This document shows positions 1 to 64,000 of a stretch of 64,000 nt of DNA, in pieces. The stretch covers positions 26,530,254-26,594,253 of the forward strand of contig OZ025260.1 in the NCBI GenBank assembly GCA_964019135.1. Reading direction: 5' to 3'. Position 1 is the stretch's first letter. Each line of letters opens with the position of its first letter. The position numbers and the translations under genes are program-made. The notes beneath the pieces are model-generated. The model saw only the letters and a list, made by a program, of their open reading frames with translations. It had not been told where the DNA came from and did no database searches. This stretch comes from Arenicola marina. Taxonomy: Eukaryota > Annelida > Polychaeta > Arenicolidae.

Positions 1-588
1 GAGGTGGAATAGATTGTGTCACTGTTTTTGACAAAAACAAAAACTGATGAATTCCGTTTAGAGCTCCTTGTAATCTGCGCTACGCGTGTTTCCCAATCGT
101 GAAACATGTCGCACAAAGCATGTCTACAAGTCGTGTTGCACCAATTTGGGCCTTGAGCATCAAATGTGTTCATGCACTTACATGTGTCCATCAACGATAA
201 AATATGCTTACCTTATTGGGGCATGACGCATTTACATTCAGCGTTAGCTAGTGGTTAGGTATCGCGATCGTCAGATATATTTACTTATACAAAGAGATTT
301 CTAGTTATAAAAAACTTACTCTCTAAATTGTCCAGTGCGCGCAGGAATTATATCAAGAGCGAGAGGCGGTGGTATCAATTGGTGAATTACCTGCCCTGCC
401 CCCCATGTTCACTCTGACACATTAGAGCTTCAGAAGGTGGTGTGATTGAATGAGTGTCAGTTGACAGAAACATCCATTCCGGTTAATAATTCAACGTATA
501 AAATTTGATATCTAATATCATAAACACGTTTAAACAAGCAGAATGGGTGGACAATCTGAGAACAAAGAAATGTGGTCACATTTTTCAG
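1..588. other. Inter-cassette spacer (intron) of gene 1
   Basis: This sequence is homologous to the spacers at about 2390-2977, 4777-5365 and 7135-7722, with the same blocks in the same order. At least one more cassette therefore lies left of the window. I see no exon here. Confidence 0.75.
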
Positions 589-1823
589 GTTCTCAGGGTG
601 ATCCGTGGCCGGCTGCACCACCAGGTTAGTGTTGGTTAAACCCTTTTGTGACTGAGGGTCTATCTATTTTGCTGGAAGTTTGTATTCTCACGCATAATTT
701 ATTTTCGATCGTGATCTTTTCAATTGGCAATAAGATTTTTGCTGACAATTCATTCTCCCTCCAGATTACGGAGCGGTTCAAAATGTGGCACTCCAAGTGT
801 CTTGTGCTGCGTCCTCCTACCTCTCGTCCAGGTATGGTTGTCAAAGTGTCGTGGATGGGTAAATGCAGGTGTGTACGACTACCACCCGCATGGGTGGGTA
901 AATAACGGCGAAGGAATCGGCGCCTGGAGTCCGTTCAAAACGCAACCGATCGCCGTGAAGCCAGGTTAGCTAATCCCGTAGAGCCTTTCACCGTAGGATT
1001 GTTCCGCTCAAGTCCCGAACAATTTTTTTATTTTGGGATCTGTTGTGTGAAAATTATATTTTGTGTAGAAGGTGGTGCACACGACGATGGCCCGTGTTTT
1101 AAGAAGAATCCTCAATCCTAATATGCGAAAACGGAAGTGTTACAAATATGGCTGTTGCAGCATCTACTGTTTCCCCTTTTCCACCAATGGCAGTGGTTGT
1201 GAAAAGGCTGTGGACGGTATAGTGATTGTGGGAGACCGTCCCTCACATTCCTGGGTGACTAATGGCGAAGGAGTCGGCGCCTGGATAAGCCTCGTTTTCG
1301 ACGCCACCTACGAGGTGGTCGGCGTGCAGCTCCTACAACGATGTCACAGAGACAACCAGAACCGCGGTGTTGAACTCGCCTTCAGAGATGGATCGACACA
1401 GACTGTGATTTTCACGTTTGAGAATTTTGCCTCTCAATTTATATGTTGGAATTTAAAAAAAGTAATTAACTGAAATTGCTTTGTGAAGTGGTCGACATGG
1501 TGGTAAGCTTCATTCGATTTCATGAGAAACAATGTTAATCGGACAGGGGTGTTTGTTCTTCGCTAAAGCAATGCATATGTTAACAGCCTCAGCCAATGTT
1601 ATCCTGTTATTTTAGTAGATAACTTGTGGCTCTGCTGGTGACTTGTTGAAGGTGGAATTAGCCTGCTTCGAGACTAGTATCCTGGACAAGGTTTGTCCGG
1701 AACAAGGCTGGCAGCATTTCAATCTCACGGCTGTCGAGACATCTTACGTGACACTGACAATTCGCAGCGTGTGCACGTCATATAACAGCGGCTTCAGAGA
1801 GATCAAGATCTTGGCTCGTAGAG
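589..1823 (+). CDS. Gene 1 cassette 1: F5/8C-like domain
   Basis: The linker exon 589-624 encodes GSQGDPWPAAPP. Exon 765-831 gives the first strand (DYGAVQNVALQVSCAASS). Exon 1161-1404 gives the core with NGSGCEKAVDGIVIVG, WVTNGEGVGAWISLVF and LLQRCHRDNQN. Exon 1652-1823 gives the C-terminal part with CFETS, CPEQGWQHFNLT and SGFREIKILA. This NVAL...NAVDG...W...GFREI layout is the usual discoidin/F5-8C signature, with an extra set of cysteines. Stretch 832-1160 is a decayed half-domain (GWVNNGEGIGAW, then SVTNMAVAAS) that is out of frame and best read as intron. The donor after the core (gtgatt) is weak. The last codons read R-R-G where the other cassettes have R-T-G or R-S-G. Confidence 0.7.
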
Positions 1824-4800
1824 GTAGGTAATGCCAGAGTCCCCAACGATTGTCATGAATCGGATATAGGCAATTAAACTAATGCAGGATGACTCTTTTT
1901 TGACTGACCTACCTTTGCTGAATGATTCAAAGATAAGGACTTCTTTTTAGTAACTAAAATCGATATTTGGCAACGGAATAAATTACAAACGTGACAGTAC
2001 AGATTGTTATCGGCACTATGGTATATCAATTGAAATAAAAATATTGATTAGATCTAGACTGTCAAACTCATTTGAGGATAGTATCGAAATTAATGCTAGT
2101 TGTAACAATGGTCGGTTATAATAATGCTCTCGTCATACAAGCAAAATACCAATTGTTATATTTTGGTCGCCATAAATAAATGATATGTATACCGAGGTCA
2201 TGGAACAACCAAGTGTTTTATTGGTACAATCATCAGGCTGCTCGTTATTGTATCGTCCGAATATTGGTATTATGTAGTCATAATTCATGCAATATTGGGG
2301 GGCAGCACGCTGTAATTAATCCCGCCTTGCTTGATGTAAAAATTATCGGACATAAACATGTATTCCATAAGAGGCGCAATATTTGAGGTGGAGTAGATAA
2401 TGCCGTATTTTTTGACAACGAAAACTGATAAATTTCGTTCCTTGTAATCTGCGCTACACGTGCTTCCCACTTGTGAAACAAGACAAACACAGCATATCTA
2501 CAAGTCGTATTTTATCGGTGAAGTTTAATACCCTTTGGCCCTTGAGAATCAAATTTGTTCGTGCACTTCCATGTATCCATCAACGAGAAAATAGGCTCAC
2601 TCCAATGGAGCATGACGCCCGTCAGATTCAATGTTAACCTGTGATGTGTGTCGATTGCCCTATGTACACAGCGGTTCTTAGTTATAAAAAACTTACTCTA
2701 AAAACTACCCAGTTCGTGCAGGAATTATATCAGGAGCGAGAGCGTTATTATGTGGCGGGGGTATCAATAGGTGAATTGTTTCCACCGCCACACATTTTTG
2801 CTCTGACAAATTAGAGCTTTAGAAGCTGGTGTGATTGAACGAGTGTCCGTTGACAGAAACAACCATTAAGGTTAATAATTCAACGTATGGAATTTGATAT
2901 CCAATAAAAGAAACACGTCTAAAAGAGCAGAATGGGTGAAAAATCTGAGAACCAAAAAATATGGTCACGTTTTTCAGGTTCTCGGGGTGATCCGTGGCCG
3001 GCAGCACCACCAGGTTAGTGTTGGTTAAACCCCTTTGTGACTGAGGGTCTGTCTATTTTGCTGGAAGTTTGTATTCTCAATCATTTTATTTTCGATCGTG
3101 GTCTTTTCAATTGGCAATAAGACTTTTGCTGACAATTCATTCTCCCTCCAGATTACGGAGCGGTTCAAAATGTGGCACTCCAAGTGTCTTGTGCTGCGTC
3201 CTCCTACCTCTCGTCCAGGTATGGTTGTCAAAGTGTCGTGGATGGGTAAATGCAGGTGTGTACGACTACCACCCGCATGGGTGGGTAAATAACGGCGAAG
3301 TAATCGGCGCCTGGAGTCCGTTCAAAACGCAACCGATCGCCGTGAAGCCAGGTTAGCTAATCCCGTAGAGCCTTTCACCGTAGGATTGTTCCGCTCAAGT
3401 CCCGAAATTTTTTTTTATTTTGGGATCTGTTGTGTGAAAATTATATTTTGTGTAGAAGGTGGTGCACACGACGATGGCCCGTGTTTTAAGAAGAATCCTC
3501 AATCCTAATATGCGAAAACGGAAGTGTTACAAATATGGCTGTTGCAGCATCTACTGTTTCCCCTTTTCCACCAATGGCAGTGGTTGTGAAAAGGCTGTGG
3601 ACGGTATAGTGATTGTGGGAGACCGTCCCTCACATTCCTGGGTGACTAATGGCGAAGGAGTCGGCGCCTGGATAAGCCTCGTTTTCGACGCCACCTACGA
3701 GGTGGTCGGCGTGCAGCTCCTACAACGATGTCACAGAGACAACCAGAACCGCGGTGTTGAACTCGCCTTCAGAGATGGATCGACACAGACTGTGATTTTC
3801 ACGTTTGAGAATTTTGCCTCTCAATTTATATGTTGGAATTTTAAAAAAGTAATTAACTGAAATTGCTTTGTGAAGTGGTCGACATGGTGGTAAGCTTCAT
3901 TCGATTTCATGAGAAACAATGTTAATCGGACAGGGGTGTTTGTTCTTCGCTAAAGCAATGCATATGTTAACAGCCTCAGCCAATGTTATCCTGTTATTTT
4001 AGTAGATAACTTGTGGCTCTGCTGGTGACTTGTTGAAGGTGGAATTAGCCTGCTTCGAGACTAGTATCCTGGACAAGGTTTGTCCGGAACAAGGCTGGCA
4101 GCATTTCAATCTCACGGCTGTCGAGACATCTTACGTGACACTGACAATTCGCAGCGTGTGCACGTCATATAACAGCGGCTTCAGAGAGATCAAGATCTTG
4201 GCTCGTACAGGTAGGTAATGCCAGAGTCCCCAACGATTGTCATGAATCGGATATAGGCAATTAAACTAATGCAGGATGACTCTTTTTTGACTGACCTACC
4301 TTTGCTGAATGATTCAAAGATAAGGACTTCTTTTTAGTAACTAAAATCGATATTTGGCAACGGAATAAATTACAAACGTGACAGTACAGATTGTTATCGG
4401 CACTATGGTATATCAATTGAAATAAAAATATTGATTAGATCTAGACTGTCAAACTCATTTGAGGATAGTATCGAAATTAATGCTAGTTGTAACAATGGTC
4501 GGTTATAATAATGCTCTCGTCATACAAGCAAAATACCAATTGTTATATTTTGGTCGCCATAAATAAATGATATGTATACCGAGGTCATGGAACAACCAAG
4601 TGTTTTATTGGTACAATCATCAGGCTGCTCGTTATTGTATCGTCCGAATATTGGTATTATGTAGTCATAATTCATGCAATATTGGGGGGCAGCACGCTGT
4701 AATTCATCCCGCCTTGCTTGATGTAAAAAATTATCGGACATAAACATGTATTCCATAAGAGGCGCAATATTTGAGGTGGAGTAGATAATGCCGTATTTTT

Positions 4801-7800
4801 TGACAACGAAAACTGATAAATTTCGTTCCTTGTAATCTGCGCTACACGTGCTTCCCACTTGTGAAACAAGACAAACACAGCATATCTACAAGTCGTATTT
4901 TATCGGTGAAGTTTAATACCCTTTGGCCCTTGAGAATCAAATTTGTTCGTGCACTTTCATGTATCCATCAACGAGAAAATAGGCTCACTCCAATGGAGCA
5001 TGACGCCCGTCAGATTCAATGTTAACCTGTGATGTGTGTCGATTGCCCTATGTACACAGCGGTTCTTACTTATAAAAAACTTACTCTAAAAACTACCCAG
5101 TTCGTGCAGGATTTATATCAGGAGCGAGAGCGTTATTATGTGGCGGGGGTATCAATAGGTGAATTGTTTCCACCGCCACACATTTTTGCTCTGACAAATT
5201 AGAGCTTTAGAAGCTGGTGTGATTGAACGAGTGTCCGTTGACAGAAACCACCATTAAGGTTAATAATTCAACGTATGGAATTTGATATCCAATAAAAGAA
5301 ACACGTCTAAAAGAGCAGAATGGGTGAAAAAGCTGAGAACCAAAAAATATGGTCACGTTTTTCAGGTTCTCGGGGTGATCCGTGGCCGGCAGCACCACCA
5401 GGTTAGTGTTGGTTAAACCCCTTTGTGACTGAGGGTCTGTCTATTTTGCTGTAAGTTTGTATTCTCAATCATTTTATTTTCGATCGTGGTCTTTTCAATT
5501 GGCAATAAGACTTTTGCTGACAATTCATTCTCCATCTAGATTACGGAGCGGTTCAAAATGTGGCACTCCGAGCGTCGTGTGCTGCGTCCTCCTCTTCAAG
5601 GTATGATTGTCAAAATGTAGGTGGGTAAACGCAGGTGTGTACGACTACCTCTCGCATGGGTTGATGAATGACGGCGAAGGAATCGGCACCCGGAGTCTGT
5701 TCAAAACGCAACCGATCACCTTGAAGCCCAGTTAGCTAATCCCTTAGAACCTTTGATCGTAGGACTGATCTGCTTAAGTCCTGAATAATCCTTGTGTTTT
5801 GTAATCTGTTGTGTAAGAACTAACTTTTGTGTACAAGGTATTGCACCCGACGGTGACCCGTTTAAAAAAAAGAATCCTCAAACGTAGTATGTGATTACGG
5901 AAATGTTACAAATGGGGCCGTTGCAGCATCTCCTGTTCCTCCCTTTCCGACAGTAGACAACACGGTTGTGCAAATGCTGTGGACGGTGTAGTGATTGTGG
6001 GAGGCAACCCCGTTCATGAGTGGGTGACTAATGGCGAAGGAGTCGGCGCCTGGATCAGCCTCATCTTCGACTCCACCTACGAGGTTGTCGGCGTGCAGCT
6101 GCTACAGCGATGTCACAGAGACAACCAGAACCGTGATGTCGAACTCGCCTTCAGAGATGCATCGACACAGACTGTGAGTTTCACGTTTGAGAATTTTGCC
6201 ACTCCATTTATGTGTTGTAATTTAAAAAAAATTATTGGCTGAGATTGCTTTGTGAAGTGGTTCGACAAGGTGGTAAGCCACACTCGATCGCACACGGTGC
6301 CCGCACCTGACTTTATCAGAAACAATGTTAATTAATCGGACAGGGGGGTTTGTTCTTCGCTAAAGCAATGCATATGTTAACGGCCTCAGCCAATGTTATC
6401 ATGTTACTTTAGTAGATAACTTGTGGCTCTGCTGGTGACTTGTTGAAGGTGGAATTGGCCTGCTTCGAGACTAGTATCCTGGACAAGGTTTGCCCGGAAC
6501 AAGGCTGGCAGCATTTCAATCTCACGGCTGTCGAGACATCTTACGTGACACTGACAATCCGCAGCGTGTGCACGTCATCTAACAACGGCTTCAGACAGAT
6601 CAAAATACTGGCTCGTACAGGTAGGTATTGCCAGAGTCTTCAACGATTGTCATGAATCCGAGATAGGCAATTAAACTAATGCAGGATGACTCTTTTTCGA
6701 CTGACCTACCTTTGCTGAATGATTCAAAGATAAAGATTTCTTTTTAATAACTAAAATCGGTATTTGGCAACGGAACAAGTGACAAACGTGACAGTACAAA
6801 TTGTTATCGGACCTATGGTATACCAATTGAAATAAAAAATATTGATTATATATAGACTTTCTGGCCGGATATAATAATGCCCACGTCATGCAAGCAAAAT
6901 ACCAACTGGTATGTTTTGGTCGCCATCAATAAATGATATGTATACTGAGGTCATGGAACAACCAAATGTTTTATTGGTACAATCATCAGGCTACTCATAA
7001 TTGCATTGTCCGAATATTGGTAATATGTAGTCATAATTCATACAATATTGGGGGGCAGCACGCTGTAATTAATTACGCCTGGCTTGATATAAGGAATTAT
7101 CCGACATAAACATTTATTCAGTAAGAGGCGCGATATTTAAGGTGGAGTAGATTATGCCGTATTTTTCAAAAACGAACACTGATGAATTCCTCTTAGAGCT
7201 CCTTGTAATCGACGCTACACGTGTTTCCCACTCGTGTAACAAGACGAACGAAGCATATCTACAAGTCGTGTTTTAATGGTGAAGTTTAATACCCCTTTGG
7301 CCCTTGTGAATCAAATGTGTTCGTGCACTTACATGTATCCATCAACGAGAAAATAAGCTTACTCCAATGGGGCATGACGCAGTTAGATTCAATGTTAACC
7401 TGTGGTGTGTCGAATGTCATCTGTACACAGGGGTTCTTAGTTATCAAAACTTACTATATAAAATACCCAGTTCGCGCAAGAATTATATCAGGAGCGAGAG
7501 TAGTATCAATAGGTGAATTGTTTCCACCGCCACACATGTTCGCTCTGAAAAAATTAGAGCTTCAGAAGCTGATGTAATTAAGCAAGTGTCACAGTTGCCA
7601 GAAACATCAATTCCGCGGAATAAATCACCGTGTGAAATTTGATATATAGTGCAAGAAACACGGCTATACCAGCCGAATGGGTGCACAATTTGAGAACATA
7701 GAAATGTGGTCACATTTTTCAGGTTCTCGGGGTGATCCGTGGCCGGCAGCACCACCAGGTTAGTGTTGGTTAAACCCCCTTTTGTGACTGAGGGTCCATC

Positions 7801-10800
7801 TATTTTGCTGGAAGTTTGTATTCTCACGCATAGTCTATTTTTGATCGTGGTCTTTTCAATTGGCAATAAGATTTTTGCTGACAATTCATGTTCCATTCAG
7901 ATTACGGAGCGGTTCAAAATGTGGCATTCCAAGCGTCGTGTGCTGAGTCCTCCTACCTCTCGTCCAGGTATGGTTGTCAAATTGTCGTGGGTGGGTCAAT
8001 GCAGGTGTGTACGACTACCGCTCGCATAGGTGGATGGATAACGGCAAAGGAATCGGCGCCCGCGGTCCGTTCAAAACGCAAACGATCGCCACGAAGCACG
8101 GTTAGCTAATCTCGTAGAACCTTTGATCATAGAATTGACCTGCTCAAGTCCTGAACAATATTTTTATGTTGTGAACTGTTGTGTAAGAACTATTTTTGGT
8201 GTAGAAGGGGCTGCACCCGACAGTGACCGTGTTTGTCAAGAAGAATCCGCAATCGTAGTATGTGATTGCGGAAGTGTCACAAATGTGGCCGTTGCAGCAT
8301 CTCATATTCCTTCTATTCATACAGCTCCGTCGACGGTTGTCAAAATGCTGTGGACGGTGAAGTGATTGTGGGAGACCGTCCCTCACACGAGTGGGTGACT
8401 AGGGGCGAAGGAGTCGGCGCCTGGATCAGCCTCGTCTTCGACGCCACCTACGAGGTCGTCGGCGTGCAGCTCCTACAGCGATGCCACAGAAAGAACCAGA
8501 ATCAAGATATCACACTCGCCTTCCGAGATGGCTCTACACAAGCGGTCCGATTTACTTTTGACTCTTAGATTGAAATCTCTTTCGTATGAAACGTTTGAGA
8601 ACGTTGCCACGTTATTTATATGTTGGAATTTTTAAAAATCAATTGGCTGAGATTGCTTGGTGAAGTGGCTCGACAAGTTGGTAAGACATATTCGACCTCA
8701 CATGGCGAGGGCACTTGATTTTAACAGAAACAATGTTCATCGGACAGGGGTATTTACTCTTCGCTAAAATCATGCATATGTCAGATGCTTTCGGTAATGG
8801 TATTGCGTTGCTTCATTCGATAATTTGTGGCTTTGCTGGTGACTTGTTGAAGGTGAAATTAGCCTGCTTTGAGACCAGTATCCTGGACAAGGATTGTCCG
8901 CAACAAGGCTGGCAGCATTTCAATCTCACGGCTGTCGAGACATCTTACGTGACATTGACAATCCGCAGCGTGTGCACGTCATCTAACAGCGGCTTCAGAG
9001 AGATCAAGATCCTGGCTCGTGCAGGTAGGTATTGCCAGTATGCAACTCTATGCATGATTACGAGATCGGTAATTAAACTACTGACGGATGACTACCTTTC
9101 GCCTGACCTACCTTTGCTGCGTGAATCGAAGATATGGACTTTTATTTATTAAATAAAACGTTTATTATGCTACCAAACAAATTAAAAGCGTGACATAGTA
9201 CAGATTGTTATCGCAACAATGGTGCAAAAAATAAAGTTAATATAATGATTACATACTTTCAAAGTCCTAAGTGGATAATATCAAAATCCATGATACTTGC
9301 CACAATGGCCGGATATATTTAAAGCTGGTTCATGCTCTCCTCGTAGAAGCAAAATGCCAATCGGTATGTTTTGGCCGCCATAAATAATTGATCAGAATAC
9401 TGAGGTCATGCAGCAACCAAGTGTTGTATTGGTACAACAATCAGGTTACTCGTAATTGTATTGTGCGAATATTGGTAGTACGTAGTCATAATTTATACAA
9501 TATCGGGTGGCAGTACACTGCTATTATTCACACTTTGTCTGATGGAAGATATTCTTCTGCCTAGACGTTTATTCCCTGAGGGGCGCGATATTTGAGTTAT
9601 TCAGAGTAGATTAGGCCGTAGTTGTCGACAAAGAACACTAATGAATTCCATTCAAAGCTCCTCGTAATCTGCTCTGGGCGTGTTTCCCACTAGTGAAACA
9701 AGTTGCGCGAAGCATATCTACATGTCGTGTTTTAATGGTGAAGTATAATGTATACTCCTTTGCGCCTTGAGCATCAAACATGTTCATGCACTTACGTGTG
9801 CTCATCAACGAGAAAATATGCTTACGCTAATGGGGCATGACGTATTTACACTTAAAAATAGGTAGTGGTTAGGTGTGTCGATCGTCATATATATTGATTG
9901 GCGCCCAGTGGTACCTAGTGACACAACACCTAACCCAGCTAACAATTGAACGTTTCGCGAACGTTAATAGAGGGTTCGCTGAGGGTTTCGCGAACGTTCA
10001 CATGGAACGTTCGAGGTACGTTCGCCAGGAAAGTTTTGTTTACGTCAGTTGAACCTTTAAGCCAACGTTCGCTGAACGTTCACATGGAACGTTCGAGGTA
10101 TGTTCGCCAGGAAAGTTTTTGTTACGTTAATTGAACCTTCAAGCGAACGTGCGCTGAATGCTTAAAAAAACCGCTACCTCACATTTTGCTAACGTGCGAC
10201 AAACGATCAAATTACAATCCAGTCACACGAAACGATATAACCATGTGATGTATAATTCCATTTAATAGTACAAGCCATAATGATGGCCGCTCCAATCCGC
10301 TGGCCGTGGAGTACTCGTTAACATGCCCGCACGAGCGACAAAAAAAACATAAGAACAAAGGGTAATAATAGGGGTACCTACTATTGACCCCCATGATAGA
10401 CCACAAGTTACTGGTATCTTAGATAGCCTGATTATACAGACATTTAGACTGCTATTAAGATTTGTTACTAACATAATTGATCACATTATTGCTACCCTGT
10501 CCCTACCTTCCAGCAAAACTGCCTATCAAAATCCCACCCGGCGAACGAAGCCAATTACTTCAGTGCCAATTCTAGACACAATGGGACAGGCTTATTTATT
10601 TTCTTGTGGGGGGGGGGGCCTACTGTGGCTTAAGCCCCCCCCCCACCCCACCCCCTGGTAAAGCCGCAGAAGCCCCCTCGTAAATAAATAAGCCTATCCT
10701 ATGTCCAGGAGCAGCAGTCTGATGCTGACGAAAGGCCAGAACCGCCCCCCCCCCCACTTCTGCTGCCTAAGCACTGTAATCGCGAAATTCAAGCCCCCAC

Positions 10801-13800
10801 CCCACCCCACCCCTATAGTCTGGATCCGCCCCTTATCTCTTGTGCCTTGCAGTTGTACGCAGGGATCCCCACTGATCCTGGAACCACAGATCGACTGTCA
10901 CAGGCCACAGGGTGCCCCCCTCCCCCACCCCCCCCCCCCCCTCCCAAGCCTGTGTCTGTCGATCTGCGGCTCGCGTACACGTGTTACCCGTGTAACTCGA
11001 CGAGGACAGATAGACCTGTCAGAAATCATTCATAGTGACTTAATCACCGAAAATGCGAACAATCAAATGAAGCGATGTTGGTCACCAATAAGTGCCCTTT
11101 TCGAAAAAACGCTGACAAGTCATAAATCTTAATAAACGTCCAGATGGCAGATTTAGGACTTACAGACGAGGCTCAAGGCCACCAGGTAAAATTGTTACCC
11201 CTGAAGGCCTTGGGTTGCCGTCTAACAGAAGCTTTGTAGAACAATCCCTTATGAAAAAACACCATGGTATACCATGGTGTTTTGAAACAGGTATACCATG
11301 GTATACTATGGTAAATTACCATGGTATACCATGGTATACCATGGTGTTTTGAAACAGGTATACCATGATATACCATGGTAAATTACCATGGTAAATTATC
11401 AGGTAAATTACCATAGTAAATTACTATGGTATAGCATGGTAATTTACCATGGTATATCAAGTACCAGGGTATGCTAATTTACCATAGTACTTTAAAACAT
11501 GAATACCATGGTATACTATGTTACTAATCACCGTTACATATAGCTATATATAAATATAATCCTATGATATATATATAATGCCAGTCTAAAAAATACAAAA
11601 ATAAAGAATAGAAAGATTCACAATCCACTTTCATATTTCGTATTACAATAAAAAGGTGGAGTATGTGAACATGTGACATTATAAACACATAATTAACCCA
11701 AGGTCACCTGTTACGTAAATGACACAAATTCCAAAAGATTTACATAATATACACATTCCAGCCGTATAGATATATTAGAAAAACAAGCTACCATTATGTA
11801 AAAATATGTTCATTGCTTATATGCATATTGACATAAAATTAAATCAACAAATAATATCAATATACACCATATAGCAACATCATAGTTACATTTAGTTTTG
11901 TCTAGTCATTTTATGAGCAATAAAATATAGATATACTAAAGCTATATACATGACATAAATACCAGCTGTATTCGATTATTACCCAAATAATGTATACTAT
12001 AGAGGAATCAACTGTTATAAATGAATTGATAGAGTATTCTTTTTTTTCTAATGGATACTAATTCCACATCAAAATGAGATGCGCCACCATGCAGCACTTC
12101 GCAACTACTTCATAACTACTAGTCAACTTTAAAAAACTATAATTCAATGCATAAAGCATATATAAACAATCTCTTATACACATATATTCATTTCAATTTG
12201 TAAAACAAGTAGATCTTCCAAAATTTCTTCTTATTATCCAGCCTTTACAGAGTTGCTGAACTTCTCTCGCGTTAACATGCACATTTCTTTTACATCTTTG
12301 CCAGGAAATTCTCGCCTAACTTGATCTGTAACAAAGGATACACTTATCGTCTTAGTAAATTATCATTTACCAATGCTGTTTAACATTCTAAGACATGGGT
12401 ACTAATATGTTGGAAGGCTATCTTACAAAACTTTGTACCACATTTATTTTTACAGTATGCAGGAAGCAAAATAAATACCAAAGAGAATGTTAAAAACAGA
12501 ATAGCCTGAAAACATACTCTAGTACAGAGTTCCCACCTGAAATACAAAAACAATTACCTGATTTTTCCCTGAGTAACAGAAAGACATGGCCTTCGACCCC
12601 TCCACACCGACACCATCAACTAATTAGGGGGAGGGATGTGACAGGGCTATAGGGTTGAGGCACTCATAGACACATGTACAAAGAAACCTAAAAAGTATCT
12701 TAACAATATGTTAACGAGAGGAATGCACAGGACATACACGAGTCTTATGACAGGCCACTTCATCACTCACAGGCTAGGCCAGCTCTGGTAAACAGGAGTC
12801 ACAATCTGTGTACGAAGGTTCATACACATAAGAACAGACAATAGTTTTTTATGAAACTGGCTGCAGGCTAGTGCCATAGTGGCAGTACCACAGCCTATGG
12901 CTGTCCAGCCACACTATAGACTCTGTGTGGCCGCCAATTGACATATCCAAGTTGGGAGCGGACTGCGTTTAATTTGTTGAACTACCTGGCTATGGCTATG
13001 GCATAGGGGGGCATGTAGGTACAGGAACTACAAACTCCAGAGAGAGGGAGGGGGGCGGAGTCTAGCCCTAGCCTAGAACCCTAGGCTGTGTGTGGCTGAA
13101 ATGACTGTTCGACCATAGCCATGTTCATGGCTAGCCCTAGCCTGAATGTACAGACGTTACAGTTTGACAGTCTGATGCTACAGTAAGCATCAGACTGTCA
13201 AACTGTAACGTCTGAACATTCAGGCTAGGCTAGTCCATACTCCCTCCAGTGTTTGGGGTTCCTGTCCTGTAGTGTAGATGGCTCCTGTTGTGCCAGTGGC
13301 TGCTCCAACACAAAACCCTCCGCCTCCCCCACCCGGCACCCTACAGTCTACCCGTACAGCCCCTTCCTAGCGGCCGAAATGTCCCGCGGCCGAAACATCC
13401 AGCGGCCCAGGTGGGCATACACCGTGTAGGCCTAACAAGACTATCATTTCATCAACAAGTTTCAATGTATAAAGGCTCCTGTTCGCCTTTTGTTATGGTG
13501 CCACGCTCGAATTTGGGCGTCTTCAGGTTCTATAGAGTATAGTATTAATAAATACATACCTTTCATTCATATAAATAAGCAAATATTCGTGAATATAAGC
13601 TAATCGTATCAACATGCCGTAGGACTCCGCTCGCCTTTCCGCAACATTGTTCAGACTTCGCGCATGCGCCTTGCGATCTCCGCTGCGCATCTTCGCTAGG
13701 CGGCAGCTGCCGTCTGGTGGCGCGCTGCTCACTTCGCGGGCTGTGGCACGCTGCAAATCTCACTAATGTTTTAGGGCGGGGTGTGTGTGTGTGTGGAGGG

Positions 13801-16800
13801 GGGGGGGGAGTTACGTTGGCCACATTATTTTGGATCAAGAACGCTAGGCCTATAGCATATAATGATAATCTAATTAGAACTAAAATGCAATGATACACGG
13901 CCATTCGAGGAACGTTCCCGGAAGGTAGCTATATGCACGACCGTTCGGAGAACGTTCCCAGAAGGTAGCTTTACATCCCATTAATCAACGGTTAATTTTA
14001 TGCTCAGTTTCAGTTTCAGGGAACGTTCTTCCCTGTAGCTTTCAACAGAAGGAAGCTAAAATCTAAATATTCCAGGAACGTTCCCGGAAGGTATCTCTCC
14101 AACCGAATCAGGCCGTAGCGTTCATTGAGCGTTCGCAGAAGGCTAAACGCTAACGTAACCAAAATATAACCCCCAGCGAACGGTTCGCTGAACGTTCGGT
14201 GTTTGCTGGGAACTGTATAAACTACCCAGTGCGTACAGGAATTATACTAAGATCATGAGTCTTATCATGTGGCGGTAGTATCAATGTGTAAATGACATGC
14301 AACGTCCCAATGTTCGCTCCGATCAATTAGTTGGCATCCGTACGTCTGCGAAAGAAGATGGATTTTGCAACTTTGATTTCAATTGATACGCTTATGATTG
14401 AATTAGCCTATCTGTGACCGACAGAGCTCGCCGCATTCAGCGCATCGTTGACCTGTCGATAGGTCTTGGTTTGTACTTACTAGGCGCCTAGATTGGCGTT
14501 TCGAGTCCAGTTTCTCAAACCAGAGCCCGTCGTTGCGGACCATTCCTTCGCGCAGGACACGTGCACATTCATTTTTTTCGAATGGTACATATTCCCAAGA
14601 ATTTGAATCGATGCCAAAAGCCTTACAAATATCCTTAAACCTGAGCTTTGGCCGTCCAGTTGGCCTTTTGCCCTCAGCAAGCTCACCGTATAGCATATCC
14701 TTTGAAATGTGTTCATTCTGCAGTCTATGAACGTTTCTAAGACAACAAAGACAACAAAGGCAACGAAGGTGAAACTTTTAAAAAAAAAATCTTGGCCATA
14801 ATACGTAGTTTACGTTTCACTGCCACACAGCTGGCTAATTAGAACACACGCACTGTAGATTATGATTTTGGTGCGACCAGTTAGAGCCATAGAAAGCTGT
14901 TGTAATTGAATAAGTGACACAGTTGCCAGAAACGTTCATTTTGGTTAATACATCACAATATGACATTTGATATATAATATAAGGAACACGGTAAAATCCG
15001 CCAAATGGGTGCACAATTTGAGAACATAGACATGTTGTTACGTTTTTCAGGTTCTCGGGGTAATCCGTGGCCGGCTGCACCACCAGGTTAGTGTTGTTTA
15101 CACCCTTGTGACTGAGTGTTTATTTTGATGGAAGTTTGTATTTTCATGCATAATTTATTTTTGATCGTATTCTTTTTACTTGGCAATAATATTTTCGCTG
15201 ATAATTCATTCTCCATTCAGATTACGGAGACGTTCAAAATGTGGCACTCCAAGCGTCGTGTGGAGCGTCCTCCCTCCTCGCGTCCAGGTATGGTTGTCAA
15301 AATGTCGTAGATGGGTAAATGCAGGTGTATACGAATAACTCTCTCATGGGTGGGTGAATAACGGCAAAGAAATCGGCACCGGGAGTCCGTTCAACATACA
15401 ACCAATCGCCGTGAAGCCCGGTTACATAATCCGTAGAACTTTGATCGTAGGATTGATCCGCTCAATTTCTGAATAATCTTTGTATTTTGTGATCTGTTGC
15501 GTAAGAAATATATTTTGTGTAGAAGGTGGTGCACGCGACGGTGACATGTTTTTTTAAGAAAAATCAATAATCCTAGTATGTGTTTACAAAAGTGTTACAA
15601 ATGTCGCCATTGCAGCATCTCTTGTTCCTCCTTTGCCTACAGTAGCAATTACGCTTGTCAATATGCTGTGGATGGTGTCGTGATTGTGGGAGACGTTCCC
15701 TCACATGAGTGGGTGACTAATGGCGAAGGAGTCGGCGCCTGGATCAGCCTCGTCTTTGACGCCACCTACGAAGTTGTTGGCGTGCAACTCCTACAACGAT
15801 GTCACAGAACGAACCAGAACCGCGGCCTCGAACTCGCCTTCAGAGATGGTTCTAGACAAGCTGTGCGATTTACCTTTGAGTTTTATAATCAATTCAGTGT
15901 CGTGTACAACGTTTGGAAGGTTGCTACTCCATTTATATGTTGAAGGGTTCTAAAATCTATATTGACTGAGATTGCTTTGTGATTTGGTACGAAAAGGTGG
16001 TAAGCCATATCCGACCACACAAGGCGCCCACACCTTATCAGATACATTGTTGTTGGGGCTGGTGTTAATTTTTCGCTGGAGCAATGCATATGTCAGCAGT
16101 TTCAGGTAACGATATTGCGTTGCTTTAGTAGATAACTTGTGGCTCTTCTGGTGACTTGTTGAAGGTGGAATTGACATGCTTTGAGACCAGTATCCTGGAC
16201 AAGGCTTGTCCGGGACAAGGCTGGCAGCACTTCGACCTCACTCCTGTGGTGACATCTTACGTGACACTGACAATTCGCAGCGTGTGCACCTCACTTAACA
16301 GTGGCTTCAGAGAGATCAAGATCCTGGCTCGTACAGGTAGGCATTGCCAGTCTTTAACAATTGTCATGAATCCGAGATGGGCAATTAAATTAATGAAGGA
16401 CGACTATCTTTCGCCTGACCTACACTTGCTGGAAGATTCAAGGATAAATACTTCTTTTTATTAATCCATTAATGCCCAGGTATAGCCCGCGTCAACATTT
16501 TTCTTTTTTGAAATCCATGATACTTGCGACAACTGCCCGATATATTTAAATGTTGGTTGCAGCTCTAGTCGTACAAGCAAAATGCCAAATGAGGTGTTTT
16601 GGTCGCCATAAGTAGATGATATATATACCGAGGACATGGAACAACCCAGCGTTTTATTGATACAATCATCAGGCTACTCGTAGTTTTATTGTGCAAATAT
16701 TGGTAGTCATAATTCATACAATATTTGGAGGTAATACACTGGAATTAAGGTAAGCACCCCATAACAAGGTAAAAGAACTCCGTATTTGTGATTATTTGTT

Positions 16801-19800
16801 GAAAGTATATTCAAATAAACACCTACTGGGGAAGTTTTATGATACTTTACCGTGTCGTTAAAAAAATATTCTTCATTTAGAGCTGCTCATGCAGCAATTT
16901 TTTACTTCAATTATGGTTTGCGAAATATTTTGGAAACACATTTAGAACAAATTGTCTGAATGTATAAATGTAACCTTCATGACAAATAGATCTGTCATCG
17001 CATGATGAAAGATATACAACTGGCGCAATATGCATATTTCGATGACGTAGTACACAAGAGTCACACTTTTTCACATGGGATGCACTAATTTTGCCAAAAA
17101 AAGAGGCTTAACAAAATATCTGGGTTTTATTGCACACCATAGGTGTACTTATATGCTAAGAATATCAACACATAATTTCCAATCAAAATAGTTTTTACAT
17201 TTTTCAAGAAAAATATTACTTAATGAGTAACTTTAACAATTTTACCCCTATTTCACAAAATGATCAAAACTTGACACCTACTACGAATATAAAATGTTAC
17301 AATTCAGCTCAATGTTAAGTCAGTATCACCAGTAATAACTCATCGGAAAATTAGAACCTAGTGTAATGCATGAATGATCTTAAAACATTTAAATAGTAGC
17401 ATCAAAAATAACAGAATGATAATGATATATGAATCCAATTATGCGACATCAGGATAGTTTTTGCCAAAAGTCGAATTAACTACTTTCACAAATTGGCTAT
17501 AATTTCATCAAATATCCAATTCTGGACACCAAACTACTGTTAAAGATTTCTACAAACATAGATCCTGCAATACAAATATAGATAAAAGTGCAATATGACA
17601 ATTATGGCAATTGGATTCGTCGAAAGTTGCGGTGATTGCACGAGCGACACAGTTTCGGTTAATAATTCACCGTATGAAATTTGCGATGTAATATAAGGTA
17701 CATGGCCAAACCAGAAGAGCGGGTGCACAATTTGAAAACCTAGAAATGTTGTTACGTTTTTCAGGTTCTAGGGGTGATCCGTGGCCAGCTGCCCCACCAG
17801 GTTAGTGTTTTTTACACCCTTCTGACTGAGCTTCTATTTTGCTGGAAGTTTGTATTTTCACGCATAATTTATTTTCGATCGTGGTCTTTTCAATTGGCAA
17901 TAAGATTTTCGCTGATAATTTATTCTCCATCCAGAGTACGGAGACGTTCAAAATGTGGCACTCCAAGCGTCGTGTACTGCTTCCTCCTACCTCCGGCCCA
18001 GGTATGATTGTCAAAATGTCGTTGGGTAAATGCAAGTGTTTACTACTACCGCTCGCATAGGTGGGCGGATAACGGCGAAGGAATCGGCGCCTGGAGTCCG
18101 TTCAAAACCGTCGCCGTGAAGCCCGGTTAGCTAATCCGGTAGAACCTTGGAACGTCGGATTGGTCTGCTCAAGTCCCGAACAATCTTTCCATTTTGTGAA
18201 CCGTTGTGTCTATCTATTGTGTAAAAGGTGGTGCACCCGACGGTGACCCGTTTAATTTTTACAGAAGCCTCTTCATTTTTAGAATGTGATTATGGAAGTG
18301 TTACAAATGTGACCGTTGCAGCAACTCCTGTTCCTCCTTTGCCTACAGTCGAAAGTACGGTTGTCAAAATGCTGTGGACGGTGAAGTGATTGTGGGAGAC
18401 ATCCCCTCACATGAGTGGGCCACTAATGGCGAAGGAGACGGCGCCTGGATCAGCCTCGTCTTCGACGCCACCTACGAGGTTGTTGGCGCGCAGCTCCTAC
18501 AGCGATGTCACAGAGACAACCAGAACCGTATTGTCGAACTCGCGTTCTCGGATGCCTCAAAACAAATGGTAATAATGAGGACTGCATATGTCACAACACT
18601 TCATATAAAGTGTTATTAATCTATAATTTGCAATGTTCCGCGCAGCGTTATGCTTTTCTATTAACTGTATGTTGATATACTTGCAAACCCACTCGGAGGG
18701 AGATCATAAAATACACTGTGACGAAATCAGTTTTCTTTGCCGAAGATGAGCAGATAGAATGCCTGTTGGCAAGGCCCCTTGCGTTTTTGATTCTGGATCT
18801 CCTACCGGTCCCATTATTTTGTCCTTGGTCCTTGTCCTAAGGTCTTTGAACCTACTAAAAGTAGATCCCTAAACCAAAATGTTGAATCCGAGCCACGGAA
18901 CCTTTCTATTTCGTTTGCCATCAATGTTATCTTAGGTGATCCTACATGCATATACGGTCTAAAAGTATGTTTGAACATATTTTGTTCTAGTCTTTTAAAA
19001 GATTGAGAAATCAAAATATAATCATTATAATCACACGCATATTACTGGCTATATTTTACATTAGATTGTTTTCCTGTATGAATCCATAAGGTTGCATCTT
19101 AAAACAAGCTCAAGGCTCAGGACATGAACATATTGATGAGATTAAGACATATTTATTATGAAAATATAGATATGATGATCCAATTTTAAATTGTGCCATA
19201 CATATGATGTCTGTAAGTTGCTGTTTGACGTATTATGCTACAAAATGTGTGCATCCAACGCCGCCTTTATTAATAAATATTGCTAGTATGAATTCGCCTA
19301 CTTCATTTAAGATTTAATGTTAACAACAGCAGATAATGGGTGTAGTAGTAATGCTTCAAACTTTTTTTAAGAATAATTGCATGAATGTCTATATGTTTTA
19401 AAACGACTTATGAATACACGCGATTCAATCATTCAAACCTTATATGTTCCTACATCTATCTATTTATCTAGGTAACACTGGAATGCTTTGAAACGAGCAT
19501 TCTGGCCAACGCTTGTCCGGACCAAGGGTGGCAGCACTATGATCTAAAAACCGTTTTCACATCAAGTGTTAAACTAACCATTAGGTCGGTGTGTTCTGCG
19601 GTTAATAGCGGCTTCCGGGAAATTAGGATTTTGGCTCGTGGAGGTGAATCTTTTTTTCAAATATTGCATTCTACCACAAACTAAGTTAGCCTACTGGATC
19701 ATATAGTTAATATATAGATTATGATTATTTTGTGCGTCAGCGGTATAATTATTGCCCAGTATACATGAAACATTCTTCGCAAGATTAAGGTTAATAATCT

Positions 19801-22800
19801 ATCCGCTCATCCCTTTAGTATTGAATTTGTCGTGTTAGTGGATGCAACCAGGCATCAGTATGGAATTATAAACTCATATAGATGATGCATATGTATTCCA
19901 TTAAAAGGTAATGTTTGTGATCACATATCAGGTGGGGATGTCGTTCCCAGGACGACAGGTCAGTGGTCTCAATCGCAATACACCTATTTATAATTTAGAA
20001 ATCATCGCAAATAATAATCCATCAAATTGTCAATATTGCGTTGTTATGTAGCTGCATATGTTTGGTGTATATGTTTTTAATTCCAAATTCTCATTTTATA
20101 AAATTGCTGACCATGGCATTCGTAACATAGAATTAAGGTCATTCCGTAGTCAATACAGTCTATAAGATAGCTTATGATGTCGCTGAAATAGGTTGTAAAT
20201 TGCCCCTTAGCTTCAAGAATGGCTATAAGGAGTTATCTGGACTACATAACAACGATCGTATTTGTAAAGTTGCATTGTTCAAGGCATACATATGTTTTTT
20301 TCGCAGCGACAACCACAACCACTTTTACGTTGCCGGTCAGACAACGCTTCCAGATCCTTCCTAACTACGGTCCCGTGGCGGGAGGCACCCATATCAACAT
20401 TACACACGCCCAGCTGAATGGCCGCACGCTGTCCAAGCTGGTCCTCGTGGGTCCTAACTTAGACCTCGCCATCTCAAACAGGTTGAGTATCAGGCTTTAA
20501 AAGCTCACATTGAGTCCTAACCAAAAGCTGCGGAGAAAGTTCTTCGAAATAAGTGTTGAAAATGAAGTAGTATATTGAACAGACATGATGACGATTAAAC
20601 GTACTGGGGCCACATGGCAGACTGGCGGACGCGTGACGACTGAACACGCAGGGTTCACACATGGACCACACGAGCCGACTCAACACACATAATATGCACA
20701 GGATCACTTGGAGTACATATGGATCACCATGCAAAATCATGATGATAATAGTTGTAATTAGTCGGGTGAAAACATTGATCACATTGTTCTGAGTGTATGT
20801 TAAGCTTCTTGATATTAACTGCAAATCTGCAAATATGGGGAACTAGCCCGATCGATATAGAGGGCAAGTGACCGCGCACCATCGGATCACTAGTTCAATT
20901 CCTCCTGGTGTCACAGGTTATTTTATGATTTTCCCTTCCATTGCATCGGGGGTTCCGTGACCCAATTTAGCTTTATAGTGAGCAGCAATGGCCAAAAGGG
21001 TCAATTATCATGCATGGTTTATCGCGTTGATTAAGCATTAAGTTGTAATGCTGGTGTTTCCAGGACGTACACGAGCGTGATTGCAGTCACGCCTGCCGTC
21101 GACTCGTCCCATGCCAATCGCCGGTACCCGATCTACTTGGTGTACACCAACGGCACCAGTGTGAATACAGAAGTCATGTTTCAGTACAAAGACAACCCCC
21201 GGATCACCAGTATTGAACCACGTGTCTCCATTGCGCGGTGAGTGCAGAAACTGTCATCTGCATCGTGCCACGCGATTCCATTTGAGCGGAAGGTATGAGG
21301 TTGTGGTATCCATCGTGCCGCGTGTCTTCATTGTCCACATCATATGGTTAGTGCCATGTATAATGTAAAACATTTTGAGGCATGTAATGGTTTTCTACCT
21401 GAAATTCAAACTAAACCTCGAATGCCATTTTTTATATATTATACATATGTTAGAATGCAATGGTTCTCATCTAAATGACCAGGCGAAATGGGCCAGATTA
21501 CATGGATTTATATTGCCTTGATAACTGAAACAAGGAATGTCTGTGTTTCATTGTACCATTGTTTCTTCCTGAATTCCTGTTCCGTTTGAGTTTTTTTCTA
21601 AATACCATTTTGTTTCAAAAACGTTATAACAAATGTCGTATATATCTGCTGGCAATTGTTTTTATTTCTGCTGCAGAGGGGGCATACAGCAGTGGGCACA
21701 GGGTAAAAACCTGGATGGAGTGGCTGAACCCCGCTTGTTTGTATACATGACGTACATCGACTTGCTGTCACCGGAACGCCAGAAGAACGAAACCTTCACT
21801 GGGGTACAATCAGACAATCCTGGAAATATATTTATATGCATATATTATAATTTGTGGCACAGGGATAACATTATAAGGGTGAAGCAACGTATATGGCCAT
21901 GACATAGGCATAATTTATGTTTAATATATCAATGACAATAATGTAAAATCAAGGAGAAACACGATCAGAACAAGTTTGGGTCTCCGCCATACAGGATTGT
22001 GCGGTGGACAGCCCTGTGTTGATGACGTGCTGGTCTCCGGAGTTCAACTTCAGTCAGGACATCATTACGACGATCAGCGAGCGAGAGGAACATAACGTGG
22101 AGGCGCCTCTGTATAATGACACCTTCCTTCAGTTCTATCTGGGCTTCAAGCTGGACGGGGTGGACGAGTACAGGAACCTGAGCCAGCACCCGGAACTGGA
22201 GGACCAAGGGGTGCTGACTCTGTACTCGGTGACCCCAGTTGTTCACCGACTTGATGGAGTTCATGAGCATGACCCGAGCGAGGACGTTCCTCTCGTGCTT
22301 ATGGTATGTAATGTTTCACTTTATGAATAGTATGAATTTTTAGTATACTACCCTAGATCCATCGAATTAGTGGCTGTGACAGTAGTTCCGCATATATCAT
22401 ATGTATACGTCTAATGAACTTTGTTTGCTGCTTTCCCCTTGTTTGTCGTTTGCTAAATGATTTGTGACTAACCGTATTATCGTACTTTTCTCAAGGGTGA
22501 GCATCTGAATAGTGGAGTATCGAAGGAGGACTTCACTGTAGAAATTGGTCAAGGAGAGTACAACGTGACGACTGTGGCTGCGTCTTCCCTTACCTGCCAT
22601 CTGCCTCCCATTGCCCCGGCGCCGAAAGCTGAACAGGAAGAACTCTCCATCACAGTAAGCTACATTCAATTACATTGAACGAAATAAATCAGTTACACAG
22701 AATAAACTCCTCTTGGCAACGGACTTCGAATGTCATTTAGTCCTGATTATGAAGCGAAATTGTCGGTAACACAATTAGCTGCAGTAATTGGCGTTCTCAC

Positions 22801-23192
22801 TGAGAGACTGAAGATATTTTTCCCAACGATAAAACAATATACGCAACACGTGACATGTTTTGATACCCAATCTAGCGACGGTAGATAATAAATGTCATTT
22901 TGTGTTTTTTCACTTGCCTTAGGTTAAAATCGGTCGCCTTTTGTCTTATAACGTCGGCAAGGTGACATACGTGAAACAGGCATCATCATGGGTTCTGATT
23001 GGTTCCACTGTGGGAGGCGCGGTGGTGGTGGTAGGGGTGGTCCTTGTGGCTGTGACCGTTTACTGCCACCGTCGGAGAAAAGCGAAGGCAACAAACGCCC
23101 TGTCAGATGATGACGTCATAGAGATTCCGTCTCTTCCCGGGAACGTCGTGCGCGATACCATGGAACAGAGAACTGATGCCACCATCGGGTGA
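589..23192 (+). CDS. Gene 1 (3' part): discoidin-like array + plexin-type IPT stalk + transmembrane receptor
   Basis: This multi-exon gene lacks its 5' end. Predicted exons: 589-624, 765-831, 1161-1404, 1652-1823; 2978-3013, 3152-3218, 3548-3791, 4039-4210; 5366-5401, 5540-5600, 5927-6173, 6449-6620; 7723-7758, 7901-7967, 8298-8544, 8853-9024; 15051-15086, 15221-15287, 15616-15862, 16165-16336; 17765-17800, 17935-18001, 18322-18568, 19472-19643; 19932-19958; 20307-20481; 21064-21237; 21677-21803; 21995-22303; 22496-22654; 22923-23192. The phases join without a break (1-1-2-0-1 in each cassette, then 1-1-2-2-0-0-0-stop). The protein has six F5/8C-like domains of about 172-174 residues including linkers, then IPT/TIG segments resembling the last plexin IPT domains, one membrane helix and a tail of about 41 residues. 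There is no sema, PSI or RasGAP region in the window. It is a type I surface receptor by inference and its ligand is unknown. The domain exons are well supported. The splice sites inside the six cassettes, above all the split first domain exon, are less certain. Confidence 0.75.
2978..4210 (+). CDS. Gene 1 cassette 2: F5/8C-like domain (near-copy of cassette 1)
   Basis: The exons are 2978-3013, 3152-3218, 3548-3791 and 4039-4210, offset about 2,387-2,389 bp from cassette 1. Exon sequences are almost identical to cassette 1: the linker reads GSRGDPWPAAPP and the C-terminal exon ends ART-G instead of ARR-G. Introns and spacer are near-identical too, so this is a recent whole-unit duplication. 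The intronic half-domain relic (3219-3547) and the weak gtgatt donor after the core exon were copied with it. The predicted domain is 173 residues including the linker. Confidence 0.7.
5366..6620 (+). CDS. Gene 1 cassette 3: F5/8C-like domain
   Basis: The exons are 5366-5401 (linker), 5540-5600, 5927-6173 and 6449-6620. The first domain exon is 6 nt shorter than in the other copies but keeps the same phase. The core exon is 3 nt longer and reads DSRQHGCANAVDGVVIVGG, then VHEWVTNGEGVGAWISLIF. After the core, ACT is followed by gtgagt, the best donor among the older cassettes. The C-terminal exon has CFETS, CPEQGWQHFNLT and NGFRQIKILA (Q in place of the usual E). The relic at 5601-5926 carries stops and a short deletion, which supports its reading as intron. 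Confidence 0.7.
7723..9024 (+). CDS. Gene 1 cassette 4: F5/8C-like domain
   Basis: The exons are 7723-7758, 7901-7967, 8298-8544 and 8853-9024. The core reads SYSSVDGCQNAVDGEVIVG, then HEWVTRGEGVGAWISLVF and LLQRCHRKNQNQDITLAF. It differs from its neighbours by R for N in the TNGEG loop and K for D after QRCHR. The donor after the core is gtccga, which is poor; without splicing the frame continues only to a stop about 24 nt on. The relic at 7968-8297 is the least decayed copy, with an open stretch from EGAAPDSDR to SVTNVAVAAS, but it is still out of frame with the core. It shows that the relic was once the exon's own N-terminal end. Confidence 0.65.
9025..9933. other. Inter-cassette spacer, cassette 4 to 5 (left part)
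   Basis: The sequence is homologous to the other spacers up to about 9930, where the match stops at the inverted-repeat element. There is no exon here. Confidence 0.6.
9970..10150. repeat. Subterminal tandem repeat, about 90 bp x 2
   Basis: Two copies of a block containing ACATGGAACGTTCGAGGTA, GTTCGCCAGGAAAGTTT and a TTGAACCTT stretch, with few differences, inside the left end of the TIR element. Confidence 0.6.
10586..10704. repeat. Small inverted repeat around G/C homopolymers
   Basis: ACAGGCTTATTTATTT at the left is answered by AAATAAATAAGCCTAT at the right, enclosing a G12 run and C-rich runs. It resembles a 120-bp MITE nested in the larger element. Most of 10150-13130 otherwise holds C-rich tracts and AT-rich sequence with no gene I can support. 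Confidence 0.4.
11262..11520. repeat. ATACCATGGTAT palindrome cluster
   Basis: About a dozen or more variants of ACCATGGTATACCATGGT and TAAATTACCATGGTAA, each self-complementary, separated by a TTTTGAAACAGG spacer in two places. The array can form cruciforms or hairpins at many registers. It lies inside the 4.28-kb element. Confidence 0.7.
13131..13233. repeat. Near-perfect foldback, about 48-bp arms, 6-nt loop
   Basis: The left arm ends CAGTTTGACAGTCTGATGCT and the right arm begins AGCATCAGACTGTCAAACTG, with ACAGTA between them. The arms pair over about 48 bp with one mismatch and one single-base indel. The origin could be a recent inverted duplication, a small foldback element or a hairpin RNA gene; the sequence does not decide. 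Confidence 0.75.
13893..14110. repeat. GGAACGTTCC-type subterminal repeats, right end of element
   Basis: Several copies of GAACGTTCCCGGAAGGTA and close variants, alternating with short unique sequence. They mirror the GAACGTTC-rich left end. Confidence 0.6.
14331..14880 (-). mobile_element. LINE 3'-end relic (C-terminal coding fragment)
   Basis: On the minus strand from about 14735 to 14403 an open frame reads VHRLQNEHISKDMLYGEL, GKRPTGRPKLRFKDICK, GIDSNSWE and ends with a finger-like RCAECGELCRSQIG. This is the usual C-terminus of many invertebrate non-LTR retrotransposons (a YGEL.GKR.GRPKLR.KD block, then C..CG..C.S.IG). The reverse transcriptase itself is absent, as expected of 5' truncation. 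The spacer homology stops at about 14330 (ATTAG) and resumes at about 14881 (TTAG), which brackets the insertion. Confidence 0.7.
15051..16336 (+). CDS. Gene 1 cassette 5: F5/8C-like domain
   Basis: The exons are 15051-15086 (linker GSRGNPWPAAPP), 15221-15287, 15616-15862 and 16165-16336. The first strand reads DYGDVQNVALQASCGASS. The core reads AYSSNYACQYAVDGVVIVGD, then PSHEWVTNGEGVGAWISLVF and QRCHRTNQNRGLELAF. The C-terminal exon has ACPGQGWQHFDLTPVVTS, closer here to the gene 2 type (TPVVTS) than to cassettes 1-4 (TAVETS). The donor after the core (gtgcga) is weak. The relic at 15288-15615 contains stops in both former frames. Confidence 0.7.
16337..17764. other. Spacer between cassettes 5 and 6 with AT-rich insert
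   Basis: 16337-16745 and about 17620-17764 are homologous to the other spacers. The piece between (about 16746-17610) is AT-rich and has no counterpart in them, so it looks like an insertion or a replaced segment. I see no coding signal or recognisable transposon ends. Confidence 0.5.
17765..19643 (+). CDS. Gene 1 cassette 6 (last): F5/8C-like domain with divergent C-terminal exon
   Basis: The exons are 17765-17800, 17935-18001, 18322-18568 and 19472-19643. The core reads SRKYGCQNAVDGEVIVGD, then PSHEWATNGEGDGAWISLVF, and ends KQM before a good gtaata donor. The C-terminal exon is clearly more diverged than in any other cassette: VTLECFETSILANACPDQ, GWQHYDLKTVFTSSVKLTI, NSGFREIRILA. The intron before it is about 900 bp and unlike the roughly 250-bp introns of cassettes 1-5. 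This junction joins the repeat array to the plexin-like part, so the terminal exon may be the ancestral one that escaped homogenisation. Confidence 0.75.
18569..19471. other. Long intron inside cassette 6
   Basis: AT-rich, with no ORF, repeat or element that I recognise. Confidence 0.5.
19932..19958 (+). CDS. Gene 1 linker microexon (27 nt)
   Basis: The exon sits between an ATCAG acceptor and a gtcagt donor, phase 1 to phase 1, and encodes GGDVVPRTT. It sits where every cassette has its 36-nt linker exon and joins the last F5/8C-like domain to the IPT region. Its call rests on splice sites, phase and position only. Confidence 0.6.
20307..20481 (+). CDS. Gene 1 IPT/TIG exon a
   Basis: After a TTTTTTTCGCAG acceptor it encodes a Thr-rich lead and then RFQILPNYGPVAGGTHINIT, the standard opening of an IPT/TIG domain (xIxPxxGPxxGGTxIxI), as in plexins and Met-type receptors. 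Phase 1 in, phase 2 out at AG followed by gttgag. Confidence 0.8.
20841..20916 (+). repeat. Possible tRNA-like SINE head in an intron
   Basis: CACTAGTTCAATTCCTCCTG contains a B-box-like GTTCAATTCC. Upstream AGAGGGCAAGTGA is a poor A box. Weak evidence. Confidence 0.25.
21064..21237 (+). CDS. Gene 1 IPT exon b: end of one IPT, start of the next
   Basis: It encodes YPIYLVYTNGTSVNTEVMFQ then YKDNPRITSIEPRVSIAR. The F.Y..DP.I..IEP..SI pattern is the boundary before the next IPT domain of plexins (vertebrate PlexinA has a comparable DPTIVRIEPEWSIVSG). The phase is 2 to 2, with donor gtgagt. One N-glycosylation sequon (NGT) is visible. Confidence 0.8.
21677..21803 (+). CDS. Gene 1 IPT exon c
   Basis: It encodes GGIQQWAQGKNLDGVAEPRL then VYMTYIDLLSPERQ and NETFTG. 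This is the plexin pattern of a Gly-containing loop followed by GxxLDxxxxP. Enters in phase 2, leaves in phase 0 before gtacaa. It contains a potential sequon (NETF). Confidence 0.75.
21995..22303 (+). CDS. Gene 1 IPT exon d
   Basis: It is 309 nt, phase 0 to 0. It opens with DCAVDSPVLMTCWSPEFN, matching the C....(S/T).(M/L).C.(A/S)P end of a plexin IPT. It goes on to FYLGFKLDGVDEYRNLS, then LTLYSVTPVVHRLDGV and DPSEDVPLVLM. This is the stretch between two plexin IPT domains, in the order seen in plexins. Confidence 0.8.
22496..22654 (+). CDS. Gene 1 IPT exon e (membrane-proximal IPT)
   Basis: It is 159 nt, phase 0 to 0. It encodes GEHLNSGVSKEDFTVEIGQG, then NVTTVAASSLTCHLPP. It corresponds to the plexin segment with GxNL, YTVLIG and the V...QLLC..P end. 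The sequon NVT is present. Confidence 0.8.
22923..23192 (+). CDS. Gene 1 last exon: transmembrane helix and short cytoplasmic tail
   Basis: It is 270 nt ending in TGA. It encodes VKIGRLLSYNVGKVTYVKQ, then a hydrophobic helix of about 24 residues starting at WVLIGSTVGGAVVVVGVV, a stop-transfer HRRRKAK, and a tail with DDDVIEIPSLPGNV and EQRTDATIG before the stop. A plexin would continue into a juxtamembrane coiled coil and split RasGAP; nothing of that kind follows here. No clear AATAAA lies close downstream. The frame is continuous and the membrane topology is obvious, so the truncated tail looks real. Confidence 0.85.
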   Translation, partial: VKIGRLLSYNVGKVTYVKQASSWVLIGSTVGGAVVVVGVVLVAVTVYCHRRRKAKATNALSDDDVIEIPSLPGNVVRDTMEQRTDATIG

Positions 23193-24288
23193 ACAAGTTA
23201 CCATGTCCCAAAACAATCGATGTTCCCAATTGTCGATTTATTTTGCTTCTAGTTAGGCCACTCCGTGTGTTGATATGATTATATAATTCAATAGTATTAT
23301 ATTGTTTAATAAGCATACTACCTGATATTTCGGTTAAGACTGTTTTCGTGTTATAAAGTAAAGGGAATTACATATACGTACCAGATCGTTTTACAAACGG
23401 AAGCATGTATTATAAGTAGTAGTTTAAATATTTCTTTGATGAAAATACTGCTTACACTTACAACGGTGTGCAAGTCTACTGTCTTCCATATGAGCATTAC
23501 ACTATTGCATATGTGAAAAGCTTACTCAAGATATAACAATGTATGTTAAGCTACTTTTTGTATAGTTCCTTTAACAAGAAATAGTTGGAAACGTGAGCAT
23601 GCTCCGTGAATGGTATCTCCATCGACTATCTTGTTTTGCGCACTTACTCTTAAGTGACATATATGGGGAATAGTTTCGAGTATTTGCTTCCAGGTGTGTA
23701 GCCTAATTGCTAGAATAATGGTCATTATACTTCGTGGATCCATCGTTTCGTGTAACTAACCCCACCCCCCTGCCTCTACCCCACCCTGGGGTTTAAATTG
23801 AATCAAAACATTGAATATTCCCTTTGAAATTTTGGTTTGATCTTCCGACTGATCATTATATACGTTAAAATTATTACACCGCTAAATGATATTTGATATG
23901 TCAGTTAACATGCATACTGCCCTATCCTTGAGGTACATATATGTATAGAATCATATACGTGGGAAAGGCATGTTATCCAAGAGAATATTATAATGCAATG
24001 ATAATTGTTTTATTCGAGAGAGAAATAATCAAATCTTTTTTGGGGCTGTTTGACGGCAATTATTTGGTTAGACTGTTTTCCAATCATATATTGATATTTA
24101 TCGGATTAATTTTACAAGTGTGCATTACCCGTCAGTGAGATATAGAACGAAACATTTTGACGATTTACTTCCTTTGTCATTCAGAAGCACTTGATTTGTC
24201 ATTGTTAATCTTATAGTTATCGCAAATATATCGCCACATTTACATTTTAGCTTAATCAGGAATTGATACATATTCACGATGGATAAGA
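23193..24288. other. 3' flank of gene 1
   Basis: This contains the 3' UTR and the start of the intergenic region. A C-rich patch lies at 23760-23790. Nothing else was recognised. Confidence 0.4.
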
Positions 24289-24722
24289 CACTATATATAC
24301 AATATGCAGGAGTTCGATTTCATTTTTTTTTGTATTCTGGGTTTGTTAATCCGTTAACTATTTGCAGCACACAGTAATATACGATTTGCACTGACGAGTC
24401 ACGTAAAGAAAGGAACATAATAGACCGTTTCAGATACCAAGGCGACATCTATCGTCAAATTCCTTTGCGTACCGTCCCATGGAGAGTCTGCGATAATACT
24501 GGGTTAATGCTTTCTCAATTTGACGAAAACATGCCAATTAGGGTTGTCGAAATACACTATATATACAGATGCATGAGTTCGATTTCATTTTGTTTGGTAT
24601 TCTGCGTTTGTTAATTCATTAGCAGCAGACAGTGATATGCGATTTGCACTGACGAGACACGTAAAGAAATGATCGTAATAGATCGTTCCAGATACCCCAG
24701 GCGACATCTATCGTCAAAAATA
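24289..24722. repeat. Diverged direct repeat, about 175 bp x 2
   Basis: 24289-24465 and 24550-24722 share ACTATATATACA, GAGTTCGATTTCATTTT, GATTTGCACTGACGAG, CACGTAAAGAAA and GGCGACATCTATCGTC in the same order. It is a local duplication or two copies of one dispersed repeat. Confidence 0.6.
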
Positions 24723-26280
24723 GACACTGCGTGTTACCGGTTGGAAAAGATAGAAGTGGCCCCTCAGATGCTACTGGATCGATCACTGAATCATTTCATT
24801 GTTACTGGCTTGAATAAGCTTTGAATATATGCCTTTCAAGGTAAATTTGTGTTATTCCTTTTGCAATTGCATTATCTTCTGCAAGATGTTGTGGCGTTGT
24901 GTTTCAATCTGGCGCTCCTTAACCAGTATATCAAGAGTAAAACAGTGCTATTATGAGGAACATTTATTTCAGCATATCACATACCAGAGAGTCAGATCGC
25001 AAACGTGTAAAAAAATAATCATTTGATTTCTTCGGAAAGGAATACCTAGCTTCCTAAGTAGCTGTGCTAAAATGACGCAGTAAACCGTTGTATTCAACAG
25101 TCGATTAACAAGAGCATTTTTGATAATATACAGACATAAACAAACTTACTTGGTTAATGTATGCGGCACATATAGGTATATACATGTATTTACATATAAA
25201 CAGTTAATTAGTTTAGAATGATTTTGCGGGCATTTTCAGCTACATTACAGCAATGCAGTATTACAGAGATGATGCAATTAAGATGCATTAAGATGCATTA
25301 AGCCTATTGTAGTCGACTGGTTTGAGTATTATTGTACAAGCGAAAATCTATGTGGGTCTCTTCACCACACAGAGTACGGCAAACGAATTCTCAAACACTG
25401 TCGAATGTCTTAGAAAGAGATATGGCACAAATGACATCACACATGTTGGCTAGTTGGGTCTCTCAAATGCACAGGTGTATTTTCGAAGCATTGGACTGAA
25501 TTATGGACTATCAATAGAAACAAGTTGCAGAATCTTCGTGGGTCGATTTGGATGAATGGTTTAGGAAGGCCAATTCAGTTTCAAGCAAGCCAAATGTGTC
25601 CAATGCGATATTGGGGTGGATGGCACTGTTCAGCCAACCCAGTCAGTACGCTTATTCATACCTCTTGGTATCAAGTTGGTGAAACAGCTCAGGCTACTAT
25701 AGTCTGCAGATACACACATGCACGTATAAACTGTCGATGATATCAGAATATGTTCGTCTGTCGGCCTTTGTTGTTACATGTGGTGTATGACCTCAGAAAA
25801 GGTTCTTCCACTTGTAAACCAGACGTGATGGTTCCGTCGTAAATTTCTTTCGAGTCCATTTTTCCTTTGTCTTCTGTCAAAGAAAGTGAACAAGGAAACG
25901 TGACAATCTTCCCTGCCACGCCAGAAATGTTCACAATTTTAGCACGAACTCAACGCAACAATCAAAACGACGTGTTCATTTTAAATTCTAAGTGCGCTTT
26001 ATTGGGGGTATTACACCATATTATAAGTAGAACATACAAGATGAAAAGAATTAGGCCAGATTACGTACCAAATACCTACCCGTCATACATCAGTAGTTGT
26101 CCTCGATAGTTTTCCATTTGATTCTATTTGTAACGCAATAGGTCTACAACACATTGCAAGATATAAACTGATGCGGCTATACTACTGACATGACCCCGTG
26201 ATGTATTGATTCCTATTGGGTCGTCTATGTCTGTTCATTTCCACTCAAAACAGTTGACAATTTTATTCAGGGAAAATTTC
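24723..26280. other. Intergenic, no gene seen
   Basis: AT-rich DNA with short chance frames only. A small AAGATGCATT duplication lies near 25280. Confidence 0.4.
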
Positions 26281-26299
26281 GAACTGGACATTGGCTTAG

Positions 26300-26475
26300 G
26301 TACCATGTACCTAAACCACTGGCGTGACCCCTATACCCCTGTAATATACTCAACGACATGTGGATCGATGGTTCGAGCCCCGCTGTGGACATATCTGTGT
26401 GGTCTCGGGATAAAGATCCCATGTCCTTATTCGCAAAGAGTAGGGGGTTACCACCGGGCACATGGCTTCAGTCTC
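26300..26475 (+). repeat. tRNA-derived SINE relic
   Basis: GGTTCGAGCCCC at 26370-26381 is a good pol III B box. The following GATCCCATGTCCTTATTCGC and GTTACCACCGGGCACATGGC resemble the body of widespread invertebrate tRNA-SINEs. The A box has decayed. Confidence 0.45.
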
Positions 26476-26639
26476 CCTTCCTTCTCCCATTGACTGCCGT
26501 CCCATTGTCCCTCTGCGTCCATGTCGCCAAACTTGCCGTTTGGCACCAGGTAGAGGTGGGAGGTAAAATCCAGCATTTCGGCGATGCGTGTGATGAAGGG
26601 GTCCTCCTGTTAGAGTATACAGTTCATACGATGGAGACA

Positions 26640-27240
26640 AGAACGGGGCCTGGGCTGGAGAACATGGAGAACATGGAGACATACATAGAGAGCGTCAAGG
26701 ATATGGAGAACGTTAAGAATATCGATAAAGTGAAGAATATGGAGAAGGTGAAGAATTTGTAGGAGAAGAATATGGAGAGGGTGAAGAATATGGAAAGGGT
26801 GAAGAATATTTAGAACGTGAAGAATGTCGAGAAAGTGAAGAACACGAAGAGGATGGATAATATGAAGAACCTGGAGATTATTAAGAACGTGAAGAATATG
26901 GAGAACTTGAAGAATACAGATAAAGTGAAGAATACGGAGAGCGTGCCTATTATGGAGAAATTGAAGAATATGGAAAGGGTGGAGAATATGGAGAACGTCC
27001 ATATTATGAAGAAGGTAAAGAATATGGAAAGGGCGGAGAATATGGAGAACGTGAAGAAATAGGAGTGTGAAGAATATGGAGAGTGAAGAATATGAAGAGT
27101 GAAGAATATGGAGAGTGAAGAATATGGAGACTGAAGAATATGGAGAGTGAAGAATATGGAGAGGGTGAAGCATATGGAGAAAGTGAAAAAATATGCTGAA
27201 CGTAAAGAATACGGAAAACGGGGAGAACGTGTCTTGGGGA
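26640..27240. repeat. Minisatellite, GTGAAGAATATGGAGA type
   Basis: About 600 bp of degenerate 15-18-bp units such as GTGAAGAATATGGAGA. The low-complexity units open frames on both strands (runs of ILHSPYSS on the minus strand, KNMEN on the plus). None has a coding context. Confidence 0.85.
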
Positions 27241-28607
27241 AGATGGACATGTGCTATGTTCGTTTCAACCAGCCCCAGATATGAGCACTAGAATTGTCGC
27301 ATATAAGTCTGTCGGGGCCTTATAATGTGCCCTGCGGGTCTTCTGTGTCCCTAATCGCCGTTCCACCTATTATGTGGCGCCACGCTGCAAAGCCAAGAGC
27401 CGCTCAGGTCGTTATGACGGAGAACCGAGTCCACAACACAGGCGCATTCATAACGCACTCACGATATCTTGGCATTGCAAACCGGGCCCATGGTCTAGCA
27501 ATACCGGGCAACCGTCGTGTCGCAAGATATGAATTTTGGCAATATTTGTATTGGCTTTCATGAGTAAAATAATAGGAGAAAAATAATCAACAAAAAAACA
27601 TTTGCATAGGGTTGAACATATACGAAAACGGCAGCAACATAGGTCATTAGACAGAGACACATTACAAATAAACAATGCAAAAGAATATCGCTGAATAACA
27701 CGTAAACCAGTTCCAAGCAAAAGCAAGAGATACCCGCTCAGCTAATCTACTTGAGAATAAGGAACGCAATTCTGACATGGTTACTTACGTGGAAGAAATA
27801 CGCGTCTTGGTCTAAATGAACTGAATTGATGCTTTATGAAGCTTTTGGACATACTATAACTAAAGGAACTCCTCAGGACGGCGATGAATGGATGGATGAA
27901 GCATGCCTGCTATACAAATAATGCAAAACTATAAGGGAATATAGATATTCAAAACCTGGTTCATAATCCTGTCATAACTCACGTTTGACTAATCCATCTT
28001 CGTTTTAAATCGTTTTTAGATCACATAAAATGACATAATATTGATAATCTTAAATGTCCCAATTCTTACAAAAGAAGCTACGGACTGCCTACTTTTGTGT
28101 CTCTCACTGGTAAGCGCTCGCCGCCAGCTTTCTGTCTAGCATTAACAAGGCTTGCGCAGCGTTAAGGCGATTTGCGTAGCGCTAAACAAATTTACGCGGC
28201 GTAAATATGTCTTGCATACCTTTAAGAAGGTCTATATGGCGTTACTAAGAGTTGCGCAGCAAGACGGAATGCTGAGTAGCGTTCGGAAGGTTTACTAAGC
28301 GATAATAAATTTGGTTATGATTGAGACATGAAGCAGACTTGACTCTACTGTGTACAAATGTGTACCCGCACCCCCCCCCCCCCGGCCCCCAGCCCTCCAT
28401 GGGGGACTAGATACAACAAGTTATAAGGAAATGTCTGTGGGAGCCCCAAACTCTGACATATCCAAGTACCAATAATTGTGCAAAACTGTATCTATCCACG
28501 TACCAGCTGAGAAAGTTGTACTACTAATAGAAATCTACTACGAGGAAAATCCTTGAGAGTGCATACTTTATATACAATTAAGAAACTGGCGATACAGCAA
28601 TCAATTA
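27241..28607. other. Intergenic; degenerate short repeats near 28130-28310
   Basis: 28130-28310 holds roughly six degenerate 30-bp units around TTGCGCAGCGTTAA. A C15 run lies near 28372. Nothing else was recognised. Confidence 0.4.
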
Positions 28608-28680
28608 CAGTGAAACCCCGCTATTAGACTATCTAGGGGACTGCGCAAAGGTCGTCTGAACGGTGGCGTAGGTGTCCTTG
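28608..28680 (+). mobile_element. Solo Tc1/mariner-pogo (Tigger-like) terminal repeat
   Basis: CAGTGAAACCCCGCTATTAG followed by GGGGACTGCG and AAGGTCGTCTGAACGG follows the usual Tigger/pogo terminal pattern (CAGT.GAACC.CG.TAT). I find neither the opposite end nor a transposase nearby, so it is a fragment at most. Confidence 0.4.
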
Positions 28681-30120
28681 GGGCTATAGCATTGATTGTG
28701 TGTCGTCTTTCGTTGTTGAGATTATAGCATTGTTTCAACGATTTTTCTGGCTTCAGTTTTAAGTTCGACTTACTTGAGCGACCTCTTTATTCGGTTGTCA
28801 TTCGCTAAGGTTTTACCATTTACCTTTCGCAGTGTCACTTAATTTTGTGTCATGATAGTTTGATTACAGTATGCGATGCCGCAACACTTTGTGCAAAAGT
28901 ATGATGCTGTTCTTTGTTGAGTATTCAAATTAGCGAAATTTTCTTTTGCGCTAAAAAAAATAACGTTGTTCGTATGAGACATTACAATGCTTCTACGAAG
29001 CTTTAGCGGGTTTCTGTAAGGTAGTTTGTCCTTTAGTACGAGCCGATGCCGATGAGTCACGTACGACTCACGCCAGGTATATAACTGATTCGGTAACATA
29101 TCTGTTCTACCATCGCACGAATATATGGGTCACTACTGTAGGGTAGAACTATTCCAAGGACGTCTGCTACAAAACTGGTTAAAGCTTCGATATAACACAG
29201 TCAATCCACCATTCATTGCTCTACAGGCAGTGTCGTGGCTCTACAGGCGATACCGTGGCCCGACCTCCTTACCTAGATCTTATTGGACAAATCATGGCCC
29301 CATTGCCTGGGAGTGAGTGCTTGCAAGTGACATGTCTTGTCTCTCCCGTATCGTTCAAGTCCGTGACTGGGTCACCCCCACTGGGGCATCCCAAGTTTCT
29401 TACCCACCTCAGCCTCCTCCGCCTCCATCCAGTGCCCATCAAGGGCGTGACTGGGTGATGCCCTTGTACAATTTTGCAACGACCACTGTTGTAATGCACG
29501 CGCGTGTTATGGTTCCGTAATTCTAGCAGTTGCTAGGCGGATTATGTATGAATGGAAATGTGACCTCCAGGGGTGTACCCCATAAAAATAAAGATTCTTC
29601 TTGTCAGATACTCTCCTATCAGCGTCATGGTAATTACATCGACCTTCAGGAACGTGACACGCGGCAAGACAGCATACCGGCGGCTGCTAACTACTAGCAA
29701 AATCCACTGGGGACGTCACCTCATTGTTCTCTCAAGACCTGCTTTTTGCAATGTAGTATCCCAATAAACATGACGGTGATGGCCCGGTACTGGCAAGTTT
29801 GCGGCTGATATCGGCAGTACCGGTCGTGGTGTTTATACCGTTTTTTCCAGAACATTACGGTACAATTATCTACTGGCTCGTCTGTACAGGGCTAGTATTA
29901 CAGGATAGTAAAAGCCCGTTACAGGCTCAGAACTACAGGATATTAAAGGCCCGGTACAGGGCCCATGCCGAAACATATTATCGCACAAGCGCATGAACCG
30001 TTCATACTTTACACGTCAGCTAGCGCACAAGTCAGCAGGTCAGCAGGAAGTAGCGATACCTGTTAAGAGAATGATCCATTGTTCATACAGTAAAATTTCC
30101 AAACATCGTCTATGGTGCAA
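28681..30120. other. Intergenic, no gene seen
   Basis: Short imperfect inverted repeats (CGTGACTGGGTCA near 29360, CGTGACTGGGTGATGCCC near 29446) and GC-richer patches with GGCCCGGTAC near 29780 and 29950. They look like decayed small elements. No supportable gene. Confidence 0.35.
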
Positions 30121-30245
30121 GGCGCGGTGGCGCATTGGTTAAGCGCGTGAGCAGGCGTGGGGAAGGTAGGCACTTCGAAACCAACCGGTGACGCAGGCAT
30201 GGGCTATGGTTGGTTTGTTGCGTGTTTGTACTAATAAATAAGTAA
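30121..30245 (+). repeat. tRNA-derived SINE relic
   Basis: GGCGCGGTGGCGCATTGGTT with TTAAGCGCG gives a good pol III A box. CACTTCGAAACC 40-50 bp later is a B box with two changes. A GTTGGTTTGTTGCGTG body and an AATAAATAAG tail follow. Confidence 0.55.
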
Positions 30246-31375
30246 CACTCTACACGTAGGCCTATTGGTAAAAGCGGTGGTAAAAGACAGTAAGCTGAAA
30301 CATAGGAGACAACCAGAATGAGGAATAATGGGTCATAGTAAAGTCAGGTAGAAATACGACATTATCGGATAACAATGGGTCATCGATCCTTCTTGGCCCT
30401 TGGACTCCATCATAGGGCTTTGGTCGTAACGTCGTAAGAAATACAGTTCGCACGAACACACATTTTCCATGTTGAAGTATAGGAAGCCATAAATCTTTTT
30501 TTCAGGTTTATTTTTTGGACTATAAGTTCCATTTCATTGAACATGGTATGCGTTAAAACATTTGGAGGCGATGAATCGCAGAACCTTTGGAACATGCAAG
30601 GAATAATCTTTCTTCAAAACACTCGAAGGCTAAAAATAGCGTTCTAAATTTAGCTCTGCATCCGGGCACTCGCTGCTTTCCCGAACAGCCATTGACGTCA
30701 CAGAATGCCACGCGCCTACGCGGTAACAAAGATGGTGAGCGCAAGCGGTGGACATAACATGTTCCGCTATCAAACTGTACAGAGCTTGGCGTAAGAACAC
30801 ACTGATGCGCCCTTAAGCCACATGGTAAAGGTAAAACAAGACCATTTGGGTGTTTTTGTATCACTTTTTGATTACGACAACACACAGTTCTGTATTCTTT
30901 GTAAGTTTACTGTTTGAAGCGCCGGGCCAACGTTATCACCGGGGAGAATCCTCGTGACGTCATAATGCCTCGCTTTCGTAGGAAATGCAAACAAACACTA
31001 GTTTTTCAGCCGTGTTGTCCCGTCGTAGCAAACTTTCGTCATTGTGATGGCGCAAACGAATAAAAAATATGGCTATCCATTTTGTACAACTATAATTCTT
31101 TAATATTCTTAATCCTATTACTACGCGATCCGCAATGGACCCACCTCTCGGCGTCTAGATATTGCGCAGGTAGTCTGGTTCCCTATCTCTCAGTTTGCGT
31201 AACAAATACGCCACGCCTGCGTCACAGATATTCAGGATACCAGCGTGCGCAGATATTCTAAACACGTGCTTTGTTTATGTGTCCCCAAACTAACTAAACC
31301 GGAAGTCTCGACGAACGGGAGTTTATAACCCTATTATCCGGTAATGTCGTGTTTCTTGAACATTAAGGTAAGAAG
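30246..31375. other. Intergenic, no gene seen
   Basis: Only short chance frames. GC content rises around 30650-30800 and 31130-31250 without a motif I can name. Confidence 0.35.
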
Positions 31376-31765
31376 CCCATAATAATGGGCAAACATCGGC
31401 AAACTTCGGCGGGCTGAGCCCTCAAATTTTACACAGTCTTAATGAAACAAGGCACGAATAAAACATAGGTAAAATAGGTGACATATGTAAAATAAATAGA
31501 ACATCGTATAATACGCTTCGACGATTTAGACAAGACCTCGATAAACATCGACAAACTTTGGCTGGTGTCACTGAAAGGGGAATCCCCAACTCGTTACGTC
31601 ATTCACAGGGTATTTCCCCGAGAACGGCTCTTCGTGATAAATTCGGAAAGTTCAATATAAAAACATATGTAAAGTCGAAAACGTGTAAAAAGTTTAGAAA
31701 ACATTTGTGTAGATCATAATTATATCTGAGACCATCGTATAATATGCCATACAGGGAAAACCTAT
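31376..31765. repeat. Diverged tandem repeat, about 170-200 bp x 2
   Basis: AAACATCGGCAAACTTCGGC and later AAACATCGACAAACTTTGGC start two units. Both contain CATATGTAAA and end near CATCGTATAATA. The order is the same but divergence is strong. Confidence 0.45.
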
Positions 31766-32990
31766 AAAAAGGGCGAGCGCAACTATTGTTGAATCGTTTT
31801 GCATAAAGTCCATTCCTATTGCATAACTTGCTACTAGGAAAGGTAACAACAAATAGGGGAGTTTAAACTTGTAATTGAGTTAAAGATAAGACACTGATTT
31901 GTCCACAATTCTTTATGCCGCGAGATGAATCATACCGTTCGGCGTACAAGGTTTACTGACACCTGCGCTTTGATGGCAACGCTATGACTTTGTCAACCAA
32001 CCGCCTTCGTCGCATGACTCATTCGAGTGCGTCCGGTCGCCATCTTGATGTGTTGATACCCCGACCTCTCCAAACAGCAGGGCTCTTGCCCCTATGCGAA
32101 TCATGTTAGTTCTTTTTCGGGTCTGTTTTTCAGGGCGTAAGTGGCCTTATGCTGCCTGGTTCATGGCCTGAGATTCACAGCAGTCGTTTATCATGATAAT
32201 GATTATGTACCCATGATCTATCTGCTTGTGCCTCACCCTCTGTCTCAGCCTTTGGCCATTAATTAACCAGACATTGCAGCTTTTGGAGAGCCGCAATTTC
32301 ACATGCGACCTTTAGAGAGCCATGGTCGAGCTGATAATGCAATAATGGATCTGTCAGATTCGCTCTGAAATCACTTTCTGGTGTCAACGTGGCATTTGGG
32401 CACAATGGCAGTCCCTATTAAGCGTTGGTTTGCACTTCAACTTGCAGGGGCCCGCGAAAATCATTATAACAGCATCAGAGGAGCTATCATCACAATGCTG
32501 AACTCCTTGGGGACATTATATTTTTCATCATATGCGAAGGCAATTGGGGTTTTCGATTCCCTTGTTTTATCCATCTGTCACAGCCTCTACCAACGTTAGA
32601 ATTTCAAGGGCTGCTGTCTGATCTCTAGCTTTATCTTGCAGGTGTATATATTATCAGCCTAAATTGCTGCCCCCGCTTCAGTGTATACCCCTTACCCCAT
32701 ATGAACGCACATTCTTGGAAGTACGTCCACTTATGGAGGTATATACTGGTGTATTTGCACTGTGTGCTTTGTATTCCAGCATTACGCTGGGGACTTAACC
32801 GTGCTGCATAACCTGCCGCCTTGTATACCATACGTTGCAGTTATGCCTCCGGCCAAGCGAAATAAACCTTCAGCGTCCCACGCTCCCGGCGTCAGGAGAG
32901 GATGAGAAACTGCTGCCGCTGCGGCTGTCGCTACCCAGGCTCCAGGAAATGATGGCCACCCCCATAGCGGTCGTACATAACTATATAACG
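31766..32990. other. Intergenic, no gene seen
   Basis: Nothing recognised beyond chance frames. Confidence 0.35.
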
Positions 32991-33240
32991 CACCAAAACA
33001 AACCCCACTTCTGCCACTCACCGCCATTTAAAAAATCGAGCGTTCGCGGACTCTTCAAGGTTGGGTCCACTCTCACAGCAACTGGCACTCAGCTGCTTGT
33101 ATGGGTTTAGTGACGCAAGGATGAGCACCCTCTGGCGTGAGAGTTAGCCTGCGGTGGCACTAGCCATGTTTTTGAAGAGTCATGGAACAAGCCATAGTTT
33201 TGAAATGGCGGTGATTGGCCGAAAGATTTGTTTTGGTGGA
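32991..33240. mobile_element. MITE-like inverted repeat
   Basis: CACCAAAACAAA...CACCGCCATTT...GACTCTTCAA at 32991-33060 recurs inverted at about 33170-33240 (TTGAAGAGTCAT...AAATGGCGGTG...TTTGTTTTGGTG). The arms are about 70 bp with mismatches, and the centre is about 110 bp. No transposase and no convincing target duplication. Confidence 0.5.
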
Positions 33241-33905
33241 TATTTGGTGGGCAGATGAATTTGCAATAGCGCCTGGGGCCTTCAATCTTTTCGCCTAACT
33301 GTTCATAAATGTATCCTGGACATGAATATGTGAAAGATATGTGCCGTCTTCATCACATTTTTGTGGAATCCGGAAATGTTTGCCACCACCCCCTGCTATC
33401 GGACGACAGGCCGTGATCGGTCATCCATGGCCCTCAGGTCCGCCCTGCGGCCGGTGGGCCATGTTACAGGGCTAACCCTCGCTCACCTTAACCCCTTTAT
33501 TCTAGCGTTCTATTTATAGGACGTTCAATTATGACCTACGTGATGAAATGTAACAGATATATACAACACGTCATGTCTATTTATCGTTCAAACGGACTTG
33601 TATTTCCCGCAAATATGGCCTCTCATTACTTGATATTAAGACAAGTGCCAGGGCCTGTTGGGCACTGGTGGGCCCCTAATTTTGGCACGTTATCTGTTTC
33701 ACTAATTTGTGCCAAATATTGTTCAGCGAGGGGCGGTGTTGGTCTGCTTGGAGGGAGGGGTGAGGGGTATGAACGGGCGGGGGGGGGGGGTGCTTTGTTG
33801 CCATATGATACCTTATCCATATTGAACTGGTTATCCGATAGGCACAATGCGATACCTTTATGGAAGTAAGCAGAGACTTTCCATATTGATGGATAATATT
33901 TATGT
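33241..33905. other. Intergenic, no gene seen
   Basis: A G11 run lies near 33780. Nothing else was recognised. Confidence 0.35.
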
Positions 33906-34925
33906 GGATAGATTGCGAACGGAGCCATAGCATGGCGACCGGAGCCATAGTACGATGGACGAAGCCATAAACATGCGCCCGAAGCCATAGCCGGAGCCAT
34001 GGCTCGGAGCCATAGTCCATGTCCACACCATAGCCCTGAGCCGTACGCCGGCTACCGAACCCACAGCCATAGCCTGGAACAATAGTCCAGTGCACGGAGA
34101 CATAGTCCAGCGCAGACAGCCATGGTCCCGCTCAGAGAGCCATAACCCGTGCCCAAAGCCATAACCCAGAGCCATAGCCCCCACCCTCAGCCATAGCCCG
34201 GAACCATAGCCCGCGCCCGGAGCCATAACCAGGAGCCTGGAGCCCAGTCCAGCATACGGAGCTTGCGTCCGGAGCCATAGCCCGATCCCGGCGCCATAAT
34301 CCTGAGCCTGAAGCACTAGTCTGGCATACGGAGCCATAACCGGCATCCGAAGCCATAGTCCAGCGCACGGGGGCGTTCCTTGGTATAATCGCCCGCTCCC
34401 TCCCTCAATGCCACCGTCTCGTCCGCCCTCGCTCTTTCTCTTTCTGGCTGCAACCCTCCATGTATCTCACACCCACACTTACCCGCGTCCCTAGCCATAG
34501 CCCTCAGCCATAGACCGCGTCCGCAGCCATTGCCCAGAGCCATAGACCGACGACCTAAGCCTGGAGCAATAATCCAGCGCACACAGCCATAGTCCAGCGC
34601 AGGGAGCCATAGCGCACGTTCGGAGCTATAGCCCGCGTCCGGAGGCATGCCCCAGAGCTATAGTCCTGAGCCATAGACTGGCGATAAGAGTCTGGAGCGC
34701 CAGTCCAACGCACGAAGGCATAGTCCAGCGCAGGGAGCCATAGCCTGCACCCGGACCTATAGCCCGCGCTCGGAGCCGTAGTCCAACGCATGGAGCCATA
34801 AACCAGCGTTAGGAGTCATAGCCCGGAGTCATAACCCGGCGACCGGAGCCGTAGCCCGGAGCATGGCGCACTAGTCCAGCATACGGAGCCATATGCCGCG
34901 CCGAAGCCATAGCCCGCGCCCTGAA
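33906..34925. repeat. 1-kb minisatellite, CGGAGCCATAGCCC type
   Basis: Degenerate 12-18-bp units around GGAGCCATAGCCCG run for about 1 kb, with a 100-bp interruption near 34390-34490. Minus-strand frames (MAPGYGSGLWLR style) are by-products of the unit. Confidence 0.85.
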
Positions 34926-35179
34926 CTACAGGATATGTTCCTACAATAAACCATAGAGAGACTTACATCTGTAAATCATACTTGTACCCTGCCGTGCCTA
35001 GCGTCATATATACAAGACACCGACATTGTTTATGTTCAAATGAAGAAACAGCTATCAGATTGCAGACATGTCTTTTTGTCCTTTTTGATGAGAATAAATG
35101 GCACAAAAATTAAAACTTTGTCGACGTGGTCTATGCCTGGGTATTTATGGGTTAAGAATCGCTCCACTGCCAGGCGCCT

Positions 35180-35760
35180 TGCACCGTCGGCTGGGTGCGG
35201 GTTTTTGTCGTTCGCTCCCACGCCCTTACCTCCACGTAACCGAGGTAGAGGGGGTTTCTTTTGTATCGATGGAACACGTATTAGGGTCACTTTCAGCTTC
35301 GGCTGGGTGCCGGTTACGTGATGCGCGTTTTTCTCTGGTATGTAGCTATCGGTAGGGGTGCGTTACTTTGCTGTTAAGTAATATGTATTGCCGCGAATGC
35401 ACTTTAGTTGAGGCTTTTATTGGTCATACAAATGTACCGCATAGCACCTTCAGCTGCCGCTGGGCGCTCGTTTCTAATCAAATGTGTTACTATATGTATG
35501 TTACGCCGCTTTTTGTGAGTAGTATTTCCTGCCGCTAACGCGCTTTAACCTGAGGTTGGGTCTTAAACGATCTTGTATAACTCCCATTCCGTTTCACGGC
35601 ACCTTTATAGCTGCGGCTGGGTGCTCGTTCATTATTCATGCATGTTGTACAACTGTCAGCGGCCTGTTGCGCTCTGTTGGGCGGTTTATAGTCTGTATTG
35701 TCTATAACGCACTTTCAGCCCTGTGGGCAAAACTCGTCGTAAAACGATGTCATTTTCAGT
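35180..35760. repeat. Tandem repeat, about 157-bp unit, 3-4 degenerate copies
   Basis: The key motif TTCAGCTGCGGCTGGGTGC (with variants) occurs near 35189, 35301, 35457 and 35615. The last three are spaced 156-158 bp. The intervening sequence also matches loosely. Confidence 0.55.
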
Positions 35761-35869
35761 CGTCGGAAACTGGTTGGAAACTATATCGGATTTGCAAATC
35801 AAATATGCATGGCGACGAGTTGAAGACGTGTGTATAGCGACGTGGTCCTGATGGGTTCCAGACGTGTGC

Positions 35870-36145
35870 ATAGCGACGAGTGTAGACGTGTTATCGACGC
35901 CTGTAAAGCGACGGGTGTATGACTAGTTTTTGTCGTCTGTAAAGCGACGGGTGTATGACTAGTTTTTGTCGTCTGAAGAGCGACGGGTGTATGACTAGTT
36001 TTGGGCGTCTGTAGAGCGACGAGTGTATGACTAGTTTTTGTCGTCTGTAGAGCGACGGGTGTATGACTAGTTTTTGGCGTCTGTAGAGCGACGGGAGTAT
36101 GACTAGTTTTTCCCGTCTGTAGACCGACGGGTGTGTGGCTGATCA
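35870..36145. repeat. 36-bp minisatellite, 7 copies
   Basis: GCGACGGGTGTATGACTAGT recurs at exactly 36-bp steps from 35908 to 36124, with older, degenerate units before it (from about 35815). There are no unique spacers between copies. Confidence 0.85.
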
Positions 36146-37716
36146 GTTTTAATATGTTTACGACAGAGCGGCTTCTGCCAAAAGAAACATTAGCAGATAT
36201 ATATATTTACGCATATGGTATTGGTTTGAGATTTTAGGGTTTCTTCTTAGCACAGGTCTTTGACTCTCTCTATCTTCTCCTAGGGTTTAGGCAAGGATGG
36301 GACAGTCCATTTCAGTCTTTAACAAGAAGCAATGTCATATGCATTTTCTTGCACGAACCGCAGTCCAATTTTACTCTTTTTGAAATAAATATCAAATCAG
36401 CGAGTACGAGATGGGCTTATGACAGACCTGGTGTCACAATGTGCGAAATGTCCTGTCAGTGTGAGAAAGAAGACATATTGATTATATAATAAAAATGGAT
36501 TAAATCACAGTATAATCGTTTGGTACTTATTTATTTATTAATCCTGTATTGCTTACTTACTCAAGTACAGCTGTGATTTTCAAAGCGACCACAGCAAGTT
36601 TTGGAAAATATAGGCCAAGAGCAAAACGTCACTCCACAGAATGGGAAGGTGGGGGGCGGGGGGCAGGGGGACAAGTGGGGTTGCGTTCTCAAATCATGAA
36701 GAATAAATGTCTGTATTGCCAGGTGACGATGAATTAAATGGAGAACTCGCCGTATACAATGGAAAGGGGCGGATACATGGTATAAATTGGCGATTTCTCA
36801 ATTCACGCTTCTTTACTATTAAAATTATCAGTTCACGATCAATGAAAGTTGCTTTGTCTACCTGCTAGCAGTTAGGACTTGTGTCACTTTCAATTCTTGA
36901 CTGCATGCATTCACAAGCGCTTGGTCGATGGAAATCCCACGGTCTGTGTCTTCAACAGCCAGTGCGGGGGTTGGGTGCGGGGTGGGGTAGGGGGGGGGGT
37001 GCTATGACGATAGGCTAAACACAAAAAACACAATTGATTAAGTCTCCCTTTGATCTTATGTTATGATGTCACATTCAAACCCTGGGTTTCTTTAGGTGCT
37101 AGACAGTGAAGTATCTATAAATAAATACTTTTCATTCATTTTCATGAGCAATTTTTTTGAGGGACAACCAATGCGATAAAAAGAGTTAAAGTTTAACTGA
37201 CAACAGTTGCATTGTTTGGATACATGCGAGTGACACGAATACAATTTTAACCAGCACAAAAAGTATGTCTGCACATTTTTTCAGCATGTTAATAAGTCAA
37301 CTAAACAACGTAACAAGGAAAACTATTGCAACGCCTAACACTTTGGAACAGTTTCATCCAGAAGGATTACACACAGAAATTACAAATAAATGTTACGTCA
37401 GCACGGGCAGATACCGGGGGGGGGGGGGCGGGGGTGACACGGGGACACCCCCGTCTTCCAACTTTTTGCCATTTTTCAACGCAAAATTTTCGCCATCTGT
37501 GGTGTAGAACTTAGCATTCATGGAAAGTCCTACTATAGAACAAACCTGTGGGGGCAACTTTAAACAATGCTGGGTTGGGGGGGGGGGGGGGCGTAACGGG
37601 GCATTGCCTGATACTTGGCTTTGTTTTTCTACTTGTACATAGTAGATTTTAGGAGTAGGGAGGGAATGGAGACACGATGTCGCATGCCGCCTGGCTGTGC
37701 CTTAATGAACGCTTCC
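36146..37716. other. Intergenic with several G-runs
   Basis: G-rich clusters lie at about 36640-36670, 36965-37000, 37405-37435 and 37575-37595. No gene was recognised. Confidence 0.4.
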
Positions 37717-37920
37717 GGCTCCCTGGGAGCTCTCTCTGCTTGAAGCTCCCTGGAACGCACAGATCTCTCTGCTGCAAACTCCCTGGGACGCACGCACAGC
37801 CCTCTCTACTTCAGGCTCGCCGGGAGGCACAGCTTTCTCTACTTTAAGCTTCCCGGGACGCACAGTAGTTCCCGGGAGCTGTCCATTCTTCAAGCTCTCT
37901 GGGAAACACAACTCTCCCCC
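37717..37920. repeat. Degenerate minisatellite, about 34-bp unit, 6 copies
   Basis: CTCCCTGGGACGCACAG and variants recur at 29-46-bp steps, each followed by CTCTCTNCTT. Confidence 0.6.
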
Positions 37921-38719
37921 TTCCTGCCCGTGTAGTTTACGTGTTGGAGGCGGGAGTTGCGTCAACTGATCTGAGCGCCTGTGGCACACTACAAATATCA
38001 CTGGCGTTTTACATTATACGCATTTTACGTTTTACATTTTACATTATTACATTGCGCCCGCATTATACACACGTGAAATGGTGATAGATACCTTGGGGAC
38101 TGAAAGGCAATGGCACGCATGCCAAAAATATGCCCTAAAAATTCCTCGTCGGATATCCTGCTTTTCGATACGGCACGGCAGACTCTTGGGTGGGGCGCGG
38201 GGTGGTGTCCCCTGCCTTACATTTGGTGCAAACACACGCGTTAGGTCTCAGGCAGCAATTGCTTCGCTCAGTCGCTGATGCGTCAGCTCTCTGCGAGATG
38301 CTAATGTCAGGTTGCGCACGCACGTACCGCTGCCGGCTGGCCATTACATTTTGAATTATTGGGTTATTAATGAACCCCATTTTTTCATCCTTACCAGGCG
38401 TTTGTTGTTTGTCCCAAACATAGCCGCGAGTTTGTCGAGCGTGTCGAGGGGAGCTTCATAAATGTGGCTTTGATATTTCACAATAACGTTAATAATTCAG
38501 CTGCTATGACCAATGTATCCAGCATTATACTTATCTTCTTACTTGTTTGCAGCTCTTTGTGACTCGTTTGAGGCGGGCTTTGTCAGTAATACGATAACGA
38601 AGGCGAAGACCAGAAAGTCGTCCGACGATGACGTCCGACGATGACGAGCAAGGACAAGAGGTACATACTTGGGTGAGAGCATGGGTGCCGGGAACTTAAA
38701 CGTGCGTGATGGACAGGCC

Positions 38720-39905
38720 TCATATGCGTGTGTATATCATATAACCTGTTATGCTTTTAAGGCTGGGCCATCTACAGCCTTCGCTTGAATATATCAATAG
38801 TTGGTGATTCTTTGATTTTAGGATCCAGAGAGTTCCAATGATAGGGAGCGTACCAAAAGAAAGACTGCTTGACATAAGTTTTGTACGACCTCGGGATGGC
38901 AAGATCTCGTGCGTTTCGAGGCGAATACTGCGATATCTGACCAACATAAGGCGGAAGGAGGCGTTTGAGATAAGGTGGAGATGCCCCGTGCATGATTTGA
39001 TGAAGGTGGCACAGAGCAAAGTAACGCCGTCTTAGATTGAGAGGTTCGAGGCCGGCTTCGTGTAGTAATTGTTCACGAGAGGTTTGGCGATATGGATTAG
39101 TGACCTTTGCGATCTAGTTTGACCACCTGTTGACCACCTGTTCAGGAGATTCCCTGTATACAGGCTACTGCTGTACCCCAATTGCGGTCTTATGTAAAAC
39201 TTGTATATCATTAGTTTAGTCTTTCTATCAGACATCAGGTTTTGAGATACTCAAAGCGACTGCAGTTTATGAATAAGACCGTTGTGATACACTTTGTCAA
39301 ATGCCTTAAATACATCTAGAAAAACCAAAAGAATGTCGTGGTTGTCTTTAAGTCCCTTGTGAATTTGATTTACCAAATATAATAACTGGTTGGTTGTGGA
39401 CTATTGTTATAGCCTGCATTGCGCCAAGTCAGAAGTCCTTTGAGCTCGAGGTACTCGCGCAATTGATTAAAATGGTGCGTTGCATGACCTTACCTACACA
39501 AGAAAGCAGAGAGAGTAAGCGATAGCTTTCTTTAACTTTTGTGTCAGCTTGTTTGTACACTGGGTACACATTTGCCAGCTTCCAGCTATGTGTGAATGTA
39601 CCGGTTTGTAAAGATTTGTTAAATAGATCAGACAAGGGCATGGCCTTCACCCGGGCCGTTTTGTTGGGCATTTTATCACTGATAAAGTCAGGACCACAAG
39701 CTTGATTTATAGTAATTGCTTCAGTATGGCATAGACAGTAGCAGGGGTAGAGACAGTATCGCTGAGGCGAAAATCCGTTTTATAATGCAAGGGAGGGAGA
39801 GCATTGCCTGGTGGGGGGTCGCTCAGGGTGGAATTGGCAGTAAAGAAGTCATTTAATATTTGGGCCTTGGCCAAGGCTCTAGCATAGACTTTGTTTATCT
39901 ATTAT
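38720..39905 (-). mobile_element. LINE relic, reverse transcriptase and C-terminus (minus strand)
   Basis: Read on the minus strand from about 39905 downwards: LAKAQILNDFF, then ACGPDFISDKMP, PLSDLFNKSLQTGTFTHSW, SYRLLSLLSCVGKVM (canonically YRPISLLSC.GKVMER), then HDILLVFLDVFKAFDKVYH (RT motif A). It then jumps to KTKLMIYKFYIRPQLGY, the region after motif C. The YxDD block is missing, so there is an internal deletion as well as several stops and frame changes. The end YSPRNARDLAIPRSYK, SFFWYAPYHWNSLDPKI matches the C-terminus of CR1/L2/Jockey-type LINEs. It is dead. Confidence 0.75.
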
Positions 39906-40745
39906 TTTTGAGATCGTTGGAAGTGTTGTATTTGGAGGAATATCATTGATGTTTACGTTTCTGCGACAGACGGGAAATCGTTGTCCTCGCCTGAACAGTC
40001 AATATATAGAAACGTTTCTACGTCGCCATAGATACCGCGCGCAGACATGCGATTCTTGTTGATTCTTACGTTATAAGACACGGAAAATCCCACACAACAC
40101 ATTAGCTTGCCTGACACTGAGAGTCACTCATAAAACAGCCACAACGGTTTTACAATATATATCATATCTCATATATTACACAAACCTACTCCTACTAATA
40201 GTTATTATTCTGATATTAGCATTAGATTCAGTTGTAGTCTACGGAACAATGCATCATGGCGGCGCGTGGAAGTATTTAACCTTTCGATTTTAGAAACTTC
40301 ACAAATACACTTTTATCTGTGATTACATTTCTTCAACATCGTTTGCCCATGCACCATCTTGATTGAGGAATATTTGTGCAATTTCACATTTTGTCTAACA
40401 GGTGTTTCGATATTTTGCACAAACTAGGTATCGCTAACACAGGCCGGGGAGGATGAGTTCAGACGTTACTATGTCGTCCCATCCCCTAACTGTCCTTTGA
40501 CAGTAACGTTTTGTTTTCAGGCTACTTAAACATGCGTTATTTGACATGTACGAAAACCTGGATAGGGGACGCCGTCTGTGAATGGTAGGAACTTGTCTAA
40601 CTTGTAAGGGTAAAACGCCAGATTTTGCTGGTCATATATTACTCAAATACAACAAAAATCAGTATTTGCAGAACGTGCCCACCGGGCCGTATCGCTCTGT
40701 GAAACTGTAAACGAGCCTACTGCACCACGAACATTTACTCGCATC
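39906..40745. other. Unassigned sequence between the two LINE pieces
   Basis: I find no coding similarity on either strand. It could be an insertion, an eroded endonuclease N-terminus or flanking DNA. Confidence 0.35.
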
Positions 40746-41240
40746 ATGCAGAAAGTGAATTGAGCAGCAATGCTCTTCATCAACTAATAAGTGAACCAAC
40801 CAGGGTAACTAAATACAGTGAATCGCTCCTTGACCTAGTGATATCTGATTCGCCCGCAAATTCTGAAACGACTACCCCAGTAAGCACAACCGATCACCAA
40901 GTATACTGTTCCGCTGGAGAAGCTTTACAGACGTCGTATCTATAACTATGCAGCCGCAGACTACATGTCGCTACGCTTGGCCCTTTCATATGTTCCTTGG
41001 GACGTCACCCCAAAAGATATCAATTATTGTGTTGACAATTGACTTAGCAATTCATGGACCTTATACATACCTTTGTACCGTACAAAGAAGTACCGGTAGG
41101 ACCCAATGATAAACCCTGGCTGTAGAACCACACAAGGCAGCCAAAGACTCAATTAGTGAAGCAAAGAGTGTATCATAACAGGCTGGTTGCTAGAATCCAG
41201 GATCCAGAATTGGTTGCAAAGGAATATCTATACTTTTACT
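40746..41240 (+). mobile_element. LINE relic, endonuclease end and EN-RT linker (plus strand)
   Basis: LHQLISEPTRVTKYSESLLD then LVISDSPANSETT...TDHQVY matches the end of the apurinic-type endonuclease of LINEs (L.Q.V..PTR....LLDL...S......SDH). After a frame change it reads YNYAAADYMSLRLALSYVPW, NRLVARIQDPELVAKEY, the linker before the RT. It stops just where the minus-strand relic at 39905 begins in the protein. Confidence 0.65.
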
Positions 41241-41393
41241 GAAAGGAAATAGACGGGTACACCATCAATAATAGATCATATTAAATGTTTGGTAATATTC
41301 CCGTAACATTGGCGGAATATTCGGAGAACGTTCGAGTCATTCACAGAACTGAGGCAGACAACTGTTTAAAAAAATTTACGTCTTTATTTGTAT

Positions 41394-41585
41394 ATTACCG
41401 CGTGGTTGACCGGTCAATGTGCCAATATAAACTGCATAACAAGTTTAACGCAGTCATTATAATTACCTTACCGCGTGGTTGACAGGCCATTGCGCCAATA
41501 CAAACGGTATGAAAAGTTTAACGCAGTCTTTGTAATTACATTACCGCGTGGTTGACAGACCATTGCGCTATTACAGAGAAGAACC
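41394..41585. repeat. 73-bp tandem repeat, about 2.6 copies
   Basis: TTACCGCGTGGTTGACNGNC starts units at about 41395, 41468 and 41541. GTTTAACGCAGTC is conserved inside. Confidence 0.7.
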
Positions 41586-41624
41586 CTTTCAATTTGAAGG
41601 AAAAAGAACAGTTTTGGGGTAGGG

Positions 41625-41825
41625 GAGACCCCCTAAGTTATGGGAGAGCAGACACCTTAAGTTTGGAGAAGGGAGACACCCCAAGTTAGGCAAGCGGAGA
41701 CACCCCAAGTTGAAGGAGGTGAGACACCACAAGTTGGGGTAGTACCCCAAGTGAGGGATGGAAGAGACCCTAAGTTTGGGAGGGAAGACATCAAAGTTAG
41801 GGGAGGGGAGACACCCAAATTAGGG
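41625..41825. repeat. Degenerate minisatellite, GGAGACACCCCAAGTTAGGG type
   Basis: About eight units of 22-28 bp, each with GAGACACC followed by AAGTT. Confidence 0.7.
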
Positions 41826-42316
41826 CATAGCGATATTTAATGCGCAGCGCTTTTTTTCCCCATATTCGGCAAAAGCTGGGTCCCAAGAGTCGAGGAGTTT
41901 AACATGCTGAGAAAACGAAAACGTCACTCGCTGATGTGCGCAACGCGTAGCCAGGCTAGTGCACTGTACCATAGAGGCAGCTCCATTTAGGTGCCCTACC
42001 CCCCACCCCCTCCCCCCCGTCCCAGTTTTTATGTCTCTAACACCCCGCCCCACCCCCACCTCGGTCATTAATTAATGCAGTGATATGTATATGTGCGTAT
42101 TTACTGAACTCCCCCCCCCCCCCCGCCACACACACACTAAGTATCAAAACAATAAAAAGTGGACGCGCATGACGCGAGGTTTAATCTGGCACACTTGAGT
42201 CTTCCGAAAACCCATTTAACAGCAATCGGACCGCGAATTGTGCGCAGTTGACGACCAACCCCAGACCTGCTGCCGGGTACCATAGCAAACTGCTTAGCTA
42301 TTATTCACTAACATCC
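41826..42316. other. Upstream region of gene 2
   Basis: C-rich tracts lie at about 41998-42060 and 42108-42126. GATATGTATATGTGC near 42081 is a weak TATA-like candidate. There is no firm promoter signal. Confidence 0.3.
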
Positions 42317-42386
42317 ATGGAGTATTCTAGTATTCTCCGGGTGTGGCTTCTGGTCGTGATACTGAAGACGCAGACAACACCAACCG
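42317..42386 (+). CDS. Gene 2 first coding exon: signal peptide
   Basis: The 23 residues from the ATG form a typical signal peptide: a short polar start MEYSSILR, a hydrophobic core VWLLVVIL, then the polar KTQTTPT. The exon ends in phase 1 at a good gtaagg donor. Phase 1 is what every cassette linker exon needs. Joined to the linker exon at 52626 it gives TPT-GSQDQPLPSLPP in frame. The start has a fair context (ATCCATGG). The link spans a 10.2-kb intron and is inferred from phase, strand and the lack of any other upstream exon, so another partner cannot be excluded. Confidence 0.55.
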
Positions 42387-45300
42387 GTAAGGGAGTCTTG
42401 TACCTCGTCGCACACAAGCGTACACAAGGTAAGATGCATTGAACCAAATGTATCTGCCATATGTTGTGCTACAAGCGTTGCTGTTATACCTATATGAATA
42501 TGGCAGGTAGAACGCCGCAACCGAGCGTCCCCGTAGCCACAAATTAAGCAATGGACTAAAATTAGAAATAAATGTCAATGCTCGAGGGGTGTGAGAGAAC
42601 TCACGAATAGTAACCAGGCAGGGATTGACACTTTTCGGAGTTTATTCTGGAAGAAGGCAGGGCCTCCACTAACAGCTCTTCCATGGGAGGGTTAGAGTGG
42701 GGCGCAGTGGATGCGACCACCCACCCCCCGCCCTCCCCCCGTAAGACGACAGTAAAGAGGACACAAACCTCGCGACAAGGGCTTAAATACTGGAGTCTAC
42801 GGCTCCCACAATGCACCACAACGCAAGGTTAAGGACGCTAAACATGCCCTGCAGACGACATGTGCGCGATTCAAAACAAATTTTAAAAAATGCACGTACA
42901 GTGCACTAGCCCTTTGTTCCAGATATGACGTTTTGTACTGGATGGAATTCGGGCACCTACACAGGGGCATGTTGCACCCATTCGTCTTTTATCATCCCGG
43001 TGGGTGCTTTGGTCCCATTTAGCCTCCGTGTCCATGTGGCCTAAATTTAAAGAAAGAGCATTGGGTGAAGATCACCGCACCGACTATTTGTTTTTGCTTG
43101 CTGAATCTGGCTGCTTTGGCTTACCTATATCATCATAGCGATTTTTAATTAGTATTTTAGAAGCAAGATCGATAGTTGCCAGACCTGTCTCTAGAATCAA
43201 TCTTATGTTAGTAAATCTATCTGAAAAGGTAGATATACTTGGGGTTTGCAGGTAGGTAACTATTCTTCACCAGAATGGACAGAAATCGCGATGATTATAA
43301 TTGCAAATATTGTGTTAATGCTCGAGATTACGGGGCAGACGTAGATGATATTAGATTTTCTGAATGCCATGTACTTGTGTATGTCTGCTATATGATTACA
43401 TAAGTGTGGAATTTATTGCAACTTGAACAATTAAAAAGCAGATCTTACATATTCCTTGGCGTGGAAGGAGTTGTAAAACTTAGCAAACTGTATTGACTTA
43501 GCACTAAGACATTAAGGCGGTTAATTGTTATTTGGATATCCATGCAGTACAGTATGACAAAATTGAAATTGAATTTGCCAATGAGTTAACGGCCCATCAG
43601 TATTCAATAAAAAAATCTTCATTCTTCATTCTGGCTGTAAGATCACTGGGTGTCGTTAGAGCCAGGCAGCATTTTCTGTATATGCCACGTTGCATCACAC
43701 ATTGTCGTGCATAGGGCGTCTAGAATAAAGTTAGAGAAAAAAACTTCGACATTGCAAGTTGAGACAACAAATCAAAGTGCTTTTGGTTCAGTCAGGTGAG
43801 TAAATAGCACAATGACTCATAAAATGTTGATTTATTGTACTCGACTCTCAACATTGCACAGTATTAATAGAGTATTTGGTAAACTTGGAAGTGAAATCAA
43901 TTACTGATTGACGACCAGATGCATCCGGTTGTCTCTCTGCGTATGCTTCCCTACACTCTGTAAGAATTTGATGCCAAACGGAAGTTTAACTGTCGGCAGA
44001 ACCCAATACAAAATAATTCCCATTCACAATACATGTTACGGCGGGGTTAGTGAAGAAGGTGGGGACGGCAGGAATGGTGCGGGCGGTAAGGACAGCGGAC
44101 GCGGTGGAGATGATGGATACGGAGTTGACGGCGGAGACGGAGGGAACTGAGGGGCCCGAGGTGACAGAAGGGACCGAGGGGACGGTAAGGATGGTAGGGA
44201 GGCGGACAGGGGATGGCGCCGACGACAAATATGGCGCCCGGACCGGACGTTGGTGCTCCCTAAAACATCTTGCAAGCGAAATGCAAATGAAGAATATCTT
44301 TGAACGATTTGAAGAATTGTATAGCTGAAAGATTAATCTTTACGAAAATGTGATATTTACCCACAGGGTGCCTCCAGATAATGCAGAATTTTCAAATGTA
44401 CTGACTCTTTTTGACAACCTCCGTGTTAAATATAGGCTGGAAGCGGGTCTCCCGTGGCTATACACGATGAAGCTACTAAGTTACTATAAGCTGATACATA
44501 GTGTCCAACATTACGTATTGGGGGAGGGGGGTTCTGCTCTATGAAAACTTGTGACGGGGGGTGGGGGGGGGGTGGGGTGGTTGAAAGTACCCGCGCGTGT
44601 ATACCAATCTTCTTCTGCGACCAGGAGGTACACCTGCACCGAAGAAGGCCTTGATTTTGCACGAAAAACAACATTGTTCCTCCTCTACAAGGGCCATTTA
44701 CAAATGTGGCAACTTTAGCAAAGGTAAAGGTAAAGGTTTATTTCGTACTGCTGTCCTTCGGCCCATAGTACAACATATATACAGAGTATGATATTAACAC
44801 AATTAACGAGAACAGCTTTGTGAAAATCGATTACGGAGATTTGTTGCATGGTAGATGAAGTTTCCCAATTCTGTTAGCTTATATTAGTGTTAGTATATTT
44901 ATAAATATTTGCCTAGTGCAATTGGAGGCGTACCTTAAGTATTTATTTCGCGGGTCTTTATATAAGTTACAGATACAGAGGAATTGATATTCATCTTCCA
45001 CATAACTGAGGCCATTTATATTACAATATATACATATCCGGTCACACCTTGAAACGTTTTCGTATCTTCCTGTTTCTATGGCAAGTCTGTGATTTGAGCA
45101 TCTAAATCTAGTAATAGCTATACGATGTTTCGATATAGGTACATCAATGAGATATTTTTCTCGTTCGAGTAAACTCTTGTATGTTGCATAACTTTAACAA
45201 TCCTTGCTTGAGGGTGGGAGGTGGGGATGTCCGTTGTCGTTACGTCTTGATGCCGCATGTAGATTTTAAGGCAGCCCCAATGTCGCGTTGTCGATTGTAA

Positions 45301-48300
45301 ACCGCCCTGTTAAAAAAGGCCCCCAGGGGTCCTAGTATACGCCATAAGAATACCAATGACGTAGGTCGCAAGTTCTCAGTGAACCCGCTTTCAGGATGTC
45401 GTTACCTGTTTATTACTTTTTACTAAACCTTTTCAAGCAGTCTCAACTAGCTTGCTAACGCCGGAATTCCATTGTGTGCACGCTATATAAAAATAACTTT
45501 CAAAACGAAAGCACCAAAACGAAATAAAATAACCCGTTTTCACTGCCTGAAACATTATTTATCAAGCCAATCTGATTTTAAAAATTATATGTTCGACAGC
45601 AGACGATATTTTTGTCACATGCTGCTTCGGGGAATGCAGGACTGAAAATGAAAAAAACATCAAAAACTCACCACGACGCCAGGGCCGTTGATGTCAATCG
45701 TGGCGTGCATGTACAGGTGATGTGCAGAAGGAGCCCCCACTGATGAGAACCACCGCCACTATCAAGAAGTTTGTGCAGTTAAGTCAGAGAAAAAATACAA
45801 TGAGCCTCCGCGTTAAACAACACGATAAAATGGCGAGATGCTTGGATGCTTACGACAGCCATATTTAAGCAATTCAAGTTTTCATGGCGACGGATTTTGG
45901 CACACATCTTTGTGAAAAACATGCGTATCTATGAATAATCAGACCATCTCACGCCTTTCGCACACACACACGCACAAACACGCACAACCTTTTCAGAGCA
46001 AACTAAATGACATAGTGTTCAACACGATCTAGGCAAGGCGAACTTGTTTAATCTACAGAAGTAAATAGACGAAGAAAAACCATAAAATATTGTAACGACC
46101 GAGCGCTATAGAATATACGAGTTAGCTTTGTTTGTCGCTGTGGTGTGTGTGGTATAGCAGAATAGCTCGAAAACGACAGAATCGACAGGATCGAGAACGA
46201 GAGGATTGCAACAGTTAACCAATGTTTTACTTAACTCCTAGTTCCATTACTACTTATATCGACTAGGCTACCAATTAGTCGCCGCTTGAGAGTAACGCCA
46301 CTTGAGGTGCTTGCCACTCGACTTCTTGTTATATATGGATTAAACGGTGCTTGAGACGCTCGAAGCGCTTGAGGCGCTTGAGACGCTTGAGGCGCTTGAG
46401 GCGCTTGAGACGCTTGAGGCGCTTGAGACGCTTGAGACGCTTGAGACGCTTGAGGCGCTTGAGACGCTTGAGACGCTTGATGCGCTTGAGGCGCTTGAGA
46501 CGCTTGAGGCGCTTGAGGCGCTTGATGCGCTTGAGGCGCTTGAGACGCTTGAGGCGCTTGAGACGCTTGAGACGCTTGAGGCGCTTGAGACGCTTGAGAC
46601 GCTTGAGACGCTTGAGACGCTTGAGGCGCTTGAGACGCTTGAGACGCTTGAGACGCTTGAGGCGCTTGAGATGCTTGAGACGCTTGATGCGCTTGAGGCG
46701 CTTGAGACGCTCGATGCGCTTGAGGCGCTTGAGACGCTTGAGGCGCTTGAGGCGCTTGAGACGCTTGAGGCGCTTGAGACGCTTGAGGCGCTTGAGACGC
46801 TCGAGGCGCTTGAGGCGCTTGAGGCGCTTGAGACGCTTGAGGCGCTTGAGACCCTTGAGGCGCTTGAGACGCTTGAGGCGCTTGAGACGCTTGAAGCGCT
46901 TGAGACGCTTGATTATCAATACCGATGGTTTTACATTATGAAAGACCAAAGGAACTGGGCCGATCGTTATCACGGCTTAATCTAATATATTAGGCAATCG
47001 GTCATGTTGCCCCTGCTGCCACTCACCTAGAGGGCTGAGATGTGCGGTGGTCAGAGGTCGTTATCACTTTGCCTGTTCTGCATCTGAGCTCGGCCTTTTA
47101 TAGGCCCACACCTATCACGTGACCCTTTCGTTCATTAACATATTGCTTGAGTTGGCTTGAGTTGGCTTGAGTTGGCTTGAGAAGATCACAAATGGTAGTG
47201 AAACGCCTATTTACACCTATTCGATATTAACACAATGTCCTTTGACACACCGAAAACTAGGTAAGTGACATAACAATACCAGACATACACGGTTATTGTT
47301 AAGATAAAGCCCCTAAACCATATTCAAGTGAGCGCGTCCCCGAATATCGCTCGGTCAAGTGACTCGTTGCGAATGTCAACAACATCCCCGCAGGCAATAC
47401 ATTCAACCTTTCTAGTTTCTATATCGGGATACAATTAACTCCATTTCCTGGTCGTCCAGTACCAGGGCTATAACATCATGCTGCACTGGCCACAAATACA
47501 ATTAAACGGTTTAAAAGTAAACTGCCCGTCAACAACTACAACAGTGATAACAATGACAAATAGACCCAAACAACGTTACAAATCAAAGAGCAAACTTTTG
47601 CGCTATTTGTAAATTATTATTTGTTAAATTATGACCTCGATGATATGACATCATTGCTTCACAATATATGTATATGTGGAATTATAATGGACACCAGTGA
47701 TGGATCTGAATTTATGTCCATCAGTCACCATTTTTTTGAGTGAGGTGCCCTCTACTTTGCATCCAACTTGCACAAATTGTTAGGTTCTCTCATGTGACAT
47801 TGTACGATCTTACTACATAGCCATGCATAAAAGAAAAATTCAGTGGGAAACTGATGATGGCGAAAATCGATTTTGATGCTGAACCAAACCGCGACGTTCT
47901 ACGATGGTTATCTTATTATTGGTTGTAAACCAAATACATGCATGGACCGGAAGGTTTAGTTATGTTTACGGCAAGTGTCAATTGTCAATTGCACGACCCC
48001 CACCCCATCTCTCTAATCACCTTCATCTGTGCACGGTTCAATGTTGATGGAGGCCCGCTGAAACAATAAGAGTCGTTATCTCATGTAAAGAAAGAATATA
48101 GTTGTTGCTGAGATAATGCTCTAGTATTTTCATGGGGAACATATATCCGTTGCATTCATTCACGCCTGCTGTTATGTTTTGTGTGTAACCTGTAGTTTAC
48201 TTTGCTCACAATTAAGTTGTCATTGAGTCGATTTGGAGAAACGTAATTGCAAGAGGCATGTTGATCGGGTTCTAATGATAACAACTTAAGTTAGCGACAT

Positions 48301-51300
48301 GTAACTCGATTTCTCAGAACGTGTTAAGACTGTATCTGCTCACGCTATGTCTGCTCCAGCAGTTTGCTTTCTCTTTACATGTTAGTGTTTTACGCTGTCG
48401 CTGGAGGGGTGGGGGTGGCAATATTGGCAGGATACTGATTTGTACTTTCCTTATGCCCTGTTCACACGATGCAATACGTTGTAAAGTTAATTGAAACAAA
48501 TTAACTTTTCAACAGACCCACCAACTGGAGGGCCGTTTTCCACGCATCGTAGGCTCAGCGCATGTTTTAAAGCTTCGATCAACTTCAAGTTTTTGGGAAT
48601 TGTCAATCAATCAGCGTCAAGCATTTGAGGCAATCAGCGTTGTGATGATCACCTTGACTTGATTGTTTGCATTATGACAATGATAAAGTATGTGTGGCTT
48701 GTATGAATGACGCTATGACGCGCGATGCCATAATGGTATTGTTGCCCACTTATATTGTACGTACCTCTATTGTTTATTTTCTCGATTGATAAGATGATCT
48801 GGATGTCGTAGAAACTTGTCAGGCGCCGTCGGGAGTCTTTCGATTTAGTCTCTTATATTTGTTCATATTGGTTTTTGGTCCGTCCTATATAGTCACTGTG
48901 GTCATGTTGTCTGCTATGATTGTCAGCTAGCTGGTTATACAAAGCAGTAAGGTAGGTGCAAGGCCGAGGGTATTGTCAGTCAGTCAATCAGTTTATCTTC
49001 TTTATAGCGTTGCTGTATTGATGTTGGTATCACACAAATGAATATCTTCACTTAAGAACAAGTGCCTTAATATTTCCTCTTGCCTAGTTTCTATCTTCCT
49101 TCTTCTCTCTCTTTCTCTCTGACTCCTATCATCTAATCCTGTTCTGCTTGGTTATGTCTAATTTCGTCATCCAAGATATCAGCGGACATCTGGTAACATG
49201 ACTCGCTCCCAATAATTGTCGTCCTGACAATCCTTAAGCTTCAGCTTTATGGTGGTATACAGATACGACATAATCATCGTCCCGCGATGATATAGGTACG
49301 TTATTCAATCTCGTAGTGGTATTGGTCTAACTTTCCCATCCACCTAGCAAGTTGTCCTTTTGGATTCTTCAAGCTTTTCATCCATCTTAGTGGCGCATGG
49401 TCCTTCCGGATTGTAAAGCGTGATCCATATAGGTCGGGATGGAAATGGCTCATGCTCTTCACGATGGCAAGTAACTCCTTTCTGGTCACACAGTAGTTTC
49501 TCTCAGCTTGATTCAGACTCATCTTATGAGAAAGAACTCCGCTGATTCCAGTATTGCTTGCATCGCAATCTGGAATGTAAGGATGTGAAGCATCAGGAAA
49601 TGCCAACATCGGCGACTCGATCAGTGCTTCTTTGAGTTTACAGAAGGCCTGTTGACACTCTGACCACACAGATGTGTGTCCTTTCTTGGTCAGTGCATGC
49701 AGCAGCGCAGCTACTAAAGCGAAGTTCTTTACAAAACGGCCGTAGTACGTGGGTTGAGTTTCAGTTGTGCAGCTCGCAGTCTGTCGAATACTTCTGAAAG
49801 GCGTACGAGCTGAAGCCGAGAAAACTTTTAAGGTCACTGACGCATTTGGGGTTCAGCCAATTCTTGACCGCAGAGACCTTATAGGAATCTGTCTTAACTC
49901 ATTTTAAAACAGCTGACATTTACGTGGGTTGAGTTTCAGTTGTGCAGCCCGCAGTCTGTCGAATACTTCTGCCAGGCGATCGAGTTCTTATTCAAGTGAT
50001 TTTCCAAATACAATTAAATCGTCCAGACAGGCTAAGGAAGTCTTCCACTGCAGACCTTCCTTATATTGATCTCTCAAATGTCGCGGGGGCATTATTGAGA
50101 CCAAATGGCATCACCCTAAACTGCCACAAAATTTTTGACCGTACGAAAATGCTATTTTGTCCTTGTCTTGATCAGCCATCTTGACTTGGTGGTATCCTGA
50201 CTTCACGTCCAGGGTTGAGAACAAATGTTGCCAGAACTAGGGCGTCCATCGTATCATCTATTCTTAGGCAATGGGTACGTCCTTCACAGTGACTTGATTT
50301 AAAGCCTTATAATCTAGGCAGTATCGTGTAGATCCATCCTCCTTTTTAACTAGTACTATTGCAGACGACCAGGGGCTTTGTGACTTCTCGACGACCACTC
50401 GCTTTACATAATCTTCCAATACTGGATCCACCTGTTGTTTCTGTACCGGGCCCAGTCGGCGAGGTGGTTGTTTGATGGGCCGATCACCTTCTGTGTTTAT
50501 CTTGTGTTCTGTTAAGTCTGTGCAGCCAAGGTCGAAATCTCCTGATGAGAATACATCGGCATACGATTTAAGTATTTCTCCCAACCAAACCGTTTCTTGT
50601 TCAGTCAAATTAGTTGAACTCCTGCCGAATAATCCTTGATCCACAATTCATCTGCATGTTCTGTAAATCCAGTTGACATCTTCTAGAGATCAGGAAGTCT
50701 AAACCCAGGATACAAGGAGCCTCTATGTCTGCGACATACACCGAATGTTGAGTCACTACAGGTCCCAGTCTTAGCTTTACATCGATTGGTCCCCTCAATA
50801 CCGCACAGTGACCAGCTACTCCGCATATCTTCGGCTTTGCTTCTGGTAGCTTTCTCTGACTGGTCATGTCAGGTGTAATAAATGTCCTGCAGAATCAACT
50901 ATGATGGAACAGGATTTTCCGCCAACTTCACGTGATGCCTCAACACTGCTTGCGAGAATTTTATTGTTGTTAAATAGGGCCTCATGCGAGAAGACTGATA
51001 GTTGCCCTGTGTGACCAGCCTCTATTCGTGTCCCGAGTTATGTTCATGACCTGTAACTTCTTTACATTCTCTGGCTATATGTCGAGGTCCTCCACATCGC
51101 CTGAAAATTGTCTGCTGTCCAACTGGCATTGTTGTGTCTTCATTTGTGAACGTTCTCTTCAGTTTGCGACAGTCTTTCTTCATGTGACAGTACCAACAAG
51201 ATCCTATAACCCTATTACGGGTTATTTGACCCAGGCGAGTCTTAAATCCTGAACTTCCATTTGTGTGAAACCCTTCTGTTTGGGGGCGGCGGGATGTGGG

Positions 51301-54300
51301 AGGGGCGGGGGTCTCGCGTTAGGAGAACGGGAACTCGGTATAGGTTACCATTGCAATGACCTCTTCGTCGATTTACGCAAAAGAACTAATATGTCGAATA
51401 TTAACTATTCGACATATTAGTTCAATTTTAACTATTGAGGGCACCGTGAATTTCGTTAATGCTATATCGAAACGACCCTTTAGGTCATACCCGCTAGTCA
51501 GAGTTTAGTCACATTACATACAAGATTCTAATTTATGCCACAGTCTCTGGTAAATATCTGAGGGCAATAGCTGAAAAATTGAAAAAGTATGGTTCGAACC
51601 ACCAACTTCTTCTGGCACCGTTACGTTGCGCACTCCGGGTTCGAGCTGAGATTGGATTTGGCATTTTGGGACTGTTTGAAGAAGGCACTTCCGAAATATT
51701 CGAGAAAATGTCGCCGTAATGATGAAAGATTTTTTTCCGATTTTTGACGATTTTTTTAATGTACCGAACCGGACGTTATCGTGACCCCATATGACGTAGG
51801 CCACAAACCTCAGATTTTATAGACCTCTTCATTACGCAGGTTTTTAGGACTGCCTAGAGTCCTAAAGTGATATCCAACTTAAATAGAACAAACCACAGAA
51901 GAACGGTTCAATGTCATTTTTTCCGTTTGCGGAAAAAAACATGAAATGGGCTTTTTGCTCATAGATGCGTAAGACGCATTAAAAAGTGAACAATGCACGA
52001 AAGATGCCAAATATAGTGTAGCACCTTATGAATCTTACGTGACGTCGCTAATTGTAAAAAACACTGTGACATTGACCTTTGACCTATTACGCGCGTTAAC
52101 CAACTTAGCCTTAGTTTTCTCCAAAGGTACCTGTAATTATCCCACCACCCCAGTTTGCCACCCCCCCCCCCCCCACACACACACACACAAACTCGCACCG
52201 CAGCAGTCGTCACCGCTCAACGTCTCGCTGTTTTGATTAGCAGATTAGTGAGCCGTCCCGTTTTGAAACGATATGATAAGGTATGCCGTGGTCTCCGGGC
52301 CCTGACTGGCACCACGCAATAGACGTCGGCCAGCTGTTCTTAATAGTCAATAGCTCTCGTAGGGTCCAATGTTGAAGATTGGGAAGTTTTTGCAGAAGAT
52401 TGCTGTGACCTTGACTTTTGACGTACATACACTGCTAACGAACTTGACCGAGCCACGTCAGATACCTTTCGATGGGTAAAGTTACAGAACGAAATGTTGC
52501 GTTTTGTGACCTACAGAGCGCGCGCGCACACACACACACACACAGACAAACCAACGTACTGATAGATGACGGAAAAATCAAAGATTTTTATCCGATGTCT
52601 ATGTTTGTGGAAATTTGTTTTTTAGGTTCTCAGGATCAGCCCTTGCCAAGCCTGCCACCAGGTTAGTGAATATTGAGCCCTTATCAGTTTATATAGCTGC
52701 GTCCTGTGCAACTCAGTGTTCACCATGGGATCAGGCACGGATTACGGAATTTAAAAAGGGGCAGGGGGGTGGTCACCTTGGGTTTAAACTTCACGACCGG
52801 GGAGTGCGGGTATTAATGTTGGAAAACAAACAATTCTAACGACGGTGGGGGACCCAAGCAGGCGGTCGAGTGTAATATATGGAGTCCACCACTTAGTTTG
52901 CGTACAATTATGATTGGAAAAGAGCATCATCATTCAAGAAAAAAGGTGGGGAGCTCAGACCAGGTGACACACTCCCCGCCCCACTTACGGAAAGAGGGGA
53001 ATTTTACGACTGGGCGACCAAAAAGGGGGTCCCCTAATAATAATAGTCGGGGGCCCACACTTAGCTGGCGTAGTTACCATTGTAAAAGATCTTCCTCGCT
53101 CAAGAAAAAGGAGGAGTGGTCCCCCCCCCCCTCTCTACCCCCAGTCGCCCCAGGCTCTGCACCTGTTGAGCGACGGCTCCTTGAGAGCAGCACTTATTTG
53201 CGCTGTTATAAGAACGAGTATGGCTAAGATGGTAATAAGCATAATTTAGTTTTTAGCTACTGAAAGATTCCTTTATCGTAACTACGAAGCAAGAGCGTAC
53301 TACCCCTGTCGCCATAATCATATCGTGTTTCACATCACATGCAAAGCCCTGTTTACGGCGCTGGAATATTTTGCCCCAATTTTTGATGTCGCGCCCCATT
53401 AAACTCTCGAGTCGAACAAAATAAATATTTTTCCTTGTATTTCAATATCTTGCCAAGCGTTGCTCTTTATACCAGACGTCGACAATGTGGCACTCGGAGC
53501 ATCTTGTGCTGCATCATCTGAATTCAATCTCTGGTACAAGTGTCAAAATGCGGTGGACGGTGTAGTGATTGTGGGAGACCGTCCCTCACATGAGTGGGCG
53601 ACTAATGGCGAGGGAGTCGGCGCCTGGATCAGCCTCGTCTTCGACGCTACATACGAGGTGGTCGGCGTCCAGCTACTACAGCGATGTCACAGAGACAACC
53701 AGAACCGAGGTGTCGAACTCGCCTTCAGAGATGGATCGACACAGACGGTAAGCTTTCTCTTGGTGTCATGTATTACAATCAGTTTCCTGTGAACTATGTT
53801 AGCATTTTGCAGAGCTATTTTGCTGTGGTTGGTGGATTGCAAAAATCAATTGAATTTCTGGGATATATGGTTTTCTATTCTTCACCGGTATTTGGTGCAC
53901 ACCGGGCTCCCTGCGAAACATGTTAATATAATAATAATCTTAAATCAATGAGCAGAACACAAATCAATATAATATAAAACAGGTTGGCAATGAGTCGTAG
54001 TAGAGGCTTATTTGCTCAAATAAAAAAACAGACAAAAAACAGGAAAAATGTAAACAGAAATAGTAATACAACAATCTAGATAATATATCGAATTGGCCCA
54101 TTCGTTACGTTTTTTCTTTCAATTAGGCTAACTGATACATGATATATTGAGATGGCTAATTACACATTCAATTAACAAATTACCTCTTATCGATCATCTT
54201 TAGCACAAGAACAGACGTTGATACTCCAGTCAAACACTAAATGTATTGCTCGGTGGAATTATCGGTGTATGCTGAATTTTACATTATTGTCGGTTCTGTG

Positions 54301-57300
54301 GACCCATTGAAGGTGGAACTGACCTGTTTTGAGACGAGTAACGAACACACGTCCTGTCCCGAACAAAGCTGGCAGCATTTCGACCTCACTCCGGTTGTAA
54401 CATCCTACGTGACACTGACAATACGCAGGGTTTGCACGTCATCTGACAGCGGATTCAGAGAGATCAGCATCCTGGGGCGGACTGGTCAGTAAACAAAGAA
54501 CCTCAAACAGTTGTCGCTAATTGACCTAATAAATGGCGACTTTGTCGACTGACCTACATTATCACACGCATTCATGGGCGGATCTAGGAATTTAAAGCGA
54601 GCGGGGTCCACTGGAAACTTGCGACTTGATGTCCACCAATTTGTTGACGAGCGGGCGGGAGGAGCCCGCAATGCTGTGAGCATTTCTCAACAAGAAGAGG
54701 ATGAGGGGGGGGGTGGGGCGAGGGGGGTCCACGCCCCAGATGACTTACATTTTGGGTTGAAAAACAATAATCTACGTCAGAGAGAGAGGGGAATCCGACC
54801 CCCTGGACCCCCCTTCCTTGGATCCGCCCGTCTGCGCATTTTTGTCAAAGACAAAATGCTGTATTTGACAAAGCAGTGATTTATTTGCCATATTCCCTGT
54901 GCAATACAATAGTTGCCCGGTGGCTAGCATTTTTGCTACGTGTCCCTCGGATTCCAAAACTATTATTTGCTTATTAAGTACTAACGTAAGTGCTAATGAA
55001 ATGCATTCGCGGATCTTTGCATTCTGTGAAATACAATTTCCGAATTGGTAGAAGGGCGTTTGCACGTCGCATGAATCATGTCTGATTCGTAGTAATAGTT
55101 TCTCTTAATGCTTTCGATCATATGCAACGCAATTGTCCGCATTTGTACCCACGCCTACCGTGCGTGCCCCAAATGTATCTAACGTATGTGACGTGATAAC
55201 TGTTAAGTCATGGTACCTATTATATTGTCGGCCATAAATATATCAAAAATGCAGATATTGCAGACATGTCAAACATTACGGCTAAGCGAGTGAATTGTTG
55301 AAATACAATTCCAATGCGGCGATAAGACGTCAACTGAAACGTATGTCGTATTAGGAACAGAGTGAAGCCAGCCAAATTGGCAGAAGATTCCATAACATTT
55401 AATGTTGTCACGTGTTTGCAGGTTCTCCGGCTAATCCGTGGCCGGATCCGCCACCAGGTAAGTGTAACGCAACTTTCATATGATCTGCCTTAGGTGACGG
55501 AATGTCCACATATGGTAGCTGAGCTGCGATTTATTTAACTTCAAGATTAATTCAGTGTCGCCTAATTGATCCTGTGCTTAGCCTGTTCATGTAGCTTAGA
55601 TTCACATCTATTCCAGATTACGGAGCAGATCAAAACGTTGCGCTCGGAGCATCCTGTGCTTCATCATCTGAAAAGAACCTCTGGTACGATTGTGCAAATG
55701 CTGTGGACGGTGTAGTGATTGTGGGAGGCAGACCCTCACATGAGTGGGTGACTAATGGCGAAGGAATCGGCGCCTGGATCAGCCTCGTCTTCAACGCCAC
55801 CTACGAGGTGGTCGGCGTCCAGCTCCTACAGCGATGTCACAGAGACAACCAGAACCAAGGTGTCGAACTCGCCTTCAGAGATGGGTCGACACAGACGGTG
55901 AGACATCTTTTCGCATGTTGCAATAAGATTCGTGTGGCGCATTGCCGATTCATGTCTGTATTGGGAAGGCTGCAACCTCTTTCTCAGTTTCGGTAGAGGA
56001 ATATTTGGTGTAACGAAATTCTACTATATATACCGCACCCAATAATGGTATTATAATCGATGTGCAGGGAACGGACGTTAATTCACGCAAAGAGAATGTA
56101 GATGTCACCAGCTCAAAGTCATTTGGATTGGTATTATTATATATCTACTGTTTACTTTTTCAAGGTGGCATTGACCTGCTTTGAGACCAGTATTCTACCC
56201 CAGGCTTGTCCCGAACAAGGCTGGCAACATTTTAATCTCACTCCTGTCGTAACATCTTACGTAACCCTAACAATCCGCAGCGTGTGCACGTCATCTAACA
56301 GCGGCTTCAGAGAGATCAAGATCCTGGCTCGGTCAGGTAGGTATTTATATAGTCTCCAACATCTGTCATGAAAAATGGATCAGTAATTAGACTATGTGAC
56401 ATCAGTAATTAAAAAGTTAGATTGTCAAAAGACCTACATTTTTGCTCGAGTGATAATCTATGATATTGACACCGATATTTCCCATATCATCGCCATGTAT
56501 CAATTCGATGCATTCCATGGTCAGCCAGTTGACACTGTCGTTTGATAATACATTTATACTCAACTGCCTAACGTGGGAATTCTTACCACATGATCATGTT
56601 GAGTTAATATTGTGTGCGAACACAATAGTAGTACTATTTTCTCTTGATTTTATTCGGTCACATGCAAAACAATTGTACACATTTATACCAACGCGTGCAC
56701 AACGTGTGTGCAAAATGTGTCTGACGTACGTGACGTGATAACTGTCTAAGTTATTGTAGCTGTTATATTGTCGGCTATACTTATATCACCGATTTAATTA
56801 GCTGATATTGCAGACATGTCAAACATTAAGACTAAGCTAGTAAGACAGTTTAAATAAAAGTCTAATGTGATGATAATACGTCTACTGAAACGTATTTCGT
56901 ATTAGGAACAGAGCGAAGCCAGTCAAATTGGCAGAAGATTCCATAACATTTAATGTTGTCACGTGTTTGCAGGTTCTCCGGCTAATCCGTGGCCGGATCC
57001 GCCACCAGGTTAGTGTAACGCGACTTCCATATCATCTGCCTTAGGTGACGGAATGTACACATCTGGTATCTGAGCCGCGATTTATTTTACTTCAAGATTA
57101 ATCCTGTGTCACCTAATTGATCCTGTGCATAGCATGTATATGTAGCTTAGATTCACATCTATTCCAGATCACGGGGCAGTTCAAAACGTTGCGCTCGGAG
57201 CATCCTGTGACTCATCATCTCGATACAACCTCTGGTACGATTGTGAAAATGCTGTGGACGGTGTAGTGATTGTTGAAAACAGTCCCTCACATGAGTGGGT

Positions 57301-60300
57301 GACTAATGGCGAAGGAGTCGGCGCCTGGATCAGCCTCGTCTTCGACGCCACCTACGAAGTGGTCGGCGTCCAGCTCCTACAGCGATGTCACAGAGACAAC
57401 CAGAACCAAGTTGTCGAACTCGCCTTCAGAGATGGGTCGACACAGACGGTGAGACATCTTTTCGCATGTTGCAATAAGATTCGTGTAGCGCATTGCCGAT
57501 TCATGTCTGTATTGGGAAGGCTGCAACCTCTGTCTCAGTTTCGGTAGAGGAATATTTGGTGTAACGAAATTCTACTATATATGCCGCACCCAATAATGGT
57601 ATTATAATCGATGTACAGGGTACGGACGTTAATTCACGCAAAGAGAATGTAGATGTCACCAGCTCAACGTCATTTGGATTGGTATTATTAGATATCTACT
57701 GTTTACTTTTTCAAGGTGGCATTGACCTGCTTTGAGACCAGTATTCTACCCCAGGCTTGTCCCGAACAAGGCTGGCAACATTTTAATCTCACTCCTGTCG
57801 TAACATCTTACGTAACCCTAACAATCCGCAGCGTGTGCACGTCATCTAACAGCGGCTTCAGAGAGATCAAGATCCTGGCTCGGTCAGGTAGGTATTTATA
57901 TAGTCTCCAACATCTGTCATGAAAAATGGATCAGTAATTAGACTATGTGACATCAGTAATTAAAAAGTTAGATTGTCAAAAGACCTACATTTTTGCTCGA
58001 GTGATAATCTATGATATTGACACCGATATTTCCCATATCATCGCCATGTATCAATTCGATGCATTCCATGGTCAGCCAGTTGACACTGTCGTTTGATAAT
58101 AAATTTATACTCAACTGCCTAACGTGGGAATTCTTACCACATGATCATGTTGAGTTAATATTGTGTGCGAACACAATCGTAGTACTATTTTCTCTTGATT
58201 TTATTCGGTCACATGCAAAACAATTGTACACATTTATACCAACGTGTGCACAACGTGTGTGCAAAATGTGTCTGACGTACGTGACGTGATAACTGTCTAA
58301 GTTATTGTAGCTGTTATATTGTCGGCTATACTTATATCACCGATTTAATTAGCTGATATTGCAGACATGTCAAACATTAAGACTAAGCTAGTAAGACAGT
58401 TTAAATAAAAGTCTAATGTGATGATAATACGTCTACTGAAACGTATTTCGTATTAGGAACAGAGCGAAGCCAGTCAAATTGGCAGAAGATTCCATAACAT
58501 TTAATGTTGTCACGTGTTTGCAGGTTCTCCGGCTAATCCGTGGCCGGATCCGCCACCAGGTTAGTGTAACGCAACTTCCATATGATCTGCCTTAGGTGAC
58601 GGAATGTACACATCTGGTATCTGAGCCGCGATTTATTTTACTTCAAGATTAATCCTGTGTCACCTAATTGATCCTGTGCATAGCATGTATATGTAGCTTA
58701 GATTCACATCTATTCCAGATCACGGAGCAGTTCAAAACGTTGCGCTCGGAGCATCCTGTGACTCATCATCTCGATACAACCTCTGGTACGATTGTGAAAA
58801 TGCTGTGGACGGTGTAGTGATTGTGGGAGGCAGTCCCTCACATGAGTGGGTGACTAATGGCGAAGGAGTCGGCGCCTGGATCAGCCTGGTCTTCGACGCC
58901 ACCTACGAAGTGGTCGGCGTCCAGCTCCTACAGCGATGTCACAGAGACAACCAGAACCAAGGTGTCGAACTCGCCTTCAGAGATTGGTCGACACAGACGG
59001 TGAGACATCTTTTCGCATGTTGCAATAAGATTCGTGTGGCGCATTCCCGATTCATGTCTGTATTGGGAAGGCTGCAACCTCTGTCTCAGTTTCGGTAGAA
59101 GAATATTTGGTGTAACGAAATTCTACTATATATGCCGCACCCAATAATGGTATTATAATCGATGTACAGGGTACGGACGTTAATTCACGCAAAGAAAATG
59201 TAGATGTCACCAGCTCAAAGTCATTTGGATTGGTATTATTAGATATCTACTGTTTACTTTTTCAAGGTGGCATTGACCTGCTTTGAGACCAGTATCCTAC
59301 CCAAGGCTTGTCCCGAACAAGGCTGGCAACATTTTAATCTCACTCCTGTCGTAACATCCTACATAACCCTAACAATCCGCAGCGTGTGCACGTCATCTAA
59401 CAGCGGCTTCAGAGAGATCAAGATCCTGGCTCGGTCAGGTAGGTATTTATATAGTCTCTAACATCTGTCATGAAAAATGGATCAGTAATTAGACTATGTG
59501 ACATCAGTAATTAAAAGGTTAGATTGTCAAAAGACATACATTTTTGCTCGAGTGATAATCTATGATATTGACACCGATATTTCCCATATCATCGCCATTT
59601 ATCAATTCGATGCATTCCATGGTCAGCCAGTTGACACTGTCGTTTAATAATAAATTTATACTCAACTGCCTAACGTGGGAATTCTTACCACATGATCATG
59701 TTGAGTTAATATTGTGTGCGAACACAATGGTAGTACTATTTTCTCTTGATTTTATTCGGTCACATGCAAAACAATTGTACACATTTATACCAACGTGTGC
59801 ACAACGTGCGTGCAAAATGTGTCTGACGTACGTGACGTGATAACTGTCTACGTTATTGTAGATGTTATATTGTCGGCTATACTTATATCACCGATTTAAT
59901 TAGCTGACATTGCAGACATGTCAAACATTAAGACTAAGCTAGTAAGACAGTTTAAATAAAATCCTAATGTGATGATAATACGTCTACTGAAACGTATTTC
60001 GTATTAGGAACAGAGCGAAGCCAGTCAAATTGGCAGAAGATTCCATAACATTTAATGTTGTCACGTGTTTGCAGGTTCTCCGGCTAATCCGTGGCCGGAT
60101 CCGCCACCAGGTTAGTGTAACGCAACTTCCATATGATCTGCCTTAGGTGACGGAATGTCCACATCTGATATCTGAGCTGCGATTTATTTTACTTCAAGAT
60201 TAATCCAGTGTCACCTAATTGATCCTGTGCATAGCATGTATATGTAGCTTAGATTCACATCTATTCCAGATCACGGAGCAGTTCAAAACGTTGCGCTCGG

Positions 60301-63300
60301 AGCATCCTGTGCTTCATCATCTCGATACAGCCTCTGGTACGATTGTGCAAATGCTGTGGACGGTGTAGTGATTGTGGGAGGCAGTCCCTCACATGAGTGG
60401 GTGACTAATGGCGAAGGAGTTGGCGCCTGGATCAGTCTCGTCTTCGACGCCACCTACGAAGTGGTCGGCGTCCAGCTCCTACAGCGATGTCACAGAGACA
60501 ACCAGAACCAAGGTGTCGAACTCGCCTTCAGAGATGGGTCGACACAGACGGTGAGACATCTTTTCGCATGTTGCAATAAGATTCGTGTGGCGCATTGCCG
60601 ATTCATGTCTGTATTGGGAAGGCTGCAACCTCTTTCTCAGTTTCGGTAGAGGAATATTTGGTGTAACGAAATTCTACTATATATGCCGCACCCAATAATG
60701 GTATTATAATCGATGTACAGGGTACGGACGTTAATTCACGCAAAGAGAATGTAGATGTCACCAGTTCAAAGTCATTTGGATTGGTATTATTAGATATCTA
60801 CTGTTTACTTTTTCAAGGTGGCATTGACCTGCTTTGAGACCAGTATCCTACCCAAGGCTTGTCCCGAACAAGGCTGGCAACATTTTAATCTCACTCCTGT
60901 CGTAACATCTTACATAACCCTAACAATCCGCAGCGTGTGCACGTCATCTAACAGCGGCTTCAGAGAGATCAAGATCCTGGCTCGGTCAGGTAGGTATTTA
61001 TATAGTCTCTAACATCTGTCATGAAAAATGGATCAGTAATTAGACTATGTGACATCAGTAATTAAAAGGTTAGATTGTCAAACGACATACATTTTTGCTC
61101 GAGTGATAATCTATGATATTGACACCGATATTTCCCATATCATCGCCATTTATCAATTCGATGCATTCCATGGTCAGCCAGTTGACACTGTCGTTTAATA
61201 ATAAATTTATACTCAACTGCCTAACGTGGGAATTCTTACCACATGATCATGTTGAGTTAATATTGTGTGCGAACACAATGGTAGTACTATTTTCTCTTGA
61301 TTTTATTCGGTCACATGCAAAACAATTGTACACATTTATATCAACGTGTGCACAACGTGCGTGCAAAATGTGTCTGACGTACGTGACGTGATAACTGTCT
61401 ACGTTATTGTAGCTGTTATATTGTCGGCTACACTTATATCACCGATTTAATTAGCTGATATTGCAGACATGTCAAACATTAAGACTAAGCTAGTAAGACA
61501 GTTTAAATAAAATTCTAATGTGATGATAATACGTCTACTGAAACGTACTTCGTATTAGGAACAGAGCGAAGCCAGTCAAATTGGCAGAAGATTCCATAAC
61601 ATTTAATGTTATCACGTGTTTGCAGGTTCTCCGGCTAATCCGTGGCCGGATCCGCCACCAGGTTAGTGTAACGCAACTTCCATATGATCTGCCTTAGGTG
61701 ACGGAATGTCCACATCTGATATCTGAGCTGCGATTTATTTTACTTCAAGATTAATCCAGTGTCACCTAATTGATCCTGTGCATAGCATGTATATGTAGCT
61801 TAGATTCACATCTATTCCAGATCACGGAGCAGTTCAAAACGTTGCGCTCGGAGCATCCTGTGACTCATCATCTCGATACAGCCTCTGGTACGATTGTGAA
61901 AATGCTGTGGACGGTGTAGTGATTGTGGGAGGCAGTCCCTCACATGAGTGGGTGACTAATGGCGAAGGAGTTGGCGCCTGGATCAGTCTCGTCTTCGACG
62001 CCACCTACGAGGTGGTCGGCGTCCAGCTTCTACAGCGATGTCACAGAGACAACCAGAACCAAGGTGTCGAACTCGCCTTCAGAGATGGGTCGACACAGAC
62101 GGTGAGACATCTTTTCGCATGTTGCAATAAGATTCGTGTGGCGCATTGCCGATTCATGTCTGTATTGGCAAGGCTGCAACCTCTTTCTCAGTTTCGGTAG
62201 AGGAATATTTGGTGTAACGAAATTCTACTATATATGCCGCACCCAATAATGGTATTATAATCGATGTGCAGGGAACGGATGTTAATTCACGCGAAGAGGA
62301 TTTAGATGTCACCAGCTCAAAGTCGTTTGGATTGGTATTATTAGATATCTACTGCTTACTTTTTCAAGGTGGCATTGACCTGCTTTGAGACCAGTATCCT
62401 ACCCAAGGCTTGTCCCGAACAAGGCTGGCAACATTTTAATCTCACTCCTGTCGTAACATCTTACGTAACCCTAACAATCCGCAGCGTGTGCACGTCATCT
62501 AACAGCGGCTTCAGAGAGATCAAGATCCTGGCTCGGTCAGGTAGGTATTTATATAGGCTCCAACATCTGTCATGAAAAATGGATTAGTAATTAGACTATG
62601 TGACATCAGTAATTAAAAAGTTAGATTGTCAAAAGACCTACATTTTTGCTCGAGTGATAATCTATGATATTGACACCGATATTTCCCATATCATCGCCAT
62701 TTATCAATTCGATGCATTCCATCGTCAGCCAGTTGGCACTGTCGTTTGATAATAAATTTATACTCAACGGCCTTACGTGGGAATTCTTACCACATGATCA
62801 TGTTGAGTTAATATTGTGTGCGAACACAATCGTAGTACTATTTTCTCTTGATTTTATTCGGTCACATGCAAAACAATTGTACGCATTTATACCAACGTGT
62901 GCACAACGTGTGTGCAAAATGTGTCTGACGTACGTGACGTGATAACTGTCTAAGTTATTGTAGCTGTTATATTGTCGGCTATACTTATATCACCGATTTA
63001 ATTAGCTGAAATTGCAGACATGTCAAACATTAAGACGAAGCTAGTAAGACAGTTTAAATAAAAGTCTAATGTGGCGATAATACGTCTAATGAAACGTATT
63101 TCGTATTAGGAACAGAACGAAGCCAGCCAAATTGGCAGAAGATTCGGTAACATTTAATGTTATCACGTGTTTGCAGGTTCTCCGGCTAATCCGTGGCCGG
63201 ATCCGCCACCAGGTAAGTGTAACGCAACTTTCATATGATCTGCCTTAGGTGACGGAATGTCCACATATGGTAGCTGAGCTGCGATTTATTTTACTTCAAG

Positions 63301-64000
63301 ATTAATCCAGTGTCGCCTAATTGATCCTGTGCTTAGCATGTCCATGTAGCTTAGATTCACATTTATTCCAGATTACGGAGCAGTTCAAAACGTTGCACTC
63401 GGAGCATCCTGTGCTTCATCATCTCGATACAGCCTCTGGTACGATTGTGCAAATGCTGTGGACGGTGTAGTGATTGTGGGAGGCAGACCCTCACATGAAT
63501 GGGTGACTAATGGCGAAGGAATCGGCGCCTGGATCAGCCTCGTCTTCGACGCCACCTACGAGGTGGTCGGCGTCCAGCTACTACAGCGATGTCACAGAGA
63601 CAACCAAAACCAAGGTGTCGAACTCGCCTTCAGAGATGGGTCGACACAGACGGTGAGACACCTTTTCGCACATTACAATAAGATTCGTGTGGCGCATTGC
63701 CGATTCATGTCTGTATTGGGAAGGCTGCAACCTCTTTCTCAATTTCGGTAGAGGAATATTTGGTGTAACGAAATTCTACTATATATGCCGCACCCAATAA
63801 TGGTATTATAATCGATGTGCAGAGAACGGATGTTAATTCACGCAAAGAGAATGTAGATGTCACCAGCTCAAAGTCGTTTGGATTGGTATTATTAGATATC
63901 TACTGTTTACTTTTTCAAGGTGGCATTGACCTGCTTTGAGACCAGTGTCCTACCCCAGGCTTGTCCCGAACAAGGCTGGCAACATTTTAATCTCACTCCT
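42317..64000 (+). CDS. Gene 2 (5' part): secreted or surface discoidin-like array protein
   Basis: Predicted exons: 42317-42386; 52626-52661, 53476-53747, 54313-54484; 55422-55457, 55617-55897, 56165-56336; 56973-57008, 57168-57448, 57716-57887; 58524-58559, 58719-58999, 59267-59438; 60075-60110, 60270-60550, 60818-60989; 61626-61661, 61821-62101, 62369-62540; 63177-63212, 63372-63652, 63920 onwards. Each cassette is 160-163 codons, runs phase 1 to phase 1, and encodes a linker plus one F5/8C-like domain with six conserved cysteines. Compared with gene 1 the first domain exon is whole, not split, and the donors and acceptors are good. The 3' end is outside the window; a plexin-like stalk and membrane helix as in gene 1 is a guess. 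It may be regulated or varied by exon skipping, since all cassettes are interchangeable. Confidence 0.75.
42387..44714. other. Gene 2 intron 1, first part
   Basis: A GAcgGA-rich low-complexity patch lies at 44045-44215, and G-runs lie near 44520-44580. No exon or known element was recognised. Confidence 0.4.
44715..45205 (-). mobile_element. LINE 3'-end relic with C-terminal CCHC-like region and tail
   Basis: The minus strand reads SYATYKSLLEREKYL, then HRIAITRFRCSNHRLAIETG, RYENVSRCDRICIYC and VEDEYQFLCICNLYKDPR. This is the LINE C-terminal block R.S.H.L.IE.GR.....R.C..C.....EDE.HFL..C..Y...R. The coding end is followed by about 190 bp of 3' UTR with GGGCCGAAGGACAGCAGTAC, AATAAA and a (CCTTTA)n tail near 44715. 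The target side and 5' truncation fit ordinary LINE insertion. The frame is open over about 100 codons, so it is fairly young. Confidence 0.75.
45206..46343. other. Gene 2 intron 1, no feature
   Basis: A short CA-rich stretch lies at 45960-45990. Nothing else was recognised. Confidence 0.4.
46344..46915. repeat. 9-bp minisatellite CTTGAGRCG, about 63 copies
   Basis: About 570 bp of CTTGAGACG or CTTGAGGCG units, with rare CTTGATGCG, CTCGAGGCG and CTTGAAGCG variants. The length being a multiple of three keeps frames open over 190 codons on both strands (LETLEA, RRLRRL and RLKRLK). There is no splice or codon support for a gene. Confidence 0.95.
46916..49300. other. Gene 2 intron 1, mostly featureless
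   Basis: GAGTTGGCTT occurs four times at 12-bp steps at 47150-47190. A TCAGTCAGTCAATCAG run lies near 48977. No gene. Confidence 0.4.
49301..51215 (-). mobile_element. Broken Ty3/Gypsy LTR retrotransposon fossil
   Basis: Minus-strand fragments match Ty3/Gypsy. From 5' to 3' of the element these are a nucleocapsid-like zinc-knuckle region (about 51050-51215), an aspartic-protease-like region (about 50640-50870), reverse transcriptase (about 50260-50640, with remnants further down) and RNase H (about 49301-49700). No integrase and no LTRs were recognised in the window. The element is broken, with several breaks, and looks old. It lies antisense in the first intron of gene 2. Confidence 0.8.
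51383..51423. repeat. Perfect 18-bp inverted repeat, 5-nt loop
   Basis: GAACTAATATGTCGAATA and TATTCGACATATTAGTTC are exact complements around TTAAC. Confidence 0.85.
51424..52054. other. Gene 2 intron 1, no feature
   Basis: No gene or element recognised. Confidence 0.35.
52055..52550 (+). repeat. Two diverged copies of a dispersed repeat ending in AC microsatellites
   Basis: CACTGTGACATTGACCTTTG at about 52060 and GCTGTGACCTTGACTTTTG at about 52401 start copies that share GTTAACCAACTT / CTAACGAACTTGACC. Each ends in an (AC)n run (about 52174-52190 and 52525-52545). The GTGACCTTGACCTTTGAC core is familiar from dispersed repeats of many marine animals. Confidence 0.55.
52626..54484 (+). CDS. 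Gene 2 cassette 1 (array position 7): F5/8C-like domain
   Basis: The linker exon 52626-52661 reads GSQDQPLPSLPP and has lost the usual PWP. The core exon 53476-53747 is one uninterrupted exon: DVDNVALGASCAASS, LWYKCQNAVDGVVIVGD, HEWATNGEGVGAWISLVF, LLQRCHRDNQN. It is 9 nt shorter than in later cassettes. The C-terminal exon 54313-54484 reads VELTCFETSNEHTSCPEQSW, HFDLTPVVTS, SGFREISILG. Splice sites are good (gtaagc, gtcagt). As the first domain of the predicted mature protein it is more diverged than the 1,551-bp units that follow, and has longer introns. Confidence 0.8.
52662..53475. other. Intron in gene 2 cassette 1
   Basis: C/G-rich stretches lie at 52750-52870 and 52960-53150, probably decayed small elements. 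The ORFs across it have no exon character. Confidence 0.4.
54485..55421. other. Spacer between gene 2 cassettes 1 and 2
   Basis: From about 55085 to 55421 it is a diverged copy of the spacer found in the 1,551-bp units. The left part contains the inverted-repeat element at 54574-54832. Confidence 0.6.
54574..54832. mobile_element. MITE-like element, GGGCGGATCTAGG ends
   Basis: It begins GGGCGGATCTAGGAA and ends TTCCTTGGATCCGCCC, imperfect inverted ends around a G/C-rich body of about 230 bp. No coding capacity. Confidence 0.45.
55422..56336 (+). CDS. Gene 2 cassette 2 (position 8): F5/8C-like domain
   Basis: The exons are 55422-55457 (GSPANPWPDPPP), 55617-55897 and 56165-56336. The first loop reads SCASSSEKNLWYDCANAVDG, with EK where later units have RY. 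The core has GGRPSHEWVTNGEGIGAW and VFNATYEVVG, a sequon (NAT) unique to this copy. The C-terminal exon reads FETSILPQACPEQGWQHF. The linker donor is gtaagt, as in the last unit of the window. Confidence 0.85.
56973..57887 (+). CDS. Gene 2 cassette 3 (position 9): F5/8C-like domain
   Basis: The exons are 56973-57008, 57168-57448 and 57716-57887. The first loop reads SCDSSSRYNLWYDCENAVDG. The next loop is IVENSPSHEW, where all other units have GG or GD; this is the most distinctive substitution of the array. NQNQVVELAF replaces NQNQGVELAF. The linker donor is gttagt. Confidence 0.85.
58524..59438 (+). CDS. Gene 2 cassette 4 (position 10): F5/8C-like domain
   Basis: The exons are 58524-58559, 58719-58999 and 59267-59438. 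The first loop reads SCDSSSRYNLWYDCENAVDG as in the previous unit, but the next loop is VGGSPSHEW. RDWSTQT replaces RDGSTQT, a Gly-to-Trp change seen only here. The C-terminal exon has LPKACPEQ and SYITLTI. Confidence 0.85.
60075..60989 (+). CDS. Gene 2 cassette 5 (position 11): F5/8C-like domain
   Basis: The exons are 60075-60110, 60270-60550 and 60818-60989. The first loop reads SCASSSRYSLWYDCANAVDG, followed by VGGSPSHEWVTNGEGVGAW. The C-terminal exon has LPKACPEQ and SYITLTI, matching the previous unit. Confidence 0.85.
61626..62540 (+). CDS. Gene 2 cassette 6 (position 12): F5/8C-like domain
   Basis: The exons are 61626-61661, 61821-62101 and 62369-62540. The first loop reads SCDSSSRYSLWYDCENAVDG, combining the D/E pair of positions 9-10 with the Ser of position 11. 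The C-terminal exon has LPKACPEQ with SYVTLTI. Confidence 0.85.
63177..64000 (+). CDS. Gene 2 cassette 7 (position 13), cut by the window edge
   Basis: The exons are 63177-63212, 63372-63652 and 63920 to the edge. The first loop reads SCASSSRYSLWYDCANAVDG, followed by GGRPSHEWVTNGEGIGAW as in position 8. The C-terminal exon begins ALTCFETSVLPQACPEQGW, with V for I and Q for K. The linker donor is gtaagt, again as in position 8. Confidence 0.85.

Follow-up and report, generated by a model that had tools for sequence, protein, structure and literature searches.

Does the array of discoidin-like domains encoded on contig C13 (OZ025260.1) of Arenicola marina belong to the same gene as the plexin-type IPT exons that follow it and, if so, what kind of protein does this combination represent? 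The window, that is, the whole stretch of 64,000 nucleotides analysed here, corresponds to C13:26530254-26594253 within an 867-Mb genome of 762 contigs. A preliminary description of its sequence had joined cassettes at 589-19643 and IPT exons at 20307-23192 into one chimeric receptor via the joins 19643/19932/20307. Both sets of exons proved to be genuine and are held by a single open gene model, in which these joins are correct and keep the frame. The model (gene B; Table 1) comprises 34 exons (31 inside the window) with 4653 nt in total, every splice site being AG/GT, and gives one open frame of 1550 amino acids with no internal stop when the candidate first exon (see below) is left aside. 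Its order is seven DUF7402 domains, three plexin/Met-type IPT domains, a membrane helix, and a tail of 41 amino acids in which neither a RasGAP nor a kinase domain was found; six of the DUF7402 domains lie in the window and the seventh (unit 1) sits about 2 kb before its start. We consider it probable that gene B belongs to a family of single-pass membrane receptors expanded by tandem duplication, with an adhesion or recognition head and, in some members, an intron that arose by exon duplication.

Table 1. Exons, introns, and genes read in and next to the window (positions count from its first letter; phases are given as start-end).
Feature	Position	Strand	Details
Gene B cassette 2	589-1823	+	linker exon 589-624 (phase 1-1), Dn1 765-831 (1-2), Dn2 1194-1404 (2-0), Dc 1652-1823 (0-1)
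Gene B cassette 3	2978-4210	+	2978-3013, 3152-3218, 3581-3791, 4039-4210
Gene B cassette 4	5366-6620	+	5366-5401, 5540-5600, 5954-6173, 6449-6620
Gene B cassette 5	7723-9024	+	7723-7758, 7901-7967, 8325-8544, 8853-9024
Gene B cassette 6	15051-16336	+	15051-15086, 15221-15287, 15643-15862, 16165-16336
Gene B cassette 7 (terminal type)	17765-19643	+	17765-17800, 17935-18001, 18349-18568, 19472-19643
Introns inside gene B domain exons	832-1193, 3219-3580, 5601-5953, 7968-8324, 15288-15642, 18002-18348	+	
Linker exon	19932-19958	+	27 nt, phase 1-1; connects last gene B cassette to stalk
X1	20307-20481	+	first half of IPT a (GPVAGGT); end phase 2
X2	21064-21237	+	remainder of IPT a and start of IPT b (DNPRITSIEP); phases 2-2
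X3	21677-21803	+	IPT b (GKNLDGV); phases 2-0
X4	21995-22303	+	IPT b to IPT c; phases 0-0
X5	22496-22654	+	IPT c (GEHLN); Pfam TIG 23.3 bits, cut-off 20.9
X6	22923-23192	+	end of IPT c, membrane helix, 41-aa cytoplasmic tail, stop codon (23190-23192)
Candidate first exon of gene C	42317-42386	+	start codon, signal-peptide-like stretch, phase-1 donor GTAAGG
Gene C (paralog)	52626-64000	+	eight cassettes, domain exons unsplit, internal period 1551 bp
Gene C beyond the window		+	last cassette; IPT/TM exons 66505-69730

The repeated domain had been described as F5/8C-like, with at least six copies. Six copies are indeed present in the window, but their best family is DUF7402 (PF24135) and not F5_F8_type_C (PF00754) itself: a spliced unit of the neighbouring gene C scored 59.8 bits against DUF7402 (Pfam cut-off 27) over profile positions 1-132 of 133 and a spliced unit of gene B (cassette 5) 57.5 bits over the whole profile length, as compared to 26.8 and 22.7 bits, respectively, against F5_F8_type_C, both under its cut-off of 28.2. 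The Dn frame of gene B cassette 2 matched DUF7402 with 41.8 bits, and one unit scored 26.3 bits against NADase_discoid (cut-off 38). We regard DUF7402 as a relative of F5/8 type C, and the label "discoidin-like" is a fair one. The spliced domain shares with F5/8 type C proteins a weak near-full-length match to their profile, but differs from them in its family and in six cysteines that are invariant across the 16 domain copies compared. No solved structure was matched in PDB sequence searches with the domain, so its galactose-binding-type fold is only inferred; likewise, no papers on DUF7402 were found in the open literature. The domains are connected by short, proline-rich linkers. Seven of the twelve linkers in gene B and its upstream neighbour, gene A, contain the letters RGD (GSRGDPW or GSRGDSW), and the internal linkers of genes C and D read GSPANPW.

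In the 184 kb around the window, A (-57 to -43 kb), B, and C are arranged in tandem on one strand, and a fourth paralog (D) and a damaged copy (F) lie further right of C. The models of A, B, C, and D consist of 26, 34, 31, and 19 exons (110 in total), with AG/GT at every splice site and a frame that stays open up to the terminal stop codon; leaving out the candidate first exon, they encode 1222, 1550, 1705, and 1059 amino acids with 5, 7, 8, and 4 DUF7402 domains, respectively. Genome-wide searches, with matches grouped by hand, returned at least 157 matches for the domain (150 of 216 candidates scored) and at least 115 for the stalk (103 of 218 candidates scored). The domain N-half and the stalk occur together at 12 C13 loci between 26.206 and 26.728 Mb, namely on the + strand in Z (26.425), A, B, C, D, and E (26.714) and on the - strand in G1-G6 (26.206-26.354); a further locus, G7 (26.385-26.390), combines the domain C-half with the stalk. 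Outside C13, the domain and stalk/TIG matches listed never coincide. DUF7402 matches on other contigs were seen mainly on C9 and C20, those on C9 being clustered far from any listed IPT match. The cassette spacing of E (C13:26713740-26728023) is nearly the same as that of A (C13:26473020-26487383), and E may represent a recent duplication or an assembly duplicate.

Since the stalk had been attributed to a plexin, its relationship to this family is central to the question of origin. The spliced IPT part of gene B scored 40 bits against TIG (Pfam cut-off 20.9), and a phmmer search of PDB with its 321 amino acids returned nine sequences, all of which are Plexin-A1, A2, A4, or Met (best E 5.7e-10). 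The strong match extends over about residues 2-128, while a weak second one (about 222-291) keeps its order in the three alignments listed and falls close to the C-terminus of the plexin chains. In the worm's own genome, sema (PF01403) gave 11 and PSI (PF01437) 17 matches at E ≤ 0.05, none of them on C13, and the 11 genome-wide matches of the plexin RasGAP domain (PF08337) are confined to two loci on C1, which look like ordinary plexins. The gene B family, with no match to these three domains on C13, is therefore not a plexin, and a complete sema-containing plexin using the IPT exons, the case that the preliminary description had held against its own reading, did not turn up. Of the plexin features, membrane-proximal IPT domains are present in the family, and sema, PSI, and the cytoplasmic RasGAP are absent. 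Gene B thus resembles plexins and Met in its membrane-proximal IPT domains, its single membrane pass, and a phase-2 intron at the matching place within IPT, but differs from them in having no sema, PSI, or RasGAP/kinase domain and a DUF7402 array as its head. The domain order of plexins is described in the available text of PMC6374515 as stable across all clades; here, a plexin-type IPT block is used without sema, PSI, and RasGAP. No paper on a combined discoidin/plexin/IPT/TIG architecture was found in the open literature.

The idea of a plexin-derived chimera accordingly stands in part: both parts are found in one model and recur at 12 C13 loci, but a plexin as donor of the stalk is not established. 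That a plexin lost its sema, PSI, and RasGAP domains and gained discoidin-like exons is an unlikely course of events in our view. It would agree with plexins being the best solved-structure matches and with the phase-2 intron, which was also seen (by eye) at the matching IPT position of the plexin-like locus at C1:11.475 Mb; however, Met matches the stalk too, and no C1 plexin is among the stalk matches listed at E 0.01 (103 of 218 candidates scored). Instead, the best match outside C13 among these lies on C6, where EGF/ephrin-receptor-like modules precede the stalk in the one locus read. In this locus (L046, 43.757 Mb; C6:43757200-43763700), stretches matching X1-X4 were found; as judged by eye, they are interrupted at X2, X3, and X4 in phases identical to those on C13 (2, 2, 0, 0; X1 end not located), and the X4 of this locus is 35-37 % identical to that of C13. 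Four further C6 loci among the matches listed also match X4. Upstream of the stalk exons are a Thr/Pro-rich stretch, an Ephrin_rec_like module (38.3 bits), and an EGF_CA module (34.5 bits); this head would presumably be part of the same gene as the stalk. The C6 locus and gene B are hence alike in their stalk exons and different in their upstream modules. A plexin-type IPT block that carries a DUF7402 array in one place and lies near EGF/ephrin-receptor-like modules in another points to the stalk as a reusable platform, and this plexin/Met-type stalk may already have been put to other uses by the time it was combined with the DUF7402 array.

A second question concerns the exon–intron structure of the domain itself. 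The N-half of the domain is a single exon in C, D, and cassette 1 of A and B, whereas in 10 of the 12 A/B cassettes this exon is split by a phase-2 intron of 347-362 bp, a feature that had been overlooked in the preliminary description, as had the paralogs and the candidate first exon. Part of the first 97 nt of each of the ten introns matches the exon past the split in the expected register and better than the best of 200 shuffles each. In the A2 intron, 74 of 98 bases match from the first intron base onwards; in the other nine, the 5′ match comprises about positions 51-97 and not the first 50. At the opposite end, the last 61 nt of the ten-copy consensus align with the start of the exon (Dn1 consensus) up to the same CAG (score 39 versus a shuffle maximum of 27; 0 of 2000 shuffles), and none of the ten single intron 3′ ends beat its own shuffles when compared with the C exon. 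The relic frame within the intron shows a pooled dN/dS of 1.23 (8 of the 10 copies) and thus appears to evolve without clear constraint. The same value, together with a stop in two copies, led us to reject E3 (33 codons within the split intron) as an alternative coding exon, and a reading of the A/B domain exon as one continuous exon was also dropped, as the frame breaks in 10 of 10 copies.

From these similarities, the split intron most likely originated from a tandem exon duplication in which the stretch between two CAG sites became the intron. In A and B, the domain exon would have been duplicated in tandem, and splicing from AG|GTATG of the first copy to the matching CAG of the second would have turned approximately one duplication unit into an intron. 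The opposite direction, i. e., an old intron that was lost in C, D, and the first cassettes, seems very unlikely: with paralogous exons standing in for an outgroup species, unsplit copies are found in C and D as well as in cassette 1 of A and B, and the similarity of both intron ends to the exon would be left unexplained by a loss. The newborn intron would have been placed inside the most variable loop of the domain. The splice junction falls at alignment columns 21-30, the most variable part, with a mean entropy of 1.66 as compared to 0.13-0.84 in the other bins (16 of 24 copies), a peak that partly represents the difference between split and unsplit copies because gaps were counted as letters. 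The intron-bearing copies fall into two groups in a tree of Dn2, a pattern that makes exchange between cassettes likely and requires either gene conversion or some more intricate history. According to the available text of PMC4974935, few cases of intron birth by exon duplication are proven, and in the known examples (ATP2A1, potato RdRp) the new intron lies between the duplicates and an exonic AG|GT is used. Unlike these, the present intron resides in a repeated cassette, recurs in ten cassettes of two genes, and is predicted from genomic DNA. Ten split cassettes with unsplit sisters in the same arrays provide a natural test case for intron birth by duplication.

Are these cassettes still functional coding units? 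Pooled dN/dS ratios, for which the sequence pairs are not independent, amount to 0.35 for the core of the domain N-half and 0.21 for the C-half (24 copies each), and to 0.19-0.55 for the six IPT/TM exons (four genes each; 0.22 for X2, 0.19 for X4), the value for X1 being rough since the stretch used for C and D started 9 nt before the acceptor. This supports the view that the domain halves and stalk exons are coding and under purifying selection. Dn1 reached a pooled dN/dS of 2.11 over 21 codons (9 of the 10 copies, the shorter B4 being omitted), which, given the non-independent pairs, is not taken as proof of positive selection. Furthermore, the Dn-Dc intron between the domain halves contains in-frame stops in 24 of 24 cassettes, so splicing is needed; an intron-retention product of the C type, suggested by open frames of 254-258 amino acids, is excluded on the same grounds. 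An array of pseudogenes with broken A/B cassettes is highly improbable: the unspliced A/B exon copies do not read through owing to frameshifts and stops, and G3 and F are damaged, but all ten split A/B cassettes share a phase-2-matched donor and acceptor that yield a full domain, and the pooled dN/dS of the domain core lies well under 1, that of the relic being close to 1. Not every locus, however, is an intact gene, as in-frame stops occur in five of the six - strand domain matches and, in G3, inside both the domain and X5. In the first cassette of A and B, the exon is open, the flagged stops falling outside it. The damaged copy F (window 150683-157005; L027, L028) has stalk exons with a relic and no intact cassettes, and most of its X4 is missing.

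That the array and the stalk are instead two neighbouring genes, one encoding discoidin-like domains and the other an IPT membrane protein, is hardly credible. Although a gap of 620-663 bp separates the last cassette from X1, in A, B, C, and D the phases match through the 27-nt linker exon and the frame is continuous. Moreover, the two parts occur together at 12 loci and nowhere else in the genome among the matches listed, and the terminal cassette type accompanies the stalk in five loci. A single clade (support 1.000) unites the terminal Dc exons from A, B, C, D, and G3, with the internal B6 copy next to it, and the first Dc exons from A-D make up another (support 0.978). Through the former clade, the last cassette is linked to the stalk, which speaks against separate genes.

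A, B, C, and D are each preceded by a conserved candidate for the missing 5′ end, which combines a start codon and a hydrophobic stretch with a phase-1 GTAAGG donor; the gene B counterpart begins at -20876, before the window. A 35-base probe with up to three mismatches gave eight matches in the genome, on C13 only (0 for a reversed-pattern control). Seven of these lie upstream of a locus and on its strand (Z, A, B, C, D, E, G7), and the eighth is an orphan copy between C and D (window coordinate 90340; C13:26620593) whose translation is identical to that of the candidate first exon of gene C. No probe match within three mismatches was detected at G1-G6. The phase-1 donor fits the first linker exon, and the candidate would be joined to cassette 1 over 10-18 kb. 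A frame starting with MTNVSS was dropped as a signal exon, since it runs into a stop and has no phase-1 donor, and conserved blocks about 8-13 kb upstream of A, C, and D were considered non-coding by eye.

Gene structure, open frames, domain content, recurrence, and purifying selection are demonstrated here at the level of the genomic DNA. Regarding function, the architecture suggests that the DUF7402 array, whose domains on short proline-rich linkers are probably of the galactose-binding type, would form a multivalent head with which the receptor adheres to, or recognises, glycans or proteins. Below it, the three IPT domains of plexin/Met type, followed by the membrane helix and the short tail, would act as a stalk that keeps this head off the membrane, and any signal would presumably be passed on via partners, as the tail carries no enzyme. 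The length of the array would change by duplication of phase 1-1 cassettes. A functional analogue may be seen in the Tgr proteins of Dictyostelium, likewise a multigene membrane family with TIG/IPT domains, which act in cell-cell recognition; there, however, the TIG domains themselves are said to bind, and a DUF7402 array is not mentioned in the available text (PMC12324515). More speculatively, and with considerable doubt on our side, the C13 cluster might constitute a diversifying recognition system, with varying cassette numbers, remodelling by tandem duplication and gene conversion, and a new intron in a variable loop. If so, shifts of splice sites and decay of the duplicate would add variety in length and sequence to the presumed binding site, and the IPT stalk, combined with other heads in other tandem clusters, would be a general platform for recognition receptors.

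Several further features of the window deserve mention. Between cassettes 5 and 6 of gene B, frames at 14403-14809 (- strand) resemble, by eye, what we take to be the end of a LINE-type reverse transcriptase, and a palindrome-rich tandem repeat (ACCATGGTATACCATGG) is located at 11261-11463. An open frame at 49301-49852 (- strand) resembles part of a Ty3-type retroelement polymerase/RNase H, again as judged by eye. Finally, an 18/27-bp tandem repeat extends from 46349 to 46912, with about 31 copies of the 18-bp unit at a match of 91 %, and is open in several frames.
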